41,434 nt of DNA, taken from positions 1 through 41,434 of IMG/VR virus record IMGVR_UViG_3300031957_001745. The stretch is one strand, 5' to 3'. The stretch's first letter is position 1. Each line of letters begins with the position of its first letter. Source of the stretch: a virus. The notes under the pieces are model-generated. The model searched no databases, was not told where the DNA came from, and was given only the letters and a program-made list of their open reading frames with translations. The position numbers were made by a program, and so were the translations under genes. Of the stretch, positions 1 through 41,434 are shown in pieces.

Positions 1-91
1 ATCTTTTGACTATTAGCAATAACAGACGCGAGCATAGTATCAACGAGGTTGGTGTCCTCTATATATAGAACTTTTTTCAGCTCGTTGTGTA
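1..91. repeat. Assembly overlap, left copy
   Basis: Bases 1-91 are identical to 41344-41434. The repeat lies in the middle of a minus-strand reading frame that stays open through both copies. This is what a circular molecule looks like when opened at an arbitrary point with one k-mer of overlap, rather than a biological terminal repeat. The unique genome is therefore 41,343 bp. Confidence 0.93.
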
Positions 92-107
92 GCTCGTGTC
101 GTGTCAT
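1..107 (-). CDS. N-terminal piece of the P-loop ATPase, split by the cut site
   Basis: Read on the minus strand from the ATG at 107-105, the frame gives MTRHELHNELKKVLYIEDTN and runs without a stop into the MLASVIANSQK segment at 35, which is the same place as 41378. Joining the two ends gives a protein of about 412 residues. The ATG follows the TAA of the upstream gene (112-110) after 2 nt, which fits the tight spacing of this operon. Annotating the linear sequence alone would wrongly start the ATPase at the internal Met at 41378 and lose 24 residues. Confidence 0.85.
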   Translation of the reverse strand, partial: MTRHELHNELKKVLYIEDTNLVDTMLASVIANSQK

Positions 108-109
108 GT

Positions 110-433
110 TTAACCAGCGTCTTGGTATTTCTTATTACTTTGTTGTTCTTCTAATGCTTCTTGTGCTATGCGGTGCCCCTCGGCAACACGTTCTTCTTGC
201 TCCTTCTCCTCGTCCTTACGACGTTGCTTGTCTTGCTCTTCATCACGAATCTGCTGCTCCCGAATCTTCTGGTTCAGCTCTTCGCGCTTCTTATCTTGTT
301 CGTCCCACAGAGCTTCAAACTGTGCGTCGGTGAGTCCAAGGATGTACTCGTCGGTGTAGTTGAAACACTCAATCTTATGTAGTCTCTCAACACGCTTAGC
401 CAACAAGTCGTACTGTTCTTCGCTTAGGTTCAT
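110..433 (-). CDS. Highly charged coiled-coil protein, unknown function
   Basis: 107 residues. The first 45 look globular; from there to about residue 95 it is almost wholly Glu, Lys, Arg and Gln with no Pro or Gly, as in a single long helix or coiled coil. It has no signal peptide or membrane segment. It lies between a 52-residue gene and the P-loop ATPase, all on one strand with gaps of only a few bases, so it is expressed with replication genes. I do not recognise the family; a structural or partner-binding role is only a guess. Confidence 0.7.
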   Translation of the reverse strand: MNLSEEQYDLLAKRVERLHKIECFNYTDEYILGLTDAQFEALWDEQDKKREELNQKIREQQIRDEEQDKQRRKDEEKEQEERVAEGHRIAQEALEEQQSNKKYQDAG

Positions 434-439
434 ATTTAT

Positions 440-598
440 TTATGCTTCAATTCTTTTAATAACTTCCATTGCTGTAATTTCAGGAACAACTGTTGAAGAA
501 TATTCACCTGTTGTTGCTTTTGCTACAGCATCTATAGTGATGAAATAGCGTAATTTTTTAGGACAATGATAAGCTATCCATTGATAAATTTTCTCCAT
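440..598 (-). CDS. Small conserved phage protein (52 aa)
   Basis: I chose the start MEKIYQWIAYHCPKKLRYF at 598, 1 nt after the TAG of the upstream gene (602-600), rather than a longer frame that would overlap that gene. The pattern CPKKLRYF, then ATTGEYSSTVVPEITAMEV, then KR resembles a short protein found in many phage early regions, recalled from memory. It has no catalytic motif and no clear membrane segment. Function unknown. Confidence 0.7.
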   Translation of the reverse strand: MEKIYQWIAYHCPKKLRYFITIDAVAKATTGEYSSTVVPEITAMEVIKRIEA

Positions 599-599
599 A

Positions 600-980
600 C
601 TATTTTTTCTTCTTCTTAGCCTTAGTAAAGTTCGACCCCTTTTTCTTCTTGCCACCAGTGTTACCGCCACCAACAGCTTCTAGGAAGTGAGATATTTGTC
701 CGTTCTCTTCTGCAATCTCGAGGTTCTTTAGGGTCAACGCTTCGATGAGAAACGCTTGCACATGACTCTTAAACTCAGGATTTGCATTGAGTGGGACGAT
801 GGTCTGGATGTCCTCGAGCACTGGAACAGGGTTCCCATCCTCATCAAGACGATCCTTACCATCTTTATCCTTACTCACCTCACCAGTATCAACGACTACA
901 GTACCGAACACAGCAGCAAAGAGCTTACCCTTTTTGTCTGGTACGTCCTGAATCGTTAGTTTTAGTGAGTGTATTTTCAT
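600..980 (-). CDS. Unknown 126-aa protein with lysine-rich tail
   Basis: It starts MKIHSLKLTIQDVPDKKGKL at 980. Residues 1-60 look like a beta-rich domain with an acidic turn (residues about 37-50: DKDGKDRLDEDGN). Residues 60-100 are helical. A GGGNTGG linker then leads into a tail that ends KKKKGSNF and AKKKKKK. Such a tail can bind nucleic acid, but that is inference. It sits 2 nt downstream of the 52-residue gene at 983-1141. No family recognised. Confidence 0.7.
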   Translation of the reverse strand: MKIHSLKLTIQDVPDKKGKLFAAVFGTVVVDTGEVSKDKDGKDRLDEDGNPVPVLEDIQTIVPLNANPEFKSHVQAFLIEALTLKNLEIAEENGQISHFLEAVGGGNTGGKKKKGSNFTKAKKKKK

Positions 981-982
981 AA

Positions 983-1141
983 TTATTCTTTGTTTAATTT
1001 TTCGACAGCTTGTACCAACAGATCAATAAGTATGTTCTGCTGTACCATTTGTCGTACCATTTCTTTCTGAACGTCAGTCTCAGTAAGTGCAGCTGGGCTG
1101 TTCACTTCTGTTGGGACTTCGTAGTATTTTGTTTCTGACAT
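983..1141 (-). CDS. Small helical protein (52 aa), unknown
   Basis: The ATG at 1141-1139 gives MSETKYYEVPTEVNSPAALT and the frame ends in TAA at 985-983. The second half (MVRQMVQQNILIDLLVQAVE) is a likely amphipathic helix. It fills the gap exactly between the genes at 1149 and 980, and operon spacing is the main support for it being real. No family recognised. Confidence 0.6.
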   Translation of the reverse strand: MSETKYYEVPTEVNSPAALTETDVQKEMVRQMVQQNILIDLLVQAVEKLNKE

Positions 1142-1148
1142 ATTGTTT

Positions 1149-1595
1149 TTATTTATTAGTTTTCTTAATCTTCACAAACTTTGCTGGTGTGTCTTTCACA
1201 TCACGCTTAGCGTCTTGGAACTCGTAGCCAGTAGCTTCTGCCAACAGATTGATAGTCTTCAGATTCTTTTCACGGTAATCGTGGTAAATCTTTAAGAAAT
1301 TAGCAAACTGTGTCTGAAGTTCTGCGAAGTCCTTTTTTGTAATAAGCTCATGCCCTTTCCATGTTGGGTATGTGCGCTGTGACTGTCCGCAACCCATTGG
1401 TACGATGCCACCTCGTGCAATAGTTTCACGTGCTGATGAGTTCATAAATGACTCGGTTGCTGATGAGTAGTCGGCAACAGGTGAGTCCTTTAGTGCTTCA
1501 TTGAGTTCTATACCCGGTTGCTCTTCCTTCTTGGTGAAGGCTTTGACGGCAACAATGATGAGCACTACTGTGTTTATAATTACTAGTGTTTCCAT
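1149..1595 (-). CDS. Membrane-anchored unknown protein (148 aa)
   Basis: The N terminus METLVIINTVVLIIVAVKAF is a single membrane segment or uncleaved signal anchor, followed at once by basic residues. The soluble part has a GGIVPMGCGQSQRTYP loop near residues 62-77 and then a mostly helical region (residues 85-130). It lies 1 nt downstream of the DUF2829 gene. A product anchored in the inner membrane with the bulk on one side is what the sequence shows; the function is not recognised. Confidence 0.7.
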   Translation of the reverse strand: METLVIINTVVLIIVAVKAFTKKEEQPGIELNEALKDSPVADYSSATESFMNSSARETIARGGIVPMGCGQSQRTYPTWKGHELITKKDFAELQTQFANFLKIYHDYREKNLKTINLLAEATGYEFQDAKRDVKDTPAKFVKIKKTNK

Positions 1596-1596
1596 A

Positions 1597-1878
1597 TTAA
1601 TCTAAGATTACCCAATCGTTTGCTAGTAAATCAGTCTGAGATACCAACCATGGCACGATCTGACCATCAGCTGTCTTCATATCAACATGAGCATGATAAT
1701 TTACCTCAGTACCCTCTTCATAGAATTTATTGAGTGGTGCTCGGTTCACTTGGAACGTACTACCATCAACTAGAAAGATGAACATGTCTTTACCATTCCA
1801 CCCTTCTCGGGCAACTCTCTTGCCCTCTTTAAGACATTCTAGTGCTTGACTGAATGTTAAATTTTCCCTTGAGTCCAT
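1597..1878 (-). CDS. DUF2829 protein, Tad2-type anti-Thoeris candidate
   Basis: 93 residues that match the whole DUF2829 fold: FSQALECLKEGKRVAREGWN, then MFIFLVDGSTF, PLNKFYEEGTEVNYHAHVDM, IVPWLVSQTDLLANDWVI. Phage DUF2829 proteins include Tad2, which defeats the Thoeris defence by sequestering the cyclic ADP-ribose-type signal. The conserved Trp, Asn and Tyr-His-Ala-His stretch are present and the length is usual for the family. It lies in the early-type minus-strand operon between a membrane protein and a zinc-ribbon protein, a sensible place for a counter-defence gene. The family call is firm; activity against a particular Thoeris signal is inferred. Confidence 0.88.
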   Translation of the reverse strand: MDSRENLTFSQALECLKEGKRVAREGWNGKDMFIFLVDGSTFQVNRAPLNKFYEEGTEVNYHAHVDMKTADGQIVPWLVSQTDLLANDWVILD

Positions 1879-1930
1879 AATAATTTGGTCTTATCTATTA
1901 AGCGTATTGTTGGGCGCGCCCGCCCGATAT

Positions 1931-2137
1931 CTAATCCCAATCAGAGCGATCAACGCTGTCTGGGTTGTATATTCTATCCTTCTTACCGGAGTAGAGGTTG
2001 TTTACCACTTGTCGAAACTTCTCGAAACCGATACGAAAGTCACATGTCTCATTGGTACAACGGTACCCGATAGGTGCATCTTTTAATTTGGATGCACAGC
2101 TCGGACAATTCATCTCTTTTAAATTAGCCCAATTCAT
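1931..2137 (-). CDS. Zinc-ribbon protein (68 aa)
   Basis: I start this at the ATG at 2137-2135, whose A is the last base of the upstream stop (TAATG). The protein begins MNWANLKEMNCPSC. Two pairs, CPSC and CTNETC, about 17 residues apart, make a zinc ribbon; the rest (residues 40-68) is basic then acidic. A longer frame can be opened with GTG at 2209, but that region is better explained by a different small gene in another frame. A role in nucleic-acid or protein binding is inferred from the ribbon only. Confidence 0.7.
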   Translation of the reverse strand: MNWANLKEMNCPSCASKLKDAPIGYRCTNETCDFRIGFEKFRQVVNNLYSGKKDRIYNPDSVDRSDWD

Positions 2138-2265
2138 TAATCTTTTATTATCCTTATAAACCCAATACCACAACCTCGCCAATACCTCGGCTTCCTTAGG
2201 CACAGCCACACAGGACCGATAGCTGCTTCAATGCCTATTATTGTTGTGACGATGCGGAAGTTCAT
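2137..2265 (-). CDS. Small hydrophobic protein (42 aa), coupled on both sides
   Basis: The ATG at 2265-2263 overlaps the primase TGA (2264-2262) as ATGA, and its TAA (2139-2137) overlaps the next gene's ATG as TAATG. The product MNFRIVTTIIGIEAAIGPVW continues with a basic stretch (LCLRKPRYWRG) and ends FIRIIKD. This is one hydrophobic segment of about 20 residues followed by positive charges, so a membrane protein. Double translational coupling is the best evidence that it is real. No family recognised. Confidence 0.55.
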   Translation of the reverse strand: MNFRIVTTIIGIEAAIGPVWLCLRKPRYWRGCGIGFIRIIKD

Positions 2266-3305
2266 ACTTTATTAATTAATGTTTTTATAGCTTGTGGCAT
2301 CGTCACACCATCACGCTGCATGACAATATCTATACTGTCAGCGTACTTCGCACATACATGACAGTAACAGCTATTGTTACGCGCGTAGTATGTAAGCGAA
2401 GGGTCATGGTCCTCGTGCCATAGGCACTTAGTGACCGGGTACCGACCGCGTGTATTGAACTCCAGCAAGGTTGTACAGTCGACATCCTTAGCCTTCAGTC
2501 GATCATCGTCACCTTTGTATGTCTTCTTGTGAGCCTTGCCAGCAGTATCAGTTGGCATAGCTGGTACAGTGTGGTGCTCTATATATAGACGATGGAATAA
2601 ATTATCTCCCCACTTACCAGCAATAATCTGAGCTTCTTCTTCTACTTCAGCAACAGACGTGTAGCCCTTTGCGCTCTTCATTAGATCATGGAAGTTACCA
2701 CCATGAGCAACATAATCACTGATGTCTTTAATGCCCGGGATATTGGATGGTACGAAGATAACTTTTGCAGTCGGCAACAGCTCAAGAACTTTGATAGCTC
2801 CCTTGTGTCCAGCTTCGTCGTTGTCAAAGCAGATATACACTTCATAGTTCTTGAGTAGGTCTACCCACTCCTTCTGGAATGATAGTGCGCCACCGGTAGA
2901 ACTAACAGCTGGTATACCAAGACTCCAGCATACGAGGGTGTCGAGTTCTCCTTCTGTTATTACTACTTTCGGCTTCACTGGAATCATACGAGCTGTAGCC
3001 CTGTCTGGTTTGTGTGTCATTTGTGGCTCGGCAACAAGTTTATCTGCTCCATATAATGTAATCTTCCCCCCGCGGTCGTATAGATACTTTGGCTTAATGT
3101 CACCTTCCAGTGGGTTACGTCGATATTTATTAAAAAAGTGTTCGCCATCTATGTGATGGACCGGAATAACGATAGCGTCCTGTAGCCCTAGATGTGGGAT
3201 GTCCCCAGTTGATATAGAAAAAGCGTCGATAATCTTATCTGTGATTCCGCGCTTGTTTAGCCATGAGCGAGACTGTGAGTCTAACTGTTGTTTATTCTCT
3301 TGCAT
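2262..3305 (-). CDS. DnaG-type primase with permuted domains (TOPRIM then C-terminal CHC2 zinc finger)
   Basis: Start taken at the ATG at 3305 (MQENKQQLDSQSRSWLNKRG), 6 nt after an extended -10 box, giving 347 residues; a GTG at 3323 would lie in the promoter. Residues 1-70 resemble the region before TOPRIM in DnaG (SRSWLNKRGITDKIIDAF). The TOPRIM core follows: VVITEGELDTL with Glu near 119 and CFDNDEAG near 160. The zinc finger lies at the C terminus: C294-x2-H297 and C315-x2-C318, with the HEDHDPSL signature between. Usual DnaG primases carry this finger at the N terminus. It should make RNA primers for replication. It heads the long minus-strand operon. Confidence 0.85.
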   Translation of the reverse strand: MQENKQQLDSQSRSWLNKRGITDKIIDAFSISTGDIPHLGLQDAIVIPVHHIDGEHFFNKYRRNPLEGDIKPKYLYDRGGKITLYGADKLVAEPQMTHKPDRATARMIPVKPKVVITEGELDTLVCWSLGIPAVSSTGGALSFQKEWVDLLKNYEVYICFDNDEAGHKGAIKVLELLPTAKVIFVPSNIPGIKDISDYVAHGGNFHDLMKSAKGYTSVAEVEEEAQIIAGKWGDNLFHRLYIEHHTVPAMPTDTAGKAHKKTYKGDDDRLKAKDVDCTTLLEFNTRGRYPVTKCLWHEDHDPSLTYYARNNSCYCHVCAKYADSIDIVMQRDGVTMPQAIKTLINKV

Positions 3306-3320
3306 AACTGCATTGTAACA
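3306..3320 (-). promoter_or_regulatory. Extended -10 promoter for a leaderless primase mRNA
   Basis: On the minus strand TGTTACAAT (3320-3312) is followed by 6 nt and then ATG. With the usual 6-7 nt from the -10 box to the transcription start, the mRNA would begin at or next to the AUG. No Shine-Dalgarno sequence is present. Same geometry as at 8230, 12608 and 31195. Confidence 0.6.
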
Positions 3321-3350
3321 CACGTGACAGTAATGACGGACAGTATGCTA

Positions 3351-3359
3351 TGTGGATAA
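3351..3359 (-). promoter_or_regulatory. DnaA box (TTATCCACA)
   Basis: TGTGGATAA on the plus strand is the exact complement of the nine-base DnaA consensus. It sits 25 nt upstream of the motif cluster and about 45 nt from the primase start. One box alone is weak evidence for DnaA-dependent replication, but its place is suggestive. Confidence 0.45.
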
Positions 3360-3383
3360 GTGAAATATTGTGCGACATTCAGA

Positions 3384-3477
3384 CGGCAACAACCGGCAAG
3401 ATGGATAGATCACTCGGCAACAGTGGTTTACTCGGCAACACGATCTACTCGGCAACAAAGGGTAATCACTCGGCAAC
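3384..3477 (+). repeat. Cluster of five CGGCAAC motifs
   Basis: CGGCAAC begins at 3384, 3415, 3433, 3450 and 3471, all in the same orientation, with spacings of 31, 18, 17 and 21 nt. All five continue to CGGCAACA and the last four read CTCGGCAACA. A near copy (CCGGCAAG) lies at 3393. This is the densest patch of a motif spread over the whole genome (see findings). Confidence 0.9.
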
Positions 3478-3488
3478 AGATAAGTTTA

Positions 3489-3513
3489 TACCCCAGCGTG
3501 TTTTGCTGGGGTA
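3489..3513. promoter_or_regulatory. Perfect 9-bp hairpin
   Basis: TACCCCAGC (3489-3497) and GCTGGGGTA (3505-3513) pair perfectly around the loop GTGTTTT. The right arm with two more bases (GCTGGGGTACG) is repeated at 3702-3712. There is no U-run on either strand right after it, so it is not a classic terminator. Confidence 0.6.
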
Positions 3514-3570
3514 CGGAGTATTTGGTAGTGGTTTTGAGGGGCTGGAGAGTGAATTACACCACATGGTCAG

Positions 3571-3625
3571 CCCTTGTACTAAGCTTGAACCTCTTCCGTG
3601 GAAGAGCGTAAGCTCAGTATAAGGG
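3571..3625. other. Long two-stage hairpin, possible structured RNA or origin element
   Basis: Outer arms 3571-3586 and 3610-3625 pair over 16 positions with one G-T and one A-C. The inner arms CTCTTCC (3591-3597) and GGAAGAG (3600-3606) pair again, with GAAC and CGT as internal loops. The 55-nt element has no U-run after it. It could be a structured RNA, a single-strand initiation site or a protein target. Confidence 0.55.
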
Positions 3626-3752
3626 TTTGATGTCAAATTGTCAAGCTTGTTTTGTTGTTATTGTTGGTTTTATGGAAGGTGTCAAGTGTTGAAATTTTAC
3701 GCTGGGGTACGATACATCTGGGATGATCGTTATTTGTGGGTGTAAGAATAAC

Positions 3753-3778
3753 AAAAAACCACTATATTTATATAGTGG
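3753..3778 (-). terminator. Rho-independent terminator of the 5.7-3.8 kb operon
   Basis: CCACTATA (3759-3766) and TATAGTGG (3771-3778) pair around TTTA. On the minus strand the stem is followed by six T (3758-3753). It lies about 40 nt past the stop of the last gene of that operon. Confidence 0.8.
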
Positions 3779-3818
3779 CTCCCTGCCTCGGCTACCGTCA
3801 AGCGGTGCGCGGGTCTGT

Positions 3819-4037
3819 TTAGCTCGGCTCGGGTGTAAACTCTACACCACAAGCGGTTAAAAACTTATCACGGTTAAAGTTTTTATTGTCGGTAATAAAT
3901 GTATTACACAGTGACAATGTTAGTAATCGTATAGCATTTTGTGCCTTGTCTTGACTTGATACCGTCGCTAGATTCCCAGCGTGGTTATAAGCATTGTTTA
4001 TATCTTTTGCTATTGCTTCGTAGTGTTTTTTTGTCAT
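3819..4037 (-). CDS. Small conserved phage protein (72 aa)
   Basis: It starts MTKKHYEAIAKDINNAYNHA and ends near DNKNFNRDKFLTACGVEF. The pair of motifs KKHYEAIA and FNRDKFLTACG is one I recall from many small phage proteins annotated as hypothetical. No membrane segment or catalytic motif. It is the last gene before the terminator at 3753 and follows the previous gene after 1 nt. Confidence 0.75.
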   Translation of the reverse strand: MTKKHYEAIAKDINNAYNHAGNLATVSSQDKAQNAIRLLTLSLCNTFITDNKNFNRDKFLTACGVEFTPEPS

Positions 4038-4038
4038 A

Positions 4039-4242
4039 TTATTCTAATTCTGGTACTTCTCTAATAATCTGACCATCTTTAGTGACCGTCAACAAATTAA
4101 ATAAATCGTTATCGCTGTTTGTGTAGTCAATAAAGACTTCATTGTCACGATTAACAATATTTAATTCAAAAGAAAAATTCTTGTTTGAATCTTCAATAAA
4201 GATTGTATAGTCCTCACCATCGTTTGTGGTTTCTATTTTCAT
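4039..4242 (-). CDS. Small acidic protein (67 aa), unknown
   Basis: MKIETTNDGEDYTIFIEDSN continues as alternating polar and hydrophobic residues typical of a small beta sheet, ending REVPELE. Asp, Glu and Asn dominate, so it is strongly acidic. The start overlaps the upstream gene's stop by 4 nt. No family recognised; a DNA-mimic role is conceivable but unsupported. Confidence 0.65.
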   Translation of the reverse strand: MKIETTNDGEDYTIFIEDSNKNFSFELNIVNRDNEVFIDYTNSDNDLFNLLTVTKDGQIIREVPELE

Positions 4243-4685
4243 ACATCTTTACTTAATACATCAATAACACATCGCATAACCTCATCAATAGCATTATATT
4301 GAGCACGTGCAAGCAACTGCCACGCACCGTCTTCAGATACAAAACCATCACAAGCATCTTCCAGATATGAAAGTGCCTGATTTTCATGTAACCATTTTGT
4401 TAAATCATGTGTATAAATATCCACATAACTATCAACGATTTCATGTCGATAATCTTCTAACTGTTCGATATTTTCGCAGTCATACTCTTCTACTTTTTGG
4501 AGTAAGTCTGCAAATGTTCCGAAAATCCAGTCATTTGGCAATTGTTGCTCGTGTGCTTCGTAAATTGCGTCTTGCAATTCTTGAGGGCGGTCATCAGTCG
4601 TATAGACAAATGTATCACCATTATCACGCTCTTTAGTTTTAAAGAAGGTTCTAAGGTGTTCCGCTCTTTTTGTGATTGTTTTCAT
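4239..4685 (-). CDS. Unknown phage protein (148 aa)
   Basis: It starts MKTITKRAEHLRTFFKTKER. The middle is acidic and helical (residues 60-100), and the end contains GAWQLLARAQYNAIDEVM. I recall proteins with this ending in phage small-gene clusters beside the family at 5018-5521, as here, but know no function. Cytosolic by composition. It shares an operon with six other small genes. Confidence 0.7.
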   Translation of the reverse strand: MKTITKRAEHLRTFFKTKERDNGDTFVYTTDDRPQELQDAIYEAHEQQLPNDWIFGTFADLLQKVEEYDCENIEQLEDYRHEIVDSYVDIYTHDLTKWLHENQALSYLEDACDGFVSEDGAWQLLARAQYNAIDEVMRCVIDVLSKDV

Positions 4686-4691
4686 GTTTTT

Positions 4692-4805
4692 TTATTTATT
4701 CTTACAAAAACGACGCTCTATATTGCGCTCTAAGCGTTTATAAAGTAGCGTCGCTTGTATTCTATTGTCAATGTGCTGGCGGTCTTCTGTTTTAACAGTC
4801 CGCAT
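4692..4805 (-). CDS. Small basic protein (37 aa), possible
   Basis: The ATG at 4805 gives MRTVKTEDRQHIDNRIQATL, then a basic stretch LLYKRLERNIERRFCKNK and TAA at 4694-4692. In-frame GTG at 4829 would add 8 residues. A 7-bp inverted repeat (TGTCCGA 4810-4816, TCGGACA 4822-4828) lies just upstream of the ATG and might control its translation. The frame fills the gap between neighbours, but it is short and nothing else supports it. Confidence 0.45.
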   Translation of the reverse strand: MRTVKTEDRQHIDNRIQATLLYKRLERNIERRFCKNK

Positions 4806-4841
4806 ATAATGTCCGAACGTGTCGGACACTATAGCGAGTGA

Positions 4842-5015
4842 TTAAACGTGTACTTTTATTGTGTTGTGTACCATCCAATGACAGTCACTCACATTTATTT
4901 CTAACTCTTGCGCTAGATGGTGAACAATGTCCTCTGCTTCCATGTCTTTAATGTCTTCACCTATTCTACGCACATGCGTTGTTCCGTTGTTATAGTCTAA
5001 GATTGTTATATACAT
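4842..5015 (-). CDS. Small conserved phage-type protein (57 aa)
   Basis: The ATG at 5015 gives MYITILDYNNGTTHVRRIGE, an acidic middle (DIKDMEAEDIVHHL) and the ending CHWMVHNTIKVHV. The pattern of a beta strand with ILDY followed by a predicted helix resembles short proteins of gut phages and mobile elements that I recall as uncharacterised. It starts 2 nt after the stop of the gene at 5018. Confidence 0.65.
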   Translation of the reverse strand: MYITILDYNNGTTHVRRIGEDIKDMEAEDIVHHLAQELEINVSDCHWMVHNTIKVHV

Positions 5016-5017
5016 AT

Positions 5018-5521
5018 TTATTTTTCTATATATAGTGAACCATCACTATAAAATTGATAATCGTTGTTTGTTAGTGCGTCGGCTACAAATTCATCATTGT
5101 TCATACTCTCTATTGTGTCGTAACCAAAGTCACGCAATTCTTCACATATAGGAATATATACCTTTTCTTCAAATTCTTCGTGGTCTTCTTCTTCACATTC
5201 ATCATTCCATAATGATATTGTTGTGCTTCGTTCGTGGTTATAGTGTCCGTTTTGCTTCACTTTAAAATGAAACTCTTTATAGTTTCCAGTCATCTCAATC
5301 ATAAGTCCATCACCTTGACAATATGACAATGAATAGAAAATATTTTCTATAACAACATCATCTAAATCTTTATGATTATTTATGATGTTGTGTGCTTGTT
5401 CGTTTATATCTTCCGGCAAAAATGGCAGTTCGTCACCTTCTTTGTACCACTCTCGCGCTTTTTCTTTTGCTTCGTCGCTTAACTCTGTATAGTTGTAAAC
5501 TTTTGTTGTTACTGTTTCCAT
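5018..5521 (-). CDS. Phage protein of the ELSDEAKEKAREWY family (167 aa)
   Basis: The N terminus METVTTKVYNYTELSDEAKE then KAREWYKEGDELPF is a signature of a phage family that databases sometimes label as antitoxin-like; I know no demonstrated function. The rest is acidic with a run of Glu and Asp (residues 108-122). It ends GSLYIEK. It is second in its operon, 2 nt from the next gene. Confidence 0.7.
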   Translation of the reverse strand: METVTTKVYNYTELSDEAKEKAREWYKEGDELPFLPEDINEQAHNIINNHKDLDDVVIENIFYSLSYCQGDGLMIEMTGNYKEFHFKVKQNGHYNHERSTTISLWNDECEEEDHEEFEEKVYIPICEELRDFGYDTIESMNNDEFVADALTNNDYQFYSDGSLYIEK

Positions 5522-5523
5522 GT

Positions 5524-5682
5524 TTAATACATTTGTACTAGTCGCGCATCTCGTCGTGCTCTCTTCGCTCGCGCTATAGTTTCTTTTAACGTGACTCGGT
5601 TCTTTTTGTTGGTTCTTGGCTTTACATTATATTTGATTGTCTCAATTATATCTGTTTTGCCGTTACGCTTTACTTTTAACAT
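5524..5682 (-). CDS. Small basic protein (52 aa)
   Basis: The ATG at 5682 gives MLKVKRNGKTDIIETIKYNV, then KPRTNKKNRVTLKETIARAK and RARRDARLVQMY with TAA at 5526-5524. It is very basic, with a likely C-terminal helix, so nucleic-acid binding is plausible. It is the first gene after the promoter at 5733-5762 and ends 2 nt before the gene at 5521, which supports it. No family recognised. Confidence 0.6.
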   Translation of the reverse strand: MLKVKRNGKTDIIETIKYNVKPRTNKKNRVTLKETIARAKRARRDARLVQMY

Positions 5683-5732
5683 AAACTATTTGTTTATCTT
5701 TTAATGTTGCCACTACCAATGGCTACTTACAC

Positions 5733-5762
5733 TATAGCACACTGTCTGCTATAAATGCAAGT
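5733..5762 (-). promoter_or_regulatory. Promoter with overlapping operator-like palindrome
   Basis: On the minus strand TTGCAT (5762-5757), an 18-nt spacer, and TGCTATAGT (extended -10, 5741-5733). A palindrome TATAGCA-CACTGTC-TGCTATA (5735-5755) covers the spacer and -10, the usual place for a repressor. It drives the small-gene operon from 5682. Related sites occur near 3345, 29001, 31204, 33249 and 39580. Confidence 0.65.
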
Positions 5763-6213
5763 GCCTGTTTATAACTTTTAAAGCCGTCCGCGGTTTGATA
5801 TCTTGCATGTAATGTATCGCGGTGACGTTTTAAAAACGCTTACAATTGATTCTATGGCTTCACTTTTGTCGGTTTACCTTGCTTTTTACACATGGCGCGT
5901 CATTCATATTCATTTCAGATTGTTGCCGTTTATCCAATTTCGCACTATACCACGCCATTTTGAACGTCGCACAATCTATCTTTTGCGTCATTCAATCAAG
6001 ATATCCTTATTTATAGCCATATTTTTTGTCCCCATCGTGTCAAGTCTGACGTGTTTTGCGACATTCATGTGATATGATGAGGGGGTGGGGGTGTATGGGG
6101 CATGATTTCAATAATTTATTGAGTGATGATACAACGGCAACCCCCTTTCGTTTCCAAATATATTTTTTTAATACTCACAAATATTACTCAGACAAATTTA
6201 CAGATAAATCAAA
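5763..6213. other. Noncoding leader region of the virion operon
   Basis: No convincing gene. It contains the words GCGTCATTCA (5897, 5985), GCGACATTCA (6058) and GCGACGTTCA (minus strand, 5970-5961), which match the copy at 3372; two CGGCAAC motifs (minus at 5922, plus at 6135); and a G-rich stretch at 6079-6100 with three runs of four or more G. Iterated words flanking the divergent promoters suggest a second regulatory or replication locus. Confidence 0.45.
6070..6078 (+). promoter_or_regulatory. Extended -10 promoter for the virion genes
   Basis: TGATATGAT fits TGnTATAAT with one change. Transcription would start near the G-rich stretch at 6085 and give a 130-nt leader before the first virion gene. 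No clear -35. Confidence 0.4.
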
Positions 6214-6921
6214 ATGGCAGTAGTAGACCCAGAAACAAACAAAGTAGACCCATCAAAAACTAACGGAGGTAAGCGGGCTGGTTCTGGTGCCAAAAAAGGT
6301 TCAGGTGGTCGTCGTGTAGGTGCTGGTCGTCCAAAGGGGACAAAAAACGTAAAAACCATCCTCAAGGAAGAAGCAATGAAGGAGGAAGCGAAAAAAAATG
6401 CTCTAAAAAAAGAATTGTACGATATGCTTCCAGACGCACTAAAACGCTCAGATCGTGCTCTTCAAAAAGCTCTCGCTGAAATTAATGCTGAAGAAGTTGA
6501 GGAAACATTCAAAAAACGAATAGCATTACACTCAAATCAGCTTCTAACAGCCATGCTTACTGCTGCAATGGGGCAACAATTCTTATATAAAATCACCACA
6601 GCCATAGATTCCAAAGGAAAAGTCAAAAAAACTCATGTCCAAGTTCGTGATCCAGACGAAATTCGTGAATATTTAGACAATCCAATGAAAACTGAAGGTC
6701 AGGATTATTACTATATTTCCGAAACACAACCAGACATCACCGCCATCAACTCTTTGTTGGACAGAATGATGGGTCGACCGACAACAAAAGTCGTAGGTCC
6801 AAAGAATTCTGACGGTAGTGAAGGACCAATTAAGGTTTTGTCTGTAAATTACAGCCTTCCAGCCCCAGAACCAGCAGAAGCTGTAGTCGAACAAGTAGTT
6901 CACGAAGCAATCGAAGAATAA
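6214..6921 (+). CDS. Small terminase subunit (probable)
   Basis: 235 residues directly before the large terminase, with 1 nt between them. Residues 18-45 are a Gly-Lys-Arg-rich stretch with GAGRPKGTKN, typical of the DNA-binding end of many small terminases and other phage DNA-binding proteins. Residues 50-130 are helical. The C-terminal part (DITAINSLLDRMMGRP) resembles the end of such subunits. It would recognise phage DNA and hand it to the large subunit. Call rests mostly on position. No Shine-Dalgarno sequence precedes the ATG. Confidence 0.65.
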   Translation: MAVVDPETNKVDPSKTNGGKRAGSGAKKGSGGRRVGAGRPKGTKNVKTILKEEAMKEEAKKNALKKELYDMLPDALKRSDRALQKALAEINAEEVEETFKKRIALHSNQLLTAMLTAAMGQQFLYKITTAIDSKGKVKKTHVQVRDPDEIREYLDNPMKTEGQDYYYISETQPDITAINSLLDRMMGRPTTKVVGPKNSDGSEGPIKVLSVNYSLPAPEPAEAVVEQVVHEAIEE

Positions 6922-6922
6922 T

Positions 6923-8212
6923 ATGCAAGTACAAGTCCCACACAAATTTATTCCACGTGATTATCAGCTCCCACTCTTCCAAGCAATGGATGGGGGTATT
7001 AAACGAGCCATTCTCGTGTGGCACCGACGTGCCGGCAAGGATAAAGCTTGTTGGAATTACATGATTAAGCGCGCTTTCGAAAAAGTAGGTACTTATTTTT
7101 ATTTTTTGCCGGAATATTCTCAGGCTAAAAAGGTTATTTGGGACAATATCGACAACGACGGCTTCCGTATGCTCGATCATATTCCAGAAGAACTTGTTGC
7201 CGGGACCAATTCCCAAGAACTAAAAATCACCCTCGTAAACGGCAGCATCATACAGCTCATAGGTGCAGACAATTTCCATAAATCAGGTGTAGGAACCAAC
7301 CCAGTCGGAGTTGTTTTGTCGGAATACTCTATCAACAATCCAGAAGTATGGAACTTCATCCGTCCGATTCTCAAGATCAACGGAGGTTGGGCTATTTTCA
7401 ACTTCACTCCACGTGGACAGAACCACGCATACCAATTGCTGGAAATGGCGAAAAATAATCCAGATTGGTTCTGTCAGACTCTTACTGTTGCCGACACCAA
7501 CATCCTTACAGAAGGCGAAATCGAAGAAGAGCGATTGGAAGGAATGAGTCAGGCGATGATCGACCAAGAGTATTACACTAAGTTTATTGAATCGGCAACA
7601 AGCTTCTTCAAAAATATCAATGATGTTTGTACTCTCGAAGAATCTCCACACAATCCACTACACATGTTCCAAATGGGAGTCGACCTCGCAAAATATCAGG
7701 ACTACACAGCCATTTCAGTGATTGATTTGAACACTCTCGAGCAAGTGTATCTTGAGCGATTCAACCAATTGGACTGGAACTTACAGAAGGCAAAGATTGA
7801 AGCTGTATATCACAAATTCAATCGTCCTGTTGGTTATATAGATGCGACTGGCGTGGGTGATCCTATCGTTGAAGATTTGAATAGTCGGGGGATTATGCTT
7901 ACTCCTTACAAATTTAACGAAGCCAACCGGAAGGATTTGTTGACCAACCTTAGTATTCGGATGGAGCAAGGGAAAGTTCGCTTATTGAATGATGAGATTC
8001 TGAAAGATGAGTTGGGATATTTCCAATATGAGATGTCAGATCGTGGTAAACTTAGAATAAAGGTTCCGGACAACCTTCACGATGATACCGTTTTTGGAAC
8101 GGCTCTATCTTGTGTAGATTTGCCGGACAAACCACTGCGGGTAAATAGACAAACTAGAGGGTTCCAACAAACCACAGGTATTACACCTATGTACGGTGGA
8201 CTTGAGTTTTAA
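6923..8212 (+). CDS. terL: Large terminase subunit (packaging ATPase-nuclease)
   Basis: 429 residues, near the usual size. The ATPase half has VWHRRAGKDK as its Walker A variant (residues about 31-40, the RRAGKD form) and VVLSEY as Walker B with Glu (about 129-134). The nuclease half has the three acidic clusters expected of an RNase H-like fold: GVDLAKYQDYTA (about 252-263), GYIDATGVGD (about 303-312) and HDDTVFG near the C terminus. It drives DNA into the prohead and cuts it. It contains three CGGCAAC motifs in both orientations. Confidence 0.93.
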   Translation: MQVQVPHKFIPRDYQLPLFQAMDGGIKRAILVWHRRAGKDKACWNYMIKRAFEKVGTYFYFLPEYSQAKKVIWDNIDNDGFRMLDHIPEELVAGTNSQELKITLVNGSIIQLIGADNFHKSGVGTNPVGVVLSEYSINNPEVWNFIRPILKINGGWAIFNFTPRGQNHAYQLLEMAKNNPDWFCQTLTVADTNILTEGEIEEERLEGMSQAMIDQEYYTKFIESATSFFKNINDVCTLEESPHNPLHMFQMGVDLAKYQDYTAISVIDLNTLEQVYLERFNQLDWNLQKAKIEAVYHKFNRPVGYIDATGVGDPIVEDLNSRGIMLTPYKFNEANRKDLLTNLSIRMEQGKVRLLNDEILKDELGYFQYEMSDRGKLRIKVPDNLHDDTVFGTALSCVDLPDKPLRVNRQTRGFQQTTGITPMYGGLEF

Positions 8213-8214
8213 CG

Positions 8215-8223
8215 TGTTATAAT
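8215..8223 (+). promoter_or_regulatory. Extended -10, leaderless portal transcript
   Basis: TGTTATAAT lies 3 nt after the terminase stop and ends 6 nt before the portal ATG at 8230. That would place the transcription start at or next to the A of the AUG. No -35 and no Shine-Dalgarno sequence. Confidence 0.65.
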
Positions 8224-8229
8224 TTCTAT

Positions 8230-9930
8230 ATGATTTCAGACGAATTACTATTGCAGCAACATCGTCGAGAAAAAGAAGATTCTGTTCGTTTTAAAGAGCG
8301 AAGAACGGAACAATGGAATGAGAATTATCTTTTATATCGAGACAAGGTTTTTACTAATAGATTGACACAACGGCAACCGGTTAACATTCCGGTTATTCGT
8401 GAAACCATTCAGACATGGATTTCGAAAATTGACGAACAACCTCAACTTAATTTTGAAGCTCGTGGTCGTCTACAAAAAGACAAGCGTGGAGAATTGCTTG
8501 TTAACGAGATGTGGAATTTTACATACGATTCAGAGAATCTTCAGCTGTTGGATAATCTTGACAAGAAGATTGTTGGGCTACAAGGACGCTCATTTAAGTA
8601 TTGGCACTTCACTGAAGGACAAGTGCGATGTAATGTTATCGACCCATATGATATTGATATTGACCCACGAGTGAATCCTCTTAACATCAACACTGCTGCA
8701 TACTTGAATCACAAAAATATTTTTGTACCACTCAGAAAGATTCTCGCTAATCCAACCTACCGAGCAGAAGGTAAACAAATGCTTAAACAGTATCTTGACT
8801 CACGTGAAGGTATTCTTCGTGCTGCTGACAATGAGCAAGAGTACCAAATGCGACAAGCGCGATTGAACGATCTAGGAGCAAACAACTATGACGAATACCG
8901 AGCGTCAGATGTGATGGTTGAAATTAATCGTTCATACAAAAACATGTGGGTTGAGGAAGAGAAGAAATTTGTACGACACATTGTTGTTACTGCCCAAGAC
9001 CAAGCTATCCTATATGTTGGTCCTACTAAGAAGGCTCTTGGTATCGACTTCCTTCCATTTTCTACTTGGGGTAGTGATCCAGATTTGAATGACATTTGGT
9101 CTGATGGTGTTGCCGACTCAGTTCGCACTATCAACAAAGTCATCAACATGTACTTCTCTCAGGATCTTGAGAACCGAACATATCGAAACTTCGGAATGTA
9201 TTTCTTCAATACTTTGAATGGTAACTTCCAACCACAAGCGTTCGAAGCGAAGCCATTTGGAATGTATGGCGTTCCCGGCAACCCAGATGAAATTGTGAAG
9301 CAACTTCGAATTGAACCACTTGAAGATACTACTAACGCGATGGAGTATTTGAAGAATATGGTGCAGTCATCTGTAGCCCAGACTCCAACCGAACGAGGTG
9401 AACAAATGAAGTCACGAACTACTCTCGGTGAAGTACAACTCAACTTGCAAGCATCACAGTCTCGAAACGAGGTTGTAGCGAAGCAGTATCAAACAGCATG
9501 GAAAGAATCTGGTCGTATCTGGTACGAGCTTATGAAGAACAACGCTGTTGGCTCAATGAAGCTCTACAAGAAAGGTAAGAATGGACAGACATTCACACGA
9601 AGCGTTACCCCAAACGAATGGAAAGTTCCTGATGGTTATGAATGTAAAGTTATTCTCAAGTCAGAGAAAGAACAGCATGACGATATGGAATTCCAGAAGC
9701 TTCAATTCGTGAAGCAGTCATTCCAACAGAACCCTGTTGCCCAGAAGATTGCACGTCGTAAGGAACTCGAGATTCTCGGATGGACACCAGATGAGATTGA
9801 CGAGGTTATGCAAATTGAGGAGCAACCTAATCCTGTCGGTAATCCACAGTTAGAGGATGGCGAACAGCCTACTACACCGCAAAATGATGTACCATTAGGT
9901 GAAGAGGTGTTAAGTCCTCAAACTGTATGA
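8230..9930 (+). CDS. Portal protein
   Basis: 566 residues, a typical portal size, directly after the terminase. The N terminus is charged and helical; residues 55-130 hold the QPVNIPVIRETIQTWISKID and NEMWNFTYDS segments seen in podoviral portals; a long helical C-terminal region (LQASQSRNEVVAKQYQTAWK) precedes a Pro-Gly-Glu tail. It forms the ring through which DNA enters and to which the tail attaches. Its stop overlaps the next ATG as ATGA. Confidence 0.88.
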   Translation: MISDELLLQQHRREKEDSVRFKERRTEQWNENYLLYRDKVFTNRLTQRQPVNIPVIRETIQTWISKIDEQPQLNFEARGRLQKDKRGELLVNEMWNFTYDSENLQLLDNLDKKIVGLQGRSFKYWHFTEGQVRCNVIDPYDIDIDPRVNPLNINTAAYLNHKNIFVPLRKILANPTYRAEGKQMLKQYLDSREGILRAADNEQEYQMRQARLNDLGANNYDEYRASDVMVEINRSYKNMWVEEEKKFVRHIVVTAQDQAILYVGPTKKALGIDFLPFSTWGSDPDLNDIWSDGVADSVRTINKVINMYFSQDLENRTYRNFGMYFFNTLNGNFQPQAFEAKPFGMYGVPGNPDEIVKQLRIEPLEDTTNAMEYLKNMVQSSVAQTPTERGEQMKSRTTLGEVQLNLQASQSRNEVVAKQYQTAWKESGRIWYELMKNNAVGSMKLYKKGKNGQTFTRSVTPNEWKVPDGYECKVILKSEKEQHDDMEFQKLQFVKQSFQQNPVAQKIARRKELEILGWTPDEIDEVMQIEEQPNPVGNPQLEDGEQPTTPQNDVPLGEEVLSPQTV

Positions 9931-10241
9931 GCGAAATCCTAAACCAAATGTTAGGCAAGCTTGGGATTACTTATAAGGATCTCAACCAAGAAGAACGCGA
10001 CACGTTTAATGCGTGGCGTGATGCTTTGTCGGGCAGGAAGTTGACTGACGATGATGTTAAAAATTTCTTAGATGTAGAATACAATGATTCTGTTAAGAAG
10101 TTGGCAACATCAGAGAATTCAAAAGAACTAGACATGTTCTTGAAGATGAAAGTCGATTTTATTATTAAAGTAAAAGAATTTCTTGCGTCACCTGAAACTG
10201 AAAAGATGATGGTTGAACAGCAAATAAGTTCACAAAAATAA
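9927..10241 (+). CDS. Small virion-operon protein (104 aa), unknown
   Basis: MSEILNQMLGKLGITYKDLN leads into EERDTFNAWRDALSGRKLTD. It is all helical and charged. Start overlaps the portal stop (ATGA). A small gene in this place after the portal may be a head-assembly factor, but no motif says so. Confidence 0.75.
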   Translation: MSEILNQMLGKLGITYKDLNQEERDTFNAWRDALSGRKLTDDDVKNFLDVEYNDSVKKLATSENSKELDMFLKMKVDFIIKVKEFLASPETEKMMVEQQISSQK

Positions 10242-10243
10242 CT

Positions 10244-10567
10244 ATGTCACAATTCGAACTACCAGCGCGTCCTTGGAAGGATGCAGACATCAAATACATG
10301 ATGGCAAACGAAGCATTACTAGACAATGAAACTCGAGCAGAACTTGGACTAAAACCAAGCGCAATGGCTCCAGAAGCGGAATCTACTCCCAGTGAAGGGG
10401 AAGGAGAAAACAAGACTCCAGAGAATCCCCAAACTCCCAAGACTCCAGAAGTTAGTGGACAGGGTTCTACAGGTGACGCACCTCAAGTAAATACACCATC
10501 AACTGGTGATGCGAACATTCCACAAAACACTACAGGTAATGCACCTGTGAACAATCAGAACGCGTAA
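10244..10567 (+). CDS. Small protein with Pro/Thr-rich tail (107 aa)
   Basis: Residues 1-40 (MSQFELPARPWKDADIKYMM onward) look folded. From residue 45 it becomes a low-complexity Pro-Glu-Thr-Gly chain with repeated NTPSTGDA/TTGNAP-like units, probably disordered. It starts 2 nt after the previous stop. Function unknown; could be part of the head or scaffold system. Confidence 0.7.
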   Translation: MSQFELPARPWKDADIKYMMANEALLDNETRAELGLKPSAMAPEAESTPSEGEGENKTPENPQTPKTPEVSGQGSTGDAPQVNTPSTGDANIPQNTTGNAPVNNQNA

Positions 10568-10581
10568 TTAGGCGCACAATC

Positions 10582-10590
10582 TGTTATAAT
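10582..10590 (+). promoter_or_regulatory. Extended -10 promoter before the scaffold gene
   Basis: TGTTATAAT, about 40 nt upstream of the scaffold ATG. The predicted leader of about 34 nt contains one CGGCAAC motif (10618-10624) and no Shine-Dalgarno sequence. Confidence 0.6.
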
Positions 10591-10630
10591 TTAATTAGCC
10601 AAACCCGTTAGACCGGACGGCAACAATACT

Positions 10631-11425
10631 ATGTCAGAACAAATTACACCAAACCCCGAAGCACCGGAGGTAACACCTGAGGAAGTAGTAACTCCCAGCG
10701 AAATACCAACCGAGACTCCCGGGACGGAGCAGACGGAAACTGTACAAACCGAATTGGATGCTAATGGGCAACCAATTGACTACCGAGCTAAGTTTATTGA
10801 ATCTTCAAAAGGAGCACACGCTTTGCTAGAAGAGAACAAGAAACTCAAGTCTCAGCTAGTGGAAAAGGATCCACAGCAGGTAACACCTCAGGATTTACCA
10901 AATCGTTCACCTGAGACAGTTCCTAATCTTTACCCGGGTTTTGAAGAACTTGACCCAGCTGCACAGAAAGATTTAATTGCATATACGCAAGTTGTAGAGA
11001 ACCGAGTGACTAGCAATATTCACAACGACCCTGCGATTAGTTTTGCAAAAGATTCATACAACGAGAATCGTTGGGAATCAGCTTTCGCTGCTGCTACTGT
11101 AGAGTTCCCAGAACTATCGGAAGCTAAGGCAGAGTTCAAAGCGAAATACTTTGACCCTAAGAATGTCCCTGAGAATATCAATGACATCCTTGTGGGTATG
11201 GCAAAGATGCACCTCTTCGATAAAGCACGAGAAATCGGCGCGGAAGAAGGGAAGAAACTTGCCGAAAGAGTTCAACTTGAACCTCCTACTGGCGGAGATA
11301 AAACTCCGACAGCCCACCGGTCATTAGCTGATTGGCAACGAATGGCGCAGGAGAATCCTGCTGAGTTCGCTAAACACAGTCAGCAATACAACGAAGACGT
11401 TGCATCAGGTAAGCTTAAAGAATAG
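10631..11425 (+). CDS. Scaffolding protein (probable)
   Basis: 264 residues directly before the major capsid gene, the usual scaffold position. It begins with a Pro-Thr-Glu-rich disordered region (residues 1-50), followed by charged helices (FIESSKGAHALLEENKKLKS), a middle helical part, and a C-terminal Trp-Gln-Arg-Met helix (SLADWQRMAQENPAEF). Strongly acidic, rich in Glu, Gln and Lys, as in many scaffolds. It would shape the prohead and leave before or during packaging. Confidence 0.72.
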   Translation: MSEQITPNPEAPEVTPEEVVTPSEIPTETPGTEQTETVQTELDANGQPIDYRAKFIESSKGAHALLEENKKLKSQLVEKDPQQVTPQDLPNRSPETVPNLYPGFEELDPAAQKDLIAYTQVVENRVTSNIHNDPAISFAKDSYNENRWESAFAAATVEFPELSEAKAEFKAKYFDPKNVPENINDILVGMAKMHLFDKAREIGAEEGKKLAERVQLEPPTGGDKTPTAHRSLADWQRMAQENPAEFAKHSQQYNEDVASGKLKE

Positions 11426-11465
11426 ATTGTCACAAGGTGAATGGTCTTAACACCATTTAATCACT

Positions 11466-12557
11466 ATGGCAAATAATTTAGCTTCATTCACTCCGATTAA
11501 GTTTTCGCTCAAGCTTGTTGAAGTTCTCTATAACGAGACCATCTACACAATGATCGCGAACACTAAGTACGAGGGTGATATCAAGAACGCGGGAGACCGA
11601 GTTCGTGTACGAACTGCCGGAAAGATCAACCTTTCTGCGTACACCAAGCAGCAAACGCTTGTAGCACAGGACCTCAACCCAACAGATGAGGACCTAATCA
11701 TCGACCAACAATACTACTTCAAGTTTGTAGTTGATGACATTGACAAGATCCAGAACGATATTGACGCTATCAACGAATACGCATCAAACGCGAAGGGTGA
11801 CATGTCAGAACTGTTGGACTCAGACCTTCTTTCATACGCTCGTACTCAGGTACATGGCGACAATGCAGTAGGTACTGATTACTCAACTGGTACAGCTGCT
11901 GTTGCAGACACCACTGGTGTTGTAACAGGTACAGGTACTACTTTCACCGCAGCTATGGTTGGAGGTTTCTTCACCCGCGATGGAGGTGCTACTTACTACC
12001 GAGTGTCAGCATACACATCAGCAACTTCTATCACAGTCGTTGACCTTGATGGTGTAGCGTACACAGGTGGTGCTATTGCAGACGGTGCATACACCATTAA
12101 AGCTGCTACAGCGATTGCACTTACAAAGAGCAACGTATACCAATACATGGTTCAGCTTGGGACAGTAATGTCACAACAGCTAACTCCACGTGCTGGTCGT
12201 TACCTTGTAGCGAACGCGCAGCTTGAAGGCATCATGCGTCAAGCCCCAGAATTTATTCCAGCTGTTGAGTCAGCTTACTCAGATGTGATCAAGAAAGGTC
12301 TAATCGGTAAGCTTGCTAACTTCGACATCATCTTCTCAGAACTTGTTGACGGAGATAACAGCACAGGATTCTGGTTCCTTGCTGGAACAAAAGAATTCCT
12401 CGCATTTGCATCGCAAGTGATGAAGATTTCTGTAGTTCCTTCAGAGACAGATCCAAATACATTCGTAACTACATGTAAGGGACTCCTTGTATGGGGACGA
12501 AAGGTATTTGAAGGCAACCGTGGACGCGGAGCCGTATTGCGAGCAACTATCGCCTAA
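11466..12557 (+). CDS. Major capsid protein (HK97-type fold, inferred)
   Basis: 363 residues between scaffold and adaptor. The N-terminal ANNLASFTPIKFSLKLVEVL and the GDRVRVRTAGKINLSAYTKQ strand region resemble P22-like and podoviral coat proteins. Residues about 130-215 look like an inserted beta domain (GTGTTFTAAMVGGFFTRDGG, then YYRVSAYTSATSITVVDLDG), which may be a surface domain on the capsid. The end returns to a typical core (FWFLAGTKEFLAFASQVMKI). This should be the most abundant protein in the particle. Confidence 0.88.
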   Translation: MANNLASFTPIKFSLKLVEVLYNETIYTMIANTKYEGDIKNAGDRVRVRTAGKINLSAYTKQQTLVAQDLNPTDEDLIIDQQYYFKFVVDDIDKIQNDIDAINEYASNAKGDMSELLDSDLLSYARTQVHGDNAVGTDYSTGTAAVADTTGVVTGTGTTFTAAMVGGFFTRDGGATYYRVSAYTSATSITVVDLDGVAYTGGAIADGAYTIKAATAIALTKSNVYQYMVQLGTVMSQQLTPRAGRYLVANAQLEGIMRQAPEFIPAVESAYSDVIKKGLIGKLANFDIIFSELVDGDNSTGFWFLAGTKEFLAFASQVMKISVVPSETDPNTFVTTCKGLLVWGRKVFEGNRGRGAVLRATIA

Positions 12558-12563
12558 CCTTTG

Positions 12564-12587
12564 GCTCACTCACTTCGGTGGGTGGGC
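12564..12587 (+). terminator. Hairpin with UUCG tetraloop after the capsid gene
   Basis: GCTCACTCAC and GTGGGTGGGC pair over 10 positions (three G-T) around the very stable C(TTCG)G loop. Only a short T-rich stretch follows, so it may slow or partly stop transcription, or protect the capsid mRNA end. It lies 7 nt past the capsid stop. Confidence 0.6.
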
Positions 12588-12595
12588 TTCTAGGT

Positions 12596-12601
12596 TATAA
12601 T
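12596..12601 (+). promoter_or_regulatory. -10 box of a leaderless adaptor transcript
   Basis: TATAAT ends 6 nt before the ATG at 12608. The two bases upstream are GG, not TG. It restarts transcription right after the capsid hairpin. Confidence 0.55.
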
Positions 12602-12607
12602 ATACAT

Positions 12608-13204
12608 ATGACAACTAACGAAATTACACAATCAGCTCGACGCAAAGTGCTTGAAACAACAGATGAAATTGTCAGTAATGACGTTATTCTTCTGTATGCA
12701 AATCAAGCATATATTGAGGTATATAAAAGAGTTTTCACCAGTAATGAGGTGAAGACAGTAGATGTATCATGTACTAATGGTGTATGTACACTACCAACTC
12801 GCTACGGTCGTATGTACGCGAAGGCTGTCGACCAAGACGGCAACGAGTTTGAAGAAGTTTCAATTGCAGACTTCCATCAAAACGAACAACACTATGTGTA
12901 CACCATCGACAATGGTCAGCTACTTATCAGTAGTGATGATGTCACTACACTGACTACTCGTTACTTCGAGCAGCCGGAAACACTCACAACAACAGTGAAT
13001 CCAAGTATCGACGATTACTTCCACGAAGTGATTGTGTACGGAACTATCTGGAGGATCCATGAAGATCTTCAAGATGAAGAACTGGCAACTTACTACCAAA
13101 CTAAGTTTGAAGAAGAGCTAACACGACGTATTGCTGCTCAATCTTCATACGAGGAAACTAATCAACGTGGTGGTGAGATGTTTGGTTATCAGCGATTGAT
13201 ATAA
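12608..13204 (+). CDS. Head-tail adaptor/connector (probable)
   Basis: I use the ATG at 12608 (MTTNEITQSARRKVLETTDE); an upstream ATG at 12578 lies inside the hairpin and promoter. 198 residues. The pattern of an N-terminal helix pair (IVSNDVILLYANQAYIEVYK), a beta middle (YGRMYAKAVD) and an acidic helical end is usual for adaptors that follow the capsid gene in podoviruses. It would join the portal to the tail. Family assignment is by position and general shape only. Confidence 0.65.
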   Translation: MTTNEITQSARRKVLETTDEIVSNDVILLYANQAYIEVYKRVFTSNEVKTVDVSCTNGVCTLPTRYGRMYAKAVDQDGNEFEEVSIADFHQNEQHYVYTIDNGQLLISSDDVTTLTTRYFEQPETLTTTVNPSIDDYFHEVIVYGTIWRIHEDLQDEELATYYQTKFEEELTRRIAAQSSYEETNQRGGEMFGYQRLI

Positions 13205-13205
13205 T

Positions 13206-14993
13206 ATGCCTGTTAAAAAAGATACATTTATAGACATCTTTGACGATTTATCGAAAGTAATAGATGTGGATGATAGCCGTGGGCGTTCAGTCCCACAGAA
13301 CATGAACTTCATTGAAGAAGGTTTTTTGTCGAAGGACACTGGCTGTAATTATCTTGGCGGAACAGATGCAACTACTGAGTCTCACTCTATTTTTCATTAC
13401 AAAAAGAAGGACGGAACGGAGTATAAAATTCGTGCTTTTGGATATATTCTTCAACAAGAGATTGCTGGTATATGGACAGAGATTCAGCGCAGTTCACAAA
13501 CAGTAACTGTAACAGCAGCAGATCCAGCTGTTGCAACGGCAACATCTCACGGCTTTGCAGTTGATGATTTAGTGTATTTCACAACCACTGATACCTTGCC
13601 GGCTGGAATGTCACTCGACACTCCTTACTATGTTCTCTCCACAGGACTCACCGCTAATGATTTCCAATTCTCTCTCACAAAGGGAGGTACCGCTGTCGCT
13701 ACTACAGACACCGGAACTGGTACTCATAGCGTCCATCAAGGATGGCAGATTGGTGAACGATTCGGATTCAAAGTGTACGACAATGACCTATATGGTTGTA
13801 ACGCTGAAGACAACTACTTCAAGTGGGATGGTACTACTTTCACTGAATATGCTTCAGCTCCGAAAGGAAATGTCCTTGAAATCTTCGAAGACCGTATGTT
13901 CGTTGCCGGCGTAAAAGCCGAGCCACTTACTGTGTATTACAGTAATGTCGGTGACGCTACTACATTCACCGGTACTGATATTCTTAAACCACTCGGAACA
14001 GATAGCGTGAAGGCTCTTGAAAACTATTTCGGTACTCTACTCATTTTCAAAGCAGATTCTATCTGGAAGCTTACTTTTGTATACGACCAAGTTGCTACTA
14101 TATTTGTACCCAAGCTTGAAATTCAGTCAGGAAACTATGGTGCTGCATCACGTAAGTGTGTTGCTTGGGTAGAAAACGACCTATGGTTTTTCACTGGTCG
14201 CGAAGTGCGTTCCATTGGTTATCAAGATCAACAAATTGGTATTCTTGGTATCAATACTTCTGTTATTTCAGAGCCTATTAAAGAAACACTTGAGAATGTG
14301 AGTGTTGAAGACTACGACACATGTGTTGTTTTCTATCACGACAGACGATTCTACTTGTCGGTACCACTGTCTACTGACTATAACGACACGACATTTGTAT
14401 GTCACACACTTCATTCAAACAACTGGACCAAGTATGTAGACCGCATTAAGGCTACAAATCAGGACTATATGGAGATTGACGGTAACATTTTCACTGCAAA
14501 ATCAGCAGCACCATATGGAGTTGTTCAATGGAGCGAAAATCTACTTAATGATAACAGTGCAGCCATTCCATGTGAGGTGTTCTTTGACCGTTTTGAGGAC
14601 AAAGACTTCAACAAATTCATCCTATATCGCTACCTTGACCTTATGTTCAAGGACTTAAATGCGCGTGTAACGGTAACAATCACTGAAGATGCAAATGACA
14701 ACCGATCTTCAAAGACAAAGACGTTTGTAATTGGTTCCACCACTGTCTCTGATGACCTCACACTAGGTGAAACACCTGTCGGTGATGCTCAATTCGGTGA
14801 TAGTTATGGATATACTGTTGAATTTAGCCCATTCCAGAAGCGAAGGCTGTCAATTCTAGCGAAGAGTCAGTCTGTAGTTATCGGTCTTTCGAACAATAAT
14901 ACCGGTGAAACTTTCACTCTTGCACAGTTCGCATTATCAGGTGACAAACGTCCACGAAAGATGTTTAAACCAAGTAAAATCGTATCTGTTTAG
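13206..14993 (+). CDS. Tail hub / stabilisation-type protein
   Basis: 595 residues. The start MPVKKDTFIDIFDDLSKVID and the run GWQIGERFGFKVYDNDLYGC, IFEDRMFVAGVKAEPLTVYY, SIWKLTF form beta-propeller-like units found in podoviral tail hub proteins (P22 gp10-like). Residues about 95-180 are an inserted module (PAVATATSHGFAVDD, then PYYVLSTGLTANDFQF) which is also present in the next protein, so it was probably shuffled between tail genes. Located between adaptor and fibre genes. Confidence 0.7.
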   Translation: MPVKKDTFIDIFDDLSKVIDVDDSRGRSVPQNMNFIEEGFLSKDTGCNYLGGTDATTESHSIFHYKKKDGTEYKIRAFGYILQQEIAGIWTEIQRSSQTVTVTAADPAVATATSHGFAVDDLVYFTTTDTLPAGMSLDTPYYVLSTGLTANDFQFSLTKGGTAVATTDTGTGTHSVHQGWQIGERFGFKVYDNDLYGCNAEDNYFKWDGTTFTEYASAPKGNVLEIFEDRMFVAGVKAEPLTVYYSNVGDATTFTGTDILKPLGTDSVKALENYFGTLLIFKADSIWKLTFVYDQVATIFVPKLEIQSGNYGAASRKCVAWVENDLWFFTGREVRSIGYQDQQIGILGINTSVISEPIKETLENVSVEDYDTCVVFYHDRRFYLSVPLSTDYNDTTFVCHTLHSNNWTKYVDRIKATNQDYMEIDGNIFTAKSAAPYGVVQWSENLLNDNSAAIPCEVFFDRFEDKDFNKFILYRYLDLMFKDLNARVTVTITEDANDNRSSKTKTFVIGSTTVSDDLTLGETPVGDAQFGDSYGYTVEFSPFQKRRLSILAKSQSVVIGLSNNNTGETFTLAQFALSGDKRPRKMFKPSKIVSV

Positions 14994-15002
14994 TGTTATA
15001 AT
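14994..15002 (+). promoter_or_regulatory. Extended -10 promoter
   Basis: TGTTATAAT begins right after the TAG of the tail-hub gene. It gives a short leader of about 12 nt before the ATG at 15021. Confidence 0.6.
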
Positions 15003-15020
15003 TAATTTAATAAAATCAAT

Positions 15021-16493
15021 ATGGCAATCCCACTCGCACAAAACTTCTTCAAAGAGACAGTCGCAACAGCTTGGACAGCTGGAGCTGGTAATTTCTATGT
15101 CTCAACAAAACCAGTAAACGACACTGGTTACTTGGTGATTTCTCCAGCGAATTCTTCTCTACGTGAGATCGTGAAATTCACAGCTGTTGGTACAGATGGC
15201 GGGGGTGATTTCGTAACAATCACAGCTGCTAATCGTGGACTTGGCGGGACAACAGATCAAGCTCATGCAGTTGGTGAAGATGTATACATGAATGTTGTAG
15301 CAGAACACCTCCAAGAAATCTCAGACGCTATTGACCAGATTGTTGCAGCGGGTGCACAGTACGCAGATGAAAACCAAATCGGTATCACAAAAATGAATAC
15401 AGCCCCAAACAATTCGATGGGTACTGTTACTATGACCATTGCTTCTCCGGCTGTTTTTACTTTTGCTTCCCACGCGCTTGATGCGAATGATATCGTAAAG
15501 ATTACGACTGATGGTTCACTTCCTACTGGAATTACTGCTAATACTAAGTATTACGTTATTTCATCTGGACTCACTACAAATACATTTCAACTTTCGGCAA
15601 CACTAGGTGGCGCAGCTATTAATACTAGTGGTTCACAATCTGGAACACATACTCTTATTGATATTACTCCAAAGGCAATTGGACCAGATGACCCAGCTTT
15701 ACCAAGCACAGATCAAGCAGCTGCTTTAGCTGGAGGTGGAGATTTTGGTACACCTGATGCAGACAATAAATTCACAACAGAAGAATATGTTGCACAGACA
15801 AAAAAGTCCCTTACTGCTGGGGAGACTATAAATGGAGGGACTCTGCCTGTACCAGTGTATCAAAATAAAACTGACAATGAGTTATATGCTTGTGATGCAG
15901 ATGACAACACTAAGTATAAATTTATTGGTTTTGCTACAACAAATGGAACAGACGGTAATCCAATCACGCTTCAAACTAATGGTATCGTTGGAGGATTTAC
16001 AGGTCTTGATGAGGGTGAAAAATATTATGTGCAAGATACTGCTGGCACGATTGGCACTACTACAGGTACACAAGAGATTCTTGTGGGTGTTGCTATAAGT
16101 CAGACTGAAATTATTATCCAAAAAGGAAGGAGATACAATTCAGGTACAGGTTCTTTTTCAGCAACAGGAACAGATGCTGTTACTATAGGTTTTAGGCCAT
16201 CTAAGGTTAGAATTAGAGCATTTTTAACAAGTAATGTTGATGTATTTAGTGATGGCACCTGGATTAACGGTGATTATGCTTGTACTTTTCGTGGAGATTC
16301 TAATGGTTCACAATCATACACAGGTCAAACCACGACATCCTATATTGCTGAGTTAATATTTGACTCATTAGATCCTGATAGACATAGATTTACCATCACT
16401 TCTGTTACAGACACTGGCTTTACTATTAGTAATACTAAAACAGGAAATGTTGTTGATGTTTATTATTTATGGGAAGCAGAAGGTGAATTATAA
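15021..16493 (+). CDS. Tail fibre/appendage protein
   Basis: 490 residues. Residues 1-110 form a head-attachment-like domain (FYVSTKPVNDTGYLVISPAN, then FVTITAANRGLGGTTDQAHA). Residues about 128-215 are the module shared with the tail-hub protein (PAVFTFASHALDANDIVKIT, KYYVISSGLTTNTFQLSATL). The C-terminal half is a Gly-Thr-Asn-rich beta region, as in fibres. It probably decorates the tail or capsid; the exact place in the particle is not shown. Confidence 0.65.
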   Translation: MAIPLAQNFFKETVATAWTAGAGNFYVSTKPVNDTGYLVISPANSSLREIVKFTAVGTDGGGDFVTITAANRGLGGTTDQAHAVGEDVYMNVVAEHLQEISDAIDQIVAAGAQYADENQIGITKMNTAPNNSMGTVTMTIASPAVFTFASHALDANDIVKITTDGSLPTGITANTKYYVISSGLTTNTFQLSATLGGAAINTSGSQSGTHTLIDITPKAIGPDDPALPSTDQAAALAGGGDFGTPDADNKFTTEEYVAQTKKSLTAGETINGGTLPVPVYQNKTDNELYACDADDNTKYKFIGFATTNGTDGNPITLQTNGIVGGFTGLDEGEKYYVQDTAGTIGTTTGTQEILVGVAISQTEIIIQKGRRYNSGTGSFSATGTDAVTIGFRPSKVRIRAFLTSNVDVFSDGTWINGDYACTFRGDSNGSQSYTGQTTTSYIAELIFDSLDPDRHRFTITSVTDTGFTISNTKTGNVVDVYYLWEAEGEL

Positions 16494-16499
16494 AATAGT

Positions 16500-18341
16500 A
16501 TGGCAACTCTTACCCAAGAACAAACAAAAAGTCTTTTAGATCAGATAGCTGAAGCACAACGTCGACTTGATGAAATCAAGCGTATTCAGTCTGGCGGGAC
16601 TACTGCACCAAATCCAGCACTTGAATTCGGTGCTGCTGGCCGTGGAGAGATGTTTGAAGGTCTTCCTGAAGCTGACGCACAAGCTCTTTCAGGTCAGATA
16701 CAAACGGCAACAGAAGCTGGTGTACCAATGTCAGAACTTGGTACACGTGACCCTGAGACTGGTAAGTCATTCCTTGAAGATCCTTCTAGATTCAAGCCAA
16801 AGACTCTTTCTTCAGGGCAATCAGCACGTTATGTGAGTTCCTTCGGACTTGAAGGTATTCTTGACCCTTCATCTTTTGCTGGTCTTACAGCTGAAGAAGC
16901 TAATCGACGTGGTATTGAAGAGGTTGCGAAGCGTCGAGGACAGGTATCTGCTCAGACATCTTTTGCTTTCAACCCAGAGACTTTGAATCGTACACAACGA
17001 GCTATCGACAAGCTTGGTTTTGCCCTTGATGATGTCGACAACGACCCATTTGAGCCACAAGAATTTAAAGAAGAGAATCGTGCTAATACTCTCGAAATCA
17101 CTAGTCGTGAGATAGGGCAGCTTTTTAATAGTCCAGATGATTTGCTTGCAGCATATCAGACAAATCCTCAATTCCGTTCATCTATTGATTCTTTTGTAGA
17201 ACGAGGTGGTAGCATTGACAGCATCAGTAAGAACATCTCAGCACCTGTTGCCGGAGATGACCCACAAGATCCAGCTTCATTCCTTGGAAATCTACGCAAT
17301 CCACAAGCAGATCCTATTGCAGAACAGCAAGCAATTGACGAACTCATGCCTGAGTCAGAGATTGCACAAGCTGAAATTGCTCGTATTTCACAAATTCCAG
17401 AAGACCTCAAGACTCTATACTTCGGTGATGCCAAAACTATTGGTCTTCTTGAAATGCGTCAAAAGCAATCTGAAGAAGAGATTCGAATTATCGAAGAGAA
17501 GCAGAAGGATGCGAAGCGGACAGCTCGTGATCGCGCAAGTCTTCAGATGGATCGTAACCGCGCTGAAGTGAAGCAACAAAAAGCTAAGATTGAAGAGAAC
17601 CGTCTACGTGCCAAGAACTACATGACTGGTGCTCTTGCTAAGCTTGGTGCTCTCAAGACAACTGGTGCTGCTCCAGTAGCACTTCAGACACTTGAAACCA
17701 AGTACCAAGGTCAAGTATCACAACTTGAGACTGCATACCAGTTTGCTGAAAGGGAAATTGAAATCGGTCTTGAAGAAGATATTGATTCAATAGAAAACAA
17801 CTCAGCTGAAGCTATCTTGAAGATCCAAGAAGACCTTACTCTCGATACTGAGAAGGTTACAAAGGAAATCCTTAAAGAACAGCAAAAAGCTGAGAAGGAA
17901 ACATATCGTATTTCAGAACAATACGCTCGTCGTCTACGTGAGCGTACTGCTAAGTACACAGCTGATCTCAAGAAGGAAGCTGAGAAGTATGCTAAGGAAT
18001 ACGCTAAAGTTGCTTCAGACAATCTGAAGACACGTCAACTTTCAGAGAGCGTTGGTGAAGGTGGTTATGTAAAAGGTAAGGGAGTTCTGCTTCCTGATGG
18101 AACATTTACTGATCTTCGACTAACACCATCTCAGCAGCAAGAAATAGAGAGCGCAAACATCTTTGGAGATAGCACAATGCGTTACTTCTTGACTCTACCG
18201 AACAAGTTCCGCGATGAATTTGCTCGTGAGTCTATCTCACTTGGACGTAATGTTCACTCAGTAGATGAGATACAAGTTGCGTTTGAAGAGTGGACTCGTG
18301 CTCAAGATGAGGATGAGGGTGATGATGATGACGTATTTTAA
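16500..18341 (+). CDS. Large coiled-coil virion protein
   Basis: 613 residues. Residues 1-270 are mixed, with many Gln, Glu and Pro. Residues about 290-520 are almost continuous charged heptads (EEEIRIIEEKQKDAKRTARD, REIEIGLEEDIDSIENNSAE), a long coiled coil. The C terminus is very acidic (DEDEGDDDDVF). Its position just before the 1138-residue protein suggests an internal or ejected virion protein of a short-tailed phage; that role is inferred. Confidence 0.65.
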   Translation: MATLTQEQTKSLLDQIAEAQRRLDEIKRIQSGGTTAPNPALEFGAAGRGEMFEGLPEADAQALSGQIQTATEAGVPMSELGTRDPETGKSFLEDPSRFKPKTLSSGQSARYVSSFGLEGILDPSSFAGLTAEEANRRGIEEVAKRRGQVSAQTSFAFNPETLNRTQRAIDKLGFALDDVDNDPFEPQEFKEENRANTLEITSREIGQLFNSPDDLLAAYQTNPQFRSSIDSFVERGGSIDSISKNISAPVAGDDPQDPASFLGNLRNPQADPIAEQQAIDELMPESEIAQAEIARISQIPEDLKTLYFGDAKTIGLLEMRQKQSEEEIRIIEEKQKDAKRTARDRASLQMDRNRAEVKQQKAKIEENRLRAKNYMTGALAKLGALKTTGAAPVALQTLETKYQGQVSQLETAYQFAEREIEIGLEEDIDSIENNSAEAILKIQEDLTLDTEKVTKEILKEQQKAEKETYRISEQYARRLRERTAKYTADLKKEAEKYAKEYAKVASDNLKTRQLSESVGEGGYVKGKGVLLPDGTFTDLRLTPSQQQEIESANIFGDSTMRYFLTLPNKFRDEFARESISLGRNVHSVDEIQVAFEEWTRAQDEDEGDDDDVF

Positions 18342-18347
18342 AATTAT

Positions 18348-21300
18348 ATGAGTTTCTTCCAAGACATTTTCGGTGGAGCAAAGCGAGTTTTGGACAAAGG
18401 TAAGGACGTTCTACAAGAACAACTTAGTTCTGAGATAGTCTTTGACCGCGAACAAGGTATCGTTAGCGACACAGGCAATAAGCCAAAGATACTACAAACC
18501 GGTAAGGATATTTTTCTACCCGGACGTGGTTTTACTGATGAGCAAATTAAAGAAGCAGAAGTAACTCGACGTGATGCGATTGTCGGTGCTGCAAAGACTG
18601 GAGGTGAGATTGCACAAGGTGCTCTTACGCTTACACACATGCTTGGAAATAAACTCGCTGATACGCTGTTGCCGGGCTTCGACGCTGAAGCAGCAGCAGC
18701 TTCTCGTAACCAACTCAATGAACGTATATCAGAACGACTAACACCAGCTACCGCGGGTGAAGCAAGAGCTATGAGGTTCGGAGATATTCTTGGATTCGCT
18801 CCTGTTGGATCTGTTAGTAAAGTGAGTAAACTTGATAGTCTTTCTGATACTGCAAGAAACAGTCTTAAAGTAGATAGAACTGGAGTGAGAGAAAAGTCGC
18901 TTGACTTTCTTCGCAAGAATCCAGAAGAAGTAACAAAAGGTGAGGTTCGTCTTCGTGAATTAGATGACGGCACTATTCATATTGAAGATGGTCGCCACCG
19001 ACTAGAGGTCGCTCGTGAGACTGGTGCCGTTCCTAACATTGTGGACGTTACTCCAGCATACACAGGACGACCATCACAGAAAGTTGCACAAATTAAACAA
19101 GATATTGGTCCGGCGCAAGTTGCTCCAACCAAGCCAACTAAGCCTTTTAATGCTCAAGAGTATGTACGGCAACAGGTGAAGGAACGTGAGATTGCTCGTA
19201 AGGGTGAGTCTTCATTTGCAACCAAGCTTAAAGGTATTAAAGATGAGACAGCGAATAAGCTTGTCGACTTTACTGCGCCTATTGAGAGTCGATACTTTAA
19301 TGCTCTTAAAGCTGATCCAGATTTTGCAGCGTCACAAGTCAATAAAACAAATATTCGTGATCGTATTGATAGGGTTCTTAATGCTCCATCAGTCACACAT
19401 GGTTTCGTAAAAGATAATGGATTGACTTCAGTCATCCAAGGAGTGGAGGATATTGATGAATTCGACCAGTTCTTAATCGCACGTCATTCACAAGATTTGG
19501 CTGCGAATGGTGTCAAAACTGGTCGTAATCTGGAAGCAGATCAAGCTTTAATTGAAGCACTTGGACCAAAATACCAAGAGCGAGCAGCTCAAGTTACTGA
19601 GTACAACAATCGACTACTTGATTACATGGTCGATAGTGGACTCATTAATAAGAATCTGCGTGACGGTCTGAAGGAGAAGTACCCTAACTATGTACCGCTT
19701 CAGCGTATTTTTGATGAGACAGAACGTGGTACCGGCTTCTCACGAGGTGGTGTAGCTTCACTTGGTCAACAGTCAGTGATTCAGAAGATTGTTGGCTCTG
19801 AAAGAAAGATTGACTCTTCACTTGAGAGCATTATGCAAAATACGAATAAAGCTATCACTCAAGGTGAGAAGAACAAGGCTGCTCGTGAGATTATTGGATA
19901 TGCAGATCTTAAAGACAATCCATTCGAGCTTCGTAAAATTGCAAAAACTACAGATGCTGCTGCTGATAAGGGAACCATTTCAGTTCTTGTTGATGGTAAG
20001 AAGCAGATTTGGGAAGTAAATAAAGATGTTGCCGACGCAGCCAAGCAACTCGACGTTCAACGACTAAACATTCTCGGGCAGATTATGGCTGCTCCAGTTC
20101 GTCTTGCTCGACTTGGTATCACCGGTATCAACCTTCCATTCGTTGCTGCTAACTTCGCACGTGACCAAGTGTCAGCGTTCATTATGTCTGATAAAGGGCT
20201 ACGTTCATCAATCGCGAACCCACGTGTCTGGCTTGCCGGTATGGGTGGTGCTATCAAGCACAACAAACTATATGACGAGATGATTTCTGAGGGTGCTCTT
20301 ATGACCTCATTCGACCTTGCTCGTAATAAGGCTGCACCTAACGTAGCTCGACTTCGTTCTGGTAAAGACTTACCTTCAAAAGCAAAGTATCTTGCTCGTA
20401 ATCCTCGAGAACTCTTCCGCGCATTTGAAGACCTTGTGGGACGTTCAGAAGAGCCTACTCGTATGCAGCAATTTGGCGGTGCTAAAGAAGCAGCTCTTGC
20501 TCGAGGGGCTACAGAAGAACAGGCACGTGTGATTGCAGCTCGTGCAGCTCGTGAAAACTCCACTAACTTTGCTCGTCGTGGTGAATGGGGTACGGTGATG
20601 AACTCAGCGTTCCTATATCTTAATGCCAGCATCCAAGGTTCTCGTCTTCTAATTCGTAACCTTAAAAATAAGCCAGTGGCTACGAGCGCGAAGATTGCGT
20701 CTACTATTATGATGCCAACCGCAGTGATGACTTACTGGAATCTTAGTGATCCAGAGCGAAAGAAGGCTTACGAGGACATTCAAGATTACGAGAAGGAGAA
20801 CAACTTCATCATCGTTCCACCTAATCCAACTAAGGATGAGAATGGACGATGGAATGTAATCAAGATTCCACTTCCAGCTGGTGTTGGACAGCTTGCAAAC
20901 AATATTCGTGTACCGATCGAAGCATCACAAGGTCTTGATGAAGCTAGCTTTGCTCAAGCAGCAAACAACATTCTTCGAACAGTATCACCTGTTGACCTCG
21001 AGAAGCCAGCTAATACGGTAACACCACAAGCTGCGAAGCCTATTGTGCAGTTCGCAACAGGTAAAAACCTATTCACCGGAAACGACACTGTACCGCGTTC
21101 ATTGCAAGACCTACCACCTGAACAACAAATTAAGGACAATACATCTGGAACAGCACGTATAGCTGCACAAGCAGTCGGTACTTCACCTGTAAAAACAGAA
21201 CAACTCGTGAAGGATGTCTTTGGTGGTATTGGTCCACAAATCCTCAGTGCTTCTGACCGAGCGTTAGCTGCTGGAGGTGTTATTGATGAGTCAGAAATCG

Positions 21301-21764
21301 GAGGTCAGACTATCCGTGAAGGTATTTCTCGTCGATTCAGTTCTGCTGCTGGAGGTAAGACTGAGCAAGAACAACTTACAGAAATATTTGATCTTAAAAA
21401 AGAGAAAAGAGGTGAAGCAAAAGAGCGTTCTCTACAGGCTGAAGAGCTATACAATACCTTCAAGTCTATGCCGAAAGAAGAAGCCAATGCAGAGATGCGT
21501 AAGATTAAAGAGGAAGATAAACTGCTTTACGATAAGATTGTCGATATCAAAAAATCTGATGACCTTGGTCTTTCTTCAACTGAACGTGCTATGAAGCAAC
21601 TCGGAGTGACTGATGGTACTCGAGCACAATATATCTATGACCAAGCTAAGGTGATGGATAGAGAAGAAGCAAATGCGTACATCAAGGATCTGCGCAACAA
21701 GAAAGTAATCTCAGATGCTGTATTGAAACAGATAAAAGAACTGAGAGCTAATGATACAATCTAA
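18348..21764 (+). CDS. Large polyvalent/internal virion protein with ParB-like and LPD-type regions
   Basis: 1138 residues, the largest gene. Near residues 205-235, LRELDDGTIHIEDGRHRLEV matches the ParB/sulfiredoxin-like nuclease core (the GRHR motif). Residues about 580-800 (LPFVAANFARDQVSAFIMSD, then GATEEQARVIAARAARENST and GTVMNSAFLYLNASIQGSRL) resemble a domain of phage large polyvalent proteins. The end is a charged helical region. Such proteins are thought to be ejected with the DNA and act early in the cell. Which step it serves is not visible. It contains three CGGCAAC motifs. Confidence 0.7.
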   Translation: MSFFQDIFGGAKRVLDKGKDVLQEQLSSEIVFDREQGIVSDTGNKPKILQTGKDIFLPGRGFTDEQIKEAEVTRRDAIVGAAKTGGEIAQGALTLTHMLGNKLADTLLPGFDAEAAAASRNQLNERISERLTPATAGEARAMRFGDILGFAPVGSVSKVSKLDSLSDTARNSLKVDRTGVREKSLDFLRKNPEEVTKGEVRLRELDDGTIHIEDGRHRLEVARETGAVPNIVDVTPAYTGRPSQKVAQIKQDIGPAQVAPTKPTKPFNAQEYVRQQVKEREIARKGESSFATKLKGIKDETANKLVDFTAPIESRYFNALKADPDFAASQVNKTNIRDRIDRVLNAPSVTHGFVKDNGLTSVIQGVEDIDEFDQFLIARHSQDLAANGVKTGRNLEADQALIEALGPKYQERAAQVTEYNNRLLDYMVDSGLINKNLRDGLKEKYPNYVPLQRIFDETERGTGFSRGGVASLGQQSVIQKIVGSERKIDSSLESIMQNTNKAITQGEKNKAAREIIGYADLKDNPFELRKIAKTTDAAADKGTISVLVDGKKQIWEVNKDVADAAKQLDVQRLNILGQIMAAPVRLARLGITGINLPFVAANFARDQVSAFIMSDKGLRSSIANPRVWLAGMGGAIKHNKLYDEMISEGALMTSFDLARNKAAPNVARLRSGKDLPSKAKYLARNPRELFRAFEDLVGRSEEPTRMQQFGGAKEAALARGATEEQARVIAARAARENSTNFARRGEWGTVMNSAFLYLNASIQGSRLLIRNLKNKPVATSAKIASTIMMPTAVMTYWNLSDPERKKAYEDIQDYEKENNFIIVPPNPTKDENGRWNVIKIPLPAGVGQLANNIRVPIEASQGLDEASFAQAANNILRTVSPVDLEKPANTVTPQAAKPIVQFATGKNLFTGNDTVPRSLQDLPPEQQIKDNTSGTARIAAQAVGTSPVKTEQLVKDVFGGIGPQILSASDRALAAGGVIDESEIGGQTIREGISRRFSSAAGGKTEQEQLTEIFDLKKEKRGEAKERSLQAEELYNTFKSMPKEEANAEMRKIKEEDKLLYDKIVDIKKSDDLGLSSTERAMKQLGVTDGTRAQYIYDQAKVMDREEANAYIKDLRNKKVISDAVLKQIKELRANDTI

Positions 21765-21766
21765 GT

Positions 21767-22567
21767 ATGATTAAAGACCCTTACGCAAAAGAACGTCGGG
21801 CATATCATCTGACAAAAAGACACTCAGAGAAATTGATTAAGGAGACAGAAGAGCGTCTTGTACAGCAAATAGCTGATATACCTGAACCGGTAATACCGGA
21901 ACCAGTACCGATTGAGTCCATAGCAGCTCAAGTTATGGCTCTTTTGCCGAAGCCGAAGAAGCTTAAAAATAAGAAGAAGGCTGCAAAAGGTCTTGCTGTC
22001 GTTACACCTGAGGATGTAATGGCGATGATTATGGCTTCTCTTGAGGATGTTAAGAAGGAGTACACGAAGACTGGTGACACGGTGGTTATCAATGAAGCAC
22101 CACAGCGAGTAATCGAAACTGTCCGTGAAATCATCCGTGAGACTGGTGGTGAAGTTGACTATGAGCAAATCAATAAGGAACTCGACCGTAGATTCATCGA
22201 GTGGCGACAATCATTCACCATGTCTGGTGGGGCAAGTTCACTTAGTCAGATGACCGATGTGCGTCTTGACGGTCTTCCACAGGATGAGCAGGGGAATTAT
22301 CTGCTTGGTCAGACGGTTGCACAAAGCTTCGAAACAGTCAGTAAGAACCTTAATAGTTATCCATTCACTATTAATTACAGTGGGTCACAAGTGTCTTCTG
22401 TTGTCTATACTGTGCCGGATGGAACTATTACCAAATCAATCACTTATGATGTAGATAATAACGTGGAATCCGTTACATTATCTGGTGATTTACCGTCCTC
22501 AATTACAGCAACAACAAAGACAATTACATACTCTGGAGGGAAGATTTCGAGTGTGGATTATACATAA
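21767..22567 (+). CDS. Tail-associated protein with C-terminal beta region (266 aa)
   Basis: Residues 1-135 are charged and helical with a Pro-rich hinge (DIPEPVIPEPVPIESIA) and a KPKKLKNKKKAAKG stretch. From about residue 150 (SGGASSLSQMTDVRLDGLPQ) it becomes beta-rich, ending in near-repeats of the type ITKSITYDVDNNVESVTLSG and TKTITYSGGKISSVDYT. The alternation of a helical anchor and beta tip suggests a fibre or baseplate-like component. No named family recognised. Confidence 0.6.
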   Translation: MIKDPYAKERRAYHLTKRHSEKLIKETEERLVQQIADIPEPVIPEPVPIESIAAQVMALLPKPKKLKNKKKAAKGLAVVTPEDVMAMIMASLEDVKKEYTKTGDTVVINEAPQRVIETVREIIRETGGEVDYEQINKELDRRFIEWRQSFTMSGGASSLSQMTDVRLDGLPQDEQGNYLLGQTVAQSFETVSKNLNSYPFTINYSGSQVSSVVYTVPDGTITKSITYDVDNNVESVTLSGDLPSSITATTKTITYSGGKISSVDYT

Positions 22568-22594
22568 TTCATAGACAAAAACACTCTCTATATA

Positions 22595-22603
22595 TGTTAC
22601 AAT
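22595..22603 (+). promoter_or_regulatory. Extended -10 promoter before the tail-spike gene
   Basis: TGTTACAAT, 37 nt upstream of the ATG at 22641. The 5-prime leader is A/T-rich and has no Shine-Dalgarno sequence. Confidence 0.5.
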
Positions 22604-22640
22604 TTATATAAATAACAGCATTAAGAATCAATATTAAAAT

Positions 22641-25079
22641 ATGGCATTAATTACAGATCCAGACAATCTGTCTCAAGGAACCTCTTCCGCTGAGACAATT
22701 GCGTTCACAGCTTCTGCCGGGGCTGTCACAACAATGACCGGTACTGGACTCCCAGCTATTGCAGCGGGTGAGTTCTTCGAAATCCGTGACCACAGTGTGG
22801 CCGGTAACAATGGGCTTTATGAGGAAACAGGTGGTACACCAACCACTTCTTCAGTGACTGCGACAAAAGTTACAGGAATCAACCCTGTAAACTCAGCTTC
22901 TGAAGCAGTGACATGGCTAGGTGATAGCAATACTCAAGCAAAAAATGTTCACTTTGATACGGACGCTCTTGAAGTGTACCTCCTTGAACAAGGTGGCCTT
23001 TCAACTGACGGTGTAACAAAGCTTGCGTTCCACTCCTTTGCCAAGGAAGAATGGAAGTCTGATGCCTTTCTTATTGCTGCTGCTCCTTTCCCAATGGTTG
23101 GTATTTCATTCGCTGCGGGACAATGGGTATGGGGACAAGACCCATCTGGTAACAACTCAGGTTGGAAGCCAGCTGAAGACAATGCTACCCACAGCATTAA
23201 TACTCGTCGACTATTCCGAAACGCTGGATGGGACGAAATTGATTCTAATGGAAACACTCTCAAAAAATACTTCAACGTAACAACTCTTGGTACGTTCGAA
23301 GACTCTGCAAACGACCTTGCATACTACTGGTTCGGTACAGATGCTACTGATACTGGTGCTGCAACCAACTATCAATTCGCTGGTCCGGTAAATGAACCGG
23401 TACTCTACTTTGATGAAGTAACTGGTCCAGACACAGGTACTGGATTTGCTATTACTACCTCAAATACAATCACACGAAACGACGGTGGTAACTGGACTAC
23501 TGACGGCTACCAAGTAGGTGGTCAAATCACCATCCGAAATGCAGAAGATGTTGGTAACAACGGTACATTCGTACTTACTTCTGTATCTAACTCTGTTGAT
23601 GGTGCGGTAACAGTATCTGGTACTCCACTGACCAACAATGCTGCTGACACAACACTTATTGCTGCGGTCGATAACGATAACGTATTTAATACTGCGATTC
23701 GTGTACGTGACGGCGATCCTAACGGTAAGACATTCGGTCAGGCTGACCTTACTTCTGCCGGTGAAACTGAAATCTCATCAAAGATTATTAAGTTCCCACT
23801 TGCGAACATTACTGACTTGGACGTTTCTGAAACAGATGCAAATGTATCTACTAACTCACCGTATACAGAAGTTCGTCTTCGCTACCTTTCTGGTACATAC
23901 AATCGTGAAGTAGACTCAACTACTAAGCGAGACTACGGTATTGTTGTTGATGTGGGTACTTACTCACAAAGCAACGGTGCTTCAGCAACCTCTACTCTAT
24001 TCAGCTCTGCATCACTTAACCTTGGTGCTGGTGAAGCTTTAGCTGACTACACTGGTGGATCACTTATAATCCATGAAGGTACTGACCAAGGTACTCACAC
24101 TATCTCTGGTACTCCAGTAGATAATGCTGGTACTCTTGAGATTACACTTACATCAGCTCTTACAGCCACTGAGTCAAACCTTTCATTCACTATGGAGCGA
24201 GCAACACCGCTTACTGCTACAAAGAATGAAATTTACGAAAAGGTTCACTACCAACTTCGACAAGACGCGGACATCGACGAAACTGCTAACATTGTTACAG
24301 GACGTACTGCCGATGACCTCGCTGTGTTTGTCGGTCCAGACATTCGATTCGGTTCACTAAGTCCTACAAACCCTAACGGTGGTGGTTCAGGAGTTATTGT
24401 TGAAGGCTTCGATGCTAACGATACTAACAACATGTTCTTCTTCGATAACACAGGAACCTCTCGAAACTTCCCGTTCGTTGCTGCTGGTACATTGAACTTC
24501 TCACAAACACTTGTGGATGACACAGATGGTGAATACTGGCTATTCTACGAATACACCAACCGTACTACTAACTCAGATATCGACACTGTAACTCCATCAG
24601 GAGATACTTATGACCTTGAAGGTACACTTGGTACATACGCAGTAAATGATTACCTCCAAATCTCTGGTTTCGCTCAAGAAGCTAACAACGGACTCTTCAT
24701 TGTTGAAGCAGTGAACGTATCAGGATCTGATTACACTGTTCGTAAGATTGACGGTTCAGCAGTAGGTACAGCTGAAACTAACCAGACAGTGAACGTGGAC
24801 GAGAATCCATATCCGTCACCAGATGCAATCATCGTGGATGACAACTCAGGAGCTGACATTGCTGGTGCAGTAAATGCTCTATCAGCAGGATTCGACTTCG
24901 ATTACGACAACAACACTCAAGGTGGACGAACAGCAGCTACAGATGCCAACGTGGTACTCGTTGCAGCTGGACTTGAAACTGGACAGGTAGCTGTCGTGAA
25001 GGGTCTAACTATCACACGTTCAACTGGTCTATCGTTCTCAGTAACATCAGCCCTCGAACGTAATTACTCAAATCCTTAA
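22641..25079 (+). CDS. Tail spike/fibre with repeated beta modules (812 aa)
   Basis: Residues about 50-70, 300-330, 470-500 and 670-700 carry a repeated unit built around a short strand, then NNG or DQG, then a strand and turn (GNNGLYEETGG, GNNGTFVLTSVSNS, DQGTHTISGT, ANNGLFIVEAVNVSG). The middle is rich in Thr, Asn, Gly and Asp with no helices, as in surface beta structures. It has no known enzyme motif. It is likely to make contact with the host surface or decorate the particle. Codon and base use match the neighbouring tail genes. Confidence 0.68.
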   Translation: MALITDPDNLSQGTSSAETIAFTASAGAVTTMTGTGLPAIAAGEFFEIRDHSVAGNNGLYEETGGTPTTSSVTATKVTGINPVNSASEAVTWLGDSNTQAKNVHFDTDALEVYLLEQGGLSTDGVTKLAFHSFAKEEWKSDAFLIAAAPFPMVGISFAAGQWVWGQDPSGNNSGWKPAEDNATHSINTRRLFRNAGWDEIDSNGNTLKKYFNVTTLGTFEDSANDLAYYWFGTDATDTGAATNYQFAGPVNEPVLYFDEVTGPDTGTGFAITTSNTITRNDGGNWTTDGYQVGGQITIRNAEDVGNNGTFVLTSVSNSVDGAVTVSGTPLTNNAADTTLIAAVDNDNVFNTAIRVRDGDPNGKTFGQADLTSAGETEISSKIIKFPLANITDLDVSETDANVSTNSPYTEVRLRYLSGTYNREVDSTTKRDYGIVVDVGTYSQSNGASATSTLFSSASLNLGAGEALADYTGGSLIIHEGTDQGTHTISGTPVDNAGTLEITLTSALTATESNLSFTMERATPLTATKNEIYEKVHYQLRQDADIDETANIVTGRTADDLAVFVGPDIRFGSLSPTNPNGGGSGVIVEGFDANDTNNMFFFDNTGTSRNFPFVAAGTLNFSQTLVDDTDGEYWLFYEYTNRTTNSDIDTVTPSGDTYDLEGTLGTYAVNDYLQISGFAQEANNGLFIVEAVNVSGSDYTVRKIDGSAVGTAETNQTVNVDENPYPSPDAIIVDDNSGADIAGAVNALSAGFDFDYDNNTQGGRTAATDANVVLVAAGLETGQVAVVKGLTITRSTGLSFSVTSALERNYSNP

Positions 25080-25098
25080 ACTTAAAAAATAATCAACT

Positions 25099-25575
25099 AT
25101 GGCACAACAATTTACTCTCATTGATAATGAGACAAAGCTACCAGCTGACGTATCAAACGGACATATCTTCGTTTCAGCCGACCAAGATAACTCAACAGGA
25201 ACGAAATACCAAAGTATTCGTATGGTTATCGACTACAAAAACCTTCAGTCTTCTGACGGTACAGTAGGTCTTCAAGCTGTAATTGAAGGTAAGGCAGCTA
25301 ATGGTGAATACTACCCAATTGCATACCAGTTTGAGGATTTCCGACCTGTTGGATTCCAGCAGTTCCGAGAAATCAATCTCGATCCAGAACTTGTATGGTT
25401 CGATCCGGGTATCGACAACATCGTATACGTTGGTAATTCAACCATTGGACAAATCTCTAACCAGCAAGGAGTGTTGCCGGAAACATGGCGAATGTGTATC
25501 AGGATTACAGATCCAAACAACACATTCCAATCGGTACAACTTTCTGCTTACGGAGAGCTAACAAAACCTGTTTAA
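25099..25575 (+). CDS. Structural-operon protein (158 aa), unknown
   Basis: MAQQFTLIDNETKLPADVSN then beta strands throughout (KYQSIRMVIDYKNLQSSDGT, MCIRITDPNNTFQSVQLSAY). No signal peptide, membrane segment or Cys-rich site. It lies between the spike gene and a zinc-ribbon gene. Probably a tail or capsid accessory protein by place and composition. Confidence 0.65.
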   Translation: MAQQFTLIDNETKLPADVSNGHIFVSADQDNSTGTKYQSIRMVIDYKNLQSSDGTVGLQAVIEGKAANGEYYPIAYQFEDFRPVGFQQFREINLDPELVWFDPGIDNIVYVGNSTIGQISNQQGVLPETWRMCIRITDPNNTFQSVQLSAYGELTKPV

Positions 25576-25576
25576 T

Positions 25577-25777
25577 ATGTTTAAAAAGGACACAGGCGGA
25601 AAATGTCCGTACTGCGGTTCACAGGATTTCGTTGAGGTTGAGGAACTTCGACCTCATCGAGAATCGGTGAAGTGTGGTAATTGTGACAAGTACGCAGTAA
25701 AACACAAGAATGGGACTGTTTACCCTCTGGTAGATCCGGAAGATAAGCTGTCCTCACCAGCACCGATAACTCGGTAA
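25577..25777 (+). CDS. Zinc-ribbon protein (66 aa)
   Basis: MFKKDTGGKCPYCGSQDFVE with a second pair CGNC about 27 residues later: CPYC and CGNC make a rubredoxin-like zinc ribbon. Its middle is acidic and its end is Pro/Ser-rich. A zinc ribbon inside the tail block, 1 nt after the previous gene, is unusual; it may be a folding or assembly factor, or a minor virion part. Confidence 0.75.
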   Translation: MFKKDTGGKCPYCGSQDFVEVEELRPHRESVKCGNCDKYAVKHKNGTVYPLVDPEDKLSSPAPITR

Positions 25778-25787
25778 CAAAATTATT

Positions 25788-27383
25788 ATGGCAGCAGTAT
25801 CAGTATCAGCACAAAATACAAGGCTCACGGATGCGGAAGCCACAACAGAATTTGGAGACATCGGTGGTGGAGCTGGCGGAGCACTAGAGACTGATTTCAA
25901 ATATCAGAACGCTAATTGTTATGCACGAAAAGGTGCTTCAGGATCACGTGGAATTTATTTCAGTGATTCAGTAAACACAGATATTTCTGGTACTGGTACC
26001 TATCAGACGATAATGGTGAAATATATTTGCACCACACCCGGACTGCTTTCTTCTTTAGCAACTCCGGGTATTCGTCTTGAAGTAGGAAGTGGTAGTACCA
26101 CGACTACATATAGCTCAAACTTCCACTATTATGATGTACAAGGTAATGACACCTACCCTATCGACAAGTCATGGCTTGTGGTTCCTATTGATCCAAACAT
26201 TGCTTCTCACCGTACAGGTACGACTGGCTCACCATCACTAACAGCGTTCGATACGCTTGGTATGAGATATGACCAAACAGGGGTATCTAAGTCACCAAAT
26301 GAAGGTCTTGATGCGGTTGATGTAGGTGCTGGACTTACGCTCACCGGTGGTGATGGAGCTGATGCTGACGGTACATGGCAAGATTTCTCTGATGCTGATT
26401 GGGGTACAGCAGCTAACCGATATGGCTACGTTCGTGAGAGTGAAGGTGTATTCCTTATTTATGGAATGATGGTAATTGGCTCGGCAACAGATACTGTTTT
26501 CACCGATTCTAACCAAACTATTGTATATCCAGATGGACTCTTTGCTTCTGGATTTTCAGGCTACACTATCGACTACTCAACAGGAAATGTATTCACTGAA
26601 ACTAGTGTCGTACACATTGGACAAGGTACAAAAGCGGGTGAAGATACGCGACCGGTCTTAGGTTCAGCTAATGCTGGAGGTACAGGTACGGCGACTATTA
26701 CCGGTAACACATACATTAATTTCAATACTATTACCTTCGAGTCAGGTGCAACAGTGAATGGTAGCACCTTCCTTAATAGTGAGAAGATTACACAGAACGG
26801 AGCAACTATCGACGGTTGTGTTATTGAGGGTGCAACTACAGCTGATGGTGTAGCCTTCATTGAGTCAGACGACCCATCACTCATCTCTAACTGTGACTTC
26901 ACATTCTCTGATGGTCACGCTATCGAGATTACTACACCGGGTACATACACGTTTACCGGTAACACATTCACCGGCTACGGTTCTACTGGTACAAACGACG
27001 CCGCTATCTACAACAACTCAGGTGGTGCTGTAACCATCAATGTTGCTGGTGGTGTAGCGAGTCCAACATACCGTAACGGAGCAAGTGCCACCACTACCGT
27101 CAACAACAACATTTCAGTTACTTTTGATGGTATGAAAGACCTTACAGAAGTGCGTATTTACACTGCTGGTACTTCAACAGAACTAGCTGGTATCGAAAAT
27201 GCTACAGCAGGATCTACTGATGACCGGTCATTCACTGCTTCTATTGCTGCTTCTACAGTCGTAGATTATGTACTTCACAGTGTTTTATATGAGACAATAA
27301 GGGTAGAGAACTTTACGTGGCCTAACTCAGACTCAACTATTCCGGTCCAGCAAAGGTTCGACAGGAACAATAATAATCCTTAA
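25788..27383 (+). CDS. Tail spike-like parallel beta-helix protein (531 aa)
   Basis: The middle and end (residues about 270-460) show short imperfect repeats typical of a right-handed beta helix: ITGNTYINFNTITFESGATV, NGSTFLNSEKITQNGATIDG, ISNCDFTFSDGHAIEITTPG, YTFTGNTFTGYGSTGTND. The N terminus (residues 1-200) is Gly/Ser/Thr-rich and likely the particle-binding part. It may bind or cut host surface sugars; no catalytic pair is evident. Confidence 0.72.
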   Translation: MAAVSVSAQNTRLTDAEATTEFGDIGGGAGGALETDFKYQNANCYARKGASGSRGIYFSDSVNTDISGTGTYQTIMVKYICTTPGLLSSLATPGIRLEVGSGSTTTTYSSNFHYYDVQGNDTYPIDKSWLVVPIDPNIASHRTGTTGSPSLTAFDTLGMRYDQTGVSKSPNEGLDAVDVGAGLTLTGGDGADADGTWQDFSDADWGTAANRYGYVRESEGVFLIYGMMVIGSATDTVFTDSNQTIVYPDGLFASGFSGYTIDYSTGNVFTETSVVHIGQGTKAGEDTRPVLGSANAGGTGTATITGNTYINFNTITFESGATVNGSTFLNSEKITQNGATIDGCVIEGATTADGVAFIESDDPSLISNCDFTFSDGHAIEITTPGTYTFTGNTFTGYGSTGTNDAAIYNNSGGAVTINVAGGVASPTYRNGASATTTVNNNISVTFDGMKDLTEVRIYTAGTSTELAGIENATAGSTDDRSFTASIAASTVVDYVLHSVLYETIRVENFTWPNSDSTIPVQQRFDRNNNNP

Positions 27384-27384
27384 T

Positions 27385-27882
27385 ATGGCAATTACTTTTG
27401 ACGGAGACAACCTAGAAATAATCGTTACAACAACCGGCACATACGACGCTAAGGAGGATATTTACTCTGACTGGAAAGTTTGGTTTAAGACGAGCGATAA
27501 CGCTAAGTACCCACTCGCTTTTGATACTACTGGTGGTGATCCACTCGACGCTACTACTGATTTGTCTGCGTTCTACTTCCTTAGAAACGACTTAGGATGG
27601 CGTATTAAAATGCCTGAAGCTAACGGAAGAGTAATAATTAATGGTGACTTGTTCCCGCGTGACGATACTATTGACCTGTTTACACCATCCACAGGCTCAT
27701 TTAACGTGTTTCTTACACAAGTTGTATCGAGTAAGTCACTTGTGAGTGATGGTGCTGGAGGTGGTGGACTAACAGCCCAGCAAACTCGTGATGCTATGCT
27801 TCTTACTCCAACAGGTAGCGAACAAACTGACTCTGTGGACACAAAGATTCAACAGGCTATCGACGCAGCTATCATCTTCTAA
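27385..27882 (+). CDS. Unknown structural-operon protein (165 aa)
   Basis: It begins MAITFDGDNLEIIVTTTGTY with beta strands (YSDWKVWFKTSDNAKYPLAF) and a Gly-rich GAGGGGLTAQQ hinge near residue 130 before a helical tail (DSVDTKIQQAIDAAIIF). Starts 1 nt after the previous stop. A beta body with a short helix at the end fits a small tail or neck protein; no family is recognised. Confidence 0.65.
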   Translation: MAITFDGDNLEIIVTTTGTYDAKEDIYSDWKVWFKTSDNAKYPLAFDTTGGDPLDATTDLSAFYFLRNDLGWRIKMPEANGRVIINGDLFPRDDTIDLFTPSTGSFNVFLTQVVSSKSLVSDGAGGGGLTAQQTRDAMLLTPTGSEQTDSVDTKIQQAIDAAIIF

Positions 27883-27891
27883 TGTTATAAT
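27883..27891 (+). promoter_or_regulatory. Extended -10 promoter of the lysis genes
   Basis: TGTTATAAT directly after the stop of the 165-residue gene and ending 8 nt before the ATG at 27900. The transcript would be leaderless or nearly so. Confidence 0.6.
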
Positions 27892-27899
27892 ATAAGTGT

Positions 27900-28052
27900 A
27901 TGAAACAATTTCTACCTATCGCTTCAACCCTTATTCTTGGTATCTTTGGTACTTTTGGTATTGAAGCCGACGAACAAACAGTATTAGCATTAATAACAGG
28001 ACTCGCAATGGCAGGTACTTCTATTTGGACTATCTACAAAGCGAACAAATAA
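27900..28052 (+). CDS. Small two-helix membrane protein (50 aa), holin-like
   Basis: ATG at 27900: MKQFLPIASTLILGIFGTFG, then IEADEQ, then TVLALITGLAMAGTSIWTIY and KANK. Two hydrophobic stretches (residues 4-21 and 27-46) joined by an acidic turn, both ends charged, which suits a small holin or antiholin. It is followed after 7 nt by another small membrane protein and then by a peptidase, the usual order in a lysis cassette. No family named. Confidence 0.65.
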   Translation: MKQFLPIASTLILGIFGTFGIEADEQTVLALITGLAMAGTSIWTIYKANK

Positions 28053-28059
28053 ACAACGT

Positions 28060-28281
28060 ATGGCAGATCATCCATCCCACAACATTGCGGACATCGCCAC
28101 AACCGCACTGGCAAATAAACCGTGGATAGGGGTAGCGAGCACAACAGGCTCAGGTGCATTAGGATTAATGAATGTGCTCACTCCTTATCTCGAATTCAGT
28201 ACATTGGTCTTTGGTTTTTGTATTGGACTCATCACTCTTATTGGTGTAATTCGTAAGCATCTATTATCTTTAAAATCGTAA
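28060..28281 (+). CDS. Holin-like membrane protein (73 aa)
   Basis: MADHPSHNIADIATTALANK leads into a stretch GLMNVLTPYLEFSTLVFGFC and IGLITLIGVIRKHLLSLKS. There are two hydrophobic segments (residues about 25-42 and 45-64) and a basic C terminus. The layout and place next to a peptidase and a transglycosylase-like gene suggest it makes the membrane lesion at lysis. Confidence 0.7.
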   Translation: MADHPSHNIADIATTALANKPWIGVASTTGSGALGLMNVLTPYLEFSTLVFGFCIGLITLIGVIRKHLLSLKS

Positions 28282-28282
28282 T

Positions 28283-28990
28283 ATGAGAATACTAATCCTT
28301 AAAGACGCAGCAATACCAAATCAAGAGCTGGAAACCCTTCAGCGACAGTTTACTGATTGGATGGAGCATAATGCGGAGATCACTCCGAAGTATACTGTGA
28401 TGACTCGTGACTATAGGGATTATCCTACATATACAGATTCAGATGGTGACGAAAGACCAACATATGAATTCCTTAAATCAGAGAGTAACGACGTGTATAA
28501 GCACTATCGTGATACCGTCGATCATGTTGTCGTTCTTGTACATGAAAATAACTGGAAATCAGATCCACCCGGACCAAATAACGGTATCTGGGGAACCAAC
28601 TACAGCTTCAAATTCCGTTCATATCAACTTCATTACTGCCGGTTCGACAAAGACAACCCAGCAAACTCATTCGGAACTTTCTGGCATGAGATCTCACACT
28701 CCTTTGATGCTTTCATCAAAACCTATATAAACTTTGATATCACCACACTCTTTGAAGGTATGACTGACTGGGATCGTGATATGACTCACGGTAAGCACGA
28801 TGATTTCAAATACATCAGATGGCGTGAGAATAAGATGGCTTTACGCACAATCGCACCACACCTCAGAAAAGCATATGAGGAAAGGCATAAGATTGCGGAA
28901 GCTGACGCACTCAAATTCATCAATATACTCAAGCAACTAGTCATTCTTTACCGAATGTTGCAGAACATCAAAGATGGAGTGAAAAAGTAA
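28283..28990 (+). CDS. HExxH metallopeptidase, candidate endolysin
   Basis: 235 residues starting MRILILKDAAIPNQELETLQ. The motif FWHEISHSFDAF (residues about 133-144) is HExxH with the usual aromatic before it; a following acidic or His residue farther down (for example in FEGMTDWDRDMTHGKHDD, 153-170) could be the third ligand. It lies 1 nt after the holin-like gene. Zinc peptidases acting on cell-wall peptides occur as phage endolysins, so that role is likely here. The substrate is not visible and no signal peptide is present. Confidence 0.65.
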   Translation: MRILILKDAAIPNQELETLQRQFTDWMEHNAEITPKYTVMTRDYRDYPTYTDSDGDERPTYEFLKSESNDVYKHYRDTVDHVVVLVHENNWKSDPPGPNNGIWGTNYSFKFRSYQLHYCRFDKDNPANSFGTFWHEISHSFDAFIKTYINFDITTLFEGMTDWDRDMTHGKHDDFKYIRWRENKMALRTIAPHLRKAYEERHKIAEADALKFINILKQLVILYRMLQNIKDGVKK

Positions 28991-29000
28991 TCCACAGGTG

Positions 29001-29032
29001 TATAGCACACTGTCTACTATTTCATGTATAAT
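29001..29032 (+). promoter_or_regulatory. Promoter with TATAGCACACTGTC site
   Basis: TATAGCACACTGTC (29001-29014) is upstream of TGTATAAT (29025-29032). The 14-base word is identical to that in the promoter at 5735-5748. The predicted leader contains the hairpin at 29039-29056. Confidence 0.5.
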
Positions 29033-29038
29033 TATGTT

Positions 29039-29056
29039 AGGGCATTTAGGTGCCCT
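29039..29056 (+). promoter_or_regulatory. Leader hairpin
   Basis: AGGGCA and TGCCCT pair around TTTAGG, 24 nt before the ATG at 29080. A short T stretch follows (TTTAG), so weak attenuation is possible. Confidence 0.45.
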
Positions 29057-29079
29057 TTAGTAATTAAGACCACTTACCT

Positions 29080-29367
29080 ATGAAACGCATTTTTGGTGCC
29101 GTTGTAGGACTGGGAATTGTTATTGGACTGGGATATATACTACTAGGCAGTAGTACAATTGAGGTTACAAATGAACCGCAGACACTTGCGACATCAACAA
29201 GTGCAACTGTAGAAGAGGAGGTAGAACTTGATGTGATTGACTCGGCAACAATTGAGCTAGAGAGAATCAATCAAGAACTCGATGCTGAAGAGCAGAAGCT
29301 TCTACAAGAGATCGAAGAACGTAAAGCTCGACTAGAACGAATTAGAGAGACTCGTTCGTCTTTTTAA
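29080..29367 (+). CDS. Membrane stalk protein with coiled coil (95 aa), spanin-like or lysin N terminus
   Basis: MKRIFGAVVGLGIVIGLGYI is a membrane anchor preceded by Lys/Arg. A Thr/Ser-rich linker (residues 30-45) and a charged coiled coil (residues 50-93, ELERINQELDAEEQKLLQEI) follow. This resembles the inner-membrane subunit of a spanin. But the frame ends TCT TTT TAA and the lysozyme-like frame lies exactly one base back, so it may instead be the N-terminal part of one longer lysin made by a -1 frameshift (see findings). Confidence 0.7.
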   Translation: MKRIFGAVVGLGIVIGLGYILLGSSTIEVTNEPQTLATSTSATVEEEVELDVIDSATIELERINQELDAEEQKLLQEIEERKARLERIRETRSSF

Positions 29368-29402
29368 TTAGCCCCAGAGCAAAGCGTGTTGCCGATGCCA
29401 TT

Positions 29403-29720
29403 GTGCAAATAGAAACACAAGGGCACTGTAGCGCGAGAGGGGCGACAGGAGAAAAAGGGTGTTTCCAATTTATGGAAGGAACGTGGAACTACTGGTCAAA
29501 ACACGTACTGGGCTACATCGAAGAGATGACACCAGTAAATGAACGATATGTAGCTCTGCATAAAATTCAATATCATATCAATCAAGGATATTCCGACAAG
29601 GAAATCGCACTGATATGGAATCAAGGAAACCCTAGCCCATGTAAGTCTGGAGTGAATAGTAAGGGTGTAAAGTATGACTCATGTCATTACGTCCAACAAT
29701 TCGTTCTAGCAATGAGATAA
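29403..29720 (+). CDS. Lysozyme/transglycosylase-like domain (start uncertain)
   Basis: The GTG at 29403 gives MQIETQGHCSARGATGEKGC then FQFMEGTWNYWSKHVLGYIE and IALIWNQGNPSP. The core matches SLT-type folds: E in QIETQG in place of the catalytic ESG, GEKGCFQF for GLMQ, GTW, and the ALIWNQGN segment. The preceding residues in frame (SPRAKRVADAIV, from 29370) form the first helix of the fold, so GTG 29403 cuts the domain. A start at ATT 29367 or a frameshift from the gene at 29080 is more likely. It would cut the glycan strand. Confidence 0.7.
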   Translation: MQIETQGHCSARGATGEKGCFQFMEGTWNYWSKHVLGYIEEMTPVNERYVALHKIQYHINQGYSDKEIALIWNQGNPSPCKSGVNSKGVKYDSCHYVQQFVLAMR

Positions 29721-29727
29721 GAAAATA

Positions 29728-29750
29728 GCCACCTCAGGTGGCTTTTCTTG
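29728..29750 (+). terminator. Terminator of the virion/lysis operon
   Basis: AGCCACCT and AGGTGGCT (29728-29744) form a stem, with TTTTCTT after it. A-rich bases on the other side could also serve the converging minus-strand gene that ends at 29734. Confidence 0.82.
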
Positions 29751-30072
29751 TGTATGTTCTGATGGCGTGGCAGTTAGCACATACCAAGTCACACTTCGCT
29801 ATCTCTTTAAGTATTGTCTCCCATTTCACCTCAAGCCCCACAAGATCAGATATGTTTTCTTTCTTGTCCTCGTCGGGTCTGTGGTCAAACTGCATCACAT
29901 ACGGAGGATAACAAGTATCACAGTCCAAGCATGGCCTGTTGGTCTTATAACCAGAAAGACGCGCCCAATTCTTATTACGCCGTTCCTTCTTCTGTTGGCG
30001 GTAACAATCCTTGCATACGCGTCTTCCTTTGTAAGTAGGCTTGTCTACACCTTTGCAGATGGGACATATCAC
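29734..30072 (-). CDS. HNH endonuclease (112 aa)
   Basis: Two CxxC pairs at the N terminus (CPICKGVD, CKDCYRQQ) and a later CLDC form zinc sites. MQFDHRPDEDKKENISDLV supplies the catalytic DHR of the HNH core and CDLVCANCHAIRTYTR supplies the last CANCH motif. Length and order match small phage HNH proteins. It could be a homing-type or packaging-linked nuclease; its place far from the terminase makes the first or a recombination role likelier. Ends inside the terminator region. Confidence 0.85.
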   Translation of the reverse strand: MICPICKGVDKPTYKGRRVCKDCYRQQKKERRNKNWARLSGYKTNRPCLDCDTCYPPYVMQFDHRPDEDKKENISDLVGLEVKWETILKEIAKCDLVCANCHAIRTYTRKAT

Positions 30073-30079
30073 CTATTAA

Positions 30080-30373
30080 TTATACAGCTTTTTTAGCGTT
30101 AAAACGCAAGCTATATGATGTTGTGTGGGTAGCGATACCCTGCTCTTGTTCTTCTACTTCAAGGATTTTTAGATCCTCTTTCATTATCTGAGCAGCTTCT
30201 GAGTAAGTCCAGTTCTTCCGTCCAACCATCTTGAACGTACCAAACTCTGTCTTTTCAACATGCTCTTGCTGACCAAACTCTTCTTCGATTTCAGTCTTAA
30301 TGACTTCCATCCTTGCTTTATCAGCCTTGATGCGGGATTGGAGTTCCGCGTACTCTTTAAGCTTCTGACTCAT
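30080..30373 (-). CDS. Helical protein in recombination operon (97 aa)
   Basis: Start taken at MSQKLKEYAELQSRIKADKA (30373), since a longer start would run deeper into the gene before it. Residues 1-35 are a coiled coil. GTFKMVGRKNWTYSEAAQIM and THTTSYSLRFNAKKAV follow. It resembles in layout small phage proteins that accompany recombination nucleases, but no family is certain. Overlaps the previous gene by 17 nt. Confidence 0.65.
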   Translation of the reverse strand: MSQKLKEYAELQSRIKADKARMEVIKTEIEEEFGQQEHVEKTEFGTFKMVGRKNWTYSEAAQIMKEDLKILEVEEQEQGIATHTTSYSLRFNAKKAV

Positions 30374-30554
30374 TTTGTTGGTTCTTATTCTTCCAACGCT
30401 TAGCTGCGCCTTTGCGACCAATTTCTTGAAAGTACGCCCGCCCGCGTTTCTTCATTGTGGCACCACCTTTGACTCCACCTCTTCGGTGATGGTCACTAAT
30501 GATTGCTTGACGCTGCTCATCAGTTAGCTCAGGGATTTCGATTTCTTTTGCCAT
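30357..30554 (-). CDS. Small Gly/Lys-rich protein (65 aa)
   Basis: MAKEIEIPELTDEQRQAIIS, then HHRRGGVKGGATMKKRGRAY and FQEIGRKGAAKRWKNKNQ. The KGG-type repeats are like those of small stress-type or DNA-binding proteins. It overlaps the nuclease gene by 31 nt and the next gene by 17 nt, so the three are translated as a coupled set. Confidence 0.6.
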   Translation of the reverse strand: MAKEIEIPELTDEQRQAIISDHHRRGGVKGGATMKKRGRAYFQEIGRKGAAKRWKNKNQQNESEA

Positions 30555-31195
30555 AATAGATAGTCCTCGCTAATTTCTTCAGCAGTATCTCTAATAATTT
30601 TTGCCATCCGGTCCAACTCCCACTCCTTAATATGTCGCGGGAACACTTCGACATGACCGGTAAGCCTGAGTCCTTTGTGAGATTCTTTAATAATCTGACC
30701 TCCGAACTCTACCTCTTTATCTATGTCCGCCCATTCCGTTTCCATCCACGTAAGCTGGATATCAGGATTGTACGTTCCATATTCTTCTCTCACTAACAAT
30801 GAATATAGTGGGAGCTGTTTGTGCTTCCTCACCTTAACTCTATCCCACGGAGCTTTACCATTGTTACGAATACCTGTTTTGTATTCTTCAATGGCTTTTG
30901 TTTCAAGATTGAAGTCATCAAGGAAACCAAGCACTGGCACACCTTCGATTTCAACTAAAAGCTTATGCTCTGGATGAGTCTGTTGAGGAACTTTGCCTTT
31001 CACTGGAGCGAGCACTGGATGATCCCAGTTTCTATCTTCCAATGCACCTCCTACCTCATTACCGAACTCGGTATAAGGGGTGGAAAAATACGGTTCTTTA
31101 AGGTAGTACCGAAGTCGATACGCTTGCTTATCACGCAGCCATAGTTCCATAGCTGAGTAAGATAAATAATCCTTAGGTAAATGTATTTCAGACAT
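30524..31195 (-). CDS. PD-(D/E)XK nuclease, RecB/Cas4-like
   Basis: Start taken at MSEIHLPKDYLSYSAMELWL (31195), 6 nt after an extended -10. 223 residues. LSYSAMELWL near the N terminus is the first helix motif of RecB-family nucleases, and LGFLDDFNLETKAIEEYKTG holds the active-site D and ExK. The protein has no helicase part. It probably processes DNA ends during recombination, together with the divergent ssDNA-binding-type gene at 31301. Confidence 0.78.
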   Translation of the reverse strand: MSEIHLPKDYLSYSAMELWLRDKQAYRLRYYLKEPYFSTPYTEFGNEVGGALEDRNWDHPVLAPVKGKVPQQTHPEHKLLVEIEGVPVLGFLDDFNLETKAIEEYKTGIRNNGKAPWDRVKVRKHKQLPLYSLLVREEYGTYNPDIQLTWMETEWADIDKEVEFGGQIIKESHKGLRLTGHVEVFPRHIKEWELDRMAKIIRDTAEEISEDYLLWQKKSKSLS

Positions 31196-31201
31196 ATCCA
31201 C

Positions 31202-31210
31202 AGTATAGCA
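31202..31210 (-). promoter_or_regulatory. Extended -10, leaderless nuclease transcript
   Basis: TGCTATACT on the minus strand, then 6 nt, then the ATG at 31195. Part of a TATAGCA word shared with other promoters. Confidence 0.6.
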
Positions 31211-31212
31211 GA

Positions 31213-31240
31213 TTGACTGCCATATGCCATGCTGTATACT
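31213..31240 (+). promoter_or_regulatory. Plus-strand promoter for the ssDNA-binding-type gene
   Basis: TTGACT (31213-31218), 16-nt spacer, TATACT (31235-31240) preceded by TG. Divergent from the promoter at 31202, so both genes may share control. Confidence 0.65.
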
Positions 31241-31300
31241 ATCAGAAGTGGGGATAAACAACAACCATTAACAGACTTAAAGTCTAAACAAAAAAACATT

Positions 31301-31936
31301 ATGTCACTACCAACAGATACTAAAGGTAAAGCAGCGGGAGCTGGTTACTTTAAAGCGGAGCAAGGTCAAACAGAGATCCTTATTGTAGGTCCAGTAGTAA
31401 CTGGATATCAATACTGGAAGGCTGATGGCGCTGAACGCTCACCAGAAGTTTTCGAAGAACCACTCGAAGGAGTGCGGATGCGAGACAAAAAGGATAAAGA
31501 CGGAAACGTCGTGGGCCAAGAACCTGAGAAACAACAATTTTACTGGGCGTTGCCTTTGTATAATTTCAAGACTGGAGTTTACGAACTTGCACAGTTTACT
31601 CAAAAGGGTATTCGTGATGAGCTTCTAGCACTTCAGAACAACGATAAGTGGGGTGATCCTACAGGGAACTACACCATCACTATTGATAAGTCAGGTGAAG
31701 GATTCAAGACTGAGTACAAGCTTATGCCTAATCCTAACAATGATGAGTCTAAGGCTCTCATTGCTGAAATTATGAAGGCATATGCAGTATCACCTATTGA
31801 TGTTCACGAAGTATTATTTGGAGCAAGTGCGCCAGCAGAAGAGCAAACAGAACCAGCTGCTGAAACACCGGTAGCAGCGGAGCCGTCTGCTGCACCAGCT
31901 CCAGCTACTGAAGGAGCACCAGAGACACAATCTTAA
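31301..31936 (+). CDS. ssDNA-binding-type protein (211 aa)
   Basis: Start taken at MSLPTDTKGKAAGAGYFKAE (31301); an upstream ATG at 31229 overlaps the promoter. The body has strands typical of an OB-type fold (TEILIVGPVVTGYQYWKADG, QFYWALPLYNFKTGVYELAQ, NYTITIDKSGEGFKTEYKLM), followed by a low-complexity Ala-Pro-Glu-Thr tail (residues 180-211), the usual flexible acidic tail of single-stranded-DNA-binding proteins. Its place next to a RecB-like nuclease agrees. The fold is inferred from sequence pattern. Confidence 0.65.
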   Translation: MSLPTDTKGKAAGAGYFKAEQGQTEILIVGPVVTGYQYWKADGAERSPEVFEEPLEGVRMRDKKDKDGNVVGQEPEKQQFYWALPLYNFKTGVYELAQFTQKGIRDELLALQNNDKWGDPTGNYTITIDKSGEGFKTEYKLMPNPNNDESKALIAEIMKAYAVSPIDVHEVLFGASAPAEEQTEPAAETPVAAEPSAAPAPATEGAPETQS

Positions 31937-31952
31937 TCAACATCCCCACTAG

Positions 31953-31979
31953 AAAAGCCCCTTAATCGGGGGCTTTTTC
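31953..31979. terminator. Bidirectional terminator
   Basis: AAAAGCCCC and GGGGCTTTT pair around TTAATCG, with TTCTTTT after it on the plus strand and A-rich bases before it. It ends the gene at 31301 and also contains the stop codon of the converging zinc-ribbon gene. Confidence 0.8.
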
Positions 31980-32084
31980 TTTTACGTTGCAATCTTGGCA
32001 AACCACAGTCTTATCTCCGGGGTACACCTGTATGGTGTCGGTGATGTCATCACCACACTTATGACACTTAACTTCCTTTGCCAT
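31962..32084 (-). CDS. Tiny zinc-ribbon protein (40 aa)
   Basis: The ATG at 32084 gives MAKEVKCHKCGDDITDTIQV, then YPGDKTVVCQDCNVKEKAPD and TAA at 31964. CHKC and CQDC form a complete zinc ribbon in 40 residues. It overlaps the 97-residue gene upstream by 17 nt. Its last codons lie in the terminator stem. Confidence 0.72.
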   Translation of the reverse strand: MAKEVKCHKCGDDITDTIQVYPGDKTVVCQDCNVKEKAPD

Positions 32085-32361
32085 GATTAAATTTTTTAGG
32101 TAGCTGTGCGTAGCCAGCAATGTCATCCCAGTGGTCATCATATGTAGGCTGTCCAGCCATAATACGTCCTATCTTACCGAACATGTGATCGAGAGCTTCT
32201 CGGTGTATCAAATCTAGTTGCTGGTAGCCCGGCTCTTGGCGGATGACATCTTTCAATCCTTGAGACACTCTCGAGTTCACAATGAATGAACCGTGTGTAG
32301 AGTCTCTCTCATTAAGTAAAGCTTTTGTTGTTTTGTTTTTGTTTGGTTTTGGATCGCTCAT
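32068..32361 (-). CDS. DUF6378-type phage protein (97 aa)
   Basis: The stretch LDLIHREALDHMFGKIGRIM, then AGQPTYDDHWDDIAGYAQLP, is the core of a small phage family (DUF6378-like, recalled from memory): a helix pair with IHREAL and a DHWDDIAGYA motif. The N-terminal 35 residues are basic and likely flexible. Function unknown. Start and upstream stop overlap as ATGA. Confidence 0.68.
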   Translation of the reverse strand: MSDPKPNKNKTTKALLNERDSTHGSFIVNSRVSQGLKDVIRQEPGYQQLDLIHREALDHMFGKIGRIMAGQPTYDDHWDDIAGYAQLPKKFNHGKGS

Positions 32362-32684
32362 ACTTTTATTTCTATTTTACTAGTACCATTAATTTCACAT
32401 ACACAGTTTCTTCCTTCACACCAGCAAAGAACTGCGTCGCCATCTTTAATGGTGAATCCATCTCCGGGTGTACGTTGACCCATATCTGGATGTTTGTATT
32501 TAAACTTACCAGTCTCTGCCACTTTTTTAAGTAGCCTTCTCTGGTGTTCTAACACCTTACCTCCAACAACCTTCACCTCGATGACTGTCGAACGTGGCCA
32601 GTGTTTATAGAACCAGTCGATCACAAGACTATCTATCTTGGATTCTTTTCGATTCTTCCCTTTTGGTAATTCAGGTAATGTCAT
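32358..32684 (-). CDS. Possible VRR/PD-(D/E)XK-type nuclease (108 aa)
   Basis: MTLPELPKGKNRKESKIDSL then VIDWFYKHWPRSTVIEVKVV and GGKVLEHQRRLLKKVA. The sequence S/ID, then IEVK with a following QRR-containing helix resembles small VRR-type or Holliday-junction-resolving nucleases. The residues after it (GFTIKDGDAVLCWCEGRNCV) add Cys. Family placement is tentative. First of three minus genes just downstream of the tRNA-Gln gene. Confidence 0.45.
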   Translation of the reverse strand: MTLPELPKGKNRKESKIDSLVIDWFYKHWPRSTVIEVKVVGGKVLEHQRRLLKKVAETGKFKYKHPDMGQRTPGDGFTIKDGDAVLCWCEGRNCVCEINGTSKIEIKV

Positions 32685-32686
32685 TG

Positions 32687-32757
32687 CTGGGGTTCAGGGA
32701 ATCGAACCCCAATCTAGTGGCCCAAAACCACTCGTGCTACCGTTACACCAAACCCCA
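32687..32757 (-). tRNA. tRNA-Gln (TTG)
   Basis: Acceptor TGGGGTT/AACCCCA (7 bp) and anticodon stem AGTGG/CCACT around TTTTGGG, giving anticodon TTG. The T-loop is the normal TTCGATT. CCA is not encoded. Reads CAA codons, which this genome uses very often. Confidence 0.9.
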
Positions 32758-32762
32758 ATGTG

Positions 32763-32844
32763 TGCCACACGGTGGAATCGAACCACCCTAGCCCGAAGGC
32801 AACAGTTTTACAGACTGCCGAACATCCATAGTCCATAGTGGGGC
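32763..32844 (-). tRNA. tRNA-Tyr (GTA)
   Basis: Anticodon stem GCAGT/ACTGT around CTGTAAA gives GTA. It has the long variable arm (TGCCTTCGGGCTA) of bacterial Tyr tRNA, T-arm GGTGG-TTCGATT-CCACC, and acceptor GCCCCAC/GTGTGGC with one C-T mismatch. CCA is not encoded. Confidence 0.85.
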
Positions 32845-32848
32845 AGTG

Positions 32849-32920
32849 CTGGCTAGACAGGATTCGAACCTGTGACCCCCGCGTTAACAGCGCGACGCTC
32901 TACCGCTGAGCTACTAACCA
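32849..32920 (-). tRNA. tRNA-Asn (GTT)
   Basis: Canonical cloverleaf: acceptor TGGTTAG/CTAGCCA, D-arm GCTC-AGCGGTA-GAGC, anticodon loop CTGTTAA (GTT), T-arm ACAGG-TTCGAAT-CCTGT. Discriminator G; CCA not encoded. Confidence 0.92.
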
Positions 32921-32930
32921 ATTATGAATA

Positions 32931-33044
32931 CCGACAGCACTGGTAGGTGTTATCTGTCGGCACCGACTTACAGGGTCGAAACCCCTTTAAGCTAGTTCTA
33001 TGAGGTCGGACTCCTTCCTAGCCGAGCCACATCCATACACTACC
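32931..33044. other. Structured spacer between tRNA genes
   Basis: Holds nested inverted repeats: CCGACAG (32931-32937) with CTGTCGG (32954-32960), and GTCGG-CA-CCGAC (32956-32967). On the minus strand GGTAG (33044-33040) could pair with CTACC (32946-32942), followed by A, and a D-arm-like GGCTC/GAGTC lies inside. A degraded tRNA or a processing signal is possible, but no full cloverleaf could be drawn. Confidence 0.35.
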
Positions 33045-33062
33045 ATGCACGTGTGACGCTTG

Positions 33063-33136
33063 TTGCGGATGTGGGACTTGAACCCACCGCTGCCGGTTAT
33101 GAGCCGACCATGTTGACCTATTACACCAACCCGCAA
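33063..33136 (-). tRNA. tRNA-Met (CAT)
   Basis: Acceptor TTGCGGG/TCCGCAA (one G-T), anticodon stem GTCGG/CCGGC around CTCATAA giving CAT, T-loop TCAAGTC in a normal stem. Elongator Met type; an Ile-type with modified C cannot be excluded from sequence. CCA not encoded. Confidence 0.85.
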
Positions 33137-33248
33137 GGAGTGGAGGGTGCATATCGCGCAATTGCTATCCCGGTGCCTGTATGCACACATTGACCCGGGG
33201 CTTAACCTCCGTATATAAACGTGACACTACTACCATGCCACTCTGTCT
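33137..33248. other. Leader of the tRNA unit
   Basis: About 110 bp between the promoter at 33249 and tRNA-Met. It includes the inverted repeat GTGCATA (33147-33153) / TATGCAC (33180-33186). No tRNA or gene could be supported here. Confidence 0.4.
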
Positions 33249-33257
33249 ACTATAGCA
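33249..33257 (-). promoter_or_regulatory. Promoter of the tRNA-Met/Asn/Tyr/Gln unit
   Basis: On the minus strand TGCTATAGT, identical to the extended -10 at 5741-5733, inside the shared word TATAGCACA. It lies 8 nt past the stop of the 57-residue gene. Confidence 0.55.
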
Positions 33258-33264
33258 CAGTTTA

Positions 33265-33438
33265 TTACTGACATGACTCACAAACCTCAGGTGTACTGTG
33301 AATAACTACCTTAGGTTCAAATGTGAAACCATTGTCTTCAAGTGAACGATAGTAGTCGACCTCGTTCTGTGACTTAGGTGTCACCTCTGTTTTATCACCT
33401 TGTGGTGATGTTCTTATATATGTTTTCTCAATTTGCAT
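33265..33438 (-). CDS. Small protein with C-terminal CxxC (57 aa)
   Basis: ATG at 33438: MQIEKTYIRTSPQGDKTEVT, PKSQNEVDYYRSLEDNGFTF, EPKVVIHSTPEVCESCQ, TAA at 33267-33265. A possible lone metal or disulphide pair (CESC) lies at the end. The frame fills the space between the tRNA-Val terminator and the promoter of the tRNA unit. Not recognised. Confidence 0.6.
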   Translation of the reverse strand: MQIEKTYIRTSPQGDKTEVTPKSQNEVDYYRSLEDNGFTFEPKVVIHSTPEVCESCQ

Positions 33439-33447
33439 AGATTACTA

Positions 33448-33609
33448 TTATATCAGATTAAAAAAAGAGCCAGCTTTCACTGGCTCAAATACCTTGTCGG
33501 GGGTATTAGTGGTGAAGTGAGCCGGGATTCCACCAGCACCTTTACCTTGTAAGGTAACGCTCTCTGATTGTTGAGCTACCACCTCATATCTCGTCTTTCC
33601 GAGCGTCAA
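33448..33609 (-). CDS. Possible 53-aa ORF reading through the Val-type tRNA
   Basis: TTG at 33609-33607 overlaps the TGA of the zinc gene and is preceded by a perfect 15-nt complement to a typical bacterial 16S rRNA 3' end (33629-33615, spacing 12 nt). The frame reads LTLGKTRYEVVAQQSESVTL, QGKGAGGIPAHFTTNTPDKV, FEPVKAGSFFNLI and stops at 33450-33448, 9 nt before the next ATG. The same DNA folds as a tRNA and a terminator, so one of the two readings may be accidental. Shown because the strong ribosome-binding site has no other clear partner. Confidence 0.25.
   Translation of the reverse strand: MTLGKTRYEVVAQQSESVTLQGKGAGGIPAHFTTNTPDKVFEPVKAGSFFNLI
33460..33486 (-). terminator. Terminator after the Val-type tRNA
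   Basis: GAGCCAG (33467-33473) and CTGGCTC (33480-33486) pair around CTTTCA, with seven T following on the minus strand. It lies 24 nt past the tRNA 3-prime end. Confidence 0.85.
33510..33585 (-). tRNA. Divergent tRNA-Val-like gene (TAC)
   Basis: Acceptor GAGGTGG/TCACTTC (7 pairs, two G-T), D-stem GCTC/GAGC, anticodon stem TTACC/GGTAA around TTACAA (six bases, anticodon TAC), T-stem GCTGG/CCGGC, discriminator A and an encoded CCA. The elbow is unusual: the T-loop is TGGAATC, with GG where other tRNAs have TC, and the D-loop (AACAATCAGA) has no GG pair. It is the only one of the five tRNAs here with CCA in the gene. Confidence 0.6.
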
Positions 33610-33764
33610 GATTTACGATCACCTCCTTTCTCAGTAGCTTTATGGGCTACATAGCATGTTGATGAGCAGTATGCTTTATCACCAATCACGATAAGTGTAT
33701 GTCCTAATATCTTGTGGACACACTGAGGATTTGAACACTGTGTGTCTTCTGTTACTTTTGCCAT
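33606..33764 (-). CDS. Zinc-finger protein with strong SD (52 aa)
   Basis: Start taken at MAKVTEDTQCSNPQCVHKIL (33764), 7 nt after AAGGAGGTG, one of the very few good Shine-Dalgarno sequences in the genome. CSNPQC and CSSTC give a possible zinc site. The end (EKGGDRKS) is encoded by a 15-nt perfect complement of the 16S rRNA tail. A long hairpin lies just upstream at 33785-33854. Function unknown. Confidence 0.72.
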   Translation of the reverse strand: MAKVTEDTQCSNPQCVHKILGHTLIVIGDKAYCSSTCYVAHKATEKGGDRKS

Positions 33765-33784
33765 CGAACACCTCCTTAGTGTAG

Positions 33785-33854
33785 TCCGTTGGTGAGGGGG
33801 CACATACACATACCTGGGCGGACATATGGTCGTACCTTCCCCCGCACCAACGGA
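33785..33854. promoter_or_regulatory. Long leader hairpin
   Basis: TCCGTTGGTG-A-GGGGG (33785-33800) pairs with CCCCC-G-CACCAACGGA (33839-33854): 15 pairs and one mismatch around a 38-nt loop. On the minus strand it lies between the helicase stop and the SD-led gene at 33764, so it may be a riboregulatory leader or an RNA-processing or stability element. Confidence 0.6.
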
Positions 33855-33878
33855 ATACAGAACCGCTGATGTGGTCGA

Positions 33879-35009
33879 CTAAGGTCTATACTCCGATGGA
33901 ACGAAGTCTTTTCCTAGTTCGATGCTTTCATATACCATATTATCACATTTCCCTCCCAGCAAATTGTAGTAAATCACAGGCTTGAGGGCATTGATTCTAC
34001 GGATTCGAGCCTTCATCTGCACGTAGTTACGCACACTATAGCTCTGACTCACGAAGATCATGCACGAGAACGAAGGTATCTCGAACCCTGCTCCCACACT
34101 TGACTGAATGATAAAATAACACTCGCTGCTATTCTCTGCATCCTTGATAACTCGATCCACGTCTTTAGTTCGTCCGTCAAGTATAAACGTCTGACGCTCC
34201 TTAGATAGTTTCTTGTAAAGTTCGTCGATCTGTTGTCGGTAATGAACCACGCAAACGACCTTTCGGTAGTTCTTTGATATCTTTGTAATCTCTTTATTCT
34301 TTCCAGCTTGCTCCAGAAGGTGGTCTTCGACAAACTGTTTTGCTGCTTCCCATTCTTCATTCTTTTCATATTTAGGTGGTTTAAGCTTAATAACTTTGTA
34401 TGTCTCCGGAGGTAACTCGTCAACCATATCTTTCATTAAAGCTACCGTAGCATGTTTGTCGATCACAACTTGCATCATCTTCTGCCACCCGGCAACAGGC
34501 ATGTAAGCCGGTCGCGGGAGGTATGGCATATTTTCTAGCTTGAAGTATTCACTTCGCCATTCTTTGAAGTCAATATATTTTCCAATGTAACAGAGTAAGG
34601 TATGTAGGTTCCATGGTGTAGAACGAACAGGTGTGGCTGTGAGAAGGAGGATATGAGCCTGAGGGTTCTGCCGGATGTAGTTGTACAGTTTATCGGCACA
34701 CTTACTCCTTTTCTTTGGCACGAACAACGGACTGGCAAACGCGTCGGCTTCGTCGACCACAATGCACGTAGGATTGAAGGGTAGTGACTTTTTGAGTATT
34801 GTCTGTGGGGTGAAAATGGACGCTTGCGGAGTTCTCTCTCCCCAATCTCCCACAATCTGTTTGGGACAGAATATAACCGGGTTCCCTCCCCGGGAGCCTT
34901 GCTCAATCCATCGACCAGCCGTGTACGACTTACCAGTTCCCGCTTCGCAACAGAGCATCGCATGGTCATTGGTTGAGCTAAGAAATTTTTCTTGCCATTC
35001 ATAATTCAT
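33879..35009 (-). CDS. SF2 (DEAD-type) helicase
   Basis: 376 residues. Walker A AGTGKS (about 23-28), DEAD box in VVDEADAF (about 90), motif III LLTATPVR (about 122), and a C-terminal helicase lobe with VVHYRQQIDELYKKL, IIQSSVGAGFEIPSFSCMIF and YVQMKARIRRINA (motif VI region). It is shorter than most phage UvsW or SNF2-like helicases. It probably remodels DNA at forks or recombination intermediates. ATG at 35009 is 3 nt after the upstream stop. Confidence 0.85.
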   Translation of the reverse strand: MNYEWQEKFLSSTNDHAMLCCEAGTGKSYTAGRWIEQGSRGGNPVIFCPKQIVGDWGERTPQASIFTPQTILKKSLPFNPTCIVVDEADAFASPLFVPKKRSKCADKLYNYIRQNPQAHILLLTATPVRSTPWNLHTLLCYIGKYIDFKEWRSEYFKLENMPYLPRPAYMPVAGWQKMMQVVIDKHATVALMKDMVDELPPETYKVIKLKPPKYEKNEEWEAAKQFVEDHLLEQAGKNKEITKISKNYRKVVCVVHYRQQIDELYKKLSKERQTFILDGRTKDVDRVIKDAENSSECYFIIQSSVGAGFEIPSFSCMIFVSQSYSVRNYVQMKARIRRINALKPVIYYNLLGGKCDNMVYESIELGKDFVPSEYRP

Positions 35010-35012
35010 ATA

Positions 35013-35306
35013 TTAATCTTCGTTATAAGGTTTCTTATACCTATTGTTTATATACTTCTCTATGGTTTCAACATAAAGTCTGTTGTACCAAGTTCTTGGA
35101 CCTTCTTCTTCTGTCCAAGGTGCAGCAAGTTCTCTCAATTCCTCAAAAATTTCGCGACCCTCTTCTTCTTTTGCTGCTTCTATAGAAGCTTTAATACTAG
35201 GATGAGGTAGCCCACACAGACAACACACGAGGTGCTCAACTTTCTGACCACAAGGTGGATTGTCTGAACCCCAGCAGTGGGAGTGATCTATGTGGGAGTA
35301 ACTCAT
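35013..35306 (-). CDS. Cys/His-rich small protein (97 aa)
   Basis: HIDHSHCWGSDNPPCGQKVE then HLVCCLCGLPHPSIKASIEA: C-x7-C and CCLC with several His make a likely zinc site in residues 8-36. The rest is a charged helix and a basic end. Overlaps the exonuclease stop as ATGA. Binding partner unknown. Confidence 0.65.
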   Translation of the reverse strand: MSYSHIDHSHCWGSDNPPCGQKVEHLVCCLCGLPHPSIKASIEAAKEEEGREIFEELRELAAPWTEEEGPRTWYNRLYVETIEKYINNRYKKPYNED

Positions 35307-36004
35307 ACGTTCTTTAGGTAATGCTCAAGCGTATAAATCCAATCGACCTCATTCTGTCCACTGTTCCGCTTCTGATCCAGCAACCACTCAAGATAACCCG
35401 GGTCAGTAGCAGCGATATCAGCCAACATATTACCGTTGTACTTACCAAACTTCAGCTTAGCAAAGATCACTGGCTTACTTGATATCTCCATCAGTTCTTC
35501 AATAGATGGGTTTCCAAGTCGTTCTACGAGTGCATTGTATACCTCGACCAACACGGCAACATCACCGTCAGCGGTGTGGGCTACAGCGTTCTCCATTTCG
35601 ATACCATAGTAGTATCGCAGGTACTGCATCCTGTGACTCTCCATCTCATCCATCTGGTCCAGCTTGTGTGACAGCTTCTTGGTGTCGATGTAGTCCTTGA
35701 ATACCACACCTTCACGCTCGAGCATCATTATGTCGAATGGTGCGTTGTGGGCTACAAGAACGTACCCCTCGTCAGCATACTGCTTGAGTATGGTCTGCAT
35801 CATAGAACCCTCAAAAGGTGCCTTGTGCTCAACCATCTTGTTGGTAATGTGACTCACCGCCATAGCTCCTACTTTAATAGGTAGTGGTGGCTTGAAGAAC
35901 TCTTGTGTCATTGCACCATCAAGTGAGTATGCAACCTCACACAAACGATCCTCTTCTTCTAGTCCTGTTGTTTCTACGTCGAGAAATAGTAGTTTTTTTT
36001 CCAT
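35303..36004 (-). CDS. DnaQ/ExoX-like 3'-5' exonuclease
   Basis: Start taken at MEKKLLFLDVETTGLEEEDR; an ATG 12 nt earlier is possible. DEDDh motifs: LDVETTG (residues 8-14), VAHNAPFD (about 90-97), and HTADGDVAVL (about 148-157). The C-terminal part (LKFGKYNGNMLADIAATDPG, YLEWLL) is the ExoX-type extension. It would trim single-stranded 3' ends in replication or repair. The ORF overlaps the previous gene by 68 nt. Confidence 0.88.
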   Translation of the reverse strand: MEKKLLFLDVETTGLEEEDRLCEVAYSLDGAMTQEFFKPPLPIKVGAMAVSHITNKMVEHKAPFEGSMMQTILKQYADEGYVLVAHNAPFDIMMLEREGVVFKDYIDTKKLSHKLDQMDEMESHRMQYLRYYYGIEMENAVAHTADGDVAVLVEVYNALVERLGNPSIEELMEISSKPVIFAKLKFGKYNGNMLADIAATDPGYLEWLLDQKRNSGQNEVDWIYTLEHYLKNV

Positions 36005-36188
36005 ATAATTTTTCATTTTTAACGTGGGTTAGGTGCCACCAGTTACAATCAGGGCAGTGGTAAATCCGTAAGAATTCAGCCAGTTTAGTATTTCTACGTG
36101 TCTTCCTTCCTTTGGTTCGATGATTCTTCATCGTTTCTGCCCTTCTCTTGCTGTAGCATGTCTTCCCACTAGTCGAGCATATTTCCAT
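35937..36188 (-). CDS. Basic zinc-finger protein (83 aa)
   Basis: CSTSGKTCYSKRRAETMKNH, then RRNTKLAEFLRIYHCPDCNW, WHLTHV. This matches a common small phage protein: a CxxC-type pair, a basic helix, then YRCPDC-x3-WHLT. The basic tail runs far into the exonuclease gene. Likely binds nucleic acid. Very high Arg/Lys content. Confidence 0.75.
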   Translation of the reverse strand: MEICSTSGKTCYSKRRAETMKNHRTKGRKTRRNTKLAEFLRIYHCPDCNWWHLTHVKNEKLYGKKTTISRRRNNRTRRRGSFV

Positions 36189-36189
36189 A

Positions 36190-36441
36190 TCATTCTAGCT
36201 CGCCCAGTCTTTTGTTAAACGCAAACGTGATGAAGTAATCATCCGCGTTTTTGTCTCTAATAAATTTTAGGTACCAAGTATCTGACACCTCGTTCAGTTT
36301 GTTCCCTGCGTATTTACCTCTTTCAAAGATAACGTCTGCTGTCGAGAACGGCTTACGCTTCCCACTCTCGTCATACACTATCTCTTCTGTGTCCCAGTCG
36401 ATAGTCGCCCAGTCGTCACCTTTGTCGATTAAGCTAATCAT
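36190..36441 (-). CDS. Small ExoX-C-like protein (83 aa)
   Basis: MISLIDKGDDWATIDWDTEE leads to FERGKYAGNKLNEVSDTWYL and KFIRDKN. GKYAGNKL...TWYLKFI is the same pattern as the C-terminal extension of the exonuclease next door (FGKYNGNML...GYLEWLL), so this is a free-standing relative of that domain. The stop-start overlap with its neighbour is ATGA. Confidence 0.6.
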   Translation of the reverse strand: MISLIDKGDDWATIDWDTEEIVYDESGKRKPFSTADVIFERGKYAGNKLNEVSDTWYLKFIRDKNADDYFITFAFNKRLGELE

Positions 36442-36809
36442 TTTTTATCTAAGTAATTAGCGTAATGTCTTTCTACCTCTTGTAAGACTGTCATCCATAA
36501 GACCTCACCTCCAGAAAGATAACTTACACCATGCCAATTATCTTCATAAGTGTTCATTTCAAAATCATCTTTGAAACGTGAATCTTCGTCATCTTCTGGA
36601 ACTCTAACCCAAAACTCAATTTGAGTTGGTTCAACAAACCTATATGTCTCATACTCAAATGTTACTTTATACTCAAAGTATTCTTCTTCAGCATCAGAAC
36701 GATCTAAGTCAACTGAAATGTCAAAGTTCCTAAAACAACCATAATCTTCAAAACTAAGAATACTTTGAATCGTATCTGTAGTTTCTTTCATAAAGTCTAT
36801 TTGTGGCAT
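36438..36809 (-). CDS. Acidic protein (123 aa), unknown
   Basis: Start taken at MPQIDFMKETTDTIQSILSF (36809), 1 nt after the kinase-phosphatase stop. Highly acidic (EEEYFEYKVTFEYETYRFVE, PEDDEDSRFKDDFEMNTYED), mainly beta. No motif recognised. Acidic surface could serve to mimic DNA, but nothing shows it. Confidence 0.6.
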   Translation of the reverse strand: MPQIDFMKETTDTIQSILSFEDYGCFRNFDISVDLDRSDAEEEYFEYKVTFEYETYRFVEPTQIEFWVRVPEDDEDSRFKDDFEMNTYEDNWHGVSYLSGGEVLWMTVLQEVERHYANYLDKK

Positions 36810-36810
36810 A

Positions 36811-37677
36811 CTAGAAATCCTTACCCTCACCAACATCTTCGACCTCCAGACCTTGTTCGCGCCACATTTCTATGACAGCTGGTCGGTCATCAATAACCTT
36901 AATGATGTCGTATTGTTTGAGGTATTGCTTATAAATGTCAAACTTCACTTCGGTGTCTGGTCGCTTGTCTCCCTTGCGACGCATAATAAGATGAGTATAG
37001 GAGTCCATACCATTGTCCCGCAACCACTGCTCAGTAACTTCTCTATAATCCTCCGGTCGAGCAGAAACGAAGAGTAGCTGTGCGTCGTGTGCCTTAGCAT
37101 CATTGAGCGCATTTTTGTACACATCCTTGCGTGGTGTGTCTTTATCCATCTCAGAAAAGAATCCTTTCCAGTCCTTCTTCTCACCTTGAAGATGGTGTAG
37201 GCGGTGCTTACAGTCGGCAACAGTACCGTCGATATCACAGACCACGATCTTATCGAGGTTTAAGTGATCGTACTGCACTGCCATATTCATAATGACCGCT
37301 TTGCCAACAGGGTTCTTATCTGTACGTGCTGCGTCGCGAGTGATGCACTCGGTAACATCTGTCTCCTTCATCATGTCTATGATCTCGAACTTAGCTCCGA
37401 ACTGCTGAGCCATCATCTTCCACATCTCTATGTGCTTATCACCAAGATTAGTGTCATCGACAATGACGTTCTTGTCTTGCTGGAGTAGGTTCGCTACCAA
37501 CATCTGTGCAGCGTCTACTGTCACACCTTCACGCTTGCCGGTCCAGATATTGTGGTGCAGCATCTCTCGAAGTAGGTCACGGTTTACTCGATAGAATTCT
37601 CCACCACCTTTTATAATTTCTTTTGCTTTAGAAGACTTGCCGGATGCTGGGAGTCCTCGCATTGCTACTAGTTTCAT
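36811..37677 (-). CDS. pseT: Polynucleotide kinase / 3'-phosphatase (PseT-type)
   Basis: 288 residues, close to the T4 enzyme. The N-terminal kinase has P-loop GLPASGKS (residues 8-15) and VDDTN (about 73-77). The C-terminal phosphatase has CDIDGTVAD (about 147-155, the DxDGT motif) and FVSARPEDYR. It restores 5'-phosphate and 3'-hydroxyl ends of RNA. With the RNA ligase one gene away and several tRNA genes, it makes a tRNA-repair set against host anticodon nucleases. Overlaps the upstream stop as ATGA. Confidence 0.9.
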   Translation of the reverse strand: MKLVAMRGLPASGKSSKAKEIIKGGGEFYRVNRDLLREMLHHNIWTGKREGVTVDAAQMLVANLLQQDKNVIVDDTNLGDKHIEMWKMMAQQFGAKFEIIDMMKETDVTECITRDAARTDKNPVGKAVIMNMAVQYDHLNLDKIVVCDIDGTVADCKHRLHHLQGEKKDWKGFFSEMDKDTPRKDVYKNALNDAKAHDAQLLFVSARPEDYREVTEQWLRDNGMDSYTHLIMRRKGDKRPDTEVKFDIYKQYLKQYDIIKVIDDRPAVIEMWREQGLEVEDVGEGKDF

Positions 37678-38066
37678 GATTGGATTGCTGATTTAATCTC
37701 GTTAATTTTCTCCAAACACTCTTCCATCGCTCCGTGGTCGAACTTAGACTCGTTGATAACGAACTCTTTCCAACCTTCATCACATGAGTAACAGTCTGGG
37801 AAACTATCATTCCATGGTGACGGACATGAGCATCCGGAATCGAATCCCCAGATTACTTGACCTTTACGATTGATAGAGATTCGTTCTTCATCGAAGTCCC
37901 AGTCAGCTTGCACTGATGGTTTTTGTCTGTCCAATAGAAGTACCACAACATGGTCTTCCATCTTTACACCTTCAATGTGATTGTAACCACCAAGATTTGT
38001 CTTGAATGATTCTGGAATTTTTTCCCAGTTTTCTACAATGTATTGTACGTCTTTTGAGATGTCCAT
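37674..38066 (-). CDS. Cys-containing unknown protein (130 aa)
   Basis: Start taken at MDISKDVQYIVENWEKIPES (38066), 1 nt after the RNA ligase stop. The stretch GFDSGCSCPSPWNDSFPDCYSC is Cys-rich and can bind metal. The C terminus is helical. It lies between the ligase and the kinase-phosphatase, so it may take part in RNA repair, but only context says so. Confidence 0.65.
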   Translation of the reverse strand: MDISKDVQYIVENWEKIPESFKTNLGGYNHIEGVKMEDHVVVLLLDRQKPSVQADWDFDEERISINRKGQVIWGFDSGCSCPSPWNDSFPDCYSCDEGWKEFVINESKFDHGAMEECLEKINEIKSAIQS

Positions 38067-38067
38067 A

Positions 38068-38997
38068 TTAGTTTGACCTGTCGGCAACAGAAATGTCACC
38101 AGACAATTTATCCTTATAAATCTGTACCGCCTTCTTCAGTGCTACTCTCTTGAGTGACTTGAAGTTCACAGTACCCACCTTCTTCGCAATCTCCCAGATC
38201 TCTTCGGTCAGCATGTCGTGATATGCAGTGTTGGTGATACGTGGGATGTGCTTGAGGTCAAGCTTCTCATCAATCTCAGGCTGCAACTTGTGCATGATCT
38301 TCTCGATACGAGCAAGAGTCATGTACTTGTTCACAATATACATCTCCCAATATGTGTCTGAGTGCTTGTTGTTGCCACCAAACGTGACACCATTGTCTTC
38401 CTTAAATGCTTCTGTCACGATCTTAGCGTGGTTGTGATTACCAAACTTATCTCGAAACTCTTCATTCTTGAGCACGATACCTTCACCCTTGTCTCCTAGA
38501 GCTGATAGACCAGCAAGAGCTTTGATGACAAGAAACTCTTCTTCTGTTGGATTAGTCCAAGAACCATGGTACTGAGGTGTTTTGAATCCATACCTATCAG
38601 CTATTTCTTTAATAGCTTCACGAGACATAAACTCTTCTCGCTCATCTTCTGTGAGATTAGGTTCACGTAAGGTTGCATCAAACAAGTAGAACTGTTTGTA
38701 AGCTGTCTCATTGTAAGAGATAGTGTGCCTTACTAACCATTCACCATATATGCGCATCATTGGGTGTTCGGAGAATAGTTTTGTAATAGCTGGATCAGCC
38801 TTACAGTATTCAACGAAGCCATTAAAGCCTTCAGTGATACGTTGGTTACGAGTACCAAACTGTAACTCACCTTCCTCTAACCATATTTGTACGTTCGAAC
38901 CGTCAAGCTTTTCCTCAACGTGAACTGTTCCGAAGAGGATGCCGTCTGTCTCATCTTTTCCTAGTCTATGTACCTTTGGGTACTTCTTAAAGTTCAT
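38068..38997 (-). CDS. RNA ligase (Rnl2-like nucleotidyltransferase)
   Basis: 309 residues. Motif I is KLDGSN with Lys near 30 (the AMP-binding lysine); FGTRNQ (motif Ia), YGEWLV (motif III), GEGIVLKN (motif IV), and NHAKIV (motif V) follow in order. It would seal nicks or breaks in RNA, probably tRNA, after the end-healing enzyme at 36811. The C-terminal part is helical. One CGGCAAC motif lies at its end (38082). Confidence 0.87.
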   Translation of the reverse strand: MNFKKYPKVHRLGKDETDGILFGTVHVEEKLDGSNVQIWLEEGELQFGTRNQRITEGFNGFVEYCKADPAITKLFSEHPMMRIYGEWLVRHTISYNETAYKQFYLFDATLREPNLTEDEREEFMSREAIKEIADRYGFKTPQYHGSWTNPTEEEFLVIKALAGLSALGDKGEGIVLKNEEFRDKFGNHNHAKIVTEAFKEDNGVTFGGNNKHSDTYWEMYIVNKYMTLARIEKIMHKLQPEIDEKLDLKHIPRITNTAYHDMLTEEIWEIAKKVGTVNFKSLKRVALKKAVQIYKDKLSGDISVADRSN

Positions 38998-38999
38998 AA

Positions 39000-39344
39000 C
39001 TAATCTAATTTACTTAACGCTTCTTCTAACATTTCGTTGTAGCAAGTACCACCATTGTAATACCGCAACTTATAATCTATGGTTCCATCTTCAGCTACAG
39101 TTGCTTCACACAAATCTTGATCTTCTTCGATATTACTGTCCTTCAAAATCTTAAACAGTTTTTTATTTGCGTAGACATAATCACCGCCCCACTTCATTTC
39201 CTTTGAACCAAATTCGTAATCTTCTGTTAGTTCTTCAAAAGAAATTCCGGTTTGCTCTGACAATTTGTTAACTTTCTGCTCAAAAGTTTCCTGTTCTTTG
39301 CAAATCTCTTTAATTTTACCTACTCGAAATTCTGTTTCACTCAT
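39000..39344 (-). CDS. Acidic helical protein (114 aa), unknown
   Basis: MSETEFRVGKIKEICKEQET then a helical and acidic middle (QTGISFEELTEDYEFGSKEM) and a Tyr-rich end (KLRYYNGGTCYNEMLEEALS). Two Cys far apart. Starts 9 nt past the upstream gene and 2 nt before the RNA ligase start. No family recognised. Confidence 0.65.
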   Translation of the reverse strand: MSETEFRVGKIKEICKEQETFEQKVNKLSEQTGISFEELTEDYEFGSKEMKWGGDYVYANKKLFKILKDSNIEEDQDLCEATVAEDGTIDYKLRYYNGGTCYNEMLEEALSKLD

Positions 39345-39353
39345 AAATAATTG

Positions 39354-39548
39354 TTAACCTTTAATCATTATTGCTTCACCTTGCTTAAATCGAGCACCAC
39401 CCATTTCACCAGCTTTTGGTCCCTTGCCACCTATTAGAGATACACAAAGGTACTCCACAAGAGTCTTAGGATTTATATATTTCCATACACTTGTCACAAT
39501 CCATGGATTATTTTCTGGGTCTTTGATAGTTCCTCCTATTTTAAGCAT
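39354..39548 (-). CDS. Small beta protein (64 aa), unknown
   Basis: Start taken at MLKIGGTIKDPENNPWIVTS (39548). Short strands, no Cys. First gene after the promoter at 39576-39602, so transcription from there could raise the RNA-repair genes independently of the main operon. No family recognised. Confidence 0.6.
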   Translation of the reverse strand: MLKIGGTIKDPENNPWIVTSVWKYINPKTLVEYLCVSLIGGKGPKAGEMGGARFKQGEAIMIKG

Positions 39549-39575
39549 GTTCACTTCTTAACTACTAATACTTTT

Positions 39576-39602
39576 ATTGTAGCACACTGTGTGCTAATGC
39601 AA
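39576..39602 (-). promoter_or_regulatory. Internal promoter with perfect palindrome
   Basis: TTGCAT (39602-39597), 15-nt spacer, TGCTACAAT (extended -10 ending at 39576). The palindrome TAGCACA-CTG-TGTGCTA (39580-39596) fills the spacer. It would drive the RNA-repair genes downstream. Confidence 0.6.
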
Positions 39603-39607
39603 GTGAG

Positions 39608-40024
39608 TTATTCACCTTTGATGGCTTTCATGGCTTCACTATATGTAGCCAGCCCACCATACATCTCACCCGACAAAGAACGTGCGTAGTGGTCCAAGAA
39701 TCTGAATACTTGATTCCTACTCTTCTCATTCTTAATGAGCCATTTGTATTGTAGTCGGTAACACTCCAGCTCTTGTTCATAACGGAACTCAGGGTCAGCA
39801 AGATATTTCTTCCACCACTTATCAGGTCCACCAAACTCTTCTTGCTGGACTGTGTGATGTGACTCGTGAGCAATTAAGTCTTCGGTCATCATCCCACTAT
39901 GTGTAGTAATCAGATCACCGTAAGTGAAGATAACATCAGACTCCCAGTCGACATCAAACTTTTCCTTCACTGCATCAAGGATCCATTGCGGTGGTTTTTT
40001 GTTTGAGATTTGTACTACTTTCAT
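39608..40024 (-). CDS. HExxH metallopeptidase-like protein (138 aa)
   Basis: The core is DLIAHESHHTVQQEEFGGPD, with HESHH as an HExxH zinc motif (residues about 52-56) and a second Glu/Tyr-rich helix (FRYEQELECYRLQYKW, about 78-93) that could give the third ligand. 138 residues fits minimal zincin folds. It begins with an ATGA overlap to a small membrane protein. It may cleave a host protein; the target is unknown. Confidence 0.68.
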   Translation of the reverse strand: MKVVQISNKKPPQWILDAVKEKFDVDWESDVIFTYGDLITTHSGMMTEDLIAHESHHTVQQEEFGGPDKWWKKYLADPEFRYEQELECYRLQYKWLIKNEKSRNQVFRFLDHYARSLSGEMYGGLATYSEAMKAIKGE

Positions 40025-40209
40025 ATATCACAATTTTCTAACTGCTCGGCAACACAATATGCTTCCAGTTTCTTATACTCAATATCATTTGCTCTATCAA
40101 GCTCTCTGTGAAGAGTTGTTTGAATATTTTGAACACTGAAGAATATAAATGCCAGCCAAACTGCAATCCAAAATGTTCCAATATTTACTACTTCAATTTT
40201 TTTTGCCAT
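40021..40209 (-). CDS. Small membrane protein (62 aa)
   Basis: MAKKIEVVNIGTFWIAVWLA then FIFFSVQNIQTTLHRELDRA: one hydrophobic segment (residues 10-27) and a charged helix after it. It contains two Cys near the end (YCVAEQLENC). Sits between the P-loop ATPase and the HExxH gene. No family recognised. Confidence 0.65.
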   Translation of the reverse strand: MAKKIEVVNIGTFWIAVWLAFIFFSVQNIQTTLHRELDRANDIEYKKLEAYCVAEQLENCDI

Positions 40210-40211
40210 AA

Positions 40212-41434
40212 CTATTTATCTTCCTCATCTGTCTCATAATCATCTTGTTCGACCTTCTTTGGTGGGTCTATTCTTTTCACAATATCACGGAGGTTAGTGT
40301 CAGCTATACTCCATGACTTCGCTTGGTTTTCATGCTCCGCTTCGTTCAACTTCACGACACCGATAGCCGACAACACACTCATGCCACGCTCCACTGCTGT
40401 GTGGTGAAGACCGGTGTAAGCAGCAATGTTACGTGCTGTCGCTTTGAATGTCTTAGTGGTACCAGTGATGTATGACTCTTCTAGTGCCAACACTGCATTG
40501 AAGTACGCCCGACGCTTATCATCTGCAAGGCTGTAACCAATCCATTCGATAGCGGTGCGGAGGTCAGACGGCAACACTGTCTCACCTGTCTCAGCATGGT
40601 GCATAACTGTGAACGCTTTAGCGACGTTAGTCAGCTGCTTCATTACACGGAATGGCATCTCTGAGACTGGGAACTCGGAAACAAAGTGCTCTCTATCATC
40701 TGTAATAACTGGTGTACGCAATCGTGTACCAGCTTTAGAGATATTTAGAATCGCTTGCATGGTTTCGTCGTCCACCTCAATCTTTGTTGGATCTACCTTC
40801 GGCATTATCTCAGAGAAATATTTACCGTATGCAAGCTTCAGCTTCTCATCCATATCTCGAGCAGCAAAGTTATTGCTCATCACGAATTCAACAGCTTTGT
40901 CTTCATCCATTGCCTTCATTCTATAGTTGATGAAACGCTCACCCATGTCGGCAACCTCACTGAAGTGACGATAGATTGCTGGAGTAGAACCGGCAATCAT
41001 ACCAGCATGACCTTCCCATGTGATACCTTGACCACCAGATTTACCACTAGCCTTCGTCATACGTCCGTCATAAATCATACGGAACTGTGCGAGAATGGCG
41101 TTGCGGTCTTCACTATTTTTAGAGAAGAGCACAGTGAGGTCATCCATAGAGATGATGCCACTCGCTCCCTTCTTAATCTTAAAGATAAGTGACTGATTCT
41201 CTCCGTTACCACTAATGAAAGTGTTGGCGGTGAGGTCGTCAATCTGTAAGAACAGCTCCGGATTAGCTTTTGCAAGCGGTCGGATGTACTGAGACTTACC
41301 ACCAGATGATGGACCAATGATGGTCAGCCATACTGGATCACCTATCTTTTGACTATTAGCAATAACAGACGCGAGCATAGTATCAACGAGGTTGGTGTCC
41401 TCTATATATAGAACTTTTTTCAGCTCGTTGTGTA
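40212..41434 (-). CDS. P-loop ATPase, probable replicative helicase or loader (5' end lies at base 107)
   Basis: The frame is open to the end of the window and its start is at base 107 on the circle (about 412 residues). Walker A GPSSGGKS (residues about 45-52), Walker B IISMDDLTVL, and an arginine-finger type GERFINYRM make an AAA+/helicase-like core. The C terminus has a winged-helix-like TARNIAAYTGLHHTAVERGM. Gene order next to a TOPRIM primase on the same operon supports a replication role. The ATP-binding core is clear; helicase as opposed to loader is not. Confidence 0.8.
   Translation of the reverse strand, partial: HNELKKVLYIEDTNLVDTMLASVIANSQKIGDPVWLTIIGPSSGGKSQYIRPLAKANPELFLQIDDLTANTFISGNGENQSLIFKIKKGASGIISMDDLTVLFSKNSEDRNAILAQFRMIYDGRMTKASGKSGGQGITWEGHAGMIAGSTPAIYRHFSEVADMGERFINYRMKAMDEDKAVEFVMSNNFAARDMDEKLKLAYGKYFSEIMPKVDPTKIEVDDETMQAILNISKAGTRLRTPVITDDREHFVSEFPVSEMPFRVMKQLTNVAKAFTVMHHAETGETVLPSDLRTAIEWIGYSLADDKRRAYFNAVLALEESYITGTTKTFKATARNIAAYTGLHHTAVERGMSVLSAIGVVKLNEAEHENQAKSWSIADTNLRDIVKRIDPPKKVEQDDYETDEEDK
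41344..41434. repeat. Assembly overlap, right copy
   Basis: Exact duplicate of bases 1-91. The gene on the minus strand at 40212 onward continues through this copy and, on the circle, reaches its start codon at base 107. Confidence 0.93.

What the first reader, a model, noticed from the sequence alone, without database searches (positions are those of the whole stretch)
181..40955. An over-represented oriented motif, CGGCAAC(A), spread over the whole genome
Reading both strands by eye I found 39 copies of CGGCAAC. At this base composition about 3 are expected. 33 of the 39 extend to CGGCAACA. Plus-strand starts: 181, 1472, 1547, 2772, 3029, 3384, 3415, 3433, 3450, 3471, 6135, 7593, 8371, 9276, 10618, 12838, 13537, 15595, 16705, 19167, 26482, 29243, 34490, 35554, 37215, 38082, 40047, 40569, 40949. 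Minus-strand copies at 5922, 7196, 7487, 9109, 13902, 17247, 18668, 20028, 25473, 29388. Copies fall in different reading frames of unrelated genes and in noncoding DNA, so selection must act on DNA or RNA, not on protein. Candidates are a repressor-type site like the scattered stoperators of some phages, a recombination hotspot (Chi-like), a host DNA-uptake word, or a methylation-linked site. None is proven.
Basis: partly seen in the sequence, partly recalled or inferred. Interest (0 to 1): 0.85.

Follow-up and report, generated by a model that had tools for sequence, protein, structure and literature searches.

The report
Candidate Chi word in a phage
An uncultured 41-kb phage carries one exact 8-letter DNA word 33 times where about one is expected, in the way related Vibrio phages carry the bacterial recombination signal Chi, so the word is probably the Chi signal of its unknown host.

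Summary
It is the most over-represented 8-mer of the window (expected 0.6-1.5). Protein and codon usage do not explain it: 25 copies in genes against 0.7 ± 0.9 after synonymous shuffling, maximum 5 in 500. The word is sharp (8 bp, almost no flank information) and is kept by two relatives, 71-76% identical in DNA, at mostly different positions, so number rather than place is selected. Best reading: it is the Chi site (RecBCD/AddAB recombination hotspot) of the unknown host. Main evidence: in three Vibrio phages with a related terminase (two lineages without nucleotide similarity) the number-one 8-mer is the known Chi GCTGGTGG (17, 19 and 23 copies), equally dispersed, 50 of 59 on the terminase strand. 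Chi excess in phages without recombinases is published (PMC3784561). The window's words also sit on the terminase strand (29/39; 17 of 17 in the replication arm), as lambda biology predicts for RecBCD entering at the end left by packaging. Not shown: the host, any binding protein, any activity. A five-copy iteron-like array upstream of the primase keeps a phage-encoded binding protein as a rival. New word, known kind.

The parts
3384..3478 (+). Array of five CGGCAACA (3384, 3415, 3433, 3450, 3471) in the gap upstream of the primase gene; four share YACTCGGCAACA at 17-21 bp spacing
3489..3513 (.). Perfect 9-bp inverted repeat TACCCCAGC/GCTGGGGTA next to the array
181..188 (+). CGGCAACA
1472..1479 (+). 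CGGCAACA
1547..1554 (+). CGGCAACA
2772..2779 (+). CGGCAACA
3029..3036 (+). CGGCAACA
5921..5928 (-). CGGCAACA
6135..6141 (+). CGGCAAC (C)
7195..7202 (-). CGGCAACA
7486..7493 (-). CGGCAACA
7593..7600 (+). CGGCAACA, conserved in place in L035 and L050
8371..8377 (+). CGGCAAC (C)
9108..9115 (-). CGGCAACA, conserved in place in L050
9276..9282 (+). CGGCAAC (C)
10618..10625 (+). CGGCAACA
12838..12844 (+). CGGCAAC (G)
13537..13544 (+). CGGCAACA
13902..13908 (-). CGGCAAC (G)
15595..15602 (+). CGGCAACA
16705..16712 (+). CGGCAACA
17246..17253 (-). CGGCAACA
18667..18674 (-). CGGCAACA
19167..19174 (+). CGGCAACA
20027..20034 (-). CGGCAACA
25472..25479 (-). CGGCAACA
26482..26489 (+). CGGCAACA
29243..29250 (+). 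CGGCAACA
29387..29394 (-). CGGCAACA
34490..34497 (+). CGGCAACA
35554..35561 (+). CGGCAACA
37215..37222 (+). CGGCAACA
38082..38089 (+). CGGCAACA
40047..40054 (+). CGGCAACA
40569..40576 (+). CGGCAACA
40949..40955 (+). CGGCAAC (C)
6214..6921 (+). ORF just upstream of terL, probable small terminase subunit by position only (no family match); assumed side of the packaging cut
   Evidence: inference
6923..8212 (+). Large terminase subunit; defines the terL strand
   Evidence: phrog_2 E=4.8e-25
2262..3323 (-). DNA primase gene downstream of the array

Best explanation
CGGCAACA (written 5' to 3' on the terminase strand) is most likely the Chi sequence of the phage's unknown host: the word that the host's end-processing helicase-nuclease (RecBCD or AddAB) reads after entering at a double-strand end. 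Proposed events: packaging cuts the concatemer beside the terminase genes at about 6 kb; terminase and capsid cover the rightward end; the leftward end is free and the host enzyme enters there, moving left through the replication arm. Each CGGCAACA met from its 3' side can switch the enzyme from destruction to RecA-loading, which saves the concatemer and promotes recombination. Selection keeps number and orientation of the word high near that end, and the five-copy array 2.7 kb from the terminase genes would be a first strong barrier. Shown here: the enrichment, its independence from protein coding, its sharpness, its turnover, its polarity in this genome, and the same pattern with the known Chi in Vibrio phages with a related terminase. 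Inferred: concatemers or circularity, the packaging site, the host enzyme, and that the word is Chi.
For: Top 8-mer of the window and not due to coding (25 against 0.72). Vibrio phages ZCVPP1, D317 and CKB-S2, found through the window's terminase, have GCTGGTGG (Chi) as their rank-1 8-mer, 17, 19 and 23 copies against 1.8, 2.4 and 2.6, dispersed, 50/59 on the terL strand; ZCVPP1 shares no nucleotide similarity with the other two. Same sharpness without flank information. Chi over-representation in phages without recombinases, and its concentration near origin and packaging site, is published (PMC3784561). Polarity: window words are 29/39 on the terL strand, 18+/1- in the first 16 kb leftward of the terminase side and 11+/9- beyond, as expected if the enzyme enters at the open end and reads Chi from its 3' side, as in lambda (PMC2082072). 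The left-arm copies are antisense to the genes there, so coding direction does not explain their strand. Relatives L035 and L050 keep the number but mostly not the positions.
Against: The host and its enzyme are unknown; no bacterial genome with the word enriched was found, though only one phylum of small genomes could be reached (380 genomes, no strong outlier). The array shares a longer repeat (YACT before the word) than the dispersed copies, which a pure Chi model does not require. In L050 the three copies in the corresponding arm are 1+/2-. In the Vibrio phages the terL strand is mostly also the coding strand. A PD-(D/E)XK nuclease and an SSB-like protein are encoded, so recombination autonomy is uncertain. 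The word is less G-rich than known Chi sequences (from memory). GGGCTACA, a second enriched word, is unexplained. Most relatives with 53-63% identical portal proteins show no comparable word.
Confidence: 0.6

Rival explanations
1. A phage-encoded DNA-binding protein (replication initiator or repressor) has its main site at the 3384-3478 array, an iteron-type origin or operator upstream of the primase gene, and binds scattered single copies elsewhere, in the manner of stoperators or dispersed initiator boxes.
For: Five copies at 17-31 bp spacing in an intergenic gap, four with a shared 12-bp repeat, beside an inverted repeat.
Against: Dispersed copies lack the longer repeat and are nearly all-or-none over 8 bp; many lie deep inside genes; L050 keeps the words but has no such array in the corresponding gap; no repressor, integrase or initiator was recognised.
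Confidence: 0.2
2. Another host-determined DNA word: a modification, restriction, uptake or chromosome-organising site.
For: 7-8 bp asymmetric all-or-none words are typical of such sites; an oriented, regional strand bias would also suit a translocase-guiding site.
Against: Restriction sites are expected to be avoided rather than enriched (general knowledge); no methyltransferase was recognised in the window; the Vibrio phages with a related terminase point to Chi.
Confidence: 0.12
3. An RNA-level element: UGUUGCCG in left-arm transcripts bound by a protein or a small RNA.
For: All left-arm copies read TGTTGCCG in the transcript, including the array in the leader of the primase gene.
Against: Right-arm copies occur in both orientations about equally (12/10), which RNA recognition would not give.
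Confidence: 0.05
4. A by-product of codon or amino-acid usage.
For: Many genic copies fall on Val-Ala or Ala-Thr codons.
Against: Shuffling synonymous codons with all proteins fixed gives 0.72 expected against 25 observed, maximum 5 of 500; further copies are noncoding; relatives have copies at new positions.
Confidence: 0.02

Closest known systems
Chi-rich phages using host RecBCD (E. coli Chi GCTGGTGG; recombinase-less lambdoids, T5-like, P1-like; Bobay et al. 2013, PMC3784561)
   Same: One asymmetric 8-bp word, strongly over-represented, dispersed mostly in genes; in the window concentrated and oriented on the side of the replication genes and terminase.
   Different: Different word, unknown host and enzyme; density 0.8 per kb against about 0.2 per kb reported for recombinase-less lambdoids; an array of five copies.
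Vibrio phages ZCVPP1, D317 and CKB-S2 (terminases related to the window's)
   Same: Top 8-mer dispersed over the genome, mostly on the terL strand, sharp, beyond synonymous shuffles.
   Different: Their word is the classical Chi; 0.5-0.7 per kb; D317 and CKB-S2 have an annotated integrase.
Stoperators of Cluster A mycobacteriophages (PMC6550527)
   Same: Twenty to thirty asymmetric sites scattered over a phage genome; motif differs between related phages.
   Different: Stoperators are 13 bp, somewhat variable and predominantly oriented with transcription, with a phage repressor; here 8 bp, nearly all-or-none, against transcription in one arm and mixed in the other, no repressor recognised.
Iteron-type replication origins
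   Same: The 3384-3478 array: direct repeats at 17-21 bp beside an inverted repeat, upstream of a primase gene.
   Different: Most copies are single and far from the array, and relative L050 keeps the words without an array at the corresponding place.

Membership tests
Chi recombination hotspot (host RecBCD/AddAB word) | Word strongly over-represented and dispersed, not explained by coding | tested here: met
Chi recombination hotspot (host RecBCD/AddAB word) | Short, asymmetric word with sharp specificity | tested here: met
   same behaviour of true Chi in L220
Chi recombination hotspot (host RecBCD/AddAB word) | Active orientation relative to the enzyme's entry end | tested here: inconclusive
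   29/39 on the terL strand, 17/17 in the left arm, distance trend P=0.028; the packaging end is inferred; L050 left arm 1+/2-
Chi recombination hotspot (host RecBCD/AddAB word) | Word enriched in the host chromosome with strand bias | not testable with these tools
   host unknown; one phylum of small genomes sampled without strong outlier
Chi recombination hotspot (host RecBCD/AddAB word) | Host RecBCD or AddAB changes activity at the word | not testable with these tools
   needs enzyme and host
Chi-rich phage without its own recombinase | No recombinase and no RecBCD inhibitor | tested here: inconclusive
   none recognised, but a PD-(D/E)XK nuclease and an SSB-like protein are present and many genes have no known family
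Stoperators | Sites oriented with transcription | tested here: not met
   left arm all antisense, right arm mixed
Stoperators | About 13-bp site with a cognate phage repressor | tested here: not met
   8-bp core without flank information; no repressor recognised among the genes scanned
Iteron-type origin (array only) | Regularly spaced direct repeats bound by an initiator | tested here: inconclusive
   spacing 31, 18, 17, 21 bp and a nearby inverted repeat; no initiator gene recognised; no clear GC-skew switch exactly there

The most novel reading that the evidence does not exclude
The phage carries two host recombination 'dialects': CGGCAACA (33 copies) and GGGCTACA (10 against 0.5; 5 in 5.4 kb of relative L035), each the Chi of a different past or present host, so that words in phage genomes record host switches and reveal the Chi sequences of uncultured bacteria.
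Probability: 0.15. Interest if true: 0.8.

Novelty: new member of a known kind. Interest (0 to 1): 0.6.

Why it matters
Chi sequences are known for only a handful of cultured bacteria. If the top dispersed word of a phage equals the Chi of its host, as in three Vibrio phages here, phage genomes from metagenomes become a way to read Chi words of uncultured hosts, to link such phages to hosts, and to test how phages survive RecBCD/AddAB. CGGCAACA and CAGGGAC(T) (MW202510) would be two ready candidates.

Tried and rejected
Array shared with other phages: pattern scans of IMG/VR for paired words gave mostly chance hits, repetitive genes and GC-rich phages; whole-contig counts of the best ones were not enriched against their composition. 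Host through a terminase match in GTDB genomes: one MAG of a small-genome phylum, with a relative lacking the word; 380 genomes of that phylum show no strong outlier. Other phages of the same host: none found. AAGACCTA in L041 and similar words in other relatives fall away or stay weak under synonymous shuffling; the words of L275/L277 look like tandem-repeat words inside genes (judged from the overlapping words). GAGGACTA (L028) and AAGGAGAC (L015) were set aside as probable ribosome-binding sequence, without a test. No paper in the library holds CGGCAACA or TGTTGCCG as a word. Relatives with few Chi: phiVC8 (0 Chi), ZP6 (4) and BUCT555 (6 against 5.0 expected) have annotated adenylosuccinate-synthetase-like or diaminopurine-synthetase genes, 1.233 (7) an ERF recombinase; LP.2 has 5 and Klebsiella 37P2 has 1. 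Gaps between sites are not more even than random in the window (P=0.21), although they are in two of three Vibrio phages.
Full report
WHAT WAS CHECKED. The window is a whole IMG/VR virus record of 41,434 bases. Of its one-mismatch neighbours only CGGTAACA stands out (12 copies, 11 on plus). At the 34 copies outside the array the information is confined to eight bases plus an absence of G just before them.

NOT A CODING EFFECT. With every protein kept and synonymous codons shuffled genome-wide, genes should hold 0.72 +- 0.86 CGGCAACA (maximum 5 in 500 shuffles); they hold 25. GGGCTACA (9 against 0.43) and CGGTAACA (11 against 1.7) are also above expectation, less strongly. Copies fall on both strands, in several frames and in noncoding DNA.

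THE PHAGE. Large terminase, major head protein and structural genes run on plus (about 6.2-29.7 kb). The replication genes run on minus (5.7 kb to 1, then 41.4 to about 32 kb): a primase, a helicase, a DnaQ-like exonuclease, a polynucleotide kinase and an RNA ligase, with tRNA genes. The record is treated as circular or concatemeric because the minus-strand arm appears to continue across its ends; this is an inference. No annealing or strand-exchange recombinase and no RecBCD inhibitor was recognised, but a PD-(D/E)XK nuclease (30524-31264) and an SSB-like protein (31229-31936) are present, and many genes have no known family.

ANATOMY. Five copies lie at 3384-3478 in the gap upstream of the primase gene; four share YACTCGGCAACA at 17-21 bp spacing, next to a perfect 9-bp inverted repeat. 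In the left arm all 17 copies are on plus, against the direction of its genes; in the right arm 12 are plus and 10 minus. Measured leftward from the terminase side, the first 16 kb hold 18 plus and 1 minus, the rest 11 plus and 9 minus; minus copies lie on average 10 kb further away (permutation P = 0.028 with the array thinned).

RELATIVES. L035 (head protein 84% identical) and L050 (terminase 78%) keep the enrichment: 3 against 0.1 in 5.4 kb and 9 against 0.4 in 12 kb. Aligned at 76% and 71% DNA identity, only the sites at 7593 (both) and 9108 (L050) are conserved in place; the rest differ. L232 and L270 are nearly the same virus as L050. Relatives with 53-63% identical portal proteins have no comparable dispersed word. 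L035 is richer in GGGCTACA (5) than in CGGCAACA. The word is thus a property of a small clade and is kept by number rather than place.

THE KEY COMPARISON. Phages with a related large terminase and known hosts were examined. In Vibrio phages ZCVPP1, D317 and CKB-S2 the single most over-represented 8-mer is GCTGGTGG, the classical Chi (17, 19 and 23 copies against 1.8, 2.4 and 2.6; rank 1 of about 17,000-18,000). ZCVPP1 shares no nucleotide similarity with the other two, which are 69% identical to each other over 21 kb. Their Chi sites are dispersed, lie mostly in genes, have few near-misses, exceed synonymous shuffles, and lie on the terminase strand in 50 of 59 cases. Another podovirus with a related terminase, MW202510 from a Florida spring, has its own dispersed word CAGGGAC(T) (20 against 2.0). 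That Vibrio RecBCD reads this Chi is from general knowledge, not tested here. Other relatives do not show it: phages with annotated base-modification genes (phiVC8, ZP6, BUCT555) or an ERF recombinase (1.233) have few or no excess Chi, and so do LP.2 and 37P2.

MECHANISM. Published work shows that lambdoid phages lacking recombinases over-represent Chi (median observed/expected 3.1), with concentration near origin and packaging site, and that T5- and P1-like phages do the same (PMC3784561). In lambda, packaging leaves one end covered by terminase and the other open to RecBCD, which reads Chi from the 3' side of 5'-GCTGGTGG (PMC2082072). For a phage that packages rightward from the terminase side, the open end leads left, and the word must lie on the terminase strand. 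That is the strand found at 17 of 17 left-arm copies, with the array as a first barrier. The Chi reading therefore accounts for number, dispersion, sharpness, turnover and polarity together.

WHAT DOES NOT FIT OR IS OPEN. The host is unknown; 380 genomes of the only reachable phylum show no strong outlier. The array shares a longer repeat than the dispersed copies, so a DNA-binding protein may act there. L050's three copies in the corresponding arm do not show the polarity (1+/2-). In the Vibrio phages the terminase strand is also mostly the coding strand. The nuclease and SSB genes leave recombination autonomy uncertain. GGGCTACA is unexplained.

VERDICT. Observation confirmed. Chi-like host word 0.6; phage-encoded binding protein 0.2; other host word 0.12; RNA element 0.05; coding artefact 0.02. 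It behaves like Chi in most features that sequence can show; membership needs the host and its enzyme and is not claimed.

Noticed in passing
window 2262-3323 (-): Primase-like protein whose CHC2-type zinc-binding domain lies at the C-terminus (residues about 289-352) behind the Toprim region, the reverse of the usual DnaG order; possibly a permuted primase.
   Followed up: partly
window 8575, 9372, 20506, 29510, 33644, 35578, 35749, 2660, 2994, 3181; L035: A second over-represented word, GGGCTACA (10 against 0.5), also frequent in L035 (5 in 5.4 kb); it shares GGC.ACA with the main word, but the two mixed forms are not enriched.
   Followed up: partly
window 1597-1878 (-): Small protein matching Pfam Tad2-like (Thoeris anti-defence 2 domain), E=3.9e-27.
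   Followed up: no
window 3489-3513 and 3699-3711: The inverted repeat next to the array recurs in part: GCTGGGGTACG is repeated at 3505 and 3701.
   Followed up: no
L217 (MW202510.1), 3686-37862: Podovirus genome from Manatee Spring with its own dispersed word CAGGGAC (20 against 2.0) or CAGGGACT (12 against 0.5), a further Chi-word candidate.
   Followed up: partly
L278 4403-5000 and L279 30217-30313: In both Vibrio phages D317 and CKB-S2 three Chi sites in reverse orientation lie together between the head-tail adaptor and the major head protein genes.
   Followed up: no
window 30524-31264 (-) and 30080-30421 (-): Two consecutive ORFs with weak matches to the N-terminal and C-terminal parts of phage exonucleases (phrog_69, RecE-like phrog_434); possibly a split or frameshifted nuclease gene.
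   Followed up: partly
L050 6154, 6166, 8941, 9559: In the L050 virus CGTCAACA, one base off the main word, is also enriched (4 against 0.3), which is not seen in the window.
   Followed up: no
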